Positions 1-64,000 of a DNA stretch of 64,000 nt are shown one piece after another. A model generated the notes under the pieces. It did not search any database, was not told the origin of the DNA, and saw only the letters and a list, made by a program, of their open reading frames with translations. Source of the DNA: Rhodococcus sp. WMMA185 (GTDB taxonomy: Bacteria > Actinomycetota > Actinomycetes > Mycobacteriales > Mycobacteriaceae). The DNA lies in assembly GCF_001767395.1 (NCBI RefSeq), contig NZ_CP017014.1, positions 1,736,001 through 1,800,000 of the forward strand, given 5' to 3'. Numbering within the stretch: position 1 is the first letter of the stretch; each line of letters opens with the position of its first letter. Both the position numbers and the translations under genes were made by a program.

Positions 1-141
1 TGGTTCCGATGTTGACCACAGGTGATCCATCACCGCGCGTTCGAGTTCCCCGAGACCAGCCATGTTCCGATTCTACGGTTATCATCTCGCGGGTATGCAC
101 AAGTGGGCGTAGCCAACAGTCGGTTCAGCGTGTGGTAATGG

Positions 142-1005
142 TCATAGTGTCGTCGGGTCGGTCGATGCTCGATTTGCAGCGGCGGGACCCCCTGTCGCGC
201 CGTACACGTGACGCGTCCCGATCGGTACCACCAACGGGCGATCGGCCACCGGGTCGGCGATCACCGTGGCCTCGAGGCCGAACACCTCGAGGAGGAGTTC
301 GGCGGAGATGATGTCCTTCGGTGCGCCTGCCGCGAAGACCGTGCCGTCCCGCATCACGATCAACCGGTCGCTGTAGCGGATCGCAAGGTTGAGGTCGTGG
401 AGCACCATCACCACGGTGCGGCCCATCTCCTCGTGCATTCGGTCGACGAGGTCGAGAACCTCGATCGAATGCGCCAGGTCCAAGTAGGTTGTGGGCTCGT
501 CGAGCAAGAGGATGTCGGTTCCCTGCGCGAGCGCCATCGAGATCCACGCGCGCTGCCGCTGTCCGCCGGACAACTGGTCGACCGGACGATCTGCAAGGTC
601 GGACACCCCGGTCAATGCGAGCGCCTCGGCGACCTCGCCCTCGTCGTCCGACGACCACTGCCGGATCCACGACTGATGCGGATGCCGACCGCGCGCTACC
701 AGGTCGGCAACCGTCAAGCCCTCCGGCGCGGTCGGCGACTGGGGGAGCATGCCAAGGGTGCGGGCGACGTCCCTGGTACGCATCGACCCGATGGCCTTCC
801 CATCGAGCAGCACCGAACCAGCCCGGGGCTTGAGTAGCCTGCCCAGCGCACGCAGCAGGGTCGACTTGCCACACCCGTTGGGGCCGATCACGGTGGTGAT
901 CACCCCCGTCTCGATCTGGAGGTCGAGCTTGTCGACGATGATGCGGTCGCCGTATCCGAGGCTCACGCCTTCGGCGATCAGTCGTGCGTGCGGCTGCGCG
1001 GTCAT
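142..1005 (-). CDS. Siderophore ABC importer ATP-binding protein (FecE/FepC type)
   Basis: This 287-residue cytoplasmic ATPase would power uptake of a ferric siderophore through the two permeases encoded just upstream. The Walker A motif GPNGCGKST lies near residue 39, the ABC signature LSGGQRQRAW near 143, and the Walker B LLLDEPTTYLDL, typical of the Fec/Fhu/Btu family, near 163. The H-loop reads VLHDLN. The ATG at 1005 overlaps the stop codon of the preceding permease by 4 bp, which fixes the start and implies translational coupling. Length is normal for the family. The operon should share the IdeR-like boxes at 3630-3693. The substrate siderophore cannot be told from sequence, and no binding protein is encoded in the window. 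Confidence 0.93.
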   Translation of the reverse strand: MTAQPHARLIAEGVSLGYGDRIIVDKLDLQIETGVITTVIGPNGCGKSTLLRALGRLLKPRAGSVLLDGKAIGSMRTRDVARTLGMLPQSPTAPEGLTVADLVARGRHPHQSWIRQWSSDDEGEVAEALALTGVSDLADRPVDQLSGGQRQRAWISMALAQGTDILLLDEPTTYLDLAHSIEVLDLVDRMHEEMGRTVVMVLHDLNLAIRYSDRLIVMRDGTVFAAGAPKDIISAELLLEVFGLEATVIADPVADRPLVVPIGTRHVYGATGGPAAANRASTDPTTL

Positions 1006-2108
1006 GCCGTGACCTTCCGATTGTTGCGAACCAGCAGATACATCAGGAATATTCCGCCGAGCGCCGAGGTGACGATGCCGACGGGGAGTTCGACCGGCAG
1101 AACCGTGCGCGCCACCACGTCGCTGCACACGACGAGTACGGCACCGGTCAGCGCTGACGCGATCAGTGGCGGTCCCGCGGCGCGTACCAGCCTCAGGGCG
1201 ACCTGGGGTGCGGCGAGCGCCACGAAAGCGATCGGACCCGCCGCCGCCGTCGCGATGCCCGCCAGGGTCACGGCGATCAGCAGGAGACGCGCCTGCGACC
1301 ACTGCAGGCGGACGCCCAACGAGACGGCGTTGTCGTCGCCGAGGCGGAGCGCTCCCATCGTGAACGACGAGACGACCGCATAACCGCCGATCACCGCGAC
1401 GGCGATCGCCACCGGCCACATCTGGTCCCACGACGCACCGCCCAGGGAACCGTTGAGCCAGATCTGGGCGCGGGAGGCATCGTTGATGTCCGCCGAGATG
1501 AGCAGCCATCCGGTGACCGCGATGAGCATGGCGTTGATTCCGATGCCGATCAGGATCAACCGGTAACCCTCGACGCCGGCGCGCCAGGCGAGCAGGTAGA
1601 TGACTGCCGCGGTGAGCAGCGCACCACACAGCGCGGCCAGTGGGATACCCACGGTTGCCAGCAGACCGACGAAGGAGCCGCCCCCGCCGAGAACTATCAA
1701 TGCAACCGCGGCAGCGCTGGCACCGGAGGTTATGCCGAGGATGTCCGGGCTCGCCAACGCGTTCCGGGCGATCGACTGGGTGATGGCGCCGGCCAACCCG
1801 AGGGCCATGCCGATGAACGCCCCGGTCAGCGCCCTCGGCAGGCGCAGGTCCATGACGATGAAATTCTGGGCCGAGGTGCCACCCCCGAAGAGCACCCTCG
1901 AGACCTCGGGGATCGACATCGGGTAGTCGCCCCGCCCGATGTGCAGGCAGAGCAGAAGGAACAGCGCCACCAGTAACGCTACGTTCACGGCGATTGCGAG
2001 CGGCCGGAGGACAAGGGAGATCGCCCCGAGGCGGAATGCCGGGCGCGCAGGAACCCCTGACGTCACCTTCGGTGTGGCGTCGCTGCGCAACTCGTCTCTG
2101 ACACTCAT
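1002..2108 (-). CDS. Siderophore ABC importer permease, FecCD family
   Basis: This 368-residue inner-membrane permease is built of many hydrophobic segments. It has the FecCD hallmarks: RLPRALTGAFIGMALGLAG near residue 88, then ARNALASPDILGITSGA, and near the C-terminus the conserved GPIAFVALAAPQVALRLV stretch. It probably pairs with the other FecCD permease to form the translocation pore. Its start overlaps the upstream permease stop by 4 bp and its stop overlaps the ATPase start by 4 bp, so the three genes form one tightly coupled leftward operon. Length is slightly above the usual 330-350 residues because of a polar N-terminal tail before the first membrane segment. Confidence 0.93.
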   Translation of the reverse strand: MSVRDELRSDATPKVTSGVPARPAFRLGAISLVLRPLAIAVNVALLVALFLLLCLHIGRGDYPMSIPEVSRVLFGGGTSAQNFIVMDLRLPRALTGAFIGMALGLAGAITQSIARNALASPDILGITSGASAAAVALIVLGGGGSFVGLLATVGIPLAALCGALLTAAVIYLLAWRAGVEGYRLILIGIGINAMLIAVTGWLLISADINDASRAQIWLNGSLGGASWDQMWPVAIAVAVIGGYAVVSSFTMGALRLGDDNAVSLGVRLQWSQARLLLIAVTLAGIATAAAGPIAFVALAAPQVALRLVRAAGPPLIASALTGAVLVVCSDVVARTVLPVELPVGIVTSALGGIFLMYLLVRNNRKVTA

Positions 2109-3571
2109 AGCTTTGCCAGCTTTCTACGCCGAACCAATGCGATGAAGAACGGTGCGCCGAACACGGCCAGCACGATGCCCACCTGCAACTCACCCGGTCG
2201 GACGACGACGCGACCGATAACGTCCGCGGTGACGAGCATGATGCCGCCGAGTAGCCCCGCGTAAGGGACGAGCCAACGGTAGTCGGGGCCGGTGATCGCG
2301 CGGGCCACGTGGGGGACCACCAGGCCGATGAACGCGATCGGTCCGCAGGCTGCGGTGGCCGCACCGATCAGCAGCGTGATGGCGAGGACGCCAAGGACGC
2401 GGCTGGCCGCGACGTTGGTACCGAGGGCCCGGGCGACATCCTCACCAAGACTCAGGACGTTCAGCCCGGGGGTACTGACCAGGGCGAGGATCAGCCCGAC
2501 GATGAGGAACGGCAGCACTTGCCAGAGCACGTCGAAACCCCGTCCGGCCACCGAACCGACCACCCAGAAACGGTAGGCATCCAGGCTGGCCTGGTCGATG
2601 ATGATGACCGCGTTCGTCATGGCCTGGAGAAAGAACGCGACGGCAGCGCCGGCCAGTGCCAGACTCAGCGGACTCGCCCCACCGTTGCCGATCGACGCCA
2701 GCCCGAACACGATCACGCTAGCCGCGAACGACCCGGCAAAGGCGAACCACAGGTATTCGCTGGGCGTGGTGAAGCCGAACAGGTACATCGACAGCACGAC
2801 AAGGAATGCGGCGCCGGCACTGAGACCGAGAAGGCCCGCATCGGCGAGTGGATTGCGGGTGTGGCCCTGAATCAATGCCCCGGCCACACCGAGTGCGATG
2901 CCCACTATGAGCCCCAACGCTGTGCGCGGAATGCGCAGGGTGTGCACGATGATGTCGGTCTGCGACCCATCCGCCGCGAACAGGGCGTGGAAGATCTCCG
3001 TGAAGGACAACGGGCGCGCCCCGATTGCGATGCTCGCGAGCAGAACCAGGGCGAGCAGGACAACAAGGACACCCAGGCCGACAAGCCTGCGACGGCGGAT
3101 TCCCGCGACCGACACGTCCTTCGTGAGGACGGTGAAACCTTCCTCTTTCGCAGTGCTCTCGCGGACAACTTCGGTTCCGGATCCCCACGGCACCCGCGTC
3201 AGGGCCCGTATGGGGCCGATCGCGTCGCGAGTGTCGATGTCGCGGGTGACGAGGCCGACCCAACCCTTGCCGGAACTCTGCCCGGTGTTGCCCTCGCGAA
3301 AACCTCGGTTCCACACCGCAAGTGCCACCGCAATGGCGGCCGCGGCAGAGCCGAAGACGATGCGGTCTGCCTGCCCGCCTCCGTTGGCTTCGCTCAGCGC
3401 ATCGACGGTATACCAGCCGAGGACGAGGGGAATCGCCACGATCCCGAGGTCGAATAGAGCCGCCAGTGCACGCAGATGCACCGGGGCACGGCCGTGCGGA
3501 ACGTCGCTTTTTCCGTACGGTTCGTCGGTCGGCAGGTGCGGGATGTCGCTGCCGAACTGTCTGGTCGTCAC
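2105..3571 (-). CDS. RDD-FecCD fusion permease of the siderophore importer
   Basis: The C-terminal ~330 residues are a canonical FecCD permease (RIPRTALGLIVGIALGVAG, then HTRNPLADAGLLGLSAGA, then GPIAFIGLVVPHVARAI). The first ~130 residues form a separate membrane module resembling an RDD domain. It has an Arg-containing first helix (LRALAALFDLG), a second helix, and the SSGKGWVGLVTRDIDT segment followed by a charged linker. I chose the GTG at 3571 because an AGGAGCT ribosome site sits 9 nt upstream. An in-frame ATG at 3625 would add 18 residues but has no clear ribosome site. It is the first gene of the operon, behind two IdeR-like boxes. The function of the RDD part is unknown; a regulatory or scaffolding role is a guess. 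Confidence 0.9.
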   Translation of the reverse strand: MTTRQFGSDIPHLPTDEPYGKSDVPHGRAPVHLRALAALFDLGIVAIPLVLGWYTVDALSEANGGGQADRIVFGSAAAAIAVALAVWNRGFREGNTGQSSGKGWVGLVTRDIDTRDAIGPIRALTRVPWGSGTEVVRESTAKEEGFTVLTKDVSVAGIRRRRLVGLGVLVVLLALVLLASIAIGARPLSFTEIFHALFAADGSQTDIIVHTLRIPRTALGLIVGIALGVAGALIQGHTRNPLADAGLLGLSAGAAFLVVLSMYLFGFTTPSEYLWFAFAGSFAASVIVFGLASIGNGGASPLSLALAGAAVAFFLQAMTNAVIIIDQASLDAYRFWVVGSVAGRGFDVLWQVLPFLIVGLILALVSTPGLNVLSLGEDVARALGTNVAASRVLGVLAITLLIGAATAACGPIAFIGLVVPHVARAITGPDYRWLVPYAGLLGGIMLVTADVIGRVVVRPGELQVGIVLAVFGAPFFIALVRRRKLAKL

Positions 3572-3629
3572 TAGTGGAAGAGCTCCTGACGTGTCTGCTG
3601 GTGAACCGAGCAGGCGCCGATTCATCCAC

Positions 3630-3648
3630 TTAGGTTACGGAACCCTAT
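3630..3648. promoter_or_regulatory. IdeR/DtxR-like iron box 1
   Basis: TTAGGTTACGGAACCCTAT matches the IdeR consensus TTAGGTTAGGCTAACCTAA at 14 of 19 positions, with the left half perfect for eight bases. It lies 59 bp upstream of the chosen GTG of the RDD-FecCD permease, where repressor binding under iron-replete conditions would block leftward transcription. Confidence 0.75.
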
Positions 3649-3666
3649 CCCGTAGACCGCACTTAG

Positions 3667-3696
3667 TTGCGGAATTAGGGCAGCCTTGCCTATAGT
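3667..3696 (+). promoter_or_regulatory. Candidate rightward promoter overlapped by an iron box
   Basis: TTGCGG (3667-3672) and TATAGT (3691-3696), separated by 18 bp, form a plausible sigma-70-type promoter pointing right. Its spacer coincides with iron box 2. It could drive the thioesterase at 3930 or a short untranslated RNA ending at the hairpin 3795-3829. Inference from sequence only. Confidence 0.4.
3675..3693. promoter_or_regulatory. IdeR/DtxR-like iron box 2
   Basis: TTAGGGCAGCCTTGCCTAT matches the IdeR consensus at 13 of 19 positions. It starts 45 bp from box 1 and overlaps the candidate rightward promoter, so one intergenic region could give iron control in both directions. Confidence 0.6.
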
Positions 3697-3794
3697 CGCT
3701 GTGGCGCGTCGAGCGGTCAGGCGATGCGCCGAGAACCGAACTACCGGACCGCACCGGAGTCCTGAGGGCTGCAGCGACTCCCGGTCCTCCCCTC

Positions 3795-3829
3795 GGCGGG
3801 CCTCACGATCTCCAGGCGTGAGGCCCGCC
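3795..3829. other. Strong 13-bp hairpin between divergent genes
   Basis: GGCGGGCCTCACG (3795-3807) and CGTGAGGCCCGCC (3817-3829) are perfectly complementary around a 9-nt loop, and CCCTTTGT follows on the + strand. The flanking genes diverge, so it cannot end either coding unit. It could terminate a short rightward RNA starting near 3702, or act as a leader attenuator of the thioesterase gene. The rest of the interval 3697-3929 shows no convincing coding sequence. Confidence 0.6.
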
Positions 3830-3929
3830 GATCCCTTTGTCGCACCCGCCGCAATCGATGAGTCGGTCGTCGTGTAGGCAGGACAGGGCGTGCGCCGCTA
3901 GGGCGCACCATGATCGGATGGGGAGCATG

Positions 3930-4391
3930 ATGGCGGGTTCCGGCGAGCGGCAGGCCTCGAACGGGGAAGGTCGGATCGATACTGCCGAGGTATTCGAACA
4001 TCTGGACAGGGGATTCGATGCCCTCATCGGACTCGAATACACCGAACTCAGTCCCGATCGCGTGCAGGCCCAGTGGACCGTCTCACCCGACCACCATCAA
4101 CCCGCCGGAATTCAACACGGTGGAGTGTATTGCTCCGTAATCGAATCGGTTGCCAGCACCGCGGGGATGATGTGGCTCGGAGGTCGCGGACACGTCGTCG
4201 GGGTCAACAACAACACCGACTTTCTGCGTGCGGTACGCGAGGGAAGAATGACCGCCACCGCCGAACCCATCCATCGCGGCCGCACCCAGCAGTTGTGGGA
4301 GGTTCGAATCGCTGACGAACACGGCCGCATGGTCTCGAAGGGTCAGGTCCGGCTGGCCAACATCAGCGACACCGGCAGGCTCGGAAACTAG
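3930..4391 (+). CDS. PaaI-family hotdog thioesterase
   Basis: This 153-residue single hotdog-fold protein probably hydrolyses an acyl- or aryl-CoA in the cytoplasm. The core motif is QHGGVYCSVIESVAS, the PaaI-type HGG followed by the long helix. GVNNNTDFLRAVREG follows, as in the usual substrate-pocket strand, and then AEPIHRGRTQQLWEV. Several starts are possible (3918, 3927, 3930). I prefer ATG 3930 because GGGGAG at 3920-3925 is then best spaced. It stands alone on the + strand behind the iron-box intergenic region. Substrate unknown. Confidence 0.85.
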   Translation: MAGSGERQASNGEGRIDTAEVFEHLDRGFDALIGLEYTELSPDRVQAQWTVSPDHHQPAGIQHGGVYCSVIESVASTAGMMWLGGRGHVVGVNNNTDFLRAVREGRMTATAEPIHRGRTQQLWEVRIADEHGRMVSKGQVRLANISDTGRLGN

Positions 4392-4418
4392 CCGGCCGGA
4401 ATCACCGACAGCGAGGTA

Positions 4419-5804
4419 TCACCCAGCGGCTTTGTGCGGGTGCTCGCTCGCGGAGATCTCTCGCTCCCGCTCGTGCCGCTCGAGTTGCTCCATCGCGTTT
4501 CGCGCGAAGACCCACTGCTCGGTGGACGCCATCTGTGCACGTCCCCGGCCGAGGAACGTGACGGTCCAAGACAGAATGGTGGAGAGCCTGCTCCGGAATC
4601 CGACCAGGTACATGAGGTGGACGGCCAGCCATGCCACCCAGCCGACGAATCCGCTGATCTCGAGTTTGCCGACCTTCGCGACGGCACTGAACCGCGAAAT
4701 CGTGGCCATGCTGCCCTTGTCGAAGTACTTGAAGGGTGCGCGGTCCTCGGGCTTGTGGCCGTGTAGTCCGGCCTTGATCTGCTTGGCTGCGTACTTGCCG
4801 CCCTGCATGGCCACCTGGGCGAGGCCGGGCAGGTTGTCGAGCGACATCATGTCGCCGACCACGAAGACATCGGGGTGTCCGGGCACCGACAGGTCGGGAT
4901 TGACCATCAATCGACCAGCGCGGTCCACCTCGGCCTCGGACTGATCGGCAATCTGCTTAGCCAGCGGACTTGCCTGCACGCCCGCGGACCACACCTTGCA
5001 CTGTGACTCGATCCGTCGTTCGGTACCGTCCTTGTCCTTCACGACGAGACCGTCGACGTCGACATCGACGACCATGGCACCGAGCTGAATGTCGGTGCCG
5101 AGCTTCTCGAGCTGTTGCGCTGCTTTTCTGCTCAGTTTACCGCCGTACGCGGGCAGGACGTCGTCCGCTCCATCCAGCAGAATCACGCGAGCATCACGCG
5201 AATCGATGTTGCGGAAGGCCCCGGACAGGGTGCGATGCGCCAGTTCCGCAATCTGTCCTGCGAGTTCGACACCGGTAGGCCCGGCGCCGACCACCACGAA
5301 GGTCAGCAGGCGTGCTCGTTCCTCCGGATCTTCGGACAGCTCGGCCTGCTCGAAGGCGCCCAGAATGCGGCCTCGCAGCTCGAGTGCGTCATCGACCGTC
5401 TTCATTCCGGGCGCGAACTCGGAGAAGTGATCGTTGCCGAAGTAGGACTGACCGGCGCCCGCCGCGACAATCAGGCTGTCGTACGGGGTCACCGTGGTCC
5501 GCTCCAGAAACTGAGAGGTGATCGTCTTGGCCTCGAGGTCGATCTCCTGGACATCGCCGAGCAGAACCTGGGCATTCTTCTGTTTGCGCAGGACGAGCCG
5601 GGTCGCGGGAGCGATGTCGCCGACAGAGAGGATTCCGGTGGCCACCTGATACAACAATGGCTGGAAAAGATGGTGAGTCGTGCGTGCGATCATGGTGATC
5701 TCGACGTCGGCACCCTTGAGGGCTTGTGTGCCGAACAAACCCCCGAAGCCGGATCCAATGACCACGACGCGATGGCGGCGTGACTCAGCCGACTGGTTAC
5801 TCAT
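4419..5804 (-). CDS. ndh: Type II NADH:quinone oxidoreductase (NDH-2)
   Basis: This 461-residue membrane-associated flavoprotein oxidises NADH and reduces menaquinone without proton pumping. The FAD-binding motif VVVIGSGFGGL is at residues 13-23 and the NADH-binding Rossmann motif VVVGAGPTGVELAG is near 170. The segment FVVGDMMSLDNLPGLAQVA, with the AMQGGKYAA quinone-site helix, is typical of NDH-2. The C-terminal region has a hydrophobic helix (GFVGWVAWLAVHLMYLVGF) and a basic amphipathic tail suited to membrane attachment. Length agrees with mycobacterial Ndh. The ATG at 5804 has AGGAG about 7 nt upstream. Confidence 0.95.
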   Translation of the reverse strand: MSNQSAESRRHRVVVIGSGFGGLFGTQALKGADVEITMIARTTHHLFQPLLYQVATGILSVGDIAPATRLVLRKQKNAQVLLGDVQEIDLEAKTITSQFLERTTVTPYDSLIVAAGAGQSYFGNDHFSEFAPGMKTVDDALELRGRILGAFEQAELSEDPEERARLLTFVVVGAGPTGVELAGQIAELAHRTLSGAFRNIDSRDARVILLDGADDVLPAYGGKLSRKAAQQLEKLGTDIQLGAMVVDVDVDGLVVKDKDGTERRIESQCKVWSAGVQASPLAKQIADQSEAEVDRAGRLMVNPDLSVPGHPDVFVVGDMMSLDNLPGLAQVAMQGGKYAAKQIKAGLHGHKPEDRAPFKYFDKGSMATISRFSAVAKVGKLEISGFVGWVAWLAVHLMYLVGFRSRLSTILSWTVTFLGRGRAQMASTEQWVFARNAMEQLERHEREREISASEHPHKAAG

Positions 5805-5937
5805 TCCAGACTCCTCGAAACATAGGCGACTAGTGCAACGGTAGTCGCCGCCGTTCCGCGCGGATCAGCAGGCCTTGCTTCGGTGCGGTCGAGCGCAGAA
5901 TCGATCAAGAATCGCGCCTACTCCCACGGTCCGCGAA

Positions 5938-5967
5938 GCGGGCAGCGCCCTTGAGTGAACTGCCCGC
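5938..5967 (-). terminator. Possible terminator of the 57-aa membrane protein gene
   Basis: GCGGGCAG (5938-5945) pairs perfectly with CTGCCCGC (5960-5967) around a 14-nt loop, just past the stop codon at 5986 read leftward. There is no U-tract, so this is only a candidate. Confidence 0.4.
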
Positions 5968-5985
5968 CGCACGCTGCGGCCTCGG

Positions 5986-6159
5986 TTACTTCGTGTTGTC
6001 GATTTGCTTCCTCAGCGACTTCCATTCCGCACGTGTCGGTTCATCGAAATCCGGTCTGATCGACAACACGAACAGCCCCGACAGCCCGACCACCACGACG
6101 AGAACGACGAGCACGGTGACCACGTATCCGAAACCGACTCCAATTGCTGTCCAATCCAT
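5986..6159 (-). CDS. Small single-pass membrane protein, unknown function
   Basis: This 57-residue protein has one long hydrophobic segment (GFGYVVTVLVVLVVVVGLSG, about residues 10-29) followed by a charged cytoplasmic-type tail (FDEPTRAEWKSLRKQ). The start at ATG 6159 is chosen because CGGAGGAGG lies about 8 nt upstream. A 28-residue longer version from 6243 lacks such a site. I do not recognise a family. It is oriented like ndh and lies upstream of it, but 180 bp and a possible terminator separate them. Confidence 0.65.
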   Translation of the reverse strand: MDWTAIGVGFGYVVTVLVVLVVVVGLSGLFVLSIRPDFDEPTRAEWKSLRKQIDNTK

Positions 6160-6264
6160 CCGACTTGCCTCCTCCGTTGTGGCCTGCTGTTGCGCAGGGT
6201 CGCCGATGCTTCGGATGCCCTCGTCACTCACCGCTGCAGTCACCCTGAGGGCACTGTCTAGACG

Positions 6265-7089
6265 TTACGTCAGGTTGTCGAACTCGCCAGTGACCCACGC
6301 ACAATGGCGGGCAGCCGAGTACTCGAGTGAGGCAGGTCCGCCTTGTTCGATTGCGTTGTCGAAATTGCCGATGATGCGGTCGAATTCGAGGCTCGACAAT
6401 TGGTCCGCGATGCGTCTGACCACCGACGCCGATAAGGGCAACCGATTCGGATACGAGCGAAGGAAAGACACCGTGCGACGGTCCGGGTTGGGAAACACTC
6501 CGTCCGCGGTGAGGAGCACGCCCCGGCCATCGGCTCCGCTTTGCCAGTGCGCCACCGCGCTACCCGGAAAGTGACCACCGATCTGATGCAGCGTCAGCCC
6601 CGGGGCGACCTCGTGTGTCCCGGACCAGAACACGGTCGGGCCGTCGCATCGTGCCAGCCACGAACGGTCGGCGTCCGCCACCAGGATCGGTACGTCTCCA
6701 AGTGCTCTCGACCATTGCGTCTGCACGCCGAACATGTGGGGATGGCTGGCCGCAACCGCGATGACCGGACCGTGCGACGCGACCACATCGATTGCCGCCG
6801 CATCGACGAAGCCGATCGGGTCCCACAACAGCGACCCCTGGGGCGTGCAGACCAGCAGGGACTGCTGGCCGATCGCGAACTTCGGCTCGACGTGCAGCCC
6901 GAACAACCCCCGCTCGACTTCGCGCACCTCGACACGGTGCCCCTCGGCGGACAGAGCCTCGACAGTCGTCCACACCTGACCACCCAGGGGAATGTACTGT
7001 CGTTCGTCTGCGCAGATCGCACAATCCTCGGGGAGGGGCGTGTATGGGTCCTGTTCGACACCGCACGTGGCGCAAAGATGAAGGGGCAC
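6265..7089 (-). CDS. MBL-fold-like protein with N-terminal Cys cluster
   Basis: This 274-residue protein opens with a probable zinc-binding knuckle (CATC near residue 6, CAIC near 23). The rest resembles metallo-beta-lactamase-fold hydrolases: LLVCTPQGSLLWDPIGF strand, a SHPHMFG segment at the usual HxHxDH position, a GGHFPGSAV segment and a late D (TADGVFP). The canonical DH of HxHxDH is replaced by Phe-Gly, so only part of the dinuclear metal site is kept. The start is a GTG at 7089 with GAGGGG 12 nt upstream. Reaction unknown. Confidence 0.75.
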   Translation of the reverse strand: MPLHLCATCGVEQDPYTPLPEDCAICADERQYIPLGGQVWTTVEALSAEGHRVEVREVERGLFGLHVEPKFAIGQQSLLVCTPQGSLLWDPIGFVDAAAIDVVASHGPVIAVAASHPHMFGVQTQWSRALGDVPILVADADRSWLARCDGPTVFWSGTHEVAPGLTLHQIGGHFPGSAVAHWQSGADGRGVLLTADGVFPNPDRRTVSFLRSYPNRLPLSASVVRRIADQLSSLEFDRIIGNFDNAIEQGGPASLEYSAARHCAWVTGEFDNLT

Positions 7090-7105
7090 TCCATGATCAT
7101 GCCCC

Positions 7106-7444
7106 TCAGGGCACGCCTAGGAGGCGTAATCCGGCAGCCGTTGCCGCGGCGGACAGGACAACGACGACGAAAGGTGCCCTGCGCCAGGCGAGTATTCCCG
7201 CCACGAGCACCCCGGCAGGACGTGCTACTCCGGCCGGACCGTGACCCTCCATGAGGGCCGTCGTGCCTACGAGCGATGTGAGGAGTACGACCGCCGCGGC
7301 CGCCATCAGTTTCTCCAACCCAGGCCTGACGGCGAGACGGGGCTGCAGTATCGGTCCCGCGAAGCGAAAGGCGTATGTGCCCGCGGCGAGGGCGCCGACC
7401 GCTCCGATCAGGACGAGAGCTGAATTCAACGCAGAACCTTCCAC
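7106..7444 (-). CDS. azlD: AzlD-family branched-chain amino acid exporter subunit
   Basis: This 112-residue membrane protein has about four hydrophobic segments and the AzlD pattern GTYAFRFAGP near the N-terminus. It would pair with AzlC to export branched-chain amino acids or analogues. The GTG start at 7444 overlaps the end of azlC by 19 bp, so the two are translationally coupled. Length is typical for AzlD. Confidence 0.85.
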   Translation of the reverse strand: MEGSALNSALVLIGAVGALAAGTYAFRFAGPILQPRLAVRPGLEKLMAAAAVVLLTSLVGTTALMEGHGPAGVARPAGVLVAGILAWRRAPFVVVVLSAAATAAGLRLLGVP

Positions 7445-8100
7445 CAGAAACCGATCAGCAGTCCGAGAAGTGAAGCAAGAATGGGTAATCCGGCGGGCAG
7501 GAGGGGAGTGGTCACCAAGGCGATGACCGCGCCGGCCAGTGCGGGCCCCCGGACATCACGATCACGCAGCGCGGGTAGCACCAGTGCGAGCAGGACGGCG
7601 GGGAACATGGCGTCGAGTCCGAGTGCGGCGGTATCACCTACCGCATTGCCGATCAGTGCGCCGATGAATGCCCCGAGAGGCCAGCAGATGGCGATTCCGA
7701 CACCACACACCCAGAACGCGGCCCTCCTGCGGTCACGATCGGCCTGGCTGAGGGCGAAGACCACCGACTCGTCGTTCATCAGGTGACTTCCGAGAACGCG
7801 GGTCCATCCGCGATCCAGGACGTCTCCGACCGCCAGACCGAACGGAAGGTGGCGTGCGTTCACCAGCAGGCCGGCGAACACCGCCGCAATCGGGCTTCCG
7901 CCTGCGCCGACGATGCCCACGAACAGGAACTCAGCCGAACCCGCGAGCACCAGTACCGACAAGGCGACGGGTACCCACGGGTCGAGACCCCCACTGACCG
8001 CGATCGCGCCATACGAGATGCCGACGAGGCCGTCGGCAACGCACACCAGTGCGATGTTCCGGAGGAGGGCTGAGTCGAGTGTTCGTAATATCGAACGCAT
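7426..8100 (-). CDS. azlC: AzlC-family branched-chain amino acid exporter, large subunit
   Basis: This 224-residue inner-membrane protein has the AzlC features DGLVGISYGAIAVSGGL, GSAEFLFVG and NARHLPFGL, then LMNDESVVFAL. It is the main pore-forming subunit partnered by AzlD. The ATG at 8100 gives the usual family length; an in-frame ATG at 8145 would cross the second operator. Expression is probably controlled by the divergent XRE-cupin gene, since one copy of a shared inverted repeat falls over its first codons and another in the promoter region. Confidence 0.88.
   Translation of the reverse strand: MRSILRTLDSALLRNIALVCVADGLVGISYGAIAVSGGLDPWVPVALSVLVLAGSAEFLFVGIVGAGGSPIAAVFAGLLVNARHLPFGLAVGDVLDRGWTRVLGSHLMNDESVVFALSQADRDRRRAAFWVCGVGIAICWPLGAFIGALIGNAVGDTAALGLDAMFPAVLLALVLPALRDRDVRGPALAGAVIALVTTPLLPAGLPILASLLGLLIGFWWKVLR
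8081..8096. promoter_or_regulatory. Inverted-repeat operator 1 (azlC side)
   Basis: GTTCG-TAATAT-CGAAC is a 5-6-5 inverted repeat at the 5' end of azlC. It is repeated with the same geometry at 8128, exactly 47 bp away, as expected for paired sites of the neighbouring XRE-family regulator. Confidence 0.6.
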
Positions 8101-8127
8101 AACGCATATACTGAACAGTGCGGCCGT

Positions 8128-8143
8128 GTTCGTCAAATCGAAC
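8128..8143. promoter_or_regulatory. Inverted-repeat operator 2 (intergenic)
   Basis: GTTCG-TCAAAT-CGAAC has the same half-sites and 6-bp spacer as operator 1. It lies 40 bp before the XRE-cupin start codon, allowing autoregulation together with control of azlCD. Confidence 0.6.
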
Positions 8144-8182
8144 AATTGCCCAATCTAGCGAACAGGCACGGGATGGGGAGTC

Positions 8183-8737
8183 ATGGAAAGTCAATCTCCG
8201 CTGGGATACATCGGCCCTTCGCTTCGCCGCGAGCGCGAGCGATCGGGCTTGTCCCTTACTGAGGTGGCCCGCCGTGCGGGCGTAGCGAAATCCACTCTTT
8301 CCCAGCTGGAGTCGGGCAGCGGAAATCCGAGCGTGGAGACGCTGTGGGCTCTGTGCGTCGCTCTGGATGTGCCTATGTCGCAATTGTTGGACCCGCCACG
8401 GCCGCGGGTTCAGGTGATCCGCGCGAACGAGGGTCCGGAGCTGGCATCCGAGCAGGCCGACTATCGCGCCACGCTGGTCGCGTCCTTCCTGCCGACAGCG
8501 CGGCGAGATGTGTATCGCATTGCGGCGGAACCGGGATCAGGTCGAGAATCCGAGCCCCACATGCCCGGGCTGGTCGAGCACGTCATCCTCAGTGCCGGAC
8601 GCGCACTCGTGGGTGTCGCGGGGGATCCCGTCGAACTCGGACCAGGGGACTACATCACATACCCGGGCGACATCGCACATGTGTTCGAGGCACTCGAGCC
8701 GGGAACGCGGGCGGTCTTGATCTCCGAGTACAACTGA
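8183..8737 (+). CDS. XRE-family transcriptional regulator with cupin sensor domain
   Basis: This 184-residue regulator has an N-terminal helix-turn-helix (about residues 11-65, LTEVARRAGVAKSTLSQLES) and a C-terminal cupin domain (about 110-180, PHMPGLVEHVILSAGRA, then LGPGDYITYPGDIAHVF). The cupin would bind the effector. It is divergent from azlC and shares an intergenic region carrying two identical-geometry inverted repeats, so it most likely controls amino-acid export and itself. Start ATG 8183 follows GGGGAG closely. Confidence 0.9.
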   Translation: MESQSPLGYIGPSLRRERERSGLSLTEVARRAGVAKSTLSQLESGSGNPSVETLWALCVALDVPMSQLLDPPRPRVQVIRANEGPELASEQADYRATLVASFLPTARRDVYRIAAEPGSGRESEPHMPGLVEHVILSAGRALVGVAGDPVELGPGDYITYPGDIAHVFEALEPGTRAVLISEYN

Positions 8738-8745
8738 CCACTGCA

Positions 8746-8772
8746 GTCCCGACGATTCCCCGAGAACGGGAC
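8746..8772. terminator. Bidirectional terminator candidate
   Basis: GTCCCG (8746-8751) and CGGGAC (8767-8772) pair around a 15-nt loop. It lies between the converging XRE-cupin gene (ends 8737) and the secreted-protein gene (ends 8802). Confidence 0.45.
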
Positions 8773-8801
8773 CCGAGAGCGTGTTTCACCCAGACCAGAA
8801 C

Positions 8802-9239
8802 TTACGCGGCGTTCACACTGAGGGGGATGGGTTGCGCTGTGCCGGGCATGGCGTAGGCGGTCTCTGGGAGCGGCGACGAACCCCAGACACCGCCTTCCGG
8901 GCCGTCGGGGTCCCTGCAAATCCAGTGGACCAGGTAATCGCCATCCGGCACGTCCGAGAATGTGAGTTCACGCGATCCGGGGTTGACAGTCACGTTGGGC
9001 TCACGAAAAACGGCGACGGATTCCGGATTCGTGACGTCGTCCGCGGCATCCATACCAACGACCCCGCACACGATGTCCTCGCCGGTGCCGTTGGTGATCG
9101 TGGTTGTGACGGTGCTGCCGTCCGCGGTGGACGCGACCGTGACGTCACCCGGTTCGGCCATCCCGGAACTTGCCATGGCCACGGCAAGGGTTCCGGCGAA
9201 GATTATGGAGGCGGCTGCGCGTTCCGTGAATGCCCTCAT
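8802..9239 (-). CDS. Secreted protein of unknown function
   Basis: This 145-residue protein has a clear Sec signal peptide (positive MRAFTER, hydrophobic AAASIIFAGTLAVAMASS, cleavage probably after GMA near residue 28). The mature part is acidic and beta-rich, with VTTTITNGTGEDIVCGVVG and a second Cys in WICRDPDG that could form a disulphide. No family recognised. It converges on the XRE-cupin gene and is monocistronic. Similar small exported proteins are common in mycolate actinomycetes, but no role can be deduced. Confidence 0.8.
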   Translation of the reverse strand: MRAFTERAAASIIFAGTLAVAMASSGMAEPGDVTVASTADGSTVTTTITNGTGEDIVCGVVGMDAADDVTNPESVAVFREPNVTVNPGSRELTFSDVPDGDYLVHWICRDPDGPEGGVWGSSPLPETAYAMPGTAQPIPLSVNAA

Positions 9240-9375
9240 CGGAAACCCTCAATCTCAGCGACATTGTCCCTGAACATCCTCTTGATCGTTGATACCCGCG
9301 GTGCGGAGGGATAAACGCAAGATGTGCGCGACGGGGATTGAGGGTCTGGCCCGCGCCAACCGCTGGCACGTCGGC

Positions 9376-10245
9376 TCAACCCTGTTTGGACAGAGAGAAC
9401 TGCATGACGTCGACACGTCCATCGCGGAACTGCTCGGCGCAGCCAGTCAGGTACTTCATGTACCGCTCGTAGGTCTCTTCCGAGGCGATCCGGACAGCGT
9501 CATCATGATGGGCGGCGAGCGCCGCGGCCCATATATCCAGTGTGCGAGCATAGTGCGGTTGCAGCGGCTGAATCCGGTCGACTTCGAACCCCGCCCGCTC
9601 GGCCGGGGCGGTAACCCATTCCGGTTCGGGCAGGAATCCACCACGAAAGATCTCTCGAACGATGAAGATCGCGAACCGAACGTGTTCCTCGGTAACGGGG
9701 ATACCCCGCTTCTCCAGGCTGTCTCGCTGGTACGCGACGATCGAATGCAGCAACATCCTGCCATCCGGGGGGAGGAGGTCCCGGCACTTGTCGAAGAATG
9801 CCTGATAGCGGTGGCGGCGGAAGTGCTCGAAGGCGCCGATGCTGACGATGCGGTCTACCGGCTCGTCGAATTCCTCCCAGCCCTGCAGGCGAACCTCCGC
9901 GGTTCGCGGAGATCGGACGAGGGACCGAAGGAGATCGGTCGCGTACCGGTATTGGTTCTCGCTGAGGGTCAGGCCGATGACGTTGACGTCGTATTTGTCG
10001 AGCGCGCGGAGCATCGTCGAGCCCCAACCGCAGCCAACGTCCAGTAGCGTCATGCCTGGATGTAGGTCACATTTGCCGAGTGAGAGATCGATCTTGGCCA
10101 GCTGCGCTTGTTCAAGCGTCATATCCTCACGCTCGAAGTAGGCGCAACTGTAGGTCATGCTCGGATCGAGGAACAGCCTGAAGAAGTCGTCGGACAGGTC
10201 GTAGTGGGACTGCACTTGATTGAAGAAGGGCTTGAATTCCGGCAT
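9376..10245 (-). CDS. Cyclopropane-fatty-acyl/mycolate methyltransferase family (CmaA/UmaA-like)
   Basis: This 289-residue SAM-dependent enzyme modifies unsaturated acyl chains of phospholipids or mycolates by methylene or methyl transfer. It has the family N-terminus VQSHYDLSDDFFRLFLDPSMTYSCAYF, the SAM loop LLDVGCGWGSTMLRA near residue 69, LTLSENQYRYA, the GAFEHF motif near 137, and IPVTEEHVRF. The length matches mycobacterial cyclopropane-mycolate synthases rather than the longer E. coli Cfa. ATG 10245 has GAGGAT about 8 nt upstream. Whether it forms cyclopropanes or methyl branches cannot be decided. Confidence 0.9.
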   Translation of the reverse strand: MPEFKPFFNQVQSHYDLSDDFFRLFLDPSMTYSCAYFEREDMTLEQAQLAKIDLSLGKCDLHPGMTLLDVGCGWGSTMLRALDKYDVNVIGLTLSENQYRYATDLLRSLVRSPRTAEVRLQGWEEFDEPVDRIVSIGAFEHFRRHRYQAFFDKCRDLLPPDGRMLLHSIVAYQRDSLEKRGIPVTEEHVRFAIFIVREIFRGGFLPEPEWVTAPAERAGFEVDRIQPLQPHYARTLDIWAAALAAHHDDAVRIASEETYERYMKYLTGCAEQFRDGRVDVMQFSLSKQG

Positions 10246-10716
10246 CGGGAGATCCTCACTTCGCCCCCCGTCTGGTCAACTCACGGTCGCCTCACCAGGG
10301 GAGACGGCTTCCTCGAACGTACCTGAATGCGGGTGACCCAGCGCGGCCCGAAAGCGTGACTTGACATAATGTCGATTATCGGCATTTTGAGTGGGCTATA
10401 TCGGTGCAGGTCACAACGGCGGTCGACCCCATAGGTATACATACAGCGATCCCTCGCGGCTCGTTATCGCCGCTGGTGTCAGGTGAACGAACGCGGCCTG
10501 TGCGCCACTCGTGGATGGTCGCTCATATCGGGTCGATCTGCGCTGTGAATATTATTCAGCGAGTCGAATACGCGGAGATCTCGCGATGAAGTCGATCCGG
10601 ACGATCCCGTGACTGCGCGTCCAGGCCGGATCGGCGCAATCCGTTCACTTTCGCCCACTCCTCCACCTCCCCGCATACGCGTCCCATTACGTCACAGTGA
10701 CGTATTCAGTCTGTCG
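10246..10716. other. 471-bp intergenic region with two palindromes
   Basis: No convincing gene is seen here. It contains the 19-bp imperfect palindrome AATGTCGATTATCGGCATT at 10368-10386 (two mismatched pairs) and the 17-bp palindrome TACGTCACAGTGACGTA at 10688-10704 just past the TetR stop codon. It must hold the promoter of the CFA-type methyltransferase. Confidence 0.6.
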
Positions 10717-11328
10717 CTACCCGGATGCCTTGCCGTTGCGGTCGCCGGTCGCTTTGACGCCGACGACGCGCCGGAAGAGTGTTTGTACCGCATCGGTCAC
10801 ATCTTGATCCGGGTGATGATGGCAGGGTCCCACGTAGGCGTGGGTGAGGAAGTCGGCGGTGAGTTCGGGATTCTGGACGTCGAACTCACCGGCGGCTGCG
10901 CCGTCACGCAGCAAGTCCACCAGAAGGTCCCGAGCGGCGTGCATGGGTTCCTCGCCGCCGACGGCGCCCAGTTCGTGGAACAGCAGGTGATAGAGCTCGT
11001 GGTCGGTACGTTCGACGGCCAGCCAGTCGGCGACCAAACCGTCGAGCCGGTCGGTCCAGCTCAGGTCCGGTTGGTCCAGCCGCGCTGCTGGTTCTGCGAG
11101 CATCCGCTCCCACATCCGCCCCTGCAGGGCTGCGAGGAGTTCCTGTTTGGAGGTGAAATACAGGTACACCGTGCCCTTGGCCACGCCGGCACGGGCGGCG
11201 GCTTTGCTCATGGTCAACGCGTCGTAGCCGTCCTCTAGCAGCAGTTCGGCAACTGCGTCGAGGATCTGGCGGCGGCGCACATCCGGGGGCTGAAATCGAC
11301 CGGTGGGGTTTGGTCTCTCGGTGGGCAC
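10717..11328 (-). CDS. TetR-family transcriptional repressor
   Basis: This 203-residue regulator has a typical N-terminal TetR helix-turn-helix (RRQILDAVAELLLEDGYDAL, then AGVAKGTVYLYFTSKQELL, about residues 19-70) and a helical ligand-binding domain. The GTG start at 11328 has GAGGAGGGC about 6 nt upstream. It follows the SAM methyltransferase gene on the same strand after 42 bp. GACTG-N5-CAGTC at 11358-11372 lies just before its start, and a related repeat lies before the methyltransferase operon, so it probably represses both. Confidence 0.9.
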   Translation of the reverse strand: MPTERPNPTGRFQPPDVRRRQILDAVAELLLEDGYDALTMSKAAARAGVAKGTVYLYFTSKQELLAALQGRMWERMLAEPAARLDQPDLSWTDRLDGLVADWLAVERTDHELYHLLFHELGAVGGEEPMHAARDLLVDLLRDGAAAGEFDVQNPELTADFLTHAYVGPCHHHPDQDVTDAVQTLFRRVVGVKATGDRNGKASG

Positions 11329-11357
11329 GAGCCCTCCTCACTGTGGTGGGATCGACC

Positions 11358-11372
11358 GACTGGCGTTCAGTC
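11358..11372. promoter_or_regulatory. Putative TetR operator (repressor gene side)
   Basis: GACTG-GCGTT-CAGTC is a perfect 5-5-5 inverted repeat, 30 bp before the TetR start and touching the methyltransferase stop codon. Its core ACTG...CAGT is shared with the repeat at 12034-12050. Confidence 0.5.
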
Positions 11373-12009
11373 AGCGTTCGGATTCCAGGATGGCATGCGA
11401 TGCGCGGGCCACCACGATCAGTGCGGCCTGTTCGATCGGTCCCTGCTCGAATCCGCGATGCTGGTGCGCCGTGGCCGAGATCCGGTCGACTCGTTCGACG
11501 TGCAGTCCGGCCGCATCGATGCCCTCCCGCAGTTCGGTCTCGGTGAGCAGGTCACCCGGACCTGACCAGTGGAGGCGTTCGCCGTCCCACTCGCTGAGGA
11601 CAAGGGTCCCACCAGGAGCGAGTGCGGCGGCGAAGGTTGCGAAGGTGGCAGCCTGGGCGGCGGGGTCGATCGGTAGCGCGTAGGAACTGAGCACCAGGTC
11701 GTAGCGCGTGGAAGGGCGCCAACTGGCCGTGTCTCCAAGAGCGAGTTCCAGGTCGAGCCCGCGAGCGCGCGCACTCGCACGGGCACTGGCAAGGGCGTTG
11801 GGTGCGATGTCTACGCCGGTGACCCGCCAGCCCCGTCGAACCAGTTCCAGGGCGTTGCCGCCCGCGCCGCAGCCCAAATCGAGTGCCATGCCCGGCATCA
11901 GTGCGGCGGTGTGAGCGAGCAGCAGAGGATCGGGGGCTGCGGTGTCGCTGCCGTCACCCCGATAAATGGAGTTCCAATCGAAATCGAGTGAGTGATGTGC
12001 TTCGTGCAT
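11371..12009 (-). CDS. Class I SAM-dependent methyltransferase
   Basis: This 212-residue protein has a Methyltransf_25/11-type Rossmann fold. Motif I, LDLGCGAGGNALELVRRG, is near residue 43, followed by VTGVDIAPNAL and, near 125, APGGTLVLSEWDGE. Such enzymes paired with TetR regulators often modify small toxic or signalling compounds, but the substrate here is unknown. ATG 12009 with AAGG 7 nt upstream. The operator-like repeat 12034-12050 lies in its promoter. Confidence 0.85.
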   Translation of the reverse strand: MHEAHHSLDFDWNSIYRGDGSDTAAPDPLLLAHTAALMPGMALDLGCGAGGNALELVRRGWRVTGVDIAPNALASARASARARGLDLELALGDTASWRPSTRYDLVLSSYALPIDPAAQAATFATFAAALAPGGTLVLSEWDGERLHWSGPGDLLTETELREGIDAAGLHVERVDRISATAHQHRGFEQGPIEQAALIVVARASHAILESER

Positions 12010-12033
12010 TGCGTGACCTTCACAGTTGAGTTG

Positions 12034-12050
12034 ACTGACCGACAGTCAGT
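12034..12050. promoter_or_regulatory. Putative TetR operator between divergent methyltransferases
   Basis: ACTGAC-CGACA-GTCAGT is a perfect 6-5-6 inverted repeat, 25 bp before the methyltransferase start at 12009. It resembles the repeat before the TetR gene and could also govern the rightward gene at 12128. Confidence 0.6.
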
Positions 12051-12127
12051 AGTATGACCAGAAGTCAGTCGATTGTCGAGCCGTCGGCGGCAGACTGTCC
12101 CGCTACCGCACCGCCTATGGAGGTTCC

Positions 12128-12766
12128 ATGTCCCGCTTCGGCAACCCGTTCACCGATTACTTGCAAAGCATCGGTGACCGCACTGATCTCTATGAGGCTG
12201 TCGCCGACCGAATCGGTGCACGCCGGGTGCTGTACCCCGGCAGCTACCTCGACCTCGCGCCCTCCTACGTGTGGCCCGACGTCACATACCTGGATTCGGA
12301 TACCCGTGCCCACAGGGCCTTCACCGGTACCGATGCGGCGATATCCCTAGCTCGGACCCGGCGAAAGTACGAGGCGGAACCCAGGATCGAGTTCATCGCA
12401 GGTGACTACACGGACTCACTCGCCGCGCTGCCGAGAGCCCAGTGGGATCTGGCTCTCTCCCTCTACGCCGGTCCCGTCTCCGAGCATGCCGCCCGGTGCC
12501 TACGCCCAGGTGGGCATCTGCTGGTCAACAACAGTCACGCCGATGCCGGGCTCGCACACCTCGATTCTGGGTTCGAGCTCGAGGCCGCCGTCCATTGCGA
12601 GTCCGGCCGATTCCGGGTGGTCACCGACGGTCTCGACCGGTACTTCCAGCCCAAGCGGCCACCCCATCCCACCCGCGAGCTACTCCGGGCCGACGGACGC
12701 GGCGTGCGATATACGAGGCCCGCCGACGTCTACCTGTTCCGCACGAAGCAGAACCTCCCCGAGTGA
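12128..12766 (+). CDS. Methyltransferase-like protein of unknown function
   Basis: This 212-residue protein has a partial Rossmann-methyltransferase pattern: RRVLYPGSYLDLAPSYVWPD at the SAM-loop position, FIAGDYTDSL, WDLALSLYAGPVS, and CLRPGGHLLVNNSHADA. The glycine-rich SAM loop is degenerate (YPGSYLD instead of DxGxGxG), so catalytic activity is uncertain. ATG 12128 has GGAGG 4 nt upstream. It diverges from the other methyltransferase and shares its operator region. Confidence 0.7.
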   Translation: MSRFGNPFTDYLQSIGDRTDLYEAVADRIGARRVLYPGSYLDLAPSYVWPDVTYLDSDTRAHRAFTGTDAAISLARTRRKYEAEPRIEFIAGDYTDSLAALPRAQWDLALSLYAGPVSEHAARCLRPGGHLLVNNSHADAGLAHLDSGFELEAAVHCESGRFRVVTDGLDRYFQPKRPPHPTRELLRADGRGVRYTRPADVYLFRTKQNLPE

Positions 12767-12802
12767 CGGGAGCTACTCCGGCAGGACGCGCCGACAGTCG
12801 GA

Positions 12803-12824
12803 GATTTCAGAATATACTGAAATC
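12803..12824. promoter_or_regulatory. Near-perfect operator overlapping the GbsR/MarR gene start
   Basis: GATTTCAG-AATATA-CTGAAATC is an 8-6-8 inverted repeat ending 1 bp before the regulator ATG at 12826. Its position fits repression of the regulator and the downstream exporter operon. Confidence 0.7.
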
Positions 12825-12825
12825 T

Positions 12826-13338
12826 ATGAAACGTGATGGCGTCGAAGTCGCTGCATCGACAGGCTCACCGGCCGACGTGAGATTGAGCGAATTCGTCGAA
12901 CGGATGGGCGGCTATTTCGAGTCCGCAGGTTCGACCCGGCTCGCCGGCCGATTGCTGGGTTGGTTGTTGGTGTGTGAACCCGAACGGCAATCTTCCGAGG
13001 ATCTGGCAACGGGATTGCGGGCCTCGAGTGGCGGGGTCAGCACCACCGCGCGGCTCTTGATTCGGATGGGGTTGGTCGAACGGTCCGGGGTGCCGGGCGA
13101 CCGCCGCACCTACTACCGGCTGCGCCGGCATGCCTTCGACTCCGTCATCGAGGAACGCAGACGGTCGATGGCCGAGTTGCGGAAACTCGCCGAGGAGGGA
13201 CTGAGCGCCCTCGCCGACAACGCCCCGGACCGGCGACGGCGGCTCGAAGAGATGTGGGAACTTGCCCAATTCATGGAGGCCGAAACCCCCGCGCTACTGA
13301 CGCGGTATCACAACGAAAGGCGAGGCGGCGATGACTGA
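12826..13338 (+). CDS. GbsR/MarR-type winged-helix regulator of an ABC exporter
   Basis: This 170-residue winged-helix protein has a DNA-binding core at about residues 40-95 (QSSEDLATGLRASSGGVSTTARLLIRMGLVERSGVPGDRR) and a helical C-terminus for dimerisation (RRSMAELRKLAEEGLSAL). The ATG at 12826 directly follows a near-perfect operator, and its 3' end overlaps the ABC ATPase start (13331) by 8 bp. It therefore heads a four-gene operon that it probably autoregulates, like drug-efflux repressors of this family. Upstream in-frame sequence lies in the neighbouring gene and is not part of this one. Confidence 0.88.
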   Translation: MKRDGVEVAASTGSPADVRLSEFVERMGGYFESAGSTRLAGRLLGWLLVCEPERQSSEDLATGLRASSGGVSTTARLLIRMGLVERSGVPGDRRTYYRLRRHAFDSVIEERRRSMAELRKLAEEGLSALADNAPDRRRRLEEMWELAQFMEAETPALLTRYHNERRGGDD

Positions 13339-14275
13339 GTGGGCAATAGACACACAGAAATTGACCAAGCACTATGGCGATGTCGCCGCCGTGCAAGACC
13401 TGGACCTGCAGGTCGCTCGGGGCGAGATCTTCGGATTCCTCGGTCCCAACGGGGCCGGCAAGTCGACAACCATCCGCACCCTTCTCGACCAGATCCGGCC
13501 GACCTCGGGACGCGCGACGATACTTGGCCATGATGTGCACCGCGACGCCCTCGAGATCCGTCGGCTGATCGGATACGTGCCCGGTGACCTGGCGCTGTAT
13601 CCACGGCTCACCGGCAGGGAGACACTGCAGTATTTTGCCCGTTTGCGTGGTGGAGTCGAGCAGTCCTACATCGACGAGCTCGCCGAACGACTCAAGGCCG
13701 ATCTTTCCCGCAAGGTCGGCGACTATTCGACGGGAAACCGGCAGAAGATCGGATTGATCCAGGCGTTCATGCACCGGCCGGCCCTGTTGGTACTCGACGA
13801 ACCCACCGCTGGCCTCGATCCGCTGATCCAGCAGGAATTCCACGCTCTAATCGACGAGGTGCGTGACGGGGGGCGCACGGTGTTCCTGTCCTCGCACACC
13901 CTCTCCGAGGTCGAGCGAGTGGCCGACCGGGTGGGGATCATTCGGGAAGGACGACTGGTCGTGGTGGAACGGGTCGATGATCTCAAGCGCAAAGCGATCC
14001 GCCGGATCGACTTCGAGTTCGCCGATCCCATTCCCCCCGAAACCTTCACCGGGGTCGCCGGGGTGCATGAGGCGTCGGTGGAGCGCCGGCATGCCACCGT
14101 GTCGTTCGAGGGCTCGGTCAACGACATCCTGAAGGCGGCCATGGCTCACGAGGTCCTCAACCTCAACAGTCGCGAGTCGGACCTCGAGGAGGTCTTCCTG
14201 ACCTACTACCGCGACGAACCCGCCGCGGAGACGGCACCAGGCAAGCATGAGAGGCAGGCGTCCGATGTCCACTGA
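13331..14275 (+). CDS. ABC exporter ATP-binding protein
   Basis: This 314-residue DrrA/CcmA-type ATPase has Walker A GPNGAGKSTT near residue 38, signature YSTGNRQKIGL (variant of LSGGQ) near 135, Walker B LLVLDEPTAGLDP near 154 and H-loop FLSSHTLSEVE. The ~80-residue C-terminal extension is normal in drug or lipid exporters of this class. It works with the two following permeases. It overlaps the regulator gene by 8 bp and the first permease by 11 bp. Confidence 0.92.
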   Translation: MTEWAIDTQKLTKHYGDVAAVQDLDLQVARGEIFGFLGPNGAGKSTTIRTLLDQIRPTSGRATILGHDVHRDALEIRRLIGYVPGDLALYPRLTGRETLQYFARLRGGVEQSYIDELAERLKADLSRKVGDYSTGNRQKIGLIQAFMHRPALLVLDEPTAGLDPLIQQEFHALIDEVRDGGRTVFLSSHTLSEVERVADRVGIIREGRLVVVERVDDLKRKAIRRIDFEFADPIPPETFTGVAGVHEASVERRHATVSFEGSVNDILKAAMAHEVLNLNSRESDLEEVFLTYYRDEPAAETAPGKHERQASDVH

Positions 14276-15041
14276 CATTCTGGGCAAGGATCTCCGCGAC
14301 CGCAGGATGCCGGTTCTGTGGCTCGGGGCCGTACTGATCGTGTTGACCGTCTTCGCCCTCGCCATCGGCTCCACGCTCGCCAGCACGATTGCCGACCTCA
14401 CCGACAGCTTCCCCGCGGCGCTGAACGCCTTCATCGGTGCCGATGTGCCTGGCGGCTATGTGGTCGGCGAGGTATTCAACCTGATCGCCCCCCTGGCCCT
14501 GGTCGGCTACGCCGTGGCGGGCGGCGCCCGGGCCACCGCCGGAGAAGAGGAAGAGGGAACGATGGCAGTGCTGGTCGCGCAACCGGTCACCCGAGCACAC
14601 ATCCTCGCCTCCAAACTCGGCGGACTTCTGCTGGCACTGACTGCTGCGACCGTTCTGTTCTGGGCGTCGGCCGCTGCTTCGGACGCCCTCTTCGGGATCG
14701 GATTGACCCAAAGCGCCATAGTGGCCGCCTGCTTGCACTTGTTGATGCTTGCGTTCGCCTTCGGCGCACTCGCACTGGCAGTGGGTGCGATCACCGGTCG
14801 GCCCAGTGTCGCCGCCGCTGTCGCCGGATCGGTAGCAGCCCTGAGCTATATCACCAACGCCATGCTGCCGCTGGCCGACTTGGATGGTTGGGCCCGACTG
14901 AGCCCATGGCACTACTACGCCGGGGGCGAACCGTTGGTGAACGGACTCGACCCCGGGTACCTGCTGGTGCTTACCGCGCTGACCGCCATTTCGCTTGTCG
15001 TCGCGTTCCTTGCTTTCGAGCACCGCGATCTGAAGGGGTGA
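14265..15041 (+). CDS. ABC-2 type exporter permease 1
   Basis: This 258-residue membrane protein has about six hydrophobic segments. It carries the ABC-2 signature region GGARATAGEEEEGTMAVLVA with the conserved Glu-rich coupling loop, followed by QPVTRAHILASKLGG. Near the C-terminus, PWHYYAGGEPLVNG is shared with permease 2, so the two are distant paralogues forming a heterodimer. An in-frame ATG at 14247 would add six residues; I chose 14265 because it begins the conserved MSTDILGKDLRDRR stretch. Confidence 0.87.
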   Translation: MSTDILGKDLRDRRMPVLWLGAVLIVLTVFALAIGSTLASTIADLTDSFPAALNAFIGADVPGGYVVGEVFNLIAPLALVGYAVAGGARATAGEEEEGTMAVLVAQPVTRAHILASKLGGLLLALTAATVLFWASAAASDALFGIGLTQSAIVAACLHLLMLAFAFGALALAVGAITGRPSVAAAVAGSVAALSYITNAMLPLADLDGWARLSPWHYYAGGEPLVNGLDPGYLLVLTALTAISLVVAFLAFEHRDLKG

Positions 15042-15047
15042 GATTCG

Positions 15048-15905
15048 ATGACCATGGAAAGTGCCCCCTCGATCCCCGAGCAGGCCGAGGCGCGGACTCT
15101 GGCTACCAGGTTGGAGTCCATCCGGGCCCTGGTCAACAAGGCGATCGCTGACCGGATGACGTTGTCGGTCGTGATCGGCGTCTTGTTGGTCGCAATGGGT
15201 GCGATGGTGGGCGCGTTGTGGCCTCCACTGAAGGAAACGTTCGCCAACTTCCCAACCGGATTGCTGGACATGATGGGCAAGGCGTTCGCCGGCGCAGATT
15301 TGACCACCCCCGCCGGTTGGGTGAACGCCGAACTCATGTCGATGGTGGCACCGGCCGGGGCAATCGCGATCGGGGTGATCTCCGCAGTCCGCGCCACCGC
15401 CGGTGAAGAGGAAGACAAGACTCTCGGAATTCTCCTCGGCGCACCCGTGGGTCGACTTCCGTTTCTATTGGCAAAGATTGGTGCGATGATCGTCCACGTA
15501 CTCGTGGTCTGTGCATTCTTGTCGGTTGGCCTGGTCATCGCGAGTGCGATCGGGAACCTGGGTTTGTCGGCGCCAGGCATCCTTGGTGCCACCGCGCATA
15601 CCGCACTACTCGGGATCTTGTTCGGGATGATCGCTATCGCACTCGGCGCGCTCACCGGAAGCCGTAGGGTTGCGACTGCCGCCACCGGCGCCCTCGCGGC
15701 CCTCGCGTTCGCCGTCAGCGTGTTCCTCCCCCTGTCCGACACCCTCGCCGGTGGCGCGAAAATCAGCCCCTGGTACTACTACACGGCTTCGAATCCGTTG
15801 GTCAATGGGCTCGACTGGGCGCACCTGTCGATCTTGGGCGCATCAGCTGTGATCATCGGCGTCGCCGCGGCCCTCCTCTTCGAGCGGCGCGACCTGCGCG
15901 GCTGA
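15048..15905 (+). CDS. ABC-2 type exporter permease 2
   Basis: This 285-residue membrane protein is paralogous to the preceding permease. It has the same RATAGEEEDKTLGILLGAPV coupling loop and PWYYYTASNPLVNGLDW near the end, with six or so hydrophobic segments and a longer polar N-terminus. It starts 6 bp after permease 1 ends and closes the operon regulator-ATPase-permease-permease. Substrate unknown; drug, peptide or lipid export are all possible. Confidence 0.87.
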   Translation: MTMESAPSIPEQAEARTLATRLESIRALVNKAIADRMTLSVVIGVLLVAMGAMVGALWPPLKETFANFPTGLLDMMGKAFAGADLTTPAGWVNAELMSMVAPAGAIAIGVISAVRATAGEEEDKTLGILLGAPVGRLPFLLAKIGAMIVHVLVVCAFLSVGLVIASAIGNLGLSAPGILGATAHTALLGILFGMIAIALGALTGSRRVATAATGALAALAFAVSVFLPLSDTLAGGAKISPWYYYTASNPLVNGLDWAHLSILGASAVIIGVAAALLFERRDLRG

Positions 15906-15924
15906 ACGAATTTCCTCCTCGCCA

Positions 15925-15938
15925 GTGACCATCGGCCC
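15925..15938 (+). promoter_or_regulatory. DevR/DosR-like box upstream of the nitroreductase
   Basis: GTGAC-CATC-GGCCC, flanked by CCA and TAA, follows the 5-4-5 geometry of the DosR consensus GGGAC-TWWA-GTCCC. It lies 91 bp before the nitroreductase GTG. The M. tuberculosis homologue family (Acg, Rv2032) is DosR-dependent. Confidence 0.6.
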
Positions 15939-16028
15939 TAACCCCGTGCCGACCGAGGGCGAACACTTGAAGCAGCATCGACTTCCCGTATCGAATGGCA
16001 GAGTTCGTGCTTCGACCCGGAGGTGATC

Positions 16029-17018
16029 GTGAACAGCAGCATCCCCGACGAGAACGTAGTTCGCATCGCCGTGGATCTCGCATGCCGGGCACCGTCGGTA
16101 CACAACAGCCAGCCTTGGCGGTGGAGGTACGCCGACGGGCAACTCGACCTGTATGTCGACGGCAGCAGAGTACTGACTTCGGCCGACCCCACGGGTCGGC
16201 AATTGGTCATCAGCTGCGGTGCTGCGCTCAATCATCTCCAGACGGCACTGACCGCGCTCAGATGGTCCACTGACATCCAGCGTGTCCCGGAAGGGCCACG
16301 CTCAGGACACCTGGCCTCGATTCGCTTCCGCCATGACGCTCGACCCCAGTCGCACGATTTCGATCTGCTCGCGGCAATCCGGCACCGCCACTCCGACCGT
16401 CGACCGTTCGGTCCAGTCAGCCCGAAAACCCCGCTGCCCGCTTCCCTGACCGACGTGGTGCACCACTGGCAAGTACACCTAACCGTTCTTGGGCAGGACA
16501 CCCGCCCGACGCTCGCGCAAGCGACAGAGATGACCGCGAACGTACGCAAGTACGATTCCGCATATCAGGCCGAGATCCACTGGTGGACCGGTCATTCTGT
16601 CTCGCAGATCGGCGTGCCGCCGGATGCCCTCGCGGCGGCGGAAAGCCGTGCCGGGGTCGACATCGGGAGGCGCTTTCCCGGCGGCCGAGACGGCGGTACC
16701 GGCACGAAGTTCGATCACTCGACGGTTCTCGTGTTGAGTACCGATACCGATGGTCGCCACGAGTGGCTCCGAGCCGGTGAAGCCCTCTCCGTCGTGCTGC
16801 TGGAATCGACGCTCGCCGGCCTTGCGACGTGTCCGTTGACCCACGTGACGGAACTCGGCCCGGCTCGGGAGATGATTCGTGACCTACTCCCCGACCGCGG
16901 ACTACCACAGGTTCTCATCCGGGTAGGTGTTGCCGAGGCGGCGAGTCCGCCCGGGCACACCCCGAGGCGACCCGTCGAATCGGTGTTCTCAGTGGATAGA
17001 CGACGCTCTGGTCGGTGA
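16029..17018 (+). CDS. Acg-like nitroreductase-family protein
   Basis: This 329-residue nitroreductase-fold protein resembles Acg (Rv2032), a DosR-regulon member thought to bind or sequester flavin rather than reduce nitro compounds. Visible motifs are ACRAPSVHNSQPWRWR near the N-terminus, RQLVISCGAALNHL, RHSDRRPF, and near the end GLATCPLTHVTELGPARE, LPQVLIRVG. The start is GTG 16029, with GGAGG at 16019-16023; a GTG six bases upstream is less well spaced. It converges on the hydrogenase operon, the stop codons being only 7 bp apart. Confidence 0.85.
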   Translation: MNSSIPDENVVRIAVDLACRAPSVHNSQPWRWRYADGQLDLYVDGSRVLTSADPTGRQLVISCGAALNHLQTALTALRWSTDIQRVPEGPRSGHLASIRFRHDARPQSHDFDLLAAIRHRHSDRRPFGPVSPKTPLPASLTDVVHHWQVHLTVLGQDTRPTLAQATEMTANVRKYDSAYQAEIHWWTGHSVSQIGVPPDALAAAESRAGVDIGRRFPGGRDGGTGTKFDHSTVLVLSTDTDGRHEWLRAGEALSVVLLESTLAGLATCPLTHVTELGPAREMIRDLLPDRGLPQVLIRVGVAEAASPPGHTPRRPVESVFSVDRRRSGR

Positions 17019-17025
17019 CAATCGA

Positions 17026-17514
17026 TCAGGAGCGGCCGTCCACGTTCTCCGGTGCCTGCCCGGTTGCCTCGTCGATAGCCGCGAGAACAGCCGAGACCGT
17101 CGATTCGAGGGCCCCGACCACTGCTGGTGAGAGTCCGCGGCCACAGCCCAGATCGGCAACCTCTACCGCGAAGATGATCATTCGGCGTGGCAGACGACCC
17201 AGCGCCTCACCGAGCCGGAGGATGTCGTCGAGTCGGAGTCCGTGCGTGCTGAACAGTCCTTCCTCTGTTTCGACGACCTCCTCCGGGGTGAGCCGGTGCA
17301 TAGTGCCCGGCCGAGGCGGTTCGCGTACGACGGCGTCGACGACGACGGCCAGGTCCGCACTGGTCCAGGTGTCGAGCAGAGCGGCGGGGTCACCCTCGGA
17401 TACCGAGACGCACACGTCCGATGAAACATGTTCCGCCACTTCTCGCGCCACCGACGGTCCGATCCCGTCGTCGCGGCGCAGGTCGTTTCCCAGTCCGATC
17501 ACTACGGTGTTCAT
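17026..17514 (-). CDS. [NiFe] hydrogenase maturation endopeptidase
   Basis: This 162-residue HycI/HyaD-type protease trims the C-terminus of the large subunit after nickel insertion. It has the N-terminal VVIGLGNDLRRDDGIGPSVA (nickel-sensing Asp in RDDG, residues ~15-18), the central VVVDAVV, and the later GLRLDDILRLGEALGRLP with downstream strand IIFAVEVADLGCGRGLSP. The ATG at 17514 overlaps the large-subunit stop (ATGA), so it is the last gene of the hydrogenase operon. A longer upstream reading lies inside hyhL and is rejected. Confidence 0.92.
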   Translation of the reverse strand: MNTVVIGLGNDLRRDDGIGPSVAREVAEHVSSDVCVSVSEGDPAALLDTWTSADLAVVVDAVVREPPRPGTMHRLTPEEVVETEEGLFSTHGLRLDDILRLGEALGRLPRRMIIFAVEVADLGCGRGLSPAVVGALESTVSAVLAAIDEATGQAPENVDGRS

Positions 17515-18803
17515 CGTCGATGGATCTTCAGGGTCAGAAAGTGGGTGGCGCACGAGATGCACGGATCGTAGTTGCGGATGGTGCGTTCGCACAGAGCGGT
17601 CAGTTCGTCATCGGTGAGCGTGAGGTTCTCATCGACTGTGCGACGCAGGTCGTATTCGATCGCGGCCTGATTCTGTGAGGTCGGTGGAATGATGCTCGCG
17701 GCGCTGATAAGTCCCGTGGGATCGAGTTCGTATCGGTGGTACAGCAGTCCACGGGGTGCTTCGCTGACGCCGTGCCCGACGCTGCGTACCGGTGGCCCGG
17801 CGATGAAGGGCTGCATCGGACGGTCGTATCGCTCGATGATGCGCAACGCTTCCTCTACTGCGTAGACGACTTCGACGGCACGGATGATGATGCTGCGGTA
17901 GGGGTTCCGGCACGACCCCTGCAGACCTGCGGCTGTGGCGGTCCGGGCGGCCATGTCTGTCAGTTGCGCCGAGTTGATCGAGTATCGGGCGAGCGGGCCG
18001 GCGAGGTACCTTCGCCCGTCGAGTTCGGCATGGAGCGCAGTCGAGTGCGGCACCTGGTGTTCAGTCACATGGTGTGGGAATTCGTCAGCGGTGCAGCGTA
18101 ATCCGGACGAAGACCAGATCTCACCATCCTCGATGGCGTAGCGGGAGTCGTCGTGGAGCGCGACCAGATCGTGGTCGAGTTCGATGTCGGGGAATTCGAA
18201 GGCCGAGACCCATTCGACCGTCGCCACGGCGTGATCGAGTGCCGTACGTAGTTGGTCGGCCAAGGGACCGAGTTCGGCCCTCGTCGGCGTGCGGTGGAAT
18301 CCACCGATTCGCACATTGACCGGGTGGATCGGCCTCCCTCCGATCAGCTCGAGGATGGCGTTGCCGGCCTTCTTCAACGCCAACCCTCTCTCGACGGCCT
18401 CGCGATCGTGCCGGGCGAGGGCGATCGAATCCGGAACTCCGAAAAAGTCGGGCGCATGGAGGAAGTAGATGTGCAGCACGTGGCTCGCGATCCACTCACC
18501 GCAGTAGAGCAGACGTCGCAGATCCAATACGGAGCGGTCCAATACGAGTTCGCAGGCTTGTTCGACGGCGTTGCACGCACTCACTTGGTAGGCCACGGGG
18601 CAAATTCCGCAGATACGTGAGGTGATGTCCGGGGGTTCGAGAAAATGGCGGCCGCGGAGAAAGGACTCGAAGAAGCGGGGCGGCTCGTAGATGCTGAGTT
18701 CGACGCGTTCCGCACGGCCGTCGTGGACGGTGACATCGACCCGACCCTCGCCCTCGACCCGAGCGAGAGCGCGCACGGTCAGTTCCCTATTCCGGGGCAC
18801 CAT
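17511..18803 (-). CDS. hyhL: [NiFe] hydrogenase large subunit, group 3b type
   Basis: This 430-residue catalytic subunit binds the NiFe(CN)2CO centre. The L1 motif [11 protein letters not shown] provides Cys65 and Cys68; the L2 motif [10 protein letters not shown] is at the C-terminus, followed by only eight residues for the maturation protease to remove. It fits the soluble NADP-linked 3b (sulfhydrogenase/Hyh) group rather than membrane hydrogenases. I chose ATG 18803; a GTG at 18842 would add 13 residues inside the small-subunit gene. The small-subunit stop overlaps this start by 17 bp. Confidence 0.92.
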
Positions 18804-19578
18804 GATGCGCGCCTGTCGGGGAGGAAGGGTAGGCCGCCACATTGAATGTGGCGAAGATTCGGTTGATTGAATCGTCGTTCATTCCACAGGTGCGTAGCCA
18901 CCCGGTCATGGAGGAGAGGTTCGGGTCGGTGGTGGGGCCAAAGCAGCCGTAGCATCCGCGAGAGAGCGACGGGCACACTGCGCCGCACCCGGCGTGTGTG
19001 ACCGGACCGAGGCAGGGTGTGCCTTCGGCGACCATCACACAGGTCAGGCCCCGTCTCTTGCATTCGGTGCACACGCTGGTGTTCGGGATGTTCGGCTTCC
19101 GGCCCGCCAGGTACGCCGTGATGACTTCGAGGAGCTGACGCCGGTCGATCGGACAGCCGCGGAGCTCGAAGTCGACTGGGACGTGCGCGCCGATCGCGGT
19201 CGACGTGGCGAGGGTGTCGATATAGCCGGGGCTCGCATAGACCACCGAAAGGAAGTCGTCGATGTCGGCGAAATTGCGCAGCGCCTGGATGCCGCCGGCG
19301 GTGGCGCAGGCTCCGATCGTGACGAGGAAACGTGATTGTTCGCGCACCGCGCGGATGCGGTCGCGGTCCTCGGCGGTGGTGATCGATCCCTCGACGAGCG
19401 ACAGGTCATACGGGCCTGTAACGACGGTGTCGGACAACTCGAGGAAGTGGGAGATCTCCACTGCTTCGGACAGGGCGAGCAGCTCGTCCTCGCAGTCGAG
19501 CAATGTCAGCTGACAGCCATCGCAGGAGGCGAACTTCCACACGGCGAGTTTGGGTTTGGTGGTTTGTGGTGAACTCAT
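18787..19578 (-). CDS. hyhS: [NiFe] hydrogenase small subunit, group 3b type
   Basis: This 263-residue electron-transfer subunit has [15 protein letters not shown] (proximal cluster Cys pair, residues ~18-22), [19 protein letters not shown] and a C-terminal Cys-rich stretch ([31 protein letters not shown]) for further [FeS] clusters. There is no Tat signal, so the enzyme is cytoplasmic. The ATG at 19578 shares bases with the stop of the flavin subunit (TGATG), a translational coupling. Group 3b is indicated by the four-subunit gene order. Confidence 0.93.
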
Positions 19579-20420
19579 CACAACTCCGGTACCCGTAGGA
19601 GTGGTTGGGCGGTGGCGTAGTCGACGACGGGGCCGTCACGGCAGAGGAGGAGTTCGCCGAGTTGGCAATGCCCGCAGGTACCCGTCCCGCACTGCATGTT
19701 GCGTTCCAGCGACACTTGGATGTTCTCGGCCCCTACACCGCGATCGATCAGTGAGCTAGCGCTGAACCGCATCATCGGTTCGGGCCCGCACAGCAGTGCG
19801 GTGGTACATGCGGGGTCGATGGCCACGCGGTGCAATGATTCGGTGACGAAACCGACGGGTCCGGTCCACCTGGAGACCGGCTGGTCGATCGTCACTTCGA
19901 CTGCGATGGCGTCGGAGACTTGCCACGCGGCCAGTTCGCCCCGATACAGGATGTTCGAGGGGTCACGCGCACCGACGATGAGCGTGACCCGTCGGAATCG
20001 TTGTCGTGAAGCGAGCGCTGCCACCACCACGGGTCGCAGCGGGGCCAGGCCCAATCCCCCGGCAACGATCAGCAGGTCGGCACCCCGATCCACATCCAGA
20101 TTCCAGCCGTGGCCGAAGGGTCCGCGAACCCCGAGGATCGTCCCGACCGAAGCGTCGTGAATGGCCTTGCTCACCGCCCCCACACTGCGGACGGTGTGGG
20201 AAAGCCCGGAGTGGATCCCTTCAGGGTGTCCACTGATCGAGACCGCGATCTCGCCTACACCGTGGGCATACAGCATCATGAACTGGCCCGGAGCGACCCG
20301 CTGCTCGGGGACCGTGGTCGTCGGCTCGAGGATCAAGGTGGCGGTGTCGTGAGTCTCCGCCACACGGGACACCACCCGGTAGCCGGTCGGGGTCGCGCGG
20401 TCGTTCTGCATGCCGATCAC
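19578..20420 (-). CDS. Hydrogenase FAD/NAD(P)-binding gamma subunit
   Basis: This 280-residue diaphorase subunit is of the ferredoxin-NADP reductase/DHOD electron-transfer type and links the hydrogenase to NAD(P)H. The FAD-binding region is [13 protein letters not shown] with the ISGHPEG segment. The NAD(P) region begins [17 protein letters not shown] near 117. The C-terminus carries a [2Fe-2S] site, [22 protein letters not shown]. Its ATG at 20420 overlaps the preceding gene stop by 4 bp. The four-subunit set matches NADP-reducing 3b hydrogenases. Confidence 0.92.
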
Positions 20421-20881
20421 TCACTCCTCCCACCGCTCGCATAGAGATCGAGCAGTCGGGCCCGCGTGGACTGCAAGCGGGCGATCAGCACGCCGGACAA
20501 CGCCCGCGTGACCGCGTAGGCGAAGCCCGGCTCGTCATCCACCATCCGCTCGAGTTCGACGATGTCGAGTTCCGCCGCGTCGGTGTCCGACGTTGCCGTC
20601 GCTGTGAACTGCCAGACCCCATGTGGGTTCAGCCAGGACCAGCCGAGGACGTCGCCGCCGTGCAGCGTTTCGAGCGTGACCGCGCCCTTGCCGGGGATCA
20701 CCGTGGTCAGGTCTACACTGCCGGTACCGAGCAGCCAGCATCGCATCGCAGCCTGGTTCTCCCGGAAGATGGATTGACCGGCGGCGAACCGCACGGGCGT
20801 GGTGAGTTCGGCGAGTCTGCTCCGATGTTCGCGCTCCAGTCCCGGCAGCGACGAGAACGCGGCGGGCACGTCGCTGTTCAT
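20417..20881 (-). CDS. Cyclic-nucleotide-binding-like protein of the hydrogenase operon
   Basis: This 154-residue single-domain protein has the cNMP-binding/Crp beta-roll: FAAGQSIFRENQAAMRCWLLGTGSVDL, then LETLHGGDVLGWSWLNPHG. There is no DNA-binding domain, so it is not a transcription factor. Similar genes occur inside actinobacterial group 3b hydrogenase operons, where an allosteric or assembly role is likely but unproven. I chose ATG 20881 because GCGAGGATCC precedes it; an ATG at 20902 is too close to GGAGG. It overlaps the iron-sulfur subunit gene slightly upstream of its stop. Confidence 0.8.
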   Translation of the reverse strand: MNSDVPAAFSSLPGLEREHRSRLAELTTPVRFAAGQSIFRENQAAMRCWLLGTGSVDLTTVIPGKGAVTLETLHGGDVLGWSWLNPHGVWQFTATATSDTDAAELDIVELERMVDDEPGFAYAVTRALSGVLIARLQSTRARLLDLYASGGRSE

Positions 20882-20894
20882 GGATCCTCGCTGT

Positions 20895-22061
20895 TCATGC
20901 ATCCTCCGGGGTCTCGGCCGGAAGCACCTGTGAAAGACGAGCCGCCTCCTCGGTGATATCGATGCCGACTGGGCACCAGTCGATGCATCGTCCGCACCCG
21001 ACGCACCCGGAGCTGCCGAACTGGTCGAACCAGGTGCCGAGCTTGTGCGACATCCACTGCCGATATCGGCTCTCCCCCGAGACCCGGACGTCCCCACCGT
21101 GCAGGTGGCTGAAGTCGAGTTCGAAGCACGACGACCAGTGCTGCCACCGCTCGGCGTGGTCCCCCGTCAGATCGGTGATGTCCTCGCTAGTGGTGCAGAA
21201 GCAGGTGGGGCACACCATCGTGCAGTTACCGCAGGTGAGGCACCGCGCGGCGACGTCCTCCCAGACGTCGGCCTCCCGCGCCGAGCGCAGTAGCAGCCGC
21301 AGATCCACCTCCGGCATCGTGCGTCCCATCCGATCGGCCGCAGACGTCACCGCGGTGCGGGCGTCGTCGACTTCTCCGACGGCCGCCGGACGGCGAGCGA
21401 CGTCGTCGAGGACCGAGGCTCCTTCGTCGGTGCCGATGTCGACGAGGAAGCGGTGGCCGTGCTCGTCGATGCGCTCGGTCAGTGCGAGGTCGTAGCCGGA
21501 CCCGGCGGCGGGCCCCGTCCCCATCGATGCGCAGAAGCAGACCTCACCGGGCTCGGTGCAGTGAGCGGCGACGAGGAACAGATGCTGGAACCTTCGGGCG
21601 GTCGGGCTGTCGGCGCTCGGATCCGGGCACAGAACCCGACGCAGCACAGCGATTGCCGCGAGGTCGCAGCCGCGGACCCCGACGAAGGCGTAGGGTCGCT
21701 CGTCCTGTGCCGGTGCCTCGTAGGTGCCGTTCCGGTCGACGGACCACAACTGCTGCCGCGGTGGATGAAGGAACCGCTTCCACGATTGCGGTCCAGCAGA
21801 GTGGCCGAAAACCGCGGCATCGTCTCGTCGCCGCAACCGATAGATTCCGGGTCCGGTCGTCACACCCCAGCCGGAGGGCAACTGAGCGCCGGATTCGAGT
21901 TCGTCCAGAACGATCGCCGAGTCGTGAACAGTTGGCCCGACGACACGATAGCCACGGGCGCGCAAGGCATCGATCAGCTGGTCGAGGCCGTGACGATCCA
22001 GCATGCTGTGACGGTCCACGCGCACGCTCCTCCCCGACCGGTCCGCTTCGGTCATCTCCAT
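20895..22061 (-). CDS. Hydrogenase iron-sulfur beta subunit (HyhB-like)
   Basis: This 388-residue protein carries two ferredoxin-like 4Fe-4S motifs in its C-terminal half, CLTCGNCTMVCPTC (about residue 275) and CVGCGRCIDWCPVG (about 356). Its N-terminal domain has the VGVRGCDLAAIAVL and CFCASMGTGP segments of sulfhydrogenase/anaerobic sulfite reductase A subunits. It passes electrons between the flavin subunit and the NiFe module. First gene of the leftward hydrogenase operon, with a DosR-like box 29 bp upstream. Confidence 0.92.
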   Translation of the reverse strand: MEMTEADRSGRSVRVDRHSMLDRHGLDQLIDALRARGYRVVGPTVHDSAIVLDELESGAQLPSGWGVTTGPGIYRLRRRDDAAVFGHSAGPQSWKRFLHPPRQQLWSVDRNGTYEAPAQDERPYAFVGVRGCDLAAIAVLRRVLCPDPSADSPTARRFQHLFLVAAHCTEPGEVCFCASMGTGPAAGSGYDLALTERIDEHGHRFLVDIGTDEGASVLDDVARRPAAVGEVDDARTAVTSAADRMGRTMPEVDLRLLLRSAREADVWEDVAARCLTCGNCTMVCPTCFCTTSEDITDLTGDHAERWQHWSSCFELDFSHLHGGDVRVSGESRYRQWMSHKLGTWFDQFGSSGCVGCGRCIDWCPVGIDITEEAARLSQVLPAETPEDA

Positions 22062-22089
22062 TGAGCCAGGCCCAGCATTCTCAAAACCA

Positions 22090-22103
22090 GGGCCGTTCGG
22101 CCT
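22090..22103 (-). promoter_or_regulatory. DevR/DosR-like box upstream of the hydrogenase operon
   Basis: GGGCC-GTTC-GGCCT (+ strand) follows the 5-4-5 DosR-box geometry. It lies 29 bp before the first hydrogenase gene. The homologous M. smegmatis Hyd3 operon is known to be DosR-dependent. Confidence 0.55.
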
Positions 22104-22125
22104 TTCCTCGGGCGCAGTCGGACCG

Positions 22126-22398
22126 CTATCCGGTCAGATGAACGCGGCTGTGGGTAGCTGCTTCCAGATCGGATGCTGTGGCCTCGACCAACTGGTGGGA
22201 TAGGTCGGCCAGAGCCCGGGCCGTGGCCAGTTCGTCCCCGATTTCGGGGATTTCGGGGTCATCCGGATTTCGGCGAGCCAGCCCGACCCCGACGAGTGTC
22301 CGGGTGTCGCTGGTGCGGAGCCGGGCCTGAGCTCGGGTCCTGGAGTCGTCTTCGTTTTCGTCGATGACGACGTCCACCGACCATTTCTTCTCGTTCAT
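22126..22398 (-). CDS. DUF1876 (Rv1738-like) dormancy protein
   Basis: This 90-residue cytoplasmic protein matches the Rv1738/Rv2632c family by its pattern WSVDVVIDENEDDSRTRAQA, then TLVGVGLARRNPDDPEIPEIGDELATARALADL. Rv1738 is one of the most strongly DosR-induced genes in M. tuberculosis and resembles ribosome hibernation factors in fold. ATG 22398 has GGAG about 9 nt upstream. It lies between the hydrogenase and WS/DGAT genes on the same strand, 36 bp after the WS/DGAT stop, so it may be co-transcribed with that gene. Confidence 0.9.
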   Translation of the reverse strand: MNEKKWSVDVVIDENEDDSRTRAQARLRTSDTRTLVGVGLARRNPDDPEIPEIGDELATARALADLSHQLVEATASDLEAATHSRVHLTG

Positions 22399-22434
22399 CT
22401 CGATCGTCTCCGTTCGGTGTGGTGTGGACGCCGA

Positions 22435-23850
22435 TCACGACGCCACGACTACTGTTTTTTCGGTTGTCTCGGCGCTCAACTCGAGGACCTCGCGGAACCC
22501 TTCCGCCACCGAGGCGGTCAGGGAAGCGAGGTCGGGGACGGCGTCGGCATCGGCATTGATTCCCACACAGCCTTGCGTTGTGTAGGACATCAATGTGACG
22601 TTGAGCGCCGATCCCAGCGTGGGACTGAAGGCGTAGTACCGGAGAATCTTCGCCCCGGCGACGAACAGCGGTACGGGAGATCCGACGACGTCGGAGGCGA
22701 CGAGGTCGACGTGTTCGAGCATGTTTCCGAGGATCGAGGCGGGAAGCAGATTCAGGACGCCGGCAATCATCGGTGACAGCGGGACCGCGGGCTCGTTGCG
22801 CCAGGTCTCGACCGTGGTATGCACGCGACGTATGAGTTCGGCCGGGCCGCCGGCATCCGTCGGCAGGACCATGCGGGCCAGGGTGATGCGGTTGCCGCCC
22901 ACCGGGTCGGTCTCGGTGCGGAGGCTGATCGGCAAGGTCATCCGCAAATTCGGGACCTCTGCGCCGTGAAATCGGTGATAGTGGGCCATCCCCAGCAGGA
23001 CGGCTGCGAGAAACGCGTCGTTGATCGTGCCGTCAGCGGCCGCGGCCGCTTGCGCAAGCGCCTCGACCGGGACGTCGAGCACTGCACAGCGACGACGTGT
23101 GCTGCGGTTGGTCATTACCGGTGACAGCGTGGAGACGATTGGCCGTGTGAAACGCATCGCGGAACCGGCCACGGCGACCGTGTCACGGATGGCACTTCTC
23201 GGAGCCCGCAAAAAGCGACCACCGCTCCGAACCAGTGTCGTCGGCGTCGTACGCGCCAGATCGCCGACGATATCCCGATACCAGGCCAAGCGGCTCGGCG
23301 GACCCGATGAACTGAAGTCGCGATTCTCGGGGTTCGCCCCATGCTCCGTTGCGTCTTTCCGTGGAGTTCCTTCTCGGGTGAGATCGACGATCTCCCGTGT
23401 GATCTGCATTCCGCCGACGCCATCGGTAAGGGAGTGGTGCACTTTCATCACGAGGGCGGATCGGTTGTCATCGAGCCCGTCCAGAACCGTGAATTCCCAG
23501 AGCGGGCGGCTCTTGTCGAACGCGGCCATTTGGGCTGTCCGGGCGAAATCGAGTACCACGTCCCATGACCTGGGTTCAGGAACGGTGAATCTGCGGAGGT
23601 GCCAGCTGAGGTCGAAATCCTGATCGTCGGCCCACCATGGTGGCACTGTGCCTATGGGGTCCGTGACCACTCTCCGTCGGAAGATCGGGACCAGGTCGAC
23701 CGCTCTGCGCATCATATCGACGAAACGGGTCTGATCGGGGCTGCAATCGAGCAACGCGACAGCGACGATGGTCGAGCGGAGGATCGGATCCTCCTCCATC
23801 CGCCACGACATGAAATCCGGCTGCGTCATATATCGAGTACTTGTGTTCAT
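22435..23850 (-). CDS. Wax ester synthase/diacylglycerol acyltransferase (WS/DGAT) 1
   Basis: This 471-residue acyltransferase makes triacylglycerol or wax esters from acyl-CoA, typically as storage lipid during growth arrest. The catalytic motif HHSLTDG is at residues 138-144, preceded by the family segment FDKSRPLWEFTVLDGL, and the NDAFLA helix follows in the C-terminal half. Length is typical of Tgs proteins. ATG 23850. M. tuberculosis Tgs1 is DosR-controlled. Only a weak box-like sequence (GGGTC-TGTG-GGCTC at 23913-23926) is visible upstream, so its regulation is unproven. Confidence 0.93.
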   Translation of the reverse strand: MNTSTRYMTQPDFMSWRMEEDPILRSTIVAVALLDCSPDQTRFVDMMRRAVDLVPIFRRRVVTDPIGTVPPWWADDQDFDLSWHLRRFTVPEPRSWDVVLDFARTAQMAAFDKSRPLWEFTVLDGLDDNRSALVMKVHHSLTDGVGGMQITREIVDLTREGTPRKDATEHGANPENRDFSSSGPPSRLAWYRDIVGDLARTTPTTLVRSGGRFLRAPRSAIRDTVAVAGSAMRFTRPIVSTLSPVMTNRSTRRRCAVLDVPVEALAQAAAAADGTINDAFLAAVLLGMAHYHRFHGAEVPNLRMTLPISLRTETDPVGGNRITLARMVLPTDAGGPAELIRRVHTTVETWRNEPAVPLSPMIAGVLNLLPASILGNMLEHVDLVASDVVGSPVPLFVAGAKILRYYAFSPTLGSALNVTLMSYTTQGCVGINADADAVPDLASLTASVAEGFREVLELSAETTEKTVVVAS

Positions 23851-23944
23851 GATCGACTCACTCGCTGGTCAGCTTCTGCTCCAGTGTCTTGTAGCGTGTG
23901 GGGTTCCTTCCAGGGTCTGTGGGCTCTTCCGTGGCAGCCGGTGC

Positions 23945-24841
23945 CTAACTCGCCCGGCGGCAGATCATCAGTGGGCGTGTGAGGTGATGGAGAAGGTTCT
24001 GGCTCGTCGATCCCAGGAGAGCTCCGACGAGTCGACCGTGGCCGTGGCTACCGACGACGACGAGTTGCGCGTCGTGGGAGTATTGGCGGATCAGTTCGGC
24101 TGGGTTGGATCGTTCGATGATGGTTGTTACTCGTAGATCCGGGTACGTCTCCTTCCAGCCGGCGAGGCTCTCCGCCATCAGCACGGATTGCTCGTCCTCG
24201 ACGACGGCCGAGTTTCCCGTTGTCGAGGGGGTGTGATGTCGCGACGTATGCCCGGGACCCCAGCCGTGGACGGCGAGGATTGGGACATCGAAGGTCGTCG
24301 CGAACTCCACCGCTGCGGAAATCGCCAGTGAGCTCAGCTCACTTCCATCGACCCCGACAACGACGGGACGATGGTCGGGTACCGGAGAAGGGGCGTCCGA
24401 ACTGAACACGGTGACGGGACACTGTGCATGGTTGACCACTCGCATGACCGTGGAACCGATGCCACGGGATTCCGCTGCCCCCGCACCGGTGGCTCCGACC
24501 ACCACCATGAATGCTTGCCGACTCAATCCCGTGAGGGCCATGCCGGCGGGCCCCGGATGGGTACTGCTGAGCACGGTGACTTCGGGAAACTCGCTCTTCA
24601 CGGCCAGTGCGGCCCGATCCAGGATCTCGTGGGCGGTTCGCTCGGCGTCTTCGTTGAATTCGGCTTGAAAGAGCGGTGCGGCCTCGCTGTAGTGGTACCA
24701 CGAGGTGGGCAGGCTGTGGGCCAGCTGCAGCGTCACAGACTTCCGATCTGCGATCGCAGCCGCCCACACCATCGCTCGTGTCGCTTCTTCTGAACCGTCG
24801 ACACCGACGACGATTGGCGGGCGTCGAGCGGCAGCATTCAT
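23945..24841 (-). CDS. Tandem-domain universal stress protein 1
   Basis: This 298-residue protein has two USP domains (residues ~8-145 and ~158-296). Each starts with the V(V)VGVDGS strand-loop, and each ends with an ATP-binding GATGAG...GST or GSHGHG...GST loop. Double USPs of this kind (Rv1996, Rv2005c, Rv2623) are DosR-regulon members in M. tuberculosis and bind ATP to slow growth. ATG 24841 with AAGGA 4 nt upstream. It lies between the two WS/DGAT genes on the same strand. Confidence 0.93.
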   Translation of the reverse strand: MNAAARRPPIVVGVDGSEEATRAMVWAAAIADRKSVTLQLAHSLPTSWYHYSEAAPLFQAEFNEDAERTAHEILDRAALAVKSEFPEVTVLSSTHPGPAGMALTGLSRQAFMVVVGATGAGAAESRGIGSTVMRVVNHAQCPVTVFSSDAPSPVPDHRPVVVGVDGSELSSLAISAAVEFATTFDVPILAVHGWGPGHTSRHHTPSTTGNSAVVEDEQSVLMAESLAGWKETYPDLRVTTIIERSNPAELIRQYSHDAQLVVVGSHGHGRLVGALLGSTSQNLLHHLTRPLMICRRAS

Positions 24842-24984
24842 TCCTTATCACCCCCGATACTCGGGTATGCAGGTGCGTTCGGCCGGGTGTACCGGATTGA
24901 GCGGAACAATTTCACTCTCTCAGAGGAAGTACCAACAGCGATAGAGGCAGAGGTCATCTGGCTGTATGCATCCTTCGACGGTGC

Positions 24985-26415
24985 CTATGACGCGGGCTTA
25001 CCCTGCTGGGCCCGCAACGCGGCTTCGGTCTCGACGCGACGCGCGGCGGAGAGGAGGTTCGCGGCGGCACGTTCGATCGCGTCTGCGAAATCGGTGATGT
25101 CCGGTGTCGTGTCGAAATCCCCTGTGATGCCGAAGCTCACGTTGTCACGGTAGCTCAGAATTGCGATACCGATACGGAGCCGTAGCGCGATCGGCACGCA
25201 GGGATTGATCTCGAGAATCTCGCGTCCCATGACATGAAGGATGCGCTTCGGTCCGGGAACGTTGGTAGCGATGGTCACCACACTGTGCTGCGGCAGCCGG
25301 GTGGCGAGACGGACGGCCCAGGCAATCGCCATGAAGGGGCCGTATTGCGCAAGCGTCGTGAATGCGTGCCCACCCTCGGATTCCTTGCCCGCCTTGTGAG
25401 TTGCGAGACGGCGATGCACCGTCATGAGTTGCTGGACGTTGTCGGCGACATCGACGGGTAGATAGGGCAGCATGAGCGACATCTCGTTGTGGGTCGTGCC
25501 GCCCCCGCGTGCCGGGCGCACCGACACGGGGACCAGGGTCCGGACGGTGTGAGGTCTCGGCCGTTCGCCGCGCTTCAACAGAATGTGGCGAAATCCGCTG
25601 GTGATAGCAGCGAGTGCCACGTCATTTACGGTGACGCCGTACGCATCGCAGATCTCGCGGGTCTCGGACATGCTTATGCGTGCGGCACGGTACCGGCGCT
25701 GCTTTCCGATCGGACCGATCAGGGACGTCGGACTCGCCGGCGTGAATATCTCGGAAACCAATCGGGCGAATCCTCGGGCGGTGTCCAGCCCCTTGACTGC
25801 GACGCGGCGCGGCACCTCGAACGCGGCGGCGACCAAATCCAATTGTTCTGAGGGCGAGGACAACACGGCGCGAGTGCGTGAGAGACGTCCGCGGGACTCT
25901 TGTTCGGCGTGCGGCGCCCCGGTGTCTACGCTGTCGCTAGTCGCCTCGTCGCAGAGGGCTTCGAAGAGTCGTGCGCCGGCGATACCGTCTGCCATACAGT
26001 GATGCATCTTCGCCAGGACTGCCCATCTGTCGTTGGCGAGACCTTCGATCACCCAGCACTCCCATAGTGGGCGGTCACGGTCGAGGCGATGCCCCATCAC
26101 CCGTCCCACGAAACCGAACAGCGCGTCGGCCTCGCCAGGATGTGGCAGCGCTACCCGGCGGATGTGGTGACCGATGTCGAACAGGGGATCGTCCTCCCAG
26201 GTCGGCGAGCCGAGATCAAGGGGTAGGGTGCGCACTCGCTGTCGCGCGTGCGGCAGCATCGACAGACGCTGCGCGACAGATTCGAGGAACTCGATCTGGT
26301 TCGGAGGCGGACCAGCGATGATTGCGATCGCCCCGATCGTCAGACTCGCGTGCGGGTCGGAATCCTCCGCTTCGAGGAAGCCTGCATCCAGCGGGGTCAA
26401 GTTGTCGTCGGCCAT
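24985..26415 (-). CDS. Wax ester synthase/diacylglycerol acyltransferase (WS/DGAT) 2
   Basis: This 476-residue protein is a second member of the family, diverged from WS/DGAT 1. The catalytic HHCMADG sits at the same residues, 138-144, after RDRPLWECWVIEGL. PGPKRILHVMGREI and a GITGDFDTTPDI segment near the C-terminus are typical. Having two WS/DGATs next to USPs and DevRS suggests storage-lipid synthesis during hypoxia. ATG 26415 has GGGAGG 12 nt upstream. No good DosR-like box is seen. Confidence 0.92.
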   Translation of the reverse strand: MADDNLTPLDAGFLEAEDSDPHASLTIGAIAIIAGPPPNQIEFLESVAQRLSMLPHARQRVRTLPLDLGSPTWEDDPLFDIGHHIRRVALPHPGEADALFGFVGRVMGHRLDRDRPLWECWVIEGLANDRWAVLAKMHHCMADGIAGARLFEALCDEATSDSVDTGAPHAEQESRGRLSRTRAVLSSPSEQLDLVAAAFEVPRRVAVKGLDTARGFARLVSEIFTPASPTSLIGPIGKQRRYRAARISMSETREICDAYGVTVNDVALAAITSGFRHILLKRGERPRPHTVRTLVPVSVRPARGGGTTHNEMSLMLPYLPVDVADNVQQLMTVHRRLATHKAGKESEGGHAFTTLAQYGPFMAIAWAVRLATRLPQHSVVTIATNVPGPKRILHVMGREILEINPCVPIALRLRIGIAILSYRDNVSFGITGDFDTTPDITDFADAIERAAANLLSAARRVETEAALRAQQGKPAS

Positions 26416-26468
26416 GTCTGGCTCTCACCTCCCGCTAGAGCCCTGGGCGCCAGGTTTGCCGATTTGGG

Positions 26469-27077
26469 TCAGCCGACCGGCCATTCTGGTGTCCGGCCGA
26501 AATCGTTCCACTCTCGATCCCACTGCCGCATCCGGCTTCGTGTACTCATCCAGCGAAGCCCGAAGAACAGCAGGACGAAGACCACCGCCGCGCCCACCCA
26601 GACCGACACTGCCGAACCCACGGCAATCGCCGCGTTCTCGGCGGTCGGCCTGGGCTCGTCGGTCATGTTGCCGTTCATGTCGACCCATACATCGACGGTG
26701 TCGCCGCGCTGCGCGCCGGGCCTGGTTTGCACTACGGCGGTGCGCAGTGTGCCGTCCCGGGCGGACCACTGCGCCGTCGCGCGGTCCAGTACTTCCGGAA
26801 AGCGGCTGGTAGCGCTCTCGACCACCGACGGCCGGGGGTCGTCGATGAGTGTGGCGGATTCGGTGTGTCCGGCCCTGAGTTGGGCTTGGGATTGTTCGTT
26901 CAGGCCCGCGTACGTCGCGGTTCCGAACGCCGCTGCGATCGGGACCATCATCAGGAGTGCGATGATCATTACCGCCGCGGCGACGAAATCGAGTCGATCG
27001 CTGGCACGCATGAGTGGATTTCGATTCCACGGCGCCAATCGCCACCAGCGCACTGTCGGTGTCTGGGCTGTGTTCAT
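26469..27077 (-). CDS. Rv1733c-like two-helix membrane protein
   Basis: This 202-residue protein has two membrane segments (VAAAVMIIALLMMVPIAAAF, near residue 33; AVSVWVGAAVVFVLLFFGLR, near 155) enclosing an extracytoplasmic domain with GDTVDVWVDMNGN. This is the pattern of mycobacterial Rv1733c, a DosR-induced conserved membrane antigen. The N-terminus RWWRLAPWNRNPLMRASDR is also typical. Start ATG 27077 follows GGGGGAGG. A longer reading from 27182 would place the DosR-like box inside the gene. Confidence 0.85.
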   Translation of the reverse strand: MNTAQTPTVRWWRLAPWNRNPLMRASDRLDFVAAAVMIIALLMMVPIAAAFGTATYAGLNEQSQAQLRAGHTESATLIDDPRPSVVESATSRFPEVLDRATAQWSARDGTLRTAVVQTRPGAQRGDTVDVWVDMNGNMTDEPRPTAENAAIAVGSAVSVWVGAAVVFVLLFFGLRWMSTRSRMRQWDREWNDFGRTPEWPVG

Positions 27078-27141
27078 CACGCGCCTCCCCCGGGACCATC
27101 CTCGTGTGTTCAAGTCTTTCGCGCTCGAGTCACACGGTGTA

Positions 27142-27155
27142 GGGCAGAAGGTCAT
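27142..27155 (-). promoter_or_regulatory. DevR/DosR-like box upstream of the Rv1733c-like gene
   Basis: On the minus strand ATGAC-CTTC-TGCCC, followed by TAC, matches the box before the nitroreductase (GTGAC-CATC-GGCCC). It lies 65 bp before the start at 27077. Confidence 0.5.
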
Positions 27156-27162
27156 TAGCTCG

Positions 27163-27192
27163 GTGAACACAGACGGTCCCACCGATGTTCAC
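27163..27192. other. Inverted repeat between Hsp20 and Rv1733c-like genes
   Basis: GTGAAC (27163-27168) pairs with GTTCAC (27187-27192) with an inner GGT-CCC-ACC. It could be a weak terminator for hsp20 or a regulatory structure; no more can be said. Confidence 0.3.
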
Positions 27193-27290
27193 GGTATCCC
27201 AGATCGTGCCGGTATACGACAAAATTCCCGACGAGGGAGGTGATTCGGATTCGAGCACCGGCGGCACGAGCGGATCTGCCTCGTGACCGA

Positions 27291-27322
27291 TTACTCGTCC
27301 CGATTCTTACTCGTCCCGATCT
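27291..27322. repeat. 16-bp tandem duplication at the hsp20 stop codon
   Basis: TTACTCGTCCCGAT begins two consecutive 16-bp units (27291-27306, 27307-27322), the second covering the last codons and stop of hsp20. The duplicated unit repeats the stop codon out of frame, indicating slippage. Confidence 0.8.
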
Positions 27323-27792
27323 GCATCGGTCCTTTCATCCGCTTCCGTCGCGGGGGCTTGTTGGATCTCGATGTGCTTTTCCGCTGTCTGAGATTCGGAG
27401 ACAGGCATCGACACCGTCAGAATTCCACCCTCATAGCTGGCCTCGATCTCATCGTCCGTCGCGCCTGCCGGCAGCGGGACCGAACGGTAGAAGCTTCCGT
27501 ATCGAAATTCCGACCGAGCATCCTGGCTCTCTTCTGTGCGTTCGGCCTTGATGGTCAGTTGTCCGTCGCGGACGCTGACGTCGATGTCTTTGGCAGGGTC
27601 CACGCCGGGTAGTTCGGCGCGCAGTGTGTAGCGCCCGTCAGCGATTTGTTCCTCGACGTGAATCATGTGACGCCCGAGTGACATCCACGGAGGTGTCGCC
27701 TCGAATCGGGGCAGCAGGTCCGGCCAGTCGGGCAGAGCCGGCAGGTTCGAGAACCAGGACTGGTGCGGGCGGCGGGGCGAAAGAGTGCTCAT
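27307..27792 (-). CDS. Hsp20/alpha-crystallin small heat shock protein
   Basis: This 161-residue chaperone has a central alpha-crystallin domain (about residues 45-135): RYTLRAELPGVDPAKDIDVS, GQLTIKAERTEE, FRYGSFYRSVPLPAGAT and the closing GGILTVSMPV motif. It holds denatured proteins and corresponds to the DosR-regulated HspX/Hsp20 class. The start is ATG 27792 with GGAG 6 nt upstream; an extension to 27852 is rejected. It is divergent from devR, with a good DosR-like box 68 bp upstream. Confidence 0.93.
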   Translation of the reverse strand: MSTLSPRRPHQSWFSNLPALPDWPDLLPRFEATPPWMSLGRHMIHVEEQIADGRYTLRAELPGVDPAKDIDVSVRDGQLTIKAERTEESQDARSEFRYGSFYRSVPLPAGATDDEIEASYEGGILTVSMPVSESQTAEKHIEIQQAPATEADERTDADRDE

Positions 27793-27859
27793 GACAACTC
27801 CAATCAGGGATAGTCGACACTGACTCTTCGATTGGACTCCTCGGGTGCACAACGAGGTA

Positions 27860-27873
27860 GGGCCAACAGTCCT
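27860..27873 (-). promoter_or_regulatory. DevR/DosR-like box in the hsp20-devR intergenic region
   Basis: GGGCC-AACA-GTCCT (+ strand), flanked by GTA and CTA, is the best match in the window to the mycobacterial form GGGxC-N4-GTCCC. It lies 68 bp before hsp20 and 214 bp before devR. Confidence 0.65.
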
Positions 27874-28086
27874 CTATTCCATTGGTGGCCAACCCCACGT
27901 GGCCCGATCGGGCGCTGTTGTGACGGAGTTTTCTGTGCTGAAGTTTCGGCCCCGACGCGCTTCGATGTTCCGGTCTGTCCTGGGGTGCCGGGGTGCTGCC
28001 TGATGCCTGAGGCCTGATGCCGCCCGCTGCGGTCGGCGTAATCTGAGGTTCGGAGCGGTCACGCAGCCAGGATCGGAGTTTGACGC

Positions 28087-28734
28087 ATGATCACGGTATT
28101 TCTAGTGGACGACCACGAAGTCGTCCGCCGCGGGATCGCGGACCTCTTGGGGGCCGATCCCGATCTGACGGTCATTGGCGAAGCCGCCTCTTATTCCCAG
28201 GCGATGGCACGGGTGCCCGCATTGAAACCGGACGTCGCAATCCTCGATGTCCGCCTGCCCGACGGGAACGGAATCGAGTTGTGCCGCGAATTGCAATCGA
28301 CAGTACCCGACTTACGTTGCCTCATAATGACATCGTTCATGGACGACCAGGCTATGCTCGACGCGATCCTCGCCGGCGCAAGCGGATACGTGGTCAAGGA
28401 CATTCGGGGCATGGAACTGGCGGAGGCGGTCCACGACGTCGGCGCGGGCAAGTCCCTTCTCGACAGTCGCGCCGCCGATGCATTGAGAGCGAAGATTCGA
28501 GCGGACTCGAGCGAGCGGGAGGGCATGTTCGGTCACCTGACAAATCAGGAGAGAACGTTGCTCGCCCTACTCGGCGAAGGGCTGACCAACCGCCAGATCG
28601 CCGCCCGGATGTTCCTCGCGGAGAAGACAGTGAAGAATTACGTTTCGCGTCTGCTGACCAAGCTGGGAGTCGAACGAAGGACTCAGGCGGCGGTACTCGC
28701 TACGAAGATGCCGTCCAGACCAACCGACACCTGA
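28087..28734 (+). CDS. devR: DevR/DosR dormancy response regulator
   Basis: This 215-residue NarL-family regulator is very close to M. tuberculosis DosR in its opening [20 protein letters not shown], in [19 protein letters not shown] with phospho-acceptor Asp54, in Thr82 and Lys104 of the receiver active site, and in [20 protein letters not shown] of the LuxR-type helix-turn-helix. The Lys-Asn pair that contacts DNA in DosR is present near residues 183-184. ATG 28087 has GGAG about 9 nt upstream. It lies 51 bp before its sensor kinase gene and is divergent from hsp20. Confidence 0.97.
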
Positions 28735-30543
<1,809 letters not shown>

Positions 30544-30576
30544 CCAGACCGAGTCACCCAAGACACCGCCGTGGTG

Positions 30577-30590
30577 AGGACCTTGTCCCC
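30577..30590 (+). promoter_or_regulatory. DevR/DosR-like box upstream of USP 2
   Basis: AGGAC-CTTG-TCCCC follows the same 5-4-5 layout as the other boxes and closely resembles ATGAC-CTTC-TGCCC at 27142-27155. It lies 70 bp before the USP start codon. Confidence 0.5.
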
Positions 30591-30659
30591 TACAGTGCGC
30601 ACGTCGTGGCTGTGACGATGGTGAATACAGAAGCCGCGCATATCCTCGAGGAGAATACA

Positions 30660-31541
30660 ATGACCGCTCGTCGCCCGATTCTCGTGGGAACAGACGGTTC
30701 CCCATCGTCGGTTCAGGCAGTCGCTTGGGCTGCGTACGAAGCTGCGCTGCGGAGTTGTCCCTTATCGGTGATCACGACCAACTTCGTTCCTGGTAACTAC
30801 GGTGTCCCCATCGGTATGCCGGCGAGCTTCTTCGAAGACGAAGAACGCGACGCGAAGAACCGCCTCGAGGCTGCGGCCCAGCTCGCGGCTGAAAGCGCAC
30901 CCGGACACACCTTGGACATTCAGACCACTCTCTGCACAGGCACCCCGGCCGGTGAACTCCTCGAACGATCGAAATCCGCATCGATGGTGGTCGTCGGTGC
31001 GAACAGGCGTGGGATCATCGAGCGAGGGTTCCTCGGGTCGGTCAGTGCCGCAGTGGGCACCCACGCGCAGTGTCCGGTAGCAATCATTCGCGCCAATCCC
31101 GAAACCGAGATCACCCGTACTGAGGGCCCGGTTGTCGTCGGGGTGGATGGATCAGCTCACAGTGAAGCCGCCATTTCGATGGCCTTCGAGGAGGCTGCGC
31201 TGCGGCGGTGTGAACTGGTCGCAGTTCACGCATGGTCCGACGTCAAGCTCCCCAGGGGAAGCGATAGCGATGGCGAGTCCAAGGTGCAGCAGGTTGTCAC
31301 CCAGGAAACTGCCGTGTTGTCGGCCAGCCTCGCCGGCCGTGCCGAGAGCTTTCCGGACGTGAAGGTTCGGACGAAGGTCGTGAGGGACGACCCGGTGCAA
31401 AACCTGCGTGAGCAAGCCGATAGTGCCCGACTGCTCGTGGTGGGTAGTCGCGGACGTGGAGGGTTCGCCAGCATGCTGCTGGGATCCACGAGTCGGGCTC
31501 TGATGCACTCGGTCCGCTGTCCACTCCTCATCGTTCGGTAG
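30660..31541 (+). CDS. Tandem-domain universal stress protein 2
   Basis: This 293-residue protein has two USP domains, opening with ILVGTDGSPSS and VVVGVDGSAHS. ATP-loop motifs are VVVGANRRGIIERGFLGSVS and VVGSRGRGGFASMLLGSTS. It is closest in layout to Rv2005c, which in M. tuberculosis lies beside Rv2004c, as here. ATG 30660 has GAGGAG 7 nt upstream; a much longer in-frame reading from 30510 overlaps devS and is rejected. A DosR-like box lies 70 bp upstream. Confidence 0.92.
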   Translation: MTARRPILVGTDGSPSSVQAVAWAAYEAALRSCPLSVITTNFVPGNYGVPIGMPASFFEDEERDAKNRLEAAAQLAAESAPGHTLDIQTTLCTGTPAGELLERSKSASMVVVGANRRGIIERGFLGSVSAAVGTHAQCPVAIIRANPETEITRTEGPVVVGVDGSAHSEAAISMAFEEAALRRCELVAVHAWSDVKLPRGSDSDGESKVQQVVTQETAVLSASLAGRAESFPDVKVRTKVVRDDPVQNLREQADSARLLVVGSRGRGGFASMLLGSTSRALMHSVRCPLLIVR

Positions 31542-31671
31542 CTTCTTGCAGGTTGCACGGTCACGAGAACGTTGGTGATGCAGACCGAGGCGTATCGTTG
31601 AACACCACCCGCGGACCGGCTTCCGACCGAGCAGTTCGATACCACGGACCCGACGCTGCGGACCGCGGTCG

Positions 31672-31685
31672 ATGACGAAAGGCCC
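31672..31685 (+). promoter_or_regulatory. DevR/DosR-like box upstream of the leader ORF
   Basis: ATGAC-GAAA-GGCCC repeats the half-sites of the nitroreductase box (GTGAC...GGCCC). It lies 67 bp before the 39-codon ORF at 31752 and 197 bp before the Rv2004c-like ATG. This puts the small ORF at the usual distance from a box. Confidence 0.55.
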
Positions 31686-31751
31686 TGATACATTTGGCAA
31701 CAACCTCGCTTGGATGAATTCCGGCAGCAGACTACTGGCAGGTGATGGCGC

Positions 31752-31871
31752 ATGAAAGCAACTCTGGACTCCGCCGACGAAGACGACCTGCAGACCCTGC
31801 AGACTCTGTATGAGCGGGTGGAACGTCACGAACGCCATCCGTCGACGATCCACTCGGCTGCCATCGCGTGA
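31752..31871 (+). CDS. Candidate 39-residue leader peptide
   Basis: A short acidic, helix-prone ORF (MKATLDSADEDD..., LQTLYERVERHERH, ending AAIA) runs from ATG 31752 to TGA 31871. It is preceded by AGGTGATGG and ends 10 bp before the well-supported ATG of the next gene at 31882. No family recognised. Its position right behind a DosR-like box suggests it is transcribed and could couple translation of the following gene. It could also be chance. Confidence 0.4.
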   Translation: MKATLDSADEDDLQTLQTLYERVERHERHPSTIHSAAIA

Positions 31872-31881
31872 CGGAGTCCTC

Positions 31882-33393
31882 ATGCAGATCTCCGACAGGT
31901 CGCAAAGGTCTTCGTCGCCGCGCGTCGCCGGCGATCTCGGCGTGAACGGAACCGAGACGCACACGGCCTATGTCTTTATGGTCGGTGATGTCGTCTTCAA
32001 GGCCAAGAAGCCGATCAGGACGGCGTTCGTCGACTTCGGTACCGCAGAGAAGCGGCGCGAGGCATGTGAGCGCGAAGTAGCTTTGAACCAGAGGCTGTGC
32101 CCCGATGTGTATCTCGGAGTGGCGCAGCTCATCGACCCCGGCGGGGTTGAGGCGGAGCCACTGGTCAAGATGCGCCGGATGCCGGCGGATCGCAGGTTGG
32201 CCCTGTTGGTCACGAAGGACAGCGACTCTCACCCGTTCCTGGATACAATCGCGGAGCTCGTCGCCCACTTCCATGCGCGAGCCGAGCGGAGTGCGGAGAT
32301 CGACCGGGACGCAACGGCGGATGCGATCACCGTGCGGTGGGGGGCCAACGTTTCCGAGGTGTCGGGCTACCAATGTGATGTGCTGTCCGAGGTGGAGATC
32401 GACGAGGTCGACCGACGGGCCCGGAGATACCTGAGAGGGCGGAAGGATCTGTTCGACAACCGGATCCGGGAAAGCCGTGTCGTCGATGGGCATGGCGATC
32501 TTCTGGCGGACGACATCTTCTGTCTCCCGGACGGGCCGCGCGTTCTCGACTGTCTCGACTTCGACGAGCACCTGCGCCACGTCGACGGTGTCGACGACGC
32601 AGCATGCTTGGCCATGGATCTCGAGTACCTCGGGCGCGAAGACCTCGCGTCGCGGTTCCTCGATCGCTACTGCCTCGAGGCTGCTGACCAGCCACCCGAT
32701 TCTCTGCGCCATCACTACATCGCGTACCGGGCGTTCGTGCGCGCGAAAGTGGCATGTCTGAGATACATGCAGGGTTCTCTTGCCGCCAGCGAAGACGCCC
32801 GGTTGCATTGCCGACTGGCCTTGCGACATCTGAGAGTCGGCACTGTTCGACTGGCTTTGGTCGGAGGGCTGCCCGGCACGGGAAAGTCGACGCTCGCGCG
32901 CGGATTGTCCGAACGTACCGGCGCGGTCGTCATATCCAGCGATCGCGTCCGTAAGGAACTCGCAGGACTCGATGCGAGTTCCCGTCAGGTTTCCGAATTC
33001 GGCGAGGGTTTGTACACCGGCACCATGACCGACCGCACCTATGCCGAGATGCTGCGGAGGGCGGCTACCCACCTCGCCGCCGGGCAGTCGGTCATCCTGG
33101 ATGCATCGTGGACCCTGTCGGGTTTCCGACAGCATGCGGATCTCGTTGCTAGCCGAAGCCACAGTGATCTCGTCGAACTTCGGTGCACAGCGCCACGCGA
33201 TGTCGCTATCGGGAGGATACGGAATCGACCACTCGGCGACTCGGACGCGACACCCGCGGTGTACGACGCCATGTCCGCGCAGGCTGCCCCTTGGACATCG
33301 GCCACAGAGGTCGACACCGCCGCGGCCCCCGAGGAAAGCCTCGCGGCGGCCGAGCGGATATGGCATTCGACATCGGAGTGGCGAAAGGACTAG
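31882..33393 (+). CDS. Rv2004c-like bifunctional phosphotransferase/AAA ATPase
   Basis: This 503-residue protein has an N-terminal aminoglycoside-phosphotransferase-like domain (about residues 20-320, DGHGDLLADDIFCL as a variant of the HGDLHxxN loop) and a C-terminal P-loop kinase domain (GLPGTGKSTLARGLSERTGA, then the late RNRPLGDSDAT). This matches Rv2004c, a DosR-regulon protein of unknown substrate. ATG 31882 has CGGAG 6 nt upstream. Its location between a USP and PfkB parallels the mycobacterial arrangement. A longer start at 31810 would overlap the leader ORF. Confidence 0.88.
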   Translation: MQISDRSQRSSSPRVAGDLGVNGTETHTAYVFMVGDVVFKAKKPIRTAFVDFGTAEKRREACEREVALNQRLCPDVYLGVAQLIDPGGVEAEPLVKMRRMPADRRLALLVTKDSDSHPFLDTIAELVAHFHARAERSAEIDRDATADAITVRWGANVSEVSGYQCDVLSEVEIDEVDRRARRYLRGRKDLFDNRIRESRVVDGHGDLLADDIFCLPDGPRVLDCLDFDEHLRHVDGVDDAACLAMDLEYLGREDLASRFLDRYCLEAADQPPDSLRHHYIAYRAFVRAKVACLRYMQGSLAASEDARLHCRLALRHLRVGTVRLALVGGLPGTGKSTLARGLSERTGAVVISSDRVRKELAGLDASSRQVSEFGEGLYTGTMTDRTYAEMLRRAATHLAAGQSVILDASWTLSGFRQHADLVASRSHSDLVELRCTAPRDVAIGRIRNRPLGDSDATPAVYDAMSAQAAPWTSATEVDTAAAPEESLAAAERIWHSTSEWRKD

Positions 33394-33443
33394 GAAAAAC
33401 AGCCGTGGTTGCGAGGCGGTTTACCCGAGAAGAGAAGGCGCGG

Positions 33444-34430
33444 ATGCCCGGCATCGTGACCGTGACGATGAATCCCGCGCTTGATATCACCACGAGCACG
33501 AGCATGGTCGTACCGACCAGCAAGGTGCGGTGCGGAGAACCGCGTCGCGACCCCGGCGGTGGCGGTCTCAACGTCGCCCGGGTGCTCCGAGTCCTCGGAG
33601 CATCGGCTACGGCGGTGTTTCCGTCCGGTGGCCACATCGGCCGTGCCATAGAGGATCTGGTGGCCACCGAGGGTGTCGCGATGCGCAGTCTGACGATCCG
33701 GGGGTCCACACGGGAGAGTCTTACGATCAACGAGACCGAGACGGGTCTGCAATACCGGTTCGTCCTGCCTGGGCCCAGGATGACATCGATGGAGCAGGCA
33801 GCCTTTCTCGACCTGGTCACGGAGGCCGCGTCCGAGGCCTCCTACGTGGTCGTGAGCGGGAGTCTTCCGCCGGGTGTGCCTGACGACTTCTATCAGCATG
33901 TGGCGGATGTCGTCGGCGAACTGGGTGCGCGTGTGGTGGTGGATACTTCCGGCCCGGCGCTGCGACAACTTCGGGGTGGTGTGTTTCTCGTCAAACCCAG
34001 CATTCGTGAACTGCGGGAGTGGACTGGGCGGAAGTTGCAGGTGGTCGACGACCAGGTGGCCGGGGCGCGAGAGCTCATCGTCCGCGGAGTATGCGCTGTG
34101 GTCGTACTCTCTCTGGGTGCCGAGGGGGCTCTCTTGGTCACTCGGCACCAAGAGGAGTACTTCCCGTCGATCGACGTCCCCGTGGTCAGTGGTGTGGGCG
34201 CAGGAGACAGTATGGTCGCGGGGATGGTCTACGGTCTGGCTCACCGCTGGTCGCTGAGCGACTCCGTCCGATACGGGGTTTCGGCGGGCGCAGCCATGCT
34301 GCAGACACCGGGTACCGCGCTGTGCCGACTGGAGGACGTCAAGCGCTTCTATAGCGAGCTCACCGACGGATCGGCCCCGACTCGCTCATCGGGCTCCTCC
34401 GCGCCTGCCGTTCGCCGTGCTGATCGGTGA
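33444..34430 (+). CDS. pfkB: PfkB-family sugar kinase (Rv2029c-like)
   Basis: This 328-residue ribokinase-fold enzyme probably phosphorylates fructose-6-phosphate or a related phosphosugar. MNPALDITTS begins the family N-terminus; GGGGLNVARVLRVLG is the first signature. VVSGSLPPGVP is mid-protein, and the catalytic SGVGAGDSMVAGMVYGL anion-hole motif with base Asp is near residue 258. M. tuberculosis pfkB (Rv2029c) is DosR-dependent. ATG 33444 has AAGG 6 nt upstream. Its last 45 bp overlap the convergent PEP-synthase gene. Confidence 0.92.
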   Translation: MPGIVTVTMNPALDITTSTSMVVPTSKVRCGEPRRDPGGGGLNVARVLRVLGASATAVFPSGGHIGRAIEDLVATEGVAMRSLTIRGSTRESLTINETETGLQYRFVLPGPRMTSMEQAAFLDLVTEAASEASYVVVSGSLPPGVPDDFYQHVADVVGELGARVVVDTSGPALRQLRGGVFLVKPSIRELREWTGRKLQVVDDQVAGARELIVRGVCAVVVLSLGAEGALLVTRHQEEYFPSIDVPVVSGVGAGDSMVAGMVYGLAHRWSLSDSVRYGVSAGAAMLQTPGTALCRLEDVKRFYSELTDGSAPTRSSGSSAPAVRRADR

Positions 34431-36758
34431 ATTCGACCTTGCCCGATCGAGTAGTATTCGGCGTTCTGCCGCGGCAACGTTGCGACGGGTGGTGGCGGCC
34501 ACGTCCGGCGTCACGGACACGGAGGTGATTCCCCCGCGCACGAGATGTTCGGCGAGCGTCGGATCCGTTGACACCGCCTGTCCGCAGAGGGATGTCGAGA
34601 GCCCGGCACGTGTGGCTCGTTCGATGATGACGTCGATCGCGTCGAGCACTGCTGGATCCATGGCGTCGAACAATTCTCGGCAGATCTCGGAATCGCGGTC
34701 GACGCCGAGCATGAGTTGAGTCAGATCGTTGGTGCCGATCGAGACACCATCGATGCCGAGAGCCGCATATTCGGGGATCCAGTATGCAACCGAGGGCACT
34801 TCCGCCATGATCCACCGATGCATCGAGCGGTCGGTGCCCAGTGGATGGGCGTCGAGGTGTGCGAGGCACCGTTGAAGTTCCCAGCGTGTGCGGACGAACG
34901 GAATCATCAGATGCACATTCGGGTAACGCTTCCTCGTGGCGAGGAGCACGTCGAGGTCGAGGTCGAAGAGTTCCGGTTCCCGGACGTAGCGGAAGCACCC
35001 GCGATAGCCGATCATCGGGTTGTCTTCGTCTGGTTCGACGTCGCCCCCGGCAAGGTCCGCGAATTCGTTCGTGCGCAGATCGATCGCTCGGTAGATGACC
35101 GGTCGCGGCGCGAACGCTGCCGCGATGCGCTCGACGGCCGCCACCATCGCGGCCACGTACTCGTCTCGGCGTCCCTGCGCGATCATCGCCGCCGGGTGCA
35201 TACCTTCGAGTGCATCCATGATCATGAACTCGGCGCGCAGCAATCCCACTCCGTCGACGTCGAGCGCGGCCACCTTTTCGGCGGCATCTGGTGTGGCCAG
35301 GTTGACGTACACGGATGTGGCTGTCACCTGCGGTGCCACCGATCCCCCGCCGTTTGTCCGGACGGGCGCAGGCTGCGGTGGAGCACCGGTGCGCGTCGGT
35401 GTCGAGTCCGGCTCAGAGGTGGCCACCACGCCGTCGTAGACCACCCCGGAATCACCGTCCACGGTGATCATCCGGCCGTCCTGTAGCTCACTGGTAGCGG
35501 TACGAGTACCAACGACCACAGGACGTCCCAGTTCCCGCCCGACAATTGCGGCGTGACAGGTGATTCCGCCGCCGTCCGTGACGATCGCCCTCGCACGGCG
35601 CAGCACGGGGAGCCAGTCCGGGCGCGTCATCGGGGCGACAAGTATGTCACCGTCGGACAGCCGGTGGGAATCGGCCACTGTTCGCAGTACGCGCACCCTG
35701 CCCGAAGCCGCTCCGGGCCCCGCACCGAGTCCCTGGACGAGTACCTTGCCGGTCGATTCCCCATGCTCATCACGTGCCCGCGCTACGCCGAGCGTGGTAA
35801 TGGGACGCGTCTGAACGATCCACAGCCGGTCTCCGGCGAATGCGAACTCGAGGTCTTGAGGTATGTGATAGTGGTCTTCGACAGCGACGGCGAGCATTGC
35901 CAGTCGCTCGATCTGATTCTCGTCGAGAACGCGTTGCCCCTGCGCCGCGGCGGGAATCTCTACGCGTTCGCCGTCGGCATTGGCCTTGATCGAAAAGGAC
36001 TGCAACCCGATGTGGGTGTCGATCACGTCGAATCCCGACTTCGCCACCACATAGGTGTCCGGTTCGACCTGGCCCCCCACCACCGTTTCGCCGAGTCCCC
36101 TCGCGGCCTCGACGACGACTCGGTCCCGTGCACCCGTTCTGGGATCGGCGGTGAAGACGACACCAGACTGGTCGGCATCGACCATCAACTGCACAACCAC
36201 AGCGATCGATGGTTCGTCGTCGACCTTCTGAACACTGCGATAAGTCAGCGCGCGTTCGGACCACAACGACGCCCAGCATTTGCGTATGGTCTCGATGAGC
36301 GCGTTCTCCCCGGACACATCGGTGAAACTGTCGTGGATGCCCGCGAACGACGTGTCGGACGCATCCTCGGCCGGGGCGGACGAACGCACCGCCACACGGG
36401 GTGATTCGCCACCGAGTTTTCGATACGCCTCGAGAATCTCCGCTCGAAGGGCATCCGAGATCGGTGCGTCGAGCACGGTCGACCTCAGGTCGTGCGCCAT
36501 CGTGGCGAGGGCGGCGTCGTCGGTCCCGGTTGGTGGCAACGCCTGATCCCGCAGGGAGTCCCGCACCCCAGCGTCATCCATCGCCTTCAGGTAGCCTTCC
36601 GCAGTCACCGCAAACCCGGCCGGGACCGGGAAGCGCGCCCGAGTCAATTCTCCGAGGTTGGCCGCCTTACCGCCCACCGACGGTGCGTCTGCCAATCCGA
36701 GTTGATCGATCGGCTCCACCCAATGGTGCTCGACTACTACTGCCCGCTGCACATTCAT
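34386..36758 (-). CDS. Phosphoenolpyruvate synthase-like enzyme (pyruvate, water dikinase family)
   Basis: This 790-residue enzyme has the three-domain PpsA layout. The N-terminal ATP-grasp (VGGKAANLGEL, then VAVRSSAPAEDASDTSFAGI, QTRPIT) spans about residues 20-330. The phospho-His domain has GGGITCHAAIVGRELGRP near 400, with catalytic His. A C-terminal TIM barrel has IGTNDLTQLMLGVDRDS and SLCGQ (active-site Cys). It would interconvert pyruvate and PEP. Neighbouring PfkB and WS/DGAT suggest rerouting of central carbon in dormancy. ATG 36758 follows GAGGGA, which lies in a duplicated 31-bp leader. Confidence 0.9.
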   Translation of the reverse strand: MNVQRAVVVEHHWVEPIDQLGLADAPSVGGKAANLGELTRARFPVPAGFAVTAEGYLKAMDDAGVRDSLRDQALPPTGTDDAALATMAHDLRSTVLDAPISDALRAEILEAYRKLGGESPRVAVRSSAPAEDASDTSFAGIHDSFTDVSGENALIETIRKCWASLWSERALTYRSVQKVDDEPSIAVVVQLMVDADQSGVVFTADPRTGARDRVVVEAARGLGETVVGGQVEPDTYVVAKSGFDVIDTHIGLQSFSIKANADGERVEIPAAAQGQRVLDENQIERLAMLAVAVEDHYHIPQDLEFAFAGDRLWIVQTRPITTLGVARARDEHGESTGKVLVQGLGAGPGAASGRVRVLRTVADSHRLSDGDILVAPMTRPDWLPVLRRARAIVTDGGGITCHAAIVGRELGRPVVVGTRTATSELQDGRMITVDGDSGVVYDGVVATSEPDSTPTRTGAPPQPAPVRTNGGGSVAPQVTATSVYVNLATPDAAEKVAALDVDGVGLLRAEFMIMDALEGMHPAAMIAQGRRDEYVAAMVAAVERIAAAFAPRPVIYRAIDLRTNEFADLAGGDVEPDEDNPMIGYRGCFRYVREPELFDLDLDVLLATRKRYPNVHLMIPFVRTRWELQRCLAHLDAHPLGTDRSMHRWIMAEVPSVAYWIPEYAALGIDGVSIGTNDLTQLMLGVDRDSEICRELFDAMDPAVLDAIDVIIERATRAGLSTSLCGQAVSTDPTLAEHLVRGGITSVSVTPDVAATTRRNVAAAERRILLDRARSNSPISTANGRRGGAR

Positions 36759-36820
36759 GTGGTTCCCTCGTCACTACTGTCCAGACAACGAGGTTCCCTC
36801 GTCGTTACTGTCCAGACAAC
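36759..36820. repeat. Tandem 31-bp duplication in the PEP-synthase leader
   Basis: Two adjacent 31-bp units (36759-36789 and 36790-36820) differ at only three positions. On the minus strand each contains GGACAGTA and GACGAGGGAACC, so the ribosome-binding site GAGGGA is present twice, the proximal copy directly before the ATG. Confidence 0.9.
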
Positions 36821-37126
36821 ACCGGCGCGTCCGGGACGCACAGAGTCAAAAGTCACCGCCCTTCGGTCGCTCGACGTAGCGGATCGGAGGCCTGCCCAGC
36901 CGTCGGGAAGCCGGCAGCATTGCCGGTGCCGTCTAGATTCTGTAGCAGAAATGTTCTGAGGCACAGCTAATTCCGAACATGTGAGGACAGCAGAAGGTTC
37001 CCGAGCCGTGAGATGCGTGGCGGGTGGATGCCTTCCGGCTCCAGCGCCCCCGATGATCGCGTCACCGAGGTATCCAGGCTTTCCCTGAAGCACTCTTCGA
37101 GTCACCGCACGAACAATTCCGGGATG
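36821..37126. other. Intergenic region between divergent PEP-synthase and CBS genes
   Basis: No gene is seen. A small hairpin (CCGGCA-GCAT-TGCCGG, 36911-36926) lies in the likely 5' leader of the PEP-synthase gene. No DosR-like box with good half-sites is evident on the PEP-synthase side. Confidence 0.5.
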
Positions 37127-37129
37127 TGA

Positions 37130-37143
37130 GGGTCCTAGGACCC
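37130..37143 (+). promoter_or_regulatory. DevR/DosR-like box upstream of the CBS-BON gene
   Basis: GGGTC-CTAG-GACCC is a perfect palindrome, extended by A/T to 16 bp, with the 5-4-5 DosR geometry. It lies 52 bp before the CBS-BON start. Confidence 0.55.
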
Positions 37144-37195
37144 TTTCATACCTGCAACGTCGCGCCGATGCTGGTATGTGAGAAGAGGAGTCGTC

Positions 37196-37795
37196 ATGCA
37201 CGCACGACATGTGATGAGCAGTCCGGTCACGACAGTAGATCGATCGGCTTCGGTCGATGACTGCCTGCGGTTGGTCAGTAGGTCGCACTTCACGGTTCTT
37301 CCGGTCGTCGACGAGAGGACCCATCTCGTGGGCATCGTGACCGAAGGAGATCTCCTCAGAGCACGATTTCACGACCTGCACGGAACTGGCGGTGGCATCG
37401 ACAAAGCGGGTTCGAAGCACGAAGGGTTGACTGTGGCCGATGTCATGACCAGTCCGGTCGTCGCGATGACGGCCGACGCGGAGGTCAGTGAGCTTGCGTC
37501 GGCCATGCTGCGATCGCGCCTGCGAGGGATACCCATCGTGGACAAGCACGACATCATCGGGATCGTCACTCGTCCGGATCTCATCGCCGTCCTCACAGCG
37601 GACGACGCTCGGATTGCGAAGGAGGCTCAACATCGACTCGACGTGTACGGCGGTGCCGGTCGGTGGCGAGTGGAGGTAGCTGACGGTTCCGCCCTGATTC
37701 ACGGAGTCACGACCGGCGACCCGGAACGAGATGTCATCGCCGCACTGGCCGAAACCGTGCCGGGCGTCGGCGAGGTTCACTTCCCATCCGATTGA
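37196..37795 (+). CDS. CBS-pair protein with BON domain
   Basis: This 199-residue protein has two CBS repeats (VMSSPVTTVDRSASVDDCLR and VMTSPVVAMTADAEVSELAS) ending in GIVTEGDL and GIVTRPDL, so they may bind adenine nucleotides. The C-terminal ~60 residues (DGSALIHGVTTGDPERDVIAAL...PGVGEV) resemble a BON domain. CBS proteins such as Hrp1 (Rv2626c) are strongly DosR-induced. The ATG at 37196 follows GAGGAG by 6 nt and is preferred to the ATG at 37178. A palindromic DosR-like box lies 52 bp upstream. Confidence 0.9.
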   Translation: MHARHVMSSPVTTVDRSASVDDCLRLVSRSHFTVLPVVDERTHLVGIVTEGDLLRARFHDLHGTGGGIDKAGSKHEGLTVADVMTSPVVAMTADAEVSELASAMLRSRLRGIPIVDKHDIIGIVTRPDLIAVLTADDARIAKEAQHRLDVYGGAGRWRVEVADGSALIHGVTTGDPERDVIAALAETVPGVGEVHFPSD

Positions 37796-37961
37796 ACCCA
37801 TCCGATTGGGCCATGATCGAGGACGCACGCCGCTTCCCGTGGCCGCTCGTGAACGTGGCCGCTACATGGGTTTTTGATGGGTTTTGGCGGTGTGTTCGCC
37901 CTGCCCGCCGTCGCCGGCCCCCTTCTGGGCGGTTGATCCGGTTAGCTGCCTCGGTGCGCGG

Positions 37962-38330
37962 TCACTGCACGGTGAAGCTGCTCATCATGAACGGGTGATA
38001 CCTGCAGTGAAAGGCGTATGACCCGGGCTGGTCGGGCACTGTGAGCGTCTTGGTCTCACCAGGATGGATCTCGACTTCTTCGAACGGGTTGTTGGGGTCG
38101 TCCGAGGTGACACTGTGTTCGACATCGTCGTTGTTGCGGATGGTGACCTCCTCGCCGGGCGCGAAGGTTCCTGAAACGCTGAACGTGTAGTCGTCGGCAA
38201 CGATTTCCGGGCCGGACGCCTGATCGGCGCTTGCGGGCGGGCTTGACGAATCGTTGTTGCCGCTACTGCAGGCTGCGAGCGCGAAGACGGTGAACAGGAT
38301 CGGCAGGACAAGGGTGAGAACGCGTTTCAA
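37962..38330 (-). CDS. Cupredoxin-domain lipoprotein
   Basis: This 122-residue exported protein has a lipoprotein signal (KRVLTLVLPILFTVFALAAC, lipobox Cys at residue 21) and a plastocyanin-like domain. Copper ligands are visible: His in VEHSV, then Cys, His and Met in FHCRYHPFM. It would act as a small electron carrier or copper-binding protein at the outer face of the membrane. I chose TTG 38330 because GGAGGCG lies 7 nt upstream. A GTG at 38351 would add 7 residues ahead of that site. Confidence 0.87.
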   Translation of the reverse strand: MKRVLTLVLPILFTVFALAACSSGNNDSSSPPASADQASGPEIVADDYTFSVSGTFAPGEEVTIRNNDDVEHSVTSDDPNNPFEEVEIHPGETKTLTVPDQPGSYAFHCRYHPFMMSSFTVQ

Positions 38331-38436
38331 TTTGGTCGCCTCCGAATGCACATGAGAGCGGATGCTTCATGCACCGCCCTTCGTCAGAAGTGTACCGATT
38401 CTCGCGGCGCCGCTCCCTTGTCTCCGGGGTGTACAA

Positions 38437-39147
38437 TCACCGACCGTTCAGAGCCTCCTGCGCATTGATGTCAACCACCGGATTTGTCAGCGCGGCAACA
38501 GCTTCTGCGTAGAGCGAGGACTTGATCTCACCGAGGGTGCGGCCACGAGTTGCGACAAGGCTGCGAGCATGTTCGACGGCATTGGGCAGCACGTCCTGTG
38601 CAGGCGCGACCTCGTCGATGAGTCCGCGTTCGCGAGCCTCGATGCCGCCGTACCGACGACCGGTGACAAGCGCTGTATGCGCGACGCGGGTGGGTAGCCG
38701 CGCTGCGAGCAGGGCGATACTGCCGGGTGCATAGCTTGCGCCGACGGTGATTCCGGGCAGGCAGAAGTAGCCGCGGTCCTCGCGCATCACCTGATGATCG
38801 TGGGCTGCAGCGAGGATGGCGCCGCCGCCGAAGGTATGTCCGTTCAGCGCGGCCACGGTGGGCATCGGAAACGTCAGGATCCGCGCGAACAGCGCCTGCA
38901 CGGAATCGATGTAGGAGTTCAGACGGTCGGTGTTCGCGAGGACCCACGCGGTGTCGAGGCCGGTGGAGTAGTACTTCCCTACTGCCGTGGTCACCAGGGC
39001 GGCAGGACCTTCGTGGGCTTCGATCTCGTCGAGAAGTTCCTCGACGCGCTCTATCCAGTCCGGGTGGAGGGTGTTTTCGCCACCCCCCTCCCCTTCCGCG
39101 CCGAAGTACAGGACGAAGACGTCTCCCACACGCTCCACATAAGGCAT
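38437..39147 (-). CDS. Enoyl-CoA hydratase/isomerase family protein
   Basis: This 236-residue crotonase-fold protein has KYYSTGLDTAWV (first oxyanion segment), ALNGHTFGGGAILAAAHDHQVM (second oxyanion hole GGG) and ITVGASYAPGSIALLAARLP. The usual catalytic Glu positions are not obvious: residues after GAILAAAHD differ from the AxD/E of hydratases, so the exact reaction (isomerase, hydratase or other) is open. Similar to plant/bacterial delta3-enoyl-CoA isomerases in size. ATG 39147. Confidence 0.82.
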   Translation of the reverse strand: MPYVERVGDVFVLYFGAEGEGGGENTLHPDWIERVEELLDEIEAHEGPAALVTTAVGKYYSTGLDTAWVLANTDRLNSYIDSVQALFARILTFPMPTVAALNGHTFGGGAILAAAHDHQVMREDRGYFCLPGITVGASYAPGSIALLAARLPTRVAHTALVTGRRYGGIEARERGLIDEVAPAQDVLPNAVEHARSLVATRGRTLGEIKSSLYAEAVAALTNPVVDINAQEALNGR

Positions 39148-39267
39148 GGGCCGAGGCTACCGGCTGTCGTTGACGGTCCACTACCAGAAAGACGACATCA
39201 AAAGGCTGAAGTTTCAACCGTCGCCGGGCAGGGTATTTCGATCTTCGACGAGGTGTGGGGGTGGACC

Positions 39268-39759
39268 ATGAAGAGTGAATCGGGCATTGCCAGCACGAAC
39301 ACCATTCGGGACTACATCCTTGCGGTAGCCAGGGACGTTCATGCCGACTCTGTCGATTGGTGGGAGATGGAGAGCATTGACGTCGTCCTCGTGCTCCCGT
39401 TCCGGCTACACAACCTGCCGGATCGCAATGCGGTGCTGTCATGGAACAGGAACTTCGGGTGGTCCCTTGGGGTGGAGGGACTCGGCTGCAGCGTGGTCGT
39501 GATCGACGGTCTGGGCATCGGACGGATGCCATCTCCCGCCCAATGCTCGGACAGAACCGCGGAACTGATCGACGACTACTGCCGGAACACGCCAGCGCCG
39601 CCAGGCGTGCCCGACGCGGCAATCATGCCGCCTGCCGCGGTCGGTCGCTGGCACGGGGTAAGCGGGGAAGCCCCGGCGCAGGGAAGACGGGAAAGGGTGA
39701 TTCGGCGACCCTACCTCGCGCATTCCCGAAGGTCTCAAACCCGCGGGTCCGGTGAGTGA
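39268..39759 (+). CDS. Hypothetical protein, DUF6292-like
   Basis: This 163-residue protein has the pattern IRDYILAVARDVHADSVDWW, then LSWNRNFGWSLGVE and GIGRMPSPAQCSDRTAELID, which resembles the actinobacterial DUF6292 family. The C-terminal 50 residues are basic and probably disordered. Function unknown. The start ATG 39268 is the only one compatible with the conserved part; upstream in-frame sequence lies opposite the enoyl-CoA hydratase gene. It converges on the next two leftward genes. Confidence 0.6.
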   Translation: MKSESGIASTNTIRDYILAVARDVHADSVDWWEMESIDVVLVLPFRLHNLPDRNAVLSWNRNFGWSLGVEGLGCSVVVIDGLGIGRMPSPAQCSDRTAELIDDYCRNTPAPPGVPDAAIMPPAAVGRWHGVSGEAPAQGRRERVIRRPYLAHSRRSQTRGSGE

Positions 39760-39779
39760 CCCGGTAGTGATCGCGGGAT

Positions 39780-40100
39780 CTACTGCACGTTCCACGCCTG
39801 CGCCAGGGAAATGCACAGTTGGTTCTTCATTGCACGAATCTTGGGTGGGTCCGCTTCCTTCGGGGCGAGACCGGCCAGAACCAGGTCCATGAATCGGTGT
39901 CGGGTTACGCCGAACCGGACGAGCACGTCCGCGTCTGTGGCGCCCCCGAACGGTGCCCACTGAAGGGCAAAGTCGATCATCCAGCGAGCATCCGAACTGA
40001 CTGCATACGTCCGTTCGAGGAGGTCACATCGGCGAAGGGCCGACCGTAGCCATTCGGTGCTGTAGGTGGTAGAGGGTTCGTCCCAGGTCTGCGTACTCAT
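39780..40100 (-). CDS. Hypothetical protein with DUF3263-like region
   Basis: This 106-residue soluble helical protein contains MIDFALQWAPFGGATDADVL followed by VRFGVTRHRFMDLVLAGL, which resembles the DUF3263 (fxxFE...WxxxGGKEexI) pattern of small actinobacterial proteins with a helix-turn-helix-like fold. ATG 40100 lies 5 bp after the stop of the DUF35 gene, so both may be one transcript. No function can be assigned. Confidence 0.55.
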   Translation of the reverse strand: MSTQTWDEPSTTYSTEWLRSALRRCDLLERTYAVSSDARWMIDFALQWAPFGGATDADVLVRFGVTRHRFMDLVLAGLAPKEADPPKIRAMKNQLCISLAQAWNVQ

Positions 40101-40105
40101 GCGTC

Positions 40106-40495
40106 TTACCTCGGGAAGGCGGATTGGATGGAGAACACGGGTAGCTGATCTTCCGGCGACATCGGACGGTACTCGACACGTACCGGTCGGTCTGGTTGGT
40201 TCGGAACGTCCCCGTCTATCCAGGTGTAAACCCAAGGCCCTTCGTCGAGTTCGACGATGGCTATCGTGCAGGGGACGAAATCCTTCCCGATCCCATCGAC
40301 CTCGCGATGGACAACCTTCGAGGACACGATCGACCCTCGGCCGGAAACCGGCACGCGCTCGAGTCTGCGGCCATGACAGTGCGGGCAAGTCACCATCAAC
40401 GGCGCCAAGAGCGTCCCGCAGTCCGAACAACGCTGAATCATCAGTTCCCACGTCCGTGCCGCACCCTGCACATGGGTGGCCCCCGCTGCGGTCAT
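40106..40495 (-). CDS. DUF35 OB-fold/zinc-ribbon acyl-CoA-associated protein
   Basis: This 129-residue protein has an N-terminal zinc ribbon (CSDCG at residues ~22-26, CPHCH at ~37-41) and an OB-fold domain beginning RVPVSGRGSIVSSKVVH. Such ChsH2/DUF35 domains are usually partners of lipid-transfer-protein thiolases or hydratases and help bind acyl-CoA. No thiolase gene is nearby. An upstream ATG (40579) is in frame but the conserved part begins at 40495. It is followed, after 5 bp, by the DUF3263-like gene. Confidence 0.75.
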   Translation of the reverse strand: MTAAGATHVQGAARTWELMIQRCSDCGTLLAPLMVTCPHCHGRRLERVPVSGRGSIVSSKVVHREVDGIGKDFVPCTIAIVELDEGPWVYTWIDGDVPNQPDRPVRVEYRPMSPEDQLPVFSIQSAFPR

Positions 40496-40822
40496 GCGAC
40501 TACATTCTCGACGTCGGCCCCGGAAGCGGCCGATCCCCTGGCCCACTCGTGATGTCGATCGGCGATGTGCGTCCAGCACTCAGTCGGCAACCACACACAT
40601 CGGGGTAGCTGTCGATTTGCTTGCAGCGCGGGAAGCATCAAGACCTCGGTCCATCACCTGGTTTTGGGGGATATCTGCGATCATCCCGACCTCGGCGCGG
40701 CAGGGCATCGGCCAAACTACCCGTGGGTATACCTATATCGCAGGTTCGAGCGGGTGGACGTTAACTTTCGCCGGCCTCGTCGACCATTCGGCGGCAATGT
40801 CGAGAGCAGAACAAGCACCTGA
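40496..40822. other. Intergenic region before the LuxR-type regulator end
   Basis: These 327 bp hold no convincing gene on either strand. The region contains the promoter of the DUF35 gene; no repeats or clear operators are seen. Confidence 0.5.
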
Positions 40823-43144
40823 TCAAGGGTGCTGGGCCTTGACGTGTTCGACCGTCCAGGCAGCAATCTGACTACGCGAGTTGAAGCCCAGTTTGGCGAG
40901 GATGTGCTCGACGTGCCCCTGAGCGGTCCGCTGCGAGATGACCAGCTTCGCAGCGATCGCTTTGTTCGTCAGCCCGTCTGCGACGAGTTCGGCAACCTGC
41001 CATTCGCGGCGGGTGAGATCCGTCGACGAATTCGGAGTCGATGGCGTCTCGCGGGGCTGCTCCTCGAAAGCGCAGGCGACAGCGGCTCCGAAGGATGTGC
41101 TCACGCCGCGCTGGAACGCGGCGTCGAACGAGCGATCCCCGATTGCATCGCGGGCGGACTGCTCACACGCCGCATGGTGGACGAGCAGATTCGGGTAGAC
41201 GGTGCTGGGGTTGCCGACTGCCTGCGCAACGGCCGCTGCGGCGCCCATCAGCTCTGCAGCGTGCTCCGCCCGATCGCGGCCCACCGCGATCCAGGCCAGC
41301 ACCTCGAGCGCGCCGCACGCGCTGATCCGGTCATCGACCAGATGGGACAGACGCAAACCCTGCTTCACATAGTCCTCGGCGAGTTCCAACTGCCCGCGTT
41401 GCCACTCGGACACCCCCGCGACCCACAGGGACCAACCCCGGTAGACGGATTCGCCGTGCGCCTCGGTGAGGTCGGAGAGCTCGGTTCCGTACCTCTTCGC
41501 CGTCGAAGTCTCCCCCTGCATGCCACTGACCAGAGCCACCCCTGACAATCCCCAAACCAGCTGCAAAAGGCTGCCCTTGTCCCGGAACACGACGAGCGCT
41601 TCATCCATGTGCTTGCGGGCGTTCGCGAAGTCACCCAGGAACAGTGCGCAGCACCCGGCTGCATGCATCATCAGTGCACGCATCAGGGCGTCTTCGTTCC
41701 GCGCGGCGAGTTTCGTCCCCTCCGCTACCAGGTCTTGCGCTGCCGCCACGTCGCCGTGCATACCGGTGAGCACGCTGTTGACGTACATCGCCTCGATCCG
41801 TTCCTGACTCGGATCGCCGTCGTGCCGTGCCAGCAGCTGATCGAGCCAGCGCCGACCCTCTCGGAGCATTCCGCGTGAACGCCAGTAGGGATACAGCGCG
41901 GCCCCGATACGCAGTCCCGACTCGAGCTCCCCCGGCTCGGTCAGACAGAAGTGCAGCGCCGCCCGCACGTTCAACTTCTCCGCGTCGAGTCGCCTGATCC
42001 ACATTCCCTGCAGCGGGCTGATCCATTCGGCCTCGGACTGCAGCACCAACGCCTCGTACCAATCCCGGTGCCGCCGACGCAACGCCACGATCTCTCCGGT
42101 CTCGAGCAGCCTTTCCCTTCCGTATTGGCGCACCGTCTCGAGGAGTCGGTACCGTACCGTCGGGCCCGACTCCTCCCGGATGAGGATCGACTTGTCGATC
42201 AACGACGCCACCACGTCGAGCACTTCTTCGACCGGGACGTCGCCGGCGCATATGCCCTCGACAGCGTCCAATTCGAAACCGCCCGCGAACACGGACAGCT
42301 TCGCCCAGAGGGTCCGTTCCACCTCGGTGCACAGGTCGTAGCTCCAGTCGATGGACAGCCGCAAAGTCTGCTGCCTACTCGGCGCACACCGAGACCCGGC
42401 CGTCAACAGCCGATATCGATCTGTCAACCGCTGCAAGATCTGCTCGACCGACATGACCCGCAACCGCACTGCAGCTAGCTCGATCGCCAATGGCAACCCG
42501 TCGAGTTGTCGGCAGATCCGGGCTACCGCCGCATGGTTCGCCTCGGTCAGTTCGAATTCCGGTACCGCCGCTGCCGCCCGTTCCATGAACAGCGTCACTG
42601 CCTCGTACTGTGGCAGACCCTGTAGCGACGATCGCTCCGGTTCCGGCACCGTCAAAGGCGGCACCCGCAGCACCGCCTCGCCCCCGATGCCCAGTGGTTC
42701 ACGACTTGTGGTGAGAATCCGCAACTCGGGACACCTGCGCAACAACGTTTCCGACAACTGCGCGGCGGCGGCAACCACGTGCTCACAGTTGTCCAGGACC
42801 AGCAGCAATCGTTTGGAGGAGAGAAACTCGACCAGGAGAGCTTCCGGATTCCCGGTGAGCTGCTCCCGTAATCGCAATGCCGCCGATACGGCGTCGACGA
42901 GCCTCGAACCCTCGTCCAGTTCCCCCAGTCCGACGATCCAGGCCCCGTCGTCGAACGCGCGTCGGGAGTCGGCCGCGACACGCAACGCAAGACGGGTCTT
43001 CCCAACTCCTCCGATACCGGAAAGTGTGACCAGCCGCGATACGGACAACAGACGTCTCGCCTCGGTCAACTCACGTCGACGTCCGACGAAACTCGTCAAC
43101 TCGTGGGGAAGGTTACCCACTGTGCCCTTGGATCCCGGCGGCAT
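40823..43144 (-). CDS. Large AAA/NB-ARC-TPR-LuxR transcriptional regulator
   Basis: This 773-residue regulator of the actinobacterial LAL/AfsR-like type has an N-terminal NB-ARC ATPase (P-loop SGIGGVGKTR near residue 42, RLLLVLDNCEHV, TTSREPLGI), a middle helical repeat region of tetratricopeptide type (residues ~350-660), and a C-terminal LuxR helix-turn-helix (LTRREWQVAELVADGLTNKA, then ISQRTAQGHVEHILAKLGF). It would integrate a signal by ATP-dependent oligomerisation. It lies immediately downstream of the SDR gene and NRPS on the same strand, making it a candidate pathway regulator. Confidence 0.87.
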   Translation of the reverse strand: MPPGSKGTVGNLPHELTSFVGRRRELTEARRLLSVSRLVTLSGIGGVGKTRLALRVAADSRRAFDDGAWIVGLGELDEGSRLVDAVSAALRLREQLTGNPEALLVEFLSSKRLLLVLDNCEHVVAAAAQLSETLLRRCPELRILTTSREPLGIGGEAVLRVPPLTVPEPERSSLQGLPQYEAVTLFMERAAAAVPEFELTEANHAAVARICRQLDGLPLAIELAAVRLRVMSVEQILQRLTDRYRLLTAGSRCAPSRQQTLRLSIDWSYDLCTEVERTLWAKLSVFAGGFELDAVEGICAGDVPVEEVLDVVASLIDKSILIREESGPTVRYRLLETVRQYGRERLLETGEIVALRRRHRDWYEALVLQSEAEWISPLQGMWIRRLDAEKLNVRAALHFCLTEPGELESGLRIGAALYPYWRSRGMLREGRRWLDQLLARHDGDPSQERIEAMYVNSVLTGMHGDVAAAQDLVAEGTKLAARNEDALMRALMMHAAGCCALFLGDFANARKHMDEALVVFRDKGSLLQLVWGLSGVALVSGMQGETSTAKRYGTELSDLTEAHGESVYRGWSLWVAGVSEWQRGQLELAEDYVKQGLRLSHLVDDRISACGALEVLAWIAVGRDRAEHAAELMGAAAAVAQAVGNPSTVYPNLLVHHAACEQSARDAIGDRSFDAAFQRGVSTSFGAAVACAFEEQPRETPSTPNSSTDLTRREWQVAELVADGLTNKAIAAKLVISQRTAQGHVEHILAKLGFNSRSQIAAWTVEHVKAQHP

Positions 43145-43266
43145 TACAGACTCCCGGCGGCGTACACCGTCTCTCTCGACTCATGCCCCCTCTTGCACAC
43201 GGTACTCCCCGGAGTGTCTCGGCAAGAGAGCTTTCGGCTGCGGGTTCGAAGCCGAAAGCCGATCGT

Positions 43267-43953
43267 TCAGCGCGTCCGTCGGGTGGGCGCACGGTGACCG
43301 GTATGGGGATGGGTCCGCTCGGTGTTGTGGGCCGGACGTCTGCTTCCGACCTCGGCCAGGCCGTGCGGGACGATGGTGATCCTGGCGCCGTCGACGACGT
43401 ACGCCGCACCGGTGACGGACGCGGCTTCAGGGGAGGTCAGATACGAGACCACGGACGTCGCCGCCGGGTCGTCGCGACCGGGACAAGCGGAGCCCGGTTC
43501 TGCAGCAGGGACGACAACGGCGTTCACGGTGATCGCATACCGAGCCAATTCGGTGGCAAGCTGGCCGGTGAGTCCGCCCGGTCCGGGCAATGACGTTCGG
43601 ATGTTGACTATTCGGCCGCCCCCGCCGCTATCGATCATGTACCGCACGGCGCGCCGAATGCACTCGACGGTCATACTGCCGGGACAGTTGACGAGCACGC
43701 CGATGCCACCGAGTTCGCCCGCGAATTCGTCGATGACGGCTACCGCGTCGGGAAGGTCGGCCGGGTCCAGACGCCGCACCGCCGCACCAAGGGATTTTGT
43801 TCGCACCTGCGCGGCCGTGTTCTCGGCGCTGCGCCGGTCGTTCGTATATGCCAGGCCGACGTGAAAACGGTCGTCAGCGAGTGTGAGTGCTATCGCCCTC
43901 CCCAACCCCGAGTCGGATGCCGTCACTACTGCAGCGCGTGTGCTGGGGTGCAT
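43267..43953 (-). CDS. SDR-like protein lacking the YxxxK catalytic motif
   Basis: This 228-residue Rossmann protein begins AAVVTASDSGLGRAIALTLA (TGxxxGxG-like cofactor loop, with the first Gly replaced) and has LVNCPGSMT at the NNAG position. Where other short-chain dehydrogenases carry S-x12-YxxxK, the chain jumps from IVNIRTSLPGPGGL straight to LATELARYAITVNAVVV, so the catalytic Tyr and Lys are missing and the region is about 15-20 residues short. It still ends SVTGAAYVVDGA. Likely a non-catalytic or decaying SDR. Start ATG 43953 has no good ribosome site. Confidence 0.72.
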   Translation of the reverse strand: MHPSTRAAVVTASDSGLGRAIALTLADDRFHVGLAYTNDRRSAENTAAQVRTKSLGAAVRRLDPADLPDAVAVIDEFAGELGGIGVLVNCPGSMTVECIRRAVRYMIDSGGGGRIVNIRTSLPGPGGLTGQLATELARYAITVNAVVVPAAEPGSACPGRDDPAATSVVSYLTSPEAASVTGAAYVVDGARITIVPHGLAEVGSRRPAHNTERTHPHTGHRAPTRRTR

Positions 43954-44079
43954 TACGTGGGGATACCCGTTCGCGGAGCTAGCCAAACGCTCACCAGTTC
44001 CGGATACCCGCTCGCGCAGAACGCAACCCGGCAACCAGCCTCGAAACAGAACCCGATCCGGGTCGAGCGCGGTCCTACG

Positions 44080-47000
44080 TCATCCCCTACTGAGGTAGTT
44101 CTCGAGCACCGGCCCCACTACGGCAAGCACTTCCGGTTCGATCATCTGATTGTGTTCACAATCGATCTTGACTTCGTCGATCCCACCGGTGACGGACCCT
44201 TGCCACTCCTCGGGTGAATGCTCCCCTTCGGACGCGCTGGCGGAGAAGAAGAGCAGATCTCCGTCGAACACCTGTGGGCGGAAATTGGTCATGATCTGCG
44301 AGGAGTTCGTGTATCCGGAACTGATCCGCTCCAAGTGCTGTGGGGTCAGTCCGATCTTCTGCCCGAACGCTTCATCGAGCAACTCGACGGCTCGCTCGTA
44401 GGTCAGTTCCTCTCCTGTCTCCGACTCGAGATCCAGTCCGAGGCCGTTCAGGAGTTCGGAGACGGTGAGGTGCTCGGGACCCTGGCCGTTTCCGTTCGTC
44501 ACATAGCTGTCCATGATGGCCAGGGTTGCCACTTCCTCGCCCTCCCTGCGCAGTTCGACGGCCATCGCGTGGGCGATGACCCCACCGAGAGACCAGCCGA
44601 GCAGGTGGTAGGGCCCGTGAGCCTGGACGCGGCGCATCTCCACCACGTAGTGGTGCGCCAACTGCTCGACCGACTCGAAGGCCGGGCCTCCGCTGATGAT
44701 TGGCAACTGCAGGCCGAAGGCCGGGCGGTCCGGCGCGAGATGCTGCACAAGTCCGGCGTAACCCCACGACAGGCCGATCCCGGGGTGGATGCAGAACAGC
44801 GGAGCCTTCTCGCCGGTCGGACGCAGTGGGATGACGACGCCCAACGCCTCGTCGACCGGTGAGGCCTCCGCGTCCTCCTTGTCGATCCGCAATGCCAGAC
44901 CCGCCGGTGTCGGGTCCAGGAACATAGACTGCAGCGGGATGTGCCGCCCGAATCGTTCCTGCAGGACGGTCATCACGCGGGTCGCGACGATCGAGTTGCC
45001 GCCGAGGTCGAAGAAGCTGTCCGCCGTGCCCACCCGGTCCACACCGAGTACCTCAGCGAAGGCTTCCACGATGATCCGTTCGGTCTCGGTCGTCGGGGCA
45101 CGGAACGCCGCGCCGGTGGTACCGAACTCGGGCGCGGGCAGTGCTTTGCGGTCGAGTTTGCCGCCCGGAGTCATCGGGACCTGGTCGAGGATCACCACCG
45201 CGGACGGGACCATGTGCCCGGGCAAGTGTTCCGAGGCGTACGTACGCAGTTCCGCGGGCTCGAGGTCGACTCCGTCCACGGTCCGTACGTACGACGCGAG
45301 GAGTGTGTCGCCCGAAGGGCCGGTGTGCCCGATCGTGGCCGAGAATGCGACAGCAGGGTGCCGGGCGAGAACGGTGTCGATCTCACCGAGTTCGATGCGG
45401 AACCCGCGGACCTTTACCTGGAAGTCGGTGCGGCCGATGTACTCGAGGGTGTGATCGGGCCGCCAGCGCACGACGTCCCCGGTGCGGTACATCCGCTGGC
45501 CGACTTCGCCGAACGGGCACGCGACGAAGCGCTCGGAGGTCAGTTCCGCCCGATTGTGGTACCCACGCGCGAGCCCGGGTCCGATGATGTACAACTCTCC
45601 GGGCACGCCGACCGGCACGGGTTGCAGCTGTTCATCGAGCACGAGCGAGCCGAATCCCAGTGCTGGCGCACCGATGTTGACGACCTCGCCCGGACGCATC
45701 GGGGTACTCACGTTCGCCTGGATGGTGGTTTCCGTGGGCCCGTAGCCGTTGTGCATGTTGCGGTTCTTGCCCCAAATCTCCACCAGTTCCGGCGGGCATG
45801 CCTCGCCGGCCACCAAGAGGGCGCGGAGCGAATCGAGTCCCTCATCTTCCATCGAGGACAATGCGGTGGGTGTGATGAACGCGTGTGTGACCGCGTTGCT
45901 TCGCAGCAGTTCCGCCAGCTCGGTGCCACCGAAGATGGCAGGCGGCACGATCACCACCCGTGCCGCAGCCCCGAATGCCATCATCAGCTCGTAAATCGAC
46001 GCGTCGAAGCTCGGGGACGCCAGGTGCGATACCCGCGATTCATGCGTGACCTGGAACCGCCCGCGTTCTTCGGCGGTGAGGTTGGCGATACCACTGTGTG
46101 TGACGATGACACCCTTCGGTCGACCGGTCGAACCCGATGTGTAGATCAGGTACGCAGGGTGGGCCAATCGCAGCGGGCTCGTCCGGTCGGCGTCCGAGAC
46201 CGCCGCCGGGGACACGGCCTCGACCTGCTCGGCGAAGTCCTCAGCGTCGAGCACCAACCACGGAACGGTGTCCGGCAGCCCCTCCCGGTGGGCGGCGACG
46301 GTGATTCCGACCGTCGCACGGCTGTCGGTGAGCATGTACTCGATCCGGTCGGCTGGATAGGCAGGATCGACCGGGACGAATGCCGCACCGGATTTGGCCA
46401 CCGCCCAGATCGACACCACTTCCTCGATCGACCGCGGTATGCCGATGGCCACGAACGTCTCCGGTCCCACACCGTGGGAACCCAGGATCCGGGCCAGCCG
46501 ATTGGACCATTCGTCGAGTTCCCGATAGCTGACCTGACGGTCCTCGAAGGACAACGCCACCGCTTCCGGGTCCCGAGCCGCGGCGGCCGACAACAGGTCG
46601 GGCCACAGTTCGGGGTGTACTCCGGGTTCGCCCCGGGCCGGCGCCAGTTCGGCGGTCTCGGCCTCGTCGAGCAGCGGGAACGTGCCGATCGGCCGGTCCG
46701 GATCTGTGACGGCGGCCGCGAGGATCCGGCTGAAGCGGTCGGCGAACGAGCGTGCGGTCTCAGGGTCGAAGAGGGACACCGCAAAGTCCAGTCCGCCGGA
46801 GATACCGGCGGGCGCACCGTCTCCATCGAACTGCTCGACCAGGATCACTTCGAGGTCTTCCTTCACCACCCGGGTTTCCAGGTCCACGCTCTCGACCCGT
46901 AGTTCCGGAAGTTCCAGGGTGGGGCTCACGTTGTTCTGGAACTCGAGGGCCACCTGGAACAGCGGCGAGTAGGCGGTGGACCTGGTGGGGTTGAGTTCCT

Positions 47001-50000
47001 CGACGAGGCGCTCGAACGGCAGGTCCGAGTGCCCGAACGCGGCCAGATCGGTCTCCCGGATCTGCCCGAGCAACTCTGTGAACGTCGCTGCTGGGTTCAT
47101 CCGGCTACGCAGGACCAGAGTGTTGACGAACATCCCCACCATATCGTCGAGGGCGGTTTCGCCTCGTCCGGCGATGGGGGTGCCGATGGCGACGTCGTCG
47201 GTGCTGCCGAGCCTGGCCAACAACACCGCGAGCGCTGCGTGGACGGTCATGAACATGGTGGCATTGTTCGCCCGGGCCAGTGCGGTCAACTGTTGATGAA
47301 GGTCCGCGCTGAGGGTGAACTCCACCCGATCGCCCTCGAACGTCTGCTGGATCGGGCGCGGACGGTCGGTCGGCAACTGGATGACGTCCGGCAACCCGGC
47401 CAGCGTGTCCGACCAGAACCGCAACTGCCGGTTGATCTTCGAGTCGGGGTCGTTCTCCGAACCGAGGTCGGCGTGCTGCCACAGCGTGTAGTCGGCGTAC
47501 TGCACCTTCAGCGGATCCCACTGCGGCGCGGCACCGTCGAGCCGCGAGGTGTAGGCCACCATCACGTCCCGCGCCAACGGGGCCAGCGAGGAGCCGTCCG
47601 CGCAAATGTGGTGGACCACGATCGTGAGCACGTGATGATCGGGTGCGGTTTCGAACAGCGCCACCCGGACCGGGACGTCGATGCTCACGTCGAACCCGCG
47701 CGATACCAGTTCCATCATGTGCCGCGGCAGGTCGTTCGCGGCAACCGAGACAGTGGTGATTTCCGGTTGCGCGTCGGCGGCGGCCAGGATCTTCTGAGTT
47801 GGTTCGCCCTCGACCGTGGGGAAGATGGTCCTCAGCGTTTCGTGCCGTTCGAGGACGTCGGTCATGGCCAGTCGCAGAGCGTCGACATCGAGGTTCCCGG
47901 TCAACCGGACTGCCAATGGAATGTTGTACGCGGGTGACGAGGTATCGAACTGGTTGAGGAACCACATCCGCTTCTGCGCAAGCGACAGCGGAATCAGTTC
48001 GGGACGCTCGACAGGCTCGAGTGCGGGCGCTGCACCACCACTGTGCACGGCGTCCCCGACACGTGCGGCCAGAGACCGGACATCCGGGGCTTCGAACAGC
48101 GCGCGAACGCCGATATCGGCATCGAGAGCATCCCGTAGCCGTGCCGTGACACGGGTAGCCACCAGCGAGTTGCCGCCGAGGTCGAAGAAGTTGTCGTCGA
48201 TACCGATCCGTTCGATTCCGAGGACATCGGCGAAGATGTCCGCGATCATCGCTTCGAGATCATTGGACGGCGGCGTGAACTCCTTGGTGGTGTGGAACTC
48301 CGGATCGGGCAGCGCCGAACGGTCGAGTTTGCCCACCGGGTTCAACGGAATCTCGTCGAGGAACGTGATGCTCGTCGGCACCATGTGCGCCGGCAGTCGG
48401 GTCGACAGGTGTGCGGTCAACTCCGCCTCGTCGACTTCGCCCGGCGTATTGGTCAGCAGATACGTCACCAGCACGGTGTCGCCGGACGGTCCCGGGACTC
48501 CGAGTGTCACCGCGAACTTGACCCCCGGGAACGCGGTGATCTCCGAGTCGATCTCGTCCAGTTCGATGCGGAAGCCGCGGATCTTCACCTGGAAGTCGCT
48601 GCGGCCCACGTATTCGACGGTGTGATCGGACCGCCAGCGAACGATGTCGCCGGTGCGATACATCCGCTCGCCGGCCTCCCCGAAGGGGTTGGCGAGGAAG
48701 CGTTGACTGCTCAGCTCCGGTCGCCGGTGGTAGCCGCGGGCCAGGCCCGCCCCGGTGATGTACAGCTCACCCGGCACACCGACGGGTACCGGTTGGAGAC
48801 GCGAATCGAGCACCAGTTCGCCGACACCGCGGATCGGGCCGCCGAGCGTAATGGGTTCGCCCACGGTCATCGGATCGCTGATATTGGCCATCACCGTGGT
48901 CTCGGTGGGCCCGTAGGCGTTCGACAGGAATCGTCCCGGAGCCCAACGCGTCACCAGCTCCGGCGGACAGGCCTCGCCACCGAATACGACGTGCTGGAAT
49001 TCGTCGAGGCCTCGGGGATCGACCGTGGCCAGCGCCGCAGTGGTGATGAACGCGTGCGTGACGTGCTCCGACCGGATGAGTTCGGCAAGTTCCACCCCGC
49101 CGTATACCGTCCGCGGCGCGATCACCATCGTGGCACCGACACCGAACGCCTGCAGGTACTCGAAGATCGACCCGTCGAAGCTCGGCGTCGAGAAGTGCAG
49201 GGTGCGGGAGGTCTGCCCGGCGGCGAACCGCTGGCGCTGGTCCTCGGCGAAGTTGTCGAGACCCTCGTGTGTGACCACGACACCCTTCGGCTTGCCCGTG
49301 GAACCCGACGTGTAGACGATATACGCCGCGTTGTCGAGGCTGATCGGCGAACGTCGATCCGAATCTGCCACTGGCAGAGCTGGTTTCGCCTGACATGCCT
49401 TCTCGAACTTGGGTGAGTCGAGCTGCAGCCACGGCATGGAATCGGGCAACGACTCCTTGTACGCGGACATGGTCAGCCCGATGGTGGCCTCCGAGTCGGT
49501 CAGCATGTGCTCGATGCGGTCCGCCGGATAGTTCGGGTCGATCGGGACGAACGCTGCACCTGTCTTGGCAACCGCCCAGATGGCGAGAACCGACTCGATC
49601 GAGCGGGGAATACCCAGCGCCACGAACGTCTCCGGGCCCGCGCCGCGCGAGATCAGCACCCGCGCAAGCTGGTTGGAACGCTCGTCGAGCTCACGGTACG
49701 AGACATTGCGGCCCTCGAACGTCAGCGCCGTCCGATTGGGGTCCAGCGCGGCAGCGTCCTCGAAGATCTGTGGCAGCGTACGGACGGAGAACCCGGGCCT
49801 GCCTCGGACCGGCGCCAAATCGGCGAGTTCCGCGTCGGTGAGCAGTTGCAGCCGGGCCAGAGGCATCTCCGGCCGCTCGGCGATCGCGTCGAGCACCCGC
49901 CCCAGCCGATCTGCGATCTCGTCGACCGCGCTCTGCTCGAAGACTTCGGGCAGATACTCGAACTTGAGGTTCAGCCGATCGTCACCGGATGCGACGACGG

Positions 50001-53000
50001 CAAGGGGGTAGTGCGCGGAGTCCTTGCCCACGATGCCGGTGACGAACATGCCGGCGATGTCGGTCTGCTCCGTCAACCCCTCCTTGTCCACCGGATACGA
50101 CTCGAACACCGTCAACGTATCGAAACTCGCACCAGCACCGGCCACCGCCTGAATATCGGTAAGCCCCACATAATGATGATCAAGCAACCCCGCCTGCTCA
50201 CCCTGCACCCGCTCGAGCAACTCACCCAACGACTCCGACGGATCCAACACCACCCGCACCGGCAAAGTATTGATGAACAAACCCACCATCGACTCGATCC
50301 CCGCAATCTGCGGAGGACGACCCGACACCGTGCCACCGAACACCACATCCGAACGACCCACCAAACCACCCAACACAATCCCCCAGGCCGCCTGCACGAC
50401 GGTGTTGAGGGTGAGTCCGCGTTCGCGGCTCAGATCGCGCAAACGAGTGGTCTGCTCCTCGGACAGGGTGAAGGCGGTTTCCTCCGCGACTGCGGAGAGC
50501 GCCTCACCGCGCTCCATCGGGGCGAGAAGAGTCGGCTCCTCGACCTCGCCGAGTGCGGTACGCCAGGCATCTAGGGACTCGGTGACGTCGTGACGCTTCA
50601 TCCACGATAGGTAGTCGCGGTAGGAGTGCACGCGGGGTAGCAGGCTCTCGTCGGCGTCCGTGGCGTACAGCGCCAGCAAATCGCGGATGACCAGCGGCGT
50701 CGACCAACCGTCGAGCAGGATGTGGTGGTTGGTCAGAATCAGCCGGTAGTCGTGCTCGGAGAGCCTGATCAGCGCCAGCCGCAGTAGCGGCGCCTCGGCC
50801 ATGTCGAACTTGACCGTTCGGTCCTGTCGCATGATCCGGTCGTATTCGCGATCCGTGTCTTCGTCCCCGAGCGCCGATAGGTCGAACTCGGACCACGGCA
50901 ACTCGACGTGCTCCTGAATGATCTGCGCGGAGGCGCCGGCACTGTCGTGGACGAATGCCGCCCGCAGGTTGGGGTACCTGTCCAGCAGTGCCTGCCCGGC
51001 GCGGCGGATGCGGTCCGGGTTCACCTCGCCACGGAGCTTCAGTGCCAACTGCACGAGGTAGGGGTCGACCGTGGAATCGGAGAACTGAGCACCGAAAACG
51101 GAGTCGGAGAATTGAGCGTGGAAGAGCAGCCCCGACTGCAGCGGCGACAGCGACCAGATGTCGGACAGGGTCGGGAATCTGGCTTCCAGTCGGTCGATGG
51201 CGTCCTGGTTCAACGCGACCAAGTCCAGGTCGGATGGGGTCAGACCACCGGCATCGGGCCGAGCCACATGGGCGGTCAGCGCGGTGAGCGCCTCCACCCA
51301 GAGATCGGCGAGTTCACGCACCTCCGAGGCAGCCAGCACCCCGGTGGGGAACGCCCACGTGGCCCGCAGCCGGTTTCCGTCCGCCCCGGTTCCGGTGACG
51401 GCGTTGATATCGAGCGCCGTGGCCACCGGAATGTCGGAGGCGGGGATGTCGTCGAGCTTGGTGTCGGTCACCGGCACCCAGGCGTGATGGATGTCTGTCG
51501 ACGTCGCGCCTCCGAGCCGGCCCAGATAGTTGAAGGTGATCTGCGGCTGGGGCAGCGCCCGCAGTTGCTTCGCGGTATCGGGATCGAGGTAGCGGAGCAT
51601 GCCGTAGCCGATGCCGTGGTCCGGGATGGCGAGCAACTGCTCCTTGATCGCCTTGACCGCCGCACCGGCCGCCCCGCCACCGGCGAACGCATCATCGATA
51701 TCGATGCCCGCCAGATCCAGACGCACCGGGAACATGGCCGTGAACCAACCCACCGTGCGCCCCAGGTCCGCACCCGGCACCACCTGATCCTCACGGCCAT
51801 GGCCCTCGAGGTTGACCAAGGACTCGCGGGTGAGGTCTCCGTGTTTGCGGCGCCACTTCGCCAATGCCAGCGCCAGCGCGGTCAACAGTCCATCGTTGAC
51901 TCCGCCGTGGAAGGCCTCTGGTACCCGGGTGAGCAACGCGTCCGTGACGTCGGGCGTCACCTCGACGGTGAGCTTGTCCACCGTCCCCGCCACGTCGACC
52001 TCCGCGTCGAGCGGGCGTGACCCGATCAGTGGGTCGTCGGCTTCGAGAGTGCGCCGCCACAACTCGATCTCGGTCTCACGTGCGCCGGTCATCTCGACCA
52101 GGCCGTGGGACCAGCGACGCATCGATGTACCGACCGGTTCGAGCGCCGGTTCCTCACCGGCGGACACCCGCGCCCACGCTGTCGCGAAGTCCGGCACCAG
52201 GATCCGCCACGAGACGCCATCGACGGAAAGGTGATGAGCCACCACCAACAGGCGGCCGCCCTCCGCGCCGGCATCGAACCACACCATCTGCAGCATGATC
52301 CCGGCCTCGGGGTCGAGTCTTCCTGCAGCGGCATCGAGTTCGACGGTGGCGGTTTCCGCGAAACCGGAGCCGACCACCGAAGGAACCTCAATCCTTCGCA
52401 ACATGCTGCCGACGTTCAGTGCACCGGCGGGCTGCACTTCGATCCGCCACTGCGACTCGGTGCGATGCAACCGGGCGCGGAGCATGTCGTGATGATCGAC
52501 GACGGCGGCGATCGTGCGTTCGAGCAACGTCTCGTCGGCTTCGGCGGGAAGCGAGAGCAGGGCGGTCTGGGTGTAGCGGCGGAAGTCGCCGCCGCGTTCG
52601 AGCAGCCACGACGCGATCGGGGTAGCCGGCATGTCGCCGATACCACCACCCGGCAACTCCTCGAGCACCCTGATGTCAGCAGCACCCGCCCACGACGCCA
52701 CCGCAGCCAAACCCGCCACCGTCTTGGTCTCGAACACATCCCGCGGCGTCAGGATCACACCCGCAGCCTTGGCACGCGCCACCAACTGAATCGACATGAT
52801 GCTGTCACCACCGAGCGCGAAGAACGAATCCTCCACCCCGACAGCCTCGAGACCCAACACCTCCGCGAACAAACCGGCCAAGACGGTTTCCATTTCCGTC
52901 GCCGGTGCGCGACCCGCCGACACCCGGGCCCCGAAGTCCGGCTCCGGCAACGCCCGACGGTCGAGCTTGCCGTTGCTCGTCAGCGGAAGGGCATCGAGCG

Positions 53001-56000
53001 CCACGAGGGTGGCGGGCACCATGTACGAGGTGAGCTGGGCACCGACGAATTCGAGCACCGCAGACACGTCGATGGTGGTACCGGCTTCGGGCACCACGTA
53101 GCCGATCAGCCGGTGTCCGCCGTGCCCGTCGTCACGGGTGAGGACGACGGCCTGCGCGATGCCCGGGTACGACAGCAGCGCGGACTCGATCTCGCCGAGC
53201 TCGATGCGGAAACCACGGATCTTGACCTGGAAGTCGCTGCGGCCCAGGTACTCGAGCTGGCCGGACTTGTTCCAGCGAGCCAGGTCACCCGATCGGTACA
53301 TGCGGCCACCGGGGTTCGCCGGGTCGGCCACGAAGCGGGTCGAGCTCAGCGCGGCCCGGCCGAGGTAGCCGCGGGACACCTGGTCTCCGGAAATGTACAT
53401 CTCCCCGATGGTTCCGGGAGGTACCGGGCGCAGGCGACGGTCGAGAACGTGAACATGCAGGCCTGCGATACCGCGGCCGATGACACTGGCCGAGGTGGAC
53501 GCCGCGAACTCGGGGTCCAGCGGGAGATAGCTGACGTGGACCGTGGTCTCGGTGATGCCGTACATGTTCACCAGCGTCGGGGCGGAGGCGTCGTGCCTCG
53601 AGTACCAACGACCGAGTTGCGCAAGGTCGAGCGCCTCGCCGCCGAAGATCACATAGCGCAGCGCGAGAGCCGCCGCGTTCACGTCCATCTCCGACACCAA
53701 GCGGTCGGTCTCGGCGAGTTGATAGAACGCGGTCGGGGTCTGGTTGAGCACGGTGACCTGCTCGTTGCGCAGCAGTTCGTGGAACATTTCCGGCGACCGC
53801 GCCGTGTAGTAGTCCACGACGACGAGGCGTCCGCCGTAGAGCAACGGCCCCCACAGCTCCCACACCGAGAAGTCGAACGCGTAGGAGTGGAACATCGTCC
53901 ACACGTCGGTCTCATCGAACCCGTATTCCGGCTGGGTGTTCGCGAACAGCGTCAGCACGTTCCGGTGTGAGACGACGACGCCCTTCGGTCGGCCCGTCGA
54001 ACCGGACGTGTAGATCACGTACGCCACAGACGACGGCTCGAGCGGCGCCATCCTGTCGGTGTCGGTGATCGCCGCCGCCGACAACTGCGCAAGGTGTTCG
54101 GTGGTTTCGGGGTCGTCGAGCAGGATCGGCGGAACCTCCGACGCCGGCAGCGCTGAGGCGTCCCCGACGGTGGTCACGACACAGTTCGGCGCCGCGTCTT
54201 CGAAGACGAACGCCAGGCGCTCGGACGGATTCGTGATGTCGACCGGAAGATAGCCGCCACCGGCCTTGATCACGGCCAGCAGGGCGATGATGAGATCGCA
54301 GTTGCGTGGAAGTGCCACGGCGACCAGAGATTCCGGACCGACGCCCCTGGAAATGAGGAGTCGGGCCAGCCGGTTCGAGCGTTCGTCGAGTTCGCTGTAG
54401 GTGAGGGTCACGTCCTCCGAGGTCACCGCGGTGGCGTCGGGGAACCTGGCTGCGCTCTGCGCGAACCGGTCGGCGAGCGTGTCCTCGCCGGAGCCGATGC
54501 CGGCGACATTCCATTCGGTTGCCATCGCCAACCGCTCGGCGGCGTCGGTGAGCACAATGTCGCCGACCGGGGTTTGCGGGTCGGAGGTGACCGCGTCGAG
54601 GACGCGCAGGAACCTCTCGGCGATGGTACGCACGGTGTCGGCGTCGAACAGATCGGTCGCGTAGGTGAACGACGCGGTGATACCGGCCGCGACCCCATCG
54701 GCGTCGAATTGTTCCTCGACGCCGAGCTGCAAGTCGAACTTAGCAACCTCGAGGTCGAAATCGACTGCGTTCGCAGTCAGTTCCGGCAACTCCAGGGTCG
54801 GCGTCTGGTTGTTCCGGAATTCGAGCATCACCTGGAACAGCGGCGAGTGCGCTGTCGAACGTTCGGGGGCCAGCACGTCGACGAGTCGTTCGAACGGAAG
54901 ATCCGAGTGATGGAACGCGGCCAGGTCCGTGGCCCGCACCTGGTCGATCAGGGCACCGAAGCCCTCGGCGGGGTCGACGACGGCACGCAGGACCAGGGTG
55001 TTGACGAACATGCCGACCAGGTCGTCGAGCGCGGCGTCGCCGCGACCCGCGATCGGGGTGCCGACCGCGATGTCCTCGGTGGACGACAGGGCCGACAACA
55101 GCACCGACAATGCGGCGTGGACGGTCATGAACATGGTCGAGTTGTGCTTGCGGGCAAGCGCCGAGAGCGACCGATGTATGTCCGCGGGAACGGTGAAGTC
55201 GACCTGCGCTCCGCGGAAGGACTGCTGGACCGGACGTGCGTGGTCGAGCGGAAGCGCCAAGAGTTCGGGCAGGTCCGCAAGTTGCTCGGTCCAGTACTGC
55301 AGCTGACGCGAGATCAGCGATTCGGGATCGCTCTCGCTGCCCAGGTGGTCGAGCTGCCAGAGGGCATAGTCCGCGTACTGCACCGACAGCGGGTGCCATT
55401 GCGGTGCGCTTCCCGCGATCCGGGCTGCGTAGGCCCCCATCACGTCCCGGGCGAGCGGGGTGAATGAGAACCCGTCCGCGCAGATGTGATGCACCACGAT
55501 GACTAGCACGTGGTCGTCGGGGGCAAGAGCGAACAGCGCCGACCGGATCGGCACGTCTGCCGTCACATCGAAGCCTGCGGTTGCCAGAGTTGCGATGTGC
55601 TCGCGCAGTTCGTCTTCCGGCACCTCGGTGACCTCGAGGTCCGGTGACCACTGTCCTGGCGACAGTACGACCTGAGTTGGTTCCCCGTTGTGGGACGGGA
55701 ACACGGTCCGCAACGATTCGTGCCGGAAGAAGACGTCGGTCACGGCCTCGCGCAACGACTCCACGTCCAGGTGACCGGTCAGCCGGACGGCCATCGGGAT
55801 GTTGTACGCGGCCGACGAGGTGTCGAACTGGTTGAGGAACCACATCCTCTTTTGCGCCAATGACACCGGTACGTACTCGGGCCGCGGCATCGGACCGAGC
55901 GGGATCCGGGCGTGATCGCCGTCCTGGACGCCTGCGAACTCCGTCGACTCGATCAGGCGGGCCATCGAGTGAATCGTGGGCGCCTCGAACAGGACGCGGA

Positions 56001-59000
56001 CGCCGATGTCGGTATCGAGTTCCGCGCTCAGGCGTGCAGCGACCCGGGTTGCCACGAGCGAGTTTCCACCGATGTCGAAGAAATTGTCGTCGATACCGAC
56101 CCGTTCGATACCGAGGACGGTGGTGAAGATGTCGGCGATGGTGTGCTCGAGCACCGTCGACGGTGGACGGAAATCATCGGACGTTGGCAGGAACTGCGGT
56201 GTCGGCAGCGCTGCTCGATCGAGTTTGCCCACCGGGGTCAGCGGAATCTCGTCGAGCAGCATGATGCTCGACGGCACCATGTGTGGGGGCAGCAGGCCTG
56301 CCGCCCACTCCTTCAGCTCCGGCGGTTCGAGTTCCGATCCTGCCTCGGGCAGCACGTAGGACACGAGGACGGTGTCACCCGCTGGTCCAGGACGCCCGAG
56401 GGTGACCGCAAACGAAACGGACGGGTGCTCCGAGAGTGCACTGTCGATGTCGCCGAGTTCGATGCGGAAACCGCGAATCTTCACCTGGAAGTCGGTGCGG
56501 CCCAGGTACTCGACAGAGTGATCGGGCATCCACCGGGCGAGATCACCGGTGCGGTACATCCGGTCACCGGGTTCGCCGAAGGGGTTGGCAACGAAGCGCT
56601 CGCTGGTCAGCCCGGCGCGCGCGTGGTAGCCGCGGGCCAGACCCTTACCCGAGATGTACAACTCCCCTGCAACACCGAGGGGAACCGGTTGCAGCCGCGC
56701 GTCGAGAATCACCTCGGCAACCGCGCGGATCGGTCCACCGAGCGTGACCACCTCACCTACCTCGAGGGGGTCGCTGATGTTGGTCATCACGGTCGCCTCG
56801 GTGGGGCCGTACCCGTTGAACAGCTTCCGTCCCGGCGCCCAACGGGTGACCAATTCCGGCGGGACGGCCTCGCCGCCGACCACCACGTTCTGGAACACAT
56901 CCAGACCCTCGGGATCCACGGAGGCGAGTGCTGCCGGAGTGATGAACCCGTGCGTAATCCCTTCACTACGGATCAGCTCCGCCAACTCCTCACCGCCGTA
57001 GATCGATGTCGGCACGATCACCATGGTCGCGCCGGCGGCGAAGGCCAGCAGGTAGTCGAGGATCGAGGCATCGAAACTCGGCGAGGAGAAGTGCATGGTG
57101 CGCGACGAAGAGTCCGTCCCGTACCGGGCCCGCATCTCCTCGGCGAAGTTGTCGAGGCCACGATGGCTGACAACCACGCCCTTCGGGGTGCCGGTGGACC
57201 CGGAGGTGTAGATGACATACGCCGGATACGTGAATCGCAGTGGGGTGGTGCGCTCCTCGTCGGTGACCGGTGCCGAGGACACCTCCCGCACCGCTGATTC
57301 GGTCTCGGTGTCGTCGAGTGTCAGCCAGGTGACCGCGCCAGGCAACCTGTCGTGATCGGCCGCGACTCGCACACCGAAGGAGGCACCGGAGTCGGTGAGC
57401 ATGTGCTCGACTCGCTCACGTGGGTAGTTCGGATCGACCGGAACGAACGCCGCCCCCGTCTTGGCGATCGACCAGACGGCGACAACCGACTCGATGGATC
57501 GTGTAATACCCAGTGCAACAATGTCCTCCGGGCCAACTCCCTGGCCGATCAGAACTCGTGCGAGCCTGTTGGATTGCTCGTCGAGTTCCCGATACGACAC
57601 CTGGCGATCACCGGACACCAGGGCGATGGAATCACCCGCAGCCGCTGCAATCTCGGCGAGCATCTGCGGCAGCGTTCGCTCCGACCCGCCCGGCCCGCCG
57701 CGGACCGGGACCAGTTCGGCCGCCTCGGCTTCGGTGAGCAAGCTCAGCTGGGAGAGCCTCATATCGGGACTCTCGGCGAGCGCAATGAGTGCGCGGACCA
57801 CACGGTCACCGATGCGTTCGATGCTCGCCTGGTCGAACAGGTCGGGAAGATACTCGAGCTTCAACTGGAGATGTTCGTGAGCCGATGCGATCAATGCGAG
57901 CGGATAGTGCGCAGCGTTCGCGCTGTCGCGGATATCGAGGACGCGCATGCCGGCGATGTCGGTCTGCTCGGTCAACCCCTCCTTGTCCACCGGATACGAC
58001 TCGAACACCGTCAACGTATCGAAACTCGCACCAGCACCGGCCACCGCCTGAATATCGGTAAGCCCCACATAATGATGATCAAGCAACCCCGCCTGCTCAC
58101 CCTGCACCCGCTCGAGCAACTCACCCAACGACTCCGACGGATCCAACACCACCCGCACCGGCAAAGTATTGATGAACAAACCCACCATCGACTCGATCCC
58201 CGCAATCTGCGGAGGACGACCCGACACCGTGCCACCGAACACCACATCCGAACGACCCACCAAACCACCCAACACAATCCCCCAGGCGGTGCGGATGAGG
58301 GTGCTCAGCGTCAGGCCGTGTTCGCGTGCCAGCACCGTCAACATGTCGGTTCGGTCGGCATCGAGGTCGACGATCACCTCGCTCGACGGGGTATCGCTCT
58401 GGCCGGTGGCATCGGATGGGGCCAGCAGGGTTGGCTCGTCCACCCCGGCGAGGGCGCGCTTCCAGACCTCGAGAGACTCCTCGGTGCTTCGGTCCGCCAT
58501 CCATGCGAGGTAGTCGCGGTAGGGGTGCACGCGGGGCAGCGCGGCGCCATCACCCTCCGTGACGTACAGCGTCAGCAGATCGCGGATCAACAGCGGCATC
58601 GACCAACCGTCGAGCAGCACGTGATGATTCGTCACAATCAACTTCTGCCGGTCACCACCGAGTTGGATCAACATGAACCGCAGCAGAGGCGGTTCGGCCA
58701 TGTCGAATCCGCGGGCCCGGTCGGTCTCGACGAGGCGGGCGATCTCCGCGTCCGCACTCACCTCGTCGAGGTCGGACAGATCGATCTCCGTCCACGGAAG
58801 TTCCACGTACTGGTGGACCGCCTGAACGGGGGTCCCGTCCTCGTCGTAGACGAACGATGCCCGCAGGTTCGCGTGCCGGTCGAGCAGGGCCTGCCCCGCA
58901 ACACGCAATCGCGACCCCACGGCGCCGCTCAGTTCGAGCGTCATCTGCACGGTGTAGGAATCGATCGACTCATCGGCGAGCAGTGCGTGGAAGAGTAGGC

Positions 59001-62000
59001 CGGACTGCAGCGGCGACAGCGACCAGATCTCCGACAATCCGGGGAAGCGCGCTTCGATGCGGTCGATGGCGTCCTGGTTCAAACTGACTAGGTCCAGGTC
59101 AGACGGCGTCAGCCCGCCTGCGTCGGGTCGAGCCGCGTACGTCGTGAGTGCGGTCAGCGCCTGCACCCAGAGATCGGCGAGTTCTCGAATCTCGGCGACG
59201 GTAAGAACACCGGCCGCGTACGCCCAGGTGGCGCGCAGTTGGGGCCGATCCTCGACTGCCGTGGTGACGGCATTGACGTCGATGGCGGATGTGATCGGGG
59301 TATCGAGATCCTGGGCCCGGTCCATGTCGACCTCACCGGTCGGTGTCCAGCCCACCTTCTCGCCGGCCTCGGACAGATCGGCCGCGAAGCGCCCCAGATA
59401 GTTGAAGCTGATCTGCGGTACCGACCGCGCCGCGAGGCGGGGTGCGGTGTCGCCGTTCAGGTATCGGAGCATGCCGTAGCCCATGCCATGGTCCGGGATG
59501 GCGAGCAACTGCTCCTTGATCGCCTTGACCGCCGCACCGGCCGCCCCGCCACCGGCGAACGCATCATCGATATCGATGCCCGCCAGATCCAGACGCACCG
59601 GGAACATGGCCGTGAACCAACCCACCGTGCGCCCCAGGTCCGCACCCGGAACCACCTGATCCTCACGGCCATGGCCCTCTAGGCTCACCAGCGTCGCATT
59701 GAAAGCACCGCCGTCGGGCGTCCGATTGACGGCACCGCCGTCGGGCAGAACGGCACGGCTGCGGCGCCACTGGGTCACCGCCATCGCGAGTGCGGTGAGG
59801 AGACCGTCGTTCACACTGCCGTGGATAGCTTCTGGCAGCCGGGTGAGGACTGCCTCGGTGACCTCGGTCGGGAGCTCGACCGTGACGCGGCCCACCGTGG
59901 CATTGACGTCGACGTCGGGGTTGAGTGGGCGGGAGCCGACCAGCGGATCCTCGCAGTCGAGAATGCGTTGCCACAGATCGAGTTCGGCGGCCCGGTTCGT
60001 GGCTTCGTCCACCAGTCCGTGCGCCCATCTGCGCATGGAGGTGCCCACCCGGTCGAGCGCGGGTTTCTGCCCCGCAGAGATCAGCGCCCACGCGGTCGCG
60101 AGGTCGGGAACGAGAATGCGCCAGGACACGCCGTCGACGACGAGGTGATGGACCACCACCAGCAGGCGCCCACCCGCGTCGCCCGCGTCGCACCACACCA
60201 CCTGCATCATGACGCCGGATGCCGGGTCCAGACGGTCGAGGGCGGCGTCGAGTTCCGCGATCACTGTGGCGGCGAACGCGGGTGTTCCCGGATCGGCAGA
60301 CGCCTCGACCACGCGAATCAGATCTCGTGCCTCGACCGAACCGACCGGGCGGACCTCGAGACGTGACTCGGCACCCTCGGTGTTCAACTGCGCACGCAGC
60401 ATGTCGTGCCGGTCCAGGACGGCCTGGAACGTACCGACCAGAGGCTCGAGTTCGCGCAAATCGGGCGGCGCGGTCAACAGGGCGGACTGCGACATACGGT
60501 TGAACTCGCCGCCGCGCTCGAGTAGCCAGCGCACGATCGGGGTAGCCGGCATGTCGCCGATACCACCACCCGGCAACTCCTCGAGCACCCTGATGTCAGC
60601 AGCACCCGCCCACGACGCCACCGCAGCCAAACCCGCCACCGTCTTGGTCTCGAACACATCCCGCGGCGTCAGGATCACACCCGCAGCCTTGGCACGCGCC
60701 ACCAACTGAATCGACATGATGCTGTCACCACCGAGCGCGAAGAACGAATCCTCCACCCCGACAGCCTCGAGACCCAACACCTCCGCGAACAAACCGGCCA
60801 AGACGGTCTCCATTTCCGAGACCGGAGCCCGACTCGGCGACACGAGAGCCCCGAAGTCCGGCTCCGGGAACGCCCGACGGTCCAACTTGCCCGCAGGTGT
60901 CAGCGGCAGTTCGTCGAGGATGACCAGAGCGGACGGCACCATGTACGGGGCGAGGAACTCACCGACGAACTCGAGGATTGCGTCCGTCTCCAGTTCCGCG
61001 CCAGCCTCCGGGACCACGTAGCCGACCAGCCTGTTGGCGCCGGTGCTTCCCGTGTGCGCGGACACCACCGCCCGCGCCACATCCGGGTGGCGGGTCAGTG
61101 CACTCTCGATCTCGCCGAGTTCGATGCGGAAACCACGGATCTTCACCTGGAAGTCGCTGCGGCCCAAGTATTCGAGCTCGCCGGACTTGTTCCAGCGCGC
61201 CAGATCGCCCGTCCGGTACATGCGGGCGCCGAGACCGCCATAGGGGTTGGCCACGAACCGTTCCGAGGTGGTTCCTGCCCTGTCTTTGTATCCCCGGGCC
61301 AGGCCCGATCCGGTGACGTATAGCTCACCGGTCACCCCGTTCGGTACCGGGTGTAACCGGGAATCGAGCACCATCTCCCCGGTGCCCAGCGGCGGGCGGC
61401 CGATCGTGACACCCTCGCCGGGCAGCAACGGCCCGCTCGCGCTGGTTACGACGGTCGCTTCCGTGGGACCGTACGCGTTGAACATCTTCCTTCCGCCGGT
61501 CACCCACTGGGCCACCAGTTCCGGCGGGCACACGTCGCCACCGGTGGCGACCACTCGGAGGTGGTCCAGACCCGCTGGATCCACAGTTGCCATGGCGGCC
61601 GGGGTCATGAAGGCGTGGGTTACCTGGCCGGCACGGAGAACCTCGGCGAGATCGGTACCGCCGATGACTGAGGCAGGCCCGATGACCATGGTCGAGCCGG
61701 ACCCGACCGCGAGCAGCAGTTCCAAGATCGACGCATCGAAACTCGGCGACGCGAAGTGCAGTGTGCGCGACCGCGGGCTGAGCCCCATCCGGATGCGGAG
61801 GTCGGTGGCGAAGTTCGCCAGGCCGCGATGAGTGACGACGACACCCTTCGGGGTACCGGTGGAGCCCGAGGTGTAGATCAGGTAGGCCGGGTTCTCCAGG
61901 TCGAGCGGACCCGTTCGGTCGGCGTCGGTGATGCCGGCCGCGGAGTGCGCGGCCACCTCGTCGTCGAATCCTGGTGCATCGACCACGACGTAGTGGGTGC

Positions 62001-64000
62001 AGTCGGGCAGGCTGGAATGAAACTCCGAGACTGTCAGCGCGAGCGCCGCACCGGAGTCGCTGAGCATGTGGACGATCCGGTCGGTCGGATAGTCCGGATC
62101 GACCGGGACGAATGCGGCGCCGGTCTTGGCGACCGCCCACAACGACAGCACCGACTCCAGCGACCGCGGCATCGCCAGCGCAACCACCGACTCCGGACCG
62201 ATACCCCGCTCGATGAGCAGGCGGGCGAGCCGGTTCGATCTCTCGTCGAGAACCCGGTACGTCACCTCCCTGCCCTCGAACCACAGTGCGGCCGCCTTGG
62301 GATCGATCGCCGCCGCCGCCGCAAGAAGCTCGGGCAGCGTCCGCGGCTCCACATCCGGTCCGCCCATCACCGGTGCCAGTGCCGCGCGATCGGACGCATC
62401 CATCAGAGCGATGTCACCGACCGCCCTCTCCGGATCGGAGGTCACCGCGTCGAAGATGCGCTCCAGGAAGTTCGCGAAAACGGCGATCGTGGACGGCTCG
62501 AACAGACTCGACGCGTACGTGAACGACGCGGAGATCCCAGCGGGCTCCCCCGAAGCGCCGAATTCCTCGGTGAGGGTGAGCTGCAGGTCGAAATTGGAGA
62601 TACCGGTCGGCAGGTCGAGCCCAGTGACGGTCAGGCCCGGCAGTTCCAGCCGTGGCCGCTCATTGTTGCGGAACTCGAGCACCACCTGGAACAGCGGCGA
62701 GTGAGACGTCGCGCGTTCGGGCGAAATCGCGTCCACCAACCGCTCGAACGGCAAGTCCGCATGGTGGAAGGCGCTCAGGTCGGTGTCTCGAACCGTGGAC
62801 AGCAGATCGGTGAACGAAACGCCGGGATCGACCGGGGTACGCAGCACCAGGGTGTTGACGAACATGCCGACCATGTCGTCGAGGGCGGCGTCGCCGCGAC
62901 CCGCGATCGGCGTACCCACCGCCACGTCATCGGTATCTCCCAGCCGCGCCAGCAATACCGCGAGCGCCGCGTGCACGGCCATGAAGACGCTCGAATTGTG
63001 TTCGCGCGCCGTAGTGATGAGCCGGCTGTGGACCTGTGGGTCGATGCTGAACGTGTGGACGCCGCCCCGCATCGACTGCTCGGTCGGACGAGGATGGTCG
63101 GTCGGTAGAGCCAAGAGCTCCGGAATCCCCGTCAGCGCGCGCATCCAGTAGTCGAGTTGAGCGGCGAGAAGGCTTTCCGGGTCGTCCGCATCGCCGAGTA
63201 CTCGGTGTTGCCACAGCGCGAAATCGGGGTACTGGACCGGCAGCGGCGTCCAGTCCGGGGCCTGTCCCCCGGTCCGCGCCGCGTAGGCGGTCATGACGTC
63301 CCGGGCCAGCGGCGCCAAGGAGAAGCCGTCGGCGCTGATGTGGTGGACCACGATAACCAGCACGTGCTCCTCCGGATCCGTACGGAGCAACGCGGCGCGC
63401 ACCGGCACCGCTACGGTGACATCGAACCCCGCGCCCGCCAGTTCCGAGATATGTTCGTGCAGTTCATTTTCGGTCGTCACGATCGGAGTCAGGTCCGGCA
63501 CCACGTCTTCGGTCGGTAGAACCCGCTGGAGAGGTTCACCGTCGACCATCGGGAACATGGTGCGTAGCGACTCGTGCCGCCCCATCACATCTGCGACGGC
63601 GTCCTGGATCGCCTCTTCGTCGAGATCGCCGGTCAACCGCACCGCGAGCGCGATGTTGTATGCCGGGGAATCGGGGTCGAACTGGTTGATGAACCACATC
63701 CGCTTCTGCGCCAGCGAGACCGGCAACCGGTCCGGCCGCTCCCCCGCGACCAACTGTGGGCGCTCAGCCCGTTTGCCGGTCTCCGACTCGATCCGGGTCG
63801 CCAGCGCTGCCACGGTCGGGGCGTCGAAGATTTCCCGCACACCGATCCGGCTGCCCAGTGCGGCGTTGACCCGCGCTACAAGTCGAGTGGCCACCAGGGA
63901 GTTGCCGCCCAGGTCGAAGAAGCTGTCGTGCACGCCGATTCGTGACGCGTCGAGCAGATCCGCGAAGATCGACGCGAGGATCTCCTCGATCGGATTGCGT
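44080..64000 (-). CDS. Giant non-ribosomal peptide synthetase (3' part; start outside window)
   Basis: At least 6,639 residues are visible and the frame is open at the window edge, so the protein is larger. Domain order is PCP (partial), C-A-PCP-E, C-A-PCP, C-A-PCP-E, C-A-PCP, C-A-PCP-TE. All PCPs have LGG(N/D)S(I/L); all A domains keep the K of GKLDR. C domains starting SLAQKRMWF (1, 3, 5) are LCL-type and those starting LSPLQSGLLFHA (2, 4, after E) are DCL-type. This fixes residue stereochemistry as D-L-D-L-L. The TE has GWSLGG and a late His (CEHNQM). Substrates except Thr are unassigned. Product and role unknown. Confidence 0.93.
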   Translation of the reverse strand, partial: RNPIEEILASIFADLLDASRIGVHDSFFDLGGNSLVATRLVARVNAALGSRIGVREIFDAPTVAALATRIESETGKRAERPQLVAGERPDRLPVSLAQKRMWFINQFDPDSPAYNIALAVRLTGDLDEEAIQDAVADVMGRHESLRTMFPMVDGEPLQRVLPTEDVVPDLTPIVTTENELHEHISELAGAGFDVTVAVPVRAALLRTDPEEHVLVIVVHHISADGFSLAPLARDVMTAYAARTGGQAPDWTPLPVQYPDFALWQHRVLGDADDPESLLAAQLDYWMRALTGIPELLALPTDHPRPTEQSMRGGVHTFSIDPQVHSRLITTAREHNSSVFMAVHAALAVLLARLGDTDDVAVGTPIAGRGDAALDDMVGMFVNTLVLRTPVDPGVSFTDLLSTVRDTDLSAFHHADLPFERLVDAISPERATSHSPLFQVVLEFRNNERPRLELPGLTVTGLDLPTGISNFDLQLTLTEEFGASGEPAGISASFTYASSLFEPSTIAVFANFLERIFDAVTSDPERAVGDIALMDASDRAALAPVMGGPDVEPRTLPELLAAAAAIDPKAAALWFEGREVTYRVLDERSNRLARLLIERGIGPESVVALAMPRSLESVLSLWAVAKTGAAFVPVDPDYPTDRIVHMLSDSGAALALTVSEFHSSLPDCTHYVVVDAPGFDDEVAAHSAAGITDADRTGPLDLENPAYLIYTSGSTGTPKGVVVTHRGLANFATDLRIRMGLSPRSRTLHFASPSFDASILELLLAVGSGSTMVIGPASVIGGTDLAEVLRAGQVTHAFMTPAAMATVDPAGLDHLRVVATGGDVCPPELVAQWVTGGRKMFNAYGPTEATVVTSASGPLLPGEGVTIGRPPLGTGEMVLDSRLHPVPNGVTGELYVTGSGLARGYKDRAGTTSERFVANPYGGLGARMYRTGDLARWNKSGELEYLGRSDFQVKIRGFRIELGEIESALTRHPDVARAVVSAHTGSTGANRLVGYVVPEAGAELETDAILEFVGEFLAPYMVPSALVILDELPLTPAGKLDRRAFPEPDFGALVSPSRAPVSEMETVLAGLFAEVLGLEAVGVEDSFFALGGDSIMSIQLVARAKAAGVILTPRDVFETKTVAGLAAVASWAGAADIRVLEELPGGGIGDMPATPIVRWLLERGGEFNRMSQSALLTAPPDLRELEPLVGTFQAVLDRHDMLRAQLNTEGAESRLEVRPVGSVEARDLIRVVEASADPGTPAFAATVIAELDAALDRLDPASGVMMQVVWCDAGDAGGRLLVVVHHLVVDGVSWRILVPDLATAWALISAGQKPALDRVGTSMRRWAHGLVDEATNRAAELDLWQRILDCEDPLVGSRPLNPDVDVNATVGRVTVELPTEVTEAVLTRLPEAIHGSVNDGLLTALAMAVTQWRRSRAVLPDGGAVNRTPDGGAFNATLVSLEGHGREDQVVPGADLGRTVGWFTAMFPVRLDLAGIDIDDAFAGGGAAGAAVKAIKEQLLAIPDHGMGYGMLRYLNGDTAPRLAARSVPQISFNYLGRFAADLSEAGEKVGWTPTGEVDMDRAQDLDTPITSAIDVNAVTTAVEDRPQLRATWAYAAGVLTVAEIRELADLWVQALTALTTYAARPDAGGLTPSDLDLVSLNQDAIDRIEARFPGLSEIWSLSPLQSGLLFHALLADESIDSYTVQMTLELSGAVGSRLRVAGQALLDRHANLRASFVYDEDGTPVQAVHQYVELPWTEIDLSDLDEVSADAEIARLVETDRARGFDMAEPPLLRFMLIQLGGDRQKLIVTNHHVLLDGWSMPLLIRDLLTLYVTEGDGAALPRVHPYRDYLAWMADRSTEESLEVWKRALAGVDEPTLLAPSDATGQSDTPSSEVIVDLDADRTDMLTVLAREHGLTLSTLIRTAWGIVLGGLVGRSDVVFGGTVSGRPPQIAGIESMVGLFINTLPVRVVLDPSESLGELLERVQGEQAGLLDHHYVGLTDIQAVAGAGASFDTLTVFESYPVDKEGLTEQTDIAGMRVLDIRDSANAAHYPLALIASAHEHLQLKLEYLPDLFDQASIERIGDRVVRALIALAESPDMRLSQLSLLTEAEAAELVPVRGGPGGSERTLPQMLAEIAAAAGDSIALVSGDRQVSYRELDEQSNRLARVLIGQGVGPEDIVALGITRSIESVVAVWSIAKTGAAFVPVDPNYPRERVEHMLTDSGASFGVRVAADHDRLPGAVTWLTLDDTETESAVREVSSAPVTDEERTTPLRFTYPAYVIYTSGSTGTPKGVVVSHRGLDNFAEEMRARYGTDSSSRTMHFSSPSFDASILDYLLAFAAGATMVIVPTSIYGGEELAELIRSEGITHGFITPAALASVDPEGLDVFQNVVVGGEAVPPELVTRWAPGRKLFNGYGPTEATVMTNISDPLEVGEVVTLGGPIRAVAEVILDARLQPVPLGVAGELYISGKGLARGYHARAGLTSERFVANPFGEPGDRMYRTGDLARWMPDHSVEYLGRTDFQVKIRGFRIELGDIDSALSEHPSVSFAVTLGRPGPAGDTVLVSYVLPEAGSELEPPELKEWAAGLLPPHMVPSSIMLLDEIPLTPVGKLDRAALPTPQFLPTSDDFRPPSTVLEHTIADIFTTVLGIERVGIDDNFFDIGGNSLVATRVAARLSAELDTDIGVRVLFEAPTIHSMARLIESTEFAGVQDGDHARIPLGPMPRPEYVPVSLAQKRMWFLNQFDTSSAAYNIPMAVRLTGHLDVESLREAVTDVFFRHESLRTVFPSHNGEPTQVVLSPGQWSPDLEVTEVPEDELREHIATLATAGFDVTADVPIRSALFALAPDDHVLVIVVHHICADGFSFTPLARDVMGAYAARIAGSAPQWHPLSVQYADYALWQLDHLGSESDPESLISRQLQYWTEQLADLPELLALPLDHARPVQQSFRGAQVDFTVPADIHRSLSALARKHNSTMFMTVHAALSVLLSALSSTEDIAVGTPIAGRGDAALDDLVGMFVNTLVLRAVVDPAEGFGALIDQVRATDLAAFHHSDLPFERLVDVLAPERSTAHSPLFQVMLEFRNNQTPTLELPELTANAVDFDLEVAKFDLQLGVEEQFDADGVAAGITASFTYATDLFDADTVRTIAERFLRVLDAVTSDPQTPVGDIVLTDAAERLAMATEWNVAGIGSGEDTLADRFAQSAARFPDATAVTSEDVTLTYSELDERSNRLARLLISRGVGPESLVAVALPRNCDLIIALLAVIKAGGGYLPVDITNPSERLAFVFEDAAPNCVVTTVGDASALPASEVPPILLDDPETTEHLAQLSAAAITDTDRMAPLEPSSVAYVIYTSGSTGRPKGVVVSHRNVLTLFANTQPEYGFDETDVWTMFHSYAFDFSVWELWGPLLYGGRLVVVDYYTARSPEMFHELLRNEQVTVLNQTPTAFYQLAETDRLVSEMDVNAAALALRYVIFGGEALDLAQLGRWYSRHDASAPTLVNMYGITETTVHVSYLPLDPEFAASTSASVIGRGIAGLHVHVLDRRLRPVPPGTIGEMYISGDQVSRGYLGRAALSSTRFVADPANPGGRMYRSGDLARWNKSGQLEYLGRSDFQVKIRGFRIELGEIESALLSYPGIAQAVVLTRDDGHGGHRLIGYVVPEAGTTIDVSAVLEFVGAQLTSYMVPATLVALDALPLTSNGKLDRRALPEPDFGARVSAGRAPATEMETVLAGLFAEVLGLEAVGVEDSFFALGGDSIMSIQLVARAKAAGVILTPRDVFETKTVAGLAAVASWAGAADIRVLEELPGGGIGDMPATPIASWLLERGGDFRRYTQTALLSLPAEADETLLERTIAAVVDHHDMLRARLHRTESQWRIEVQPAGALNVGSMLRRIEVPSVVGSGFAETATVELDAAAGRLDPEAGIMLQMVWFDAGAEGGRLLVVAHHLSVDGVSWRILVPDFATAWARVSAGEEPALEPVGTSMRRWSHGLVEMTGARETEIELWRRTLEADDPLIGSRPLDAEVDVAGTVDKLTVEVTPDVTDALLTRVPEAFHGGVNDGLLTALALALAKWRRKHGDLTRESLVNLEGHGREDQVVPGADLGRTVGWFTAMFPVRLDLAGIDIDDAFAGGGAAGAAVKAIKEQLLAIPDHGIGYGMLRYLDPDTAKQLRALPQPQITFNYLGRLGGATSTDIHHAWVPVTDTKLDDIPASDIPVATALDINAVTGTGADGNRLRATWAFPTGVLAASEVRELADLWVEALTALTAHVARPDAGGLTPSDLDLVALNQDAIDRLEARFPTLSDIWSLSPLQSGLLFHAQFSDSVFGAQFSDSTVDPYLVQLALKLRGEVNPDRIRRAGQALLDRYPNLRAAFVHDSAGASAQIIQEHVELPWSEFDLSALGDEDTDREYDRIMRQDRTVKFDMAEAPLLRLALIRLSEHDYRLILTNHHILLDGWSTPLVIRDLLALYATDADESLLPRVHSYRDYLSWMKRHDVTESLDAWRTALGEVEEPTLLAPMERGEALSAVAEETAFTLSEEQTTRLRDLSRERGLTLNTVVQAAWGIVLGGLVGRSDVVFGGTVSGRPPQIAGIESMVGLFINTLPVRVVLDPSESLGELLERVQGEQAGLLDHHYVGLTDIQAVAGAGASFDTLTVFESYPVDKEGLTEQTDIAGMFVTGIVGKDSAHYPLAVVASGDDRLNLKFEYLPEVFEQSAVDEIADRLGRVLDAIAERPEMPLARLQLLTDAELADLAPVRGRPGFSVRTLPQIFEDAAALDPNRTALTFEGRNVSYRELDERSNQLARVLISRGAGPETFVALGIPRSIESVLAIWAVAKTGAAFVPIDPNYPADRIEHMLTDSEATIGLTMSAYKESLPDSMPWLQLDSPKFEKACQAKPALPVADSDRRSPISLDNAAYIVYTSGSTGKPKGVVVTHEGLDNFAEDQRQRFAAGQTSRTLHFSTPSFDGSIFEYLQAFGVGATMVIAPRTVYGGVELAELIRSEHVTHAFITTAALATVDPRGLDEFQHVVFGGEACPPELVTRWAPGRFLSNAYGPTETTVMANISDPMTVGEPITLGGPIRGVGELVLDSRLQPVPVGVPGELYITGAGLARGYHRRPELSSQRFLANPFGEAGERMYRTGDIVRWRSDHTVEYVGRSDFQVKIRGFRIELDEIDSEITAFPGVKFAVTLGVPGPSGDTVLVTYLLTNTPGEVDEAELTAHLSTRLPAHMVPTSITFLDEIPLNPVGKLDRSALPDPEFHTTKEFTPPSNDLEAMIADIFADVLGIERIGIDDNFFDLGGNSLVATRVTARLRDALDADIGVRALFEAPDVRSLAARVGDAVHSGGAAPALEPVERPELIPLSLAQKRMWFLNQFDTSSPAYNIPLAVRLTGNLDVDALRLAMTDVLERHETLRTIFPTVEGEPTQKILAAADAQPEITTVSVAANDLPRHMMELVSRGFDVSIDVPVRVALFETAPDHHVLTIVVHHICADGSSLAPLARDVMVAYTSRLDGAAPQWDPLKVQYADYTLWQHADLGSENDPDSKINRQLRFWSDTLAGLPDVIQLPTDRPRPIQQTFEGDRVEFTLSADLHQQLTALARANNATMFMTVHAALAVLLARLGSTDDVAIGTPIAGRGETALDDMVGMFVNTLVLRSRMNPAATFTELLGQIRETDLAAFGHSDLPFERLVEELNPTRSTAYSPLFQVALEFQNNVSPTLELPELRVESVDLETRVVKEDLEVILVEQFDGDGAPAGISGGLDFAVSLFDPETARSFADRFSRILAAAVTDPDRPIGTFPLLDEAETAELAPARGEPGVHPELWPDLLSAAAARDPEAVALSFEDRQVSYRELDEWSNRLARILGSHGVGPETFVAIGIPRSIEEVVSIWAVAKSGAAFVPVDPAYPADRIEYMLTDSRATVGITVAAHREGLPDTVPWLVLDAEDFAEQVEAVSPAAVSDADRTSPLRLAHPAYLIYTSGSTGRPKGVIVTHSGIANLTAEERGRFQVTHESRVSHLASPSFDASIYELMMAFGAAARVVIVPPAIFGGTELAELLRSNAVTHAFITPTALSSMEDEGLDSLRALLVAGEACPPELVEIWGKNRNMHNGYGPTETTIQANVSTPMRPGEVVNIGAPALGFGSLVLDEQLQPVPVGVPGELYIIGPGLARGYHNRAELTSERFVACPFGEVGQRMYRTGDVVRWRPDHTLEYIGRTDFQVKVRGFRIELGEIDTVLARHPAVAFSATIGHTGPSGDTLLASYVRTVDGVDLEPAELRTYASEHLPGHMVPSAVVILDQVPMTPGGKLDRKALPAPEFGTTGAAFRAPTTETERIIVEAFAEVLGVDRVGTADSFFDLGGNSIVATRVMTVLQERFGRHIPLQSMFLDPTPAGLALRIDKEDAEASPVDEALGVVIPLRPTGEKAPLFCIHPGIGLSWGYAGLVQHLAPDRPAFGLQLPIISGGPAFESVEQLAHHYVVEMRRVQAHGPYHLLGWSLGGVIAHAMAVELRREGEEVATLAIMDSYVTNGNGQGPEHLTVSELLNGLGLDLESETGEELTYERAVELLDEAFGQKIGLTPQHLERISSGYTNSSQIMTNFRPQVFDGDLLFFSASASEGEHSPEEWQGSVTGGIDEVKIDCEHNQMIEPEVLAVVGPVLENYLSRG
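44083..48010 (-). other. NRPS module 5: C-A-PCP-TE
   Basis: The LCL condensation domain (HHICADG active site) is followed by an A domain whose ten pocket residues, aligned by eye to GrsA, read DAYFLAGIQK. I recognise no assigned substrate. The PCP has LGGNSIVATR. The C-terminal thioesterase (GWSLGG, then AIMDSY and CEHNQM) releases the peptide by hydrolysis or cyclisation. Confidence 0.85.
50072..50388. repeat. 317-bp exact repeat in the DCL domain, copy A
   Basis: Identical base for base to 57971-58287 and offset by 7,899 bp. The block codes for the C-domain stretch WGIVLGGLVGRSDVVFGG to FESYPVDKEGL and uses TTG, GGT, GAT and GTG codons much more than its flanks. Confidence 0.97.
51074..51117. 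repeat. 27-bp period tandem duplication in module 4 C domain
   Basis: GAATCGGAGAACTGAGC (51074-51090) and GAGTCGGAGAATTGAGC (51101-51117) encode the duplicated AQFSDS, inserted relative to module 2. Confidence 0.85.
51617..51807. repeat. 191-bp repeat in the epimerase domain, copy A
   Basis: Matches 59489-59679 with a single mismatch (51778 vs 59650), offset 7,872 bp. Codes for part of the E domain around EGHGREDQVVPGADLG to IPDHG. Confidence 0.95.
52614..52887. repeat. 274-bp exact repeat across PCP-E junction, copy A
   Basis: Identical to 60534-60807, offset 7,920 bp. Spans the PCP (LGGDSIMSIQ) to the E-domain start (GGGIGDMPATPI). Its codon style matches the 317-bp block and differs from flanking NRPS sequence. 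Confidence 0.97.
55930..59110 (-). other. NRPS module 2: C-A-PCP (L-amino acid, DCL condensation)
   Basis: C domain (NHHVLLDGWS) of DCL type, entry LSPLQSGLLFHA, accepting the D-residue from module 1. A-domain code by eye DALFVGGVMK, unassigned. PCP with IGGNSLVATR. No epimerase, so the residue stays L, consistent with the LCL C domain of module 3. Confidence 0.85.
57971..58287. repeat. 317-bp exact repeat in the DCL domain, copy B
   Basis: Second copy of 50072-50388, at the equivalent place in the C domain of module 2. Confidence 0.97.
59489..59679. repeat. 191-bp repeat in the epimerase domain, copy B
   Basis: Second copy of 51617-51807 in the E domain of module 1, one mismatch. Confidence 0.95.
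59705..59746. repeat. 27-bp period tandem duplication in module 1 E domain
   Basis: GCACCGCCGTCGGGC occurs at 59705-59719 and 59732-59746, encoding PDGGAVNRT then PDGGAFNAT, absent from the E domain of module 3. Confidence 0.85.
60534..60807. repeat. 274-bp exact repeat across PCP-E junction, copy B
   Basis: Second copy of 52614-52887 in module 1. Confidence 0.97.

What the first reader, a model, noticed from the sequence alone, without database searches (positions are those of the whole stretch)
15922..37795. A compact DosR-type dormancy island with a candidate box set
Within 22 kb lie devRS and homologues of many DosR-regulon families (Acg, 3b hydrogenase, DUF1876, WS/DGAT, tandem USPs, Rv1733c, Hsp20, Rv2004c, PfkB, CBS). 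Seven 14-bp elements (15925, 22090, 27142, 27860, 30577, 31672, 37130) share RKGNC-N4-KNCCY and lie 29-91 bp before genes. In M. tuberculosis the regulon is scattered over several loci, so clustering here suggests an integrated unit.
Basis: partly seen in the sequence, partly recalled or inferred. Interest (0 to 1): 0.75.

Follow-up and report, generated by a model that had tools for sequence, protein, structure and literature searches.

The report
Rhodococcus low-oxygen dormancy gene island
About twenty genes of kinds that related bacteria switch on when oxygen runs low sit together here around their oxygen-sensing switch, nine gene fronts carry the switch's likely DNA landing site, and the arrangement is a Rhodococcus version of clusters already known in Mycobacterium smegmatis and Streptomyces.

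Summary
The island (about 15,920-37,830) encodes DevR, DevS and the listed families, plus PEP synthase, a hydrogenase protease and a cNMP-domain protein. But a palindromic matrix trained on other species' loci finds all seven sites and two more (23,911; 36,841). Trained without Rhodococcus, it gives 9 island hits of 11 bits or more, all in 4.0 kb of upstream space, against 5 in 148 kb of upstream space sampled elsewhere in the genome. Several boxes are conserved in congeners. The regulon is not confined to the island: a second devRS and a P-type ATPase elsewhere carry boxes. Clustering is not unusual: M. smegmatis msmeg_3926-3955 and the S. coelicolor osdR region are known parallels, and boxes were predicted in R. 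equi. Verdict: new member of a known kind. Least expected part: a 154-residue cNMP-domain protein inside the hydrogenase operon, in 12 of 12 full Rhodococcus operons examined and 0 of 4 mycobacterial ones; some relatives lie beside devR-like or USP genes instead. Hypoxic induction is untested.

The parts
15923..15940 (.). DevR box CAGTGACCATCGGCCCTA before acg
   Evidence: 16.4 bits; box of 14.0 bits or more before acg in 9 of 9 congeneric loci
16029..17018 (+). Acg family FMN-binding oxidoreductase (ORF from 16,023)
   Evidence: NF047509 320 bits
17026..17592 (-). Hydrogenase maturation protease HycI-type
   Evidence: TIGR00072 113 bits, PF01750
17511..18842 (-). HyhL, [NiFe] hydrogenase large subunit, RICGIC and DPCISCATH motifs intact
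18787..19581 (-). HyhS, hydrogenase small subunit
   Evidence: PF01058
19578..20420 (-). HyhG, NAD(P)-binding/Fe-S subunit
   Evidence: PF00175, PF10418
20417..20881 (-). Single cNMP-binding-domain protein, 154 aa, no other domain found, between hyhG and hyhB
   Evidence: PF00027; alignment A1
20895..22061 (-). HyhB, 4Fe-4S subunit
   Evidence: PF17179
22088..22105 (.). DevR box 26 bp before hyhB
   Evidence: 14.2 bits; box before hyhB in 9 of 11 operons that could be judged, own included
22126..22398 (-). DUF1876 / Rv2632c-like
   Evidence: PF08962 111 bits
22435..23850 (-). WS/DGAT acyltransferase 1
   Evidence: PF03007, PF06974
23911..23928 (.).
   Evidence: 12.1 bits; no box within 250 bp in 4 of 4 congeneric loci
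23945..24841 (-). Tandem universal stress protein 1
   Evidence: PF00582 143 bits, two stretches
24985..26415 (-). WS/DGAT acyltransferase 2
   Evidence: TIGR02946 398 bits
26469..27080 (-). Rv1733c family membrane protein
   Evidence: NF050032 169 bits; 61-65% identical in four congeneric islands
27140..27157 (.). DevR box 59-62 bp before the Rv1733c-family gene
   Evidence: 13.0 bits; near-identical box 50-57 bp before the gene in 3 of 4 congeneric islands
27307..27792 (-). Hsp20 (ORF from 27,852)
   Evidence: PF00011
27858..27875 (.). DevR box between divergent hsp20 (65 bp) and devR (211 bp)
   Evidence: 12.4 bits
28087..28734 (+). DevR/DosR response regulator
   Evidence: M. tuberculosis DevR 3c3w E 5e-97; D54, T82, K104 and helix KTVKNYVS conserved
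28783..30543 (+). DevS/DosT-type GAF-GAF haem sensor kinase (ORF from TTG)
   Evidence: 2vzw E 7.5e-69, 2y8h E 2.5e-58; H154 aligns with the chains' histidine (haem role recalled), HisKA_3 H400
30575..30592 (.). DevR box 67 bp before usp2
   Evidence: 11.8 bits; near-identical box 69-74 bp before usp2 in 4 of 5 congeneric loci
30660..31541 (+). Tandem universal stress protein 2
   Evidence: PF00582 175 bits
31670..31687 (.). DevR box 122 bp before the Rv2004c-type gene
   Evidence: 14.9 bits; none within 250 bp in 2 of 2 congeneric loci
31810..33393 (+). AAA_33 (Rv2004c-type) kinase-like protein
   Evidence: PF13671
33447..34430 (+). PfkB-family kinase (ORF from 33,183; start inferred)
   Evidence: PF00294 182 bits
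34386..36758 (-).
   Evidence: PRK06464 768 bits; PF01326
36841..36858 (.).
   Evidence: 14.2 bits; related box 51 bp before the gene in G008, the one congeneric locus listed
37128..37145 (.). DevR box 50 bp before the CBS gene
   Evidence: 15.2 bits; box 50 bp before the gene in G005 and G026, the two congeneric loci listed
37196..37795 (+). CBS-CBS protein with weak BON (ORF from 37,178)
   Evidence: PF00571; PF04972 below its cut-off

Best explanation
A DevR/DosR-controlled low-oxygen island of a Rhodococcus species. DevS, through its haem GAF domain, senses loss of O2 (or NO/CO) and phosphorylates DevR at D54; DevR-P binds 18-bp palindromic boxes 26-122 bp upstream of nine likely transcription units (acg; hyhB-cNMP-hyhG-hyhS-hyhL-hycI; WS/DGAT1-DUF1876; the Rv1733c-family gene; hsp20, with devRS on the other side of the box; usp2; the Rv2004c-type gene with pfkB; PEP synthase; CBS) and switches them on together. 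The products would re-oxidise NAD(P)H by H2 evolution, store carbon and reductant as wax ester/TAG, redirect PEP and sugar-phosphate flux and protect proteins. Shown here: gene identities, conserved signalling residues, box enrichment and partial conservation, hydrogenase-devS linkage. Inferred: signal, binding, induction, operon limits, direction of the hydrogenase reaction.
For: DevR matches M. tuberculosis DevR over 212 residues (E 5e-97) with D8/D9/D54/T82/K104 and the recognition helix kept. DevS GAF-A best matches DosT and DevS GAF-A chains. A matrix trained without Rhodococcus: 9 island hits >=11 bits, all in upstream space (4,042 bp: non-coding plus the first 120 nt of called genes), against 5 in 148,194 bp of sampled upstream space; Poisson P 4e-14. 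Mycobacteriaceae-only matrix: 9 island sites >=12 bits, 0.16 expected. Acg box in 9 of 9 congeneric loci; hyhB box in 9 of 11 operons. HyhL is found in 12 of 28 genomes of the genus (own included); in 11 of the 12 it lies within about 25 kb of a DevS homologue (G026's HyhL is a fragment), the twelfth being on a short contig with island genes. HypD exists elsewhere in the genome. The homologous M. smegmatis cluster is hypoxia-induced (PMC2799521).
Against: No expression or binding data. Box positions are not uniformly conserved: within 250 bp of the start no box was found before WS/DGAT1 (0 of 4 loci), the Rv2004c-type gene (0 of 2) or devR (0 of 9), and before DUF1876 in 1 of 8, although one search shows boxes further upstream; before hyhB it is missing in G005 and G006C1. 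usp1 has no box of 9 bits or more here (8.1 bits at 24,942) though 3 of 3 congeneric loci have one. Nocardia-only and 'other' matrices give weaker contrast.
Confidence: 0.87

Rival explanations
1. The island's genes respond mainly to the second DevRS (3.006-3.009 Mb), or to both regulators through the same boxes; the island DevRS is a redundant or modulating copy.
For: Second DevR is 61% identical and has the same recognition-helix sequence [11 protein letters not shown]; a box of 11.6 bits lies 77 bp before its own gene. DevS homologues at 41-47% identity occur in congeners without the island type.
Against: The island devRS lies inside the box set; island-type DevS with acg and its box is kept together in 9 congeneric loci.
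Confidence: 0.3
2. A gene-neighbourhood accident: stress genes gathered by chance, with boxes that are chance palindromes in GC-rich DNA.
Against: Matrix hits are about 66-fold denser in island upstream space than in sampled upstream space; several boxes conserved in congeners; hydrogenase near a DevS homologue in 11 of 12 genomes of the genus with the hydrogenase.
Confidence: 0.03
3. The island is a recently transferred accessory module rather than an inherited one.
For: Island-type DevS (best hit 77% or more) is in 9 of 28 genomes of the genus, own included. Copies lie near contig ends or on smaller contigs in some (G005 about 38-66 kb from the start of a 7.8 Mb contig; G006 copies on 113 and 346 kb contigs).
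Against: No tRNA in the window, no integrase among the ORFs scanned, GC like its surroundings. By an rpoB-region comparison (antisense frame) the genome is as near to the island-bearing species as to G007, which lacks the island type; this fits inheritance with loss as well as transfer.
Confidence: 0.2

Closest known systems
M. smegmatis msmeg_3926-3955 hypoxia cluster (PMC2799521; passages seen)
   Same: 31 genes near devRS with hydrogenase 3 (msmeg_3927-3931 incl. an M52 peptidase), PEP synthase and Dos-regulon homologues; a second devRS cluster elsewhere in the genome.
   Different: Here the hydrogenase operon has an extra cNMP-domain gene, absent from the four mycobacterial hyh operons examined (M. 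smegmatis itself was not among them); the boxed P-type ATPase found here lies outside the island (1.11 Mb).
S. coelicolor OsdR/OsdK region SCO0167-0219 (PMC5069765; RESULTS part 1 of 3 and section 12 read)
   Same: DevR-like regulator, palindromic boxes AGGGCCGATCGGCCCT, USPs, nitroreductase, pyruvate phosphate dikinase, a Crp-like protein, clustered.
   Different: It has nitrate reductase; no hydrogenase appears in the parts read.
DosR/DevR regulon of M. tuberculosis
   Different: Scattered there (reader and recall), clustered here.
Putative DosR boxes in R. equi 103S (PMC2947987; one sentence and the legend of Table S6 seen)
   Same: Same genus name; box consensus NNNGGGHCNWWNGNCCCBNN; DosR homologues reported.
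   Different: Most boxes here deviate from that strict consensus; the organisation in R. equi was not seen.
HoxI-type cNMP subunit in hydrogenase clusters (C. necator SH, PMC3702609; group 3b in 'M. acidophilus' 29, PMC12319191; passages seen)
   Same: Small cNMP-domain protein encoded with a soluble [NiFe] hydrogenase; HoxI is called the NADPH activation site in C. necator.
   Different: No BLASTP alignment with the C. necator gene taken as hoxI by its place in the hox operon, and hhalign probability 3.5%.

Membership tests
DevR/DosR regulon | DevR orthologue with D54 and base-contact residues | tested here: met
   3c3w E 5e-97; D54, T82, K104, K180/K183/N184 (one-residue offset; roles recalled)
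DevR/DosR regulon | DevS/DosT-type GAF-haem sensor kinase | tested here: met
   2vzw, 2y8h alignments with the histidine in HHPPM aligned; haem binding itself not tested
DevR/DosR regulon | Palindromic DevR boxes upstream of member genes, above background | tested here: met
   9 upstream sites in 4.0 kb against 5 in 148 kb of sampled upstream space
DevR/DosR regulon | Strict published consensus GGGHCNWWNGNCCC | tested here: not met
   One island site only; no genome-wide enrichment. The wider matrix is met instead.
DevR/DosR regulon | Induction by hypoxia/NO that needs DevR | not testable with these tools
   No expression data
Group 3b [NiFe] hydrogenase | HyhBGSL subunit set with nickel-ligand motifs | tested here: met
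   no formal hydrogenase classifier was run, and NCBIfam equivalog cut-offs were not reached (best NF040828, 258 bits of 700)
Group 3b [NiFe] hydrogenase | Maturation machinery in the genome | tested here: met
   HycI beside it; HypD at 3,334,004; other Hyp proteins not searched
HoxI | Sequence relatedness to C. necator HoxI | tested here: not met
   the two share only the cNMP domain type
Integrative mobile element | Integrase and tRNA attachment site at the island edge | tested here: inconclusive
   0 tRNAs in the window; no integrase among the ORFs scanned between 12.4 and 44 kb; not every ORF was scanned

The most novel reading that the evidence does not exclude
The HTH-less cNMP-domain protein is a shared effector of DosR-type dormancy islands: a subunit or redox/nucleotide gate of the HyhBGSL hydrogenase where the hydrogenase is present, and a free regulator in OsdR-type islands that lack it. 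It would link a nucleotide signal to hypoxic H2 metabolism, and mycobacterial hyh operons would have lost it.
Probability: 0.25. Interest if true: 0.55.

Novelty: new member of a known kind. Interest (0 to 1): 0.38.

Why it matters
It gives a compact model, in Rhodococcus, of the dormancy programme studied in tuberculosis, with nine defined box sites, and shows that this hydrogenase lies near a devS homologue in 11 of the 12 genomes of the genus that have it. It also singles out a small cNMP-domain protein in the hydrogenase operon that can be tested directly.

Tried and rejected
GGGACN4GTCCC with mismatches: uninformative (2,856 genome hits at up to 2 mismatches, control 2,805; 389 in the window at up to 3, fewer than shuffles). 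Published consensus genome-wide: no enrichment. In one search, 40 scrambled palindromic seeds were tried as controls and the 8 best by mean score printed: 2 of them matched the known seed (117 and 119 sequences >12 bits against 117; their start seeds resemble the box, the converged matrices were not printed), the other 6 printed reached at most 69. The all-80 matrix includes ten Rhodococcus loci, two of them R. opacus island relatives, so the no-Rhodococcus matrix is the fairer one.

ORF 17,015-17,617 (+), taken at first as a gene: rejected for HycI on the other strand. ORF 36,755-37,828 (-): no domain, overlaps the CBS gene, judged spurious. HoxI homology of the cNMP protein: not supported. 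Rfam and tRNA scans of the window: nothing.

Own mistakes found on checking: the Rv1733c query 26,469-27,099 used and the cNMP query were out of frame; they are replaced. The printed G021 hyhB row is a slicing artefact (stretch not covered) and is not counted. One search used the antisense frame of rpoB because the locus was not reoriented (one search confirms rpoB on the other strand); it serves only as a rough DNA-similarity ranking.

Paper searches for a Rhodococcus island: 'Rhodococcus'+'DosR' (15 of 53 listed), 'Rhodococcus'+DevR+hypoxia and others (7 listed), 'Rhodococcus jostii' (12 of 54 listed), 'dormancy regulon' (10 of 299 listed), 'group 3b'+DosR (none). No description of a clustered Rhodococcus DosR island or of the hydrogenase link was seen in the listed rows; this does not show that none exists. 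PMC3388012 (passages) covers R. jostii RHA1 and the DosR motif in mycobacteria; 12 of 19 places were shown.
Full report
WHERE. The window is bases 1,736,001-1,800,000 of a single-contig 4.44 Mb genome.

GENES. DevR matches M. tuberculosis DevR (3c3w) over 212 residues, E 5e-97; D54, T82, K104 and the recognition helix are kept. DevS matches DosT (2vzw) and DevS (2y8h and others) GAF-A domains and DevS/DosT kinase domains; the histidine that aligns with the haem ligand (role recalled) is present. HyhL keeps RICGIC and DPCISCATH.

BOXES. The literal pattern does not exceed chance. I therefore trained a palindromic 18-column matrix, seeded with the published DevR/OsdR form, on 255 upstream regions of regulon-type genes in 80 loci of other species. 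All seven reader sites score 11.8-16.4 bits; 23,911 (12.1) and 36,841 (14.2) are new. At >=12 bits: 8 in the 21.9-kb island, 1 in the other 42 kb of the window (47,817, inside the NRPS gene), 10 in 680 kb from 34 other places of the genome. By training set, at >=12 bits, island and background: without Rhodococcus 7 and 9; Mycobacteriaceae only 9 and 5; Nocardia only 5 and 15; others 4 and 13. With the no-Rhodococcus matrix at >=11 bits all 9 island sites fall in 4,042 bp of upstream space (non-coding plus the first 120 nt of called genes), against 5 in 148,194 bp of such space in the background, where 10 more hits are elsewhere. Six further 20-kb stretches (L098-L103), picked for USPs, near-consensus hits or as neighbours of these, were kept out of the background. 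The background holds at least one site that looks real (the ATPase below).

CONSERVATION. In nine congeneric loci (eight genomes) with island-type devRS, acg has a box of 14.0 bits or more in 9 of 9, sometimes identical. usp2 has a near-identical box in G005, G006C1, G008 and G026 (4 of 5 loci listed); CBS at exactly 50 bp in 2 of 2; PEP synthase in 1 of 1. The Rv1733c-family gene has a near-identical box in 3 of the 4 loci with 61-65% identity. hyhB has a box of 12.9 bits or more, 43-77 bp upstream (26 bp in the window), in 9 of 11 operons that could be judged: own, G003, G006C8, G008, G010, G013, G015, G016, G023; not in G005 or G006C1; G021 is not covered and G026's operon is truncated. Within 250 bp no box was found before WS/DGAT1 (0 of 4), the Rv2004c-type gene (0 of 2) and devR (0 of 9); usp1 has a box in 3 of 3 congeneric loci but only 8.1 bits here.

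LINKAGE. HyhL is found in 12 of 28 genomes of the genus, own included (in G026 as a fragment). In 11 of the 12 it lies about 9-25 kb from a DevS homologue; the twelfth (G016, about 1,040 contigs) has it on a 21-kb contig with acg, DUF1876, WS/DGAT and boxes. Island-type DevS is in 9 of 28.

NOT SELF-CONTAINED. A second devRS lies at 3,006,398-3,008,673 with USP genes and a box 77 bp before its devR. Its recognition helix reads the same. A P-type cation ATPase gene at about 1.112 Mb has a 16.7-bit box 62 bp upstream; the M. smegmatis clusters contain such an ATPase.

cNMP PROTEIN. It is present in 12 of 12 full hyh operons examined in the genus (11 genomes, own included) and absent between hyhG and hyhB in four mycobacterial operons. 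In 396 genomes sampled from the phylum, 34 have relatives at E <= 1e-15. Of 29 loci fetched besides the own one, 16 are in hyhB-cNMP-hyhG-hyhS operons. Of the other 13, five have DevR, DevS or USP homologues within about 1.5 kb (L213, L214, L216, L218, L227); four of these five lie in one unnamed family of large genomes, whose size suggests Streptomyces (not tested). Four of the 13 (L213, L214, L218, L227) have a DevR-like site of 10.8-13.6 bits 51-90 bp upstream, 9 have none at 9.5 bits or more, and no background rate was measured in those genomes. OsdR's predicted targets include two 'Crp-like' genes, SCO0168 and SCO0517; whether they belong to this family was not tested. A HoxI in a group 3b cluster is already in print (PMC12319191 passages), so a cNMP protein with this hydrogenase is not new; the tie to DosR-type islands is the open part.

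CONCLUSION. A real DevR-boxed island, well supported by sequence, of a kind already described in Mycobacterium and Streptomyces. Which of the two DevRs acts on it, and what the cNMP protein does, are the questions left.

Noticed in passing
window 20417-20881 (-); loci L212-L240: HTH-less cNMP-domain protein inside the hyh operon; relatives occur in hyh operons (16 of 29 loci) and, in five of the other 13, beside devR-, devS- or USP-like genes.
   Followed up: partly
L099 11356-13688 (genome 3,006,356-3,008,688): Second devRS system with USPs, a fatty acid desaturase and a luciferase-like monooxygenase gene nearby, and boxes of 11.6, 12.3 and 15.4 bits.
   Followed up: partly
L185 11644-14350 (genome about 1,111,644): 16.7-bit DevR-type box 62 bp before an 875-residue P-type cation ATPase gene, outside the island.
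   Followed up: partly
L194 160-1263 (genome about 2,901,263): 12.7-bit box 63 bp before a putative esterase gene; also a match to the published consensus.
   Followed up: partly
window 44080-63933 (-): A 6,617-residue non-ribosomal peptide synthetase ORF with condensation, adenylation, carrier and a final thioesterase domain; a LuxR-type NB-ARC regulator gene lies nearby at 40,823-43,144.
   Followed up: partly
G006 contigs C1 and C8; G008 contigs C12 and C72: Two island-type devRS copies in one genome; in some congeners (G005, G011) the island type lies close to a contig end.
   Followed up: no
window 47817-47834: A 13.3-bit box-like site inside the NRPS coding sequence, probably chance.
   Followed up: no
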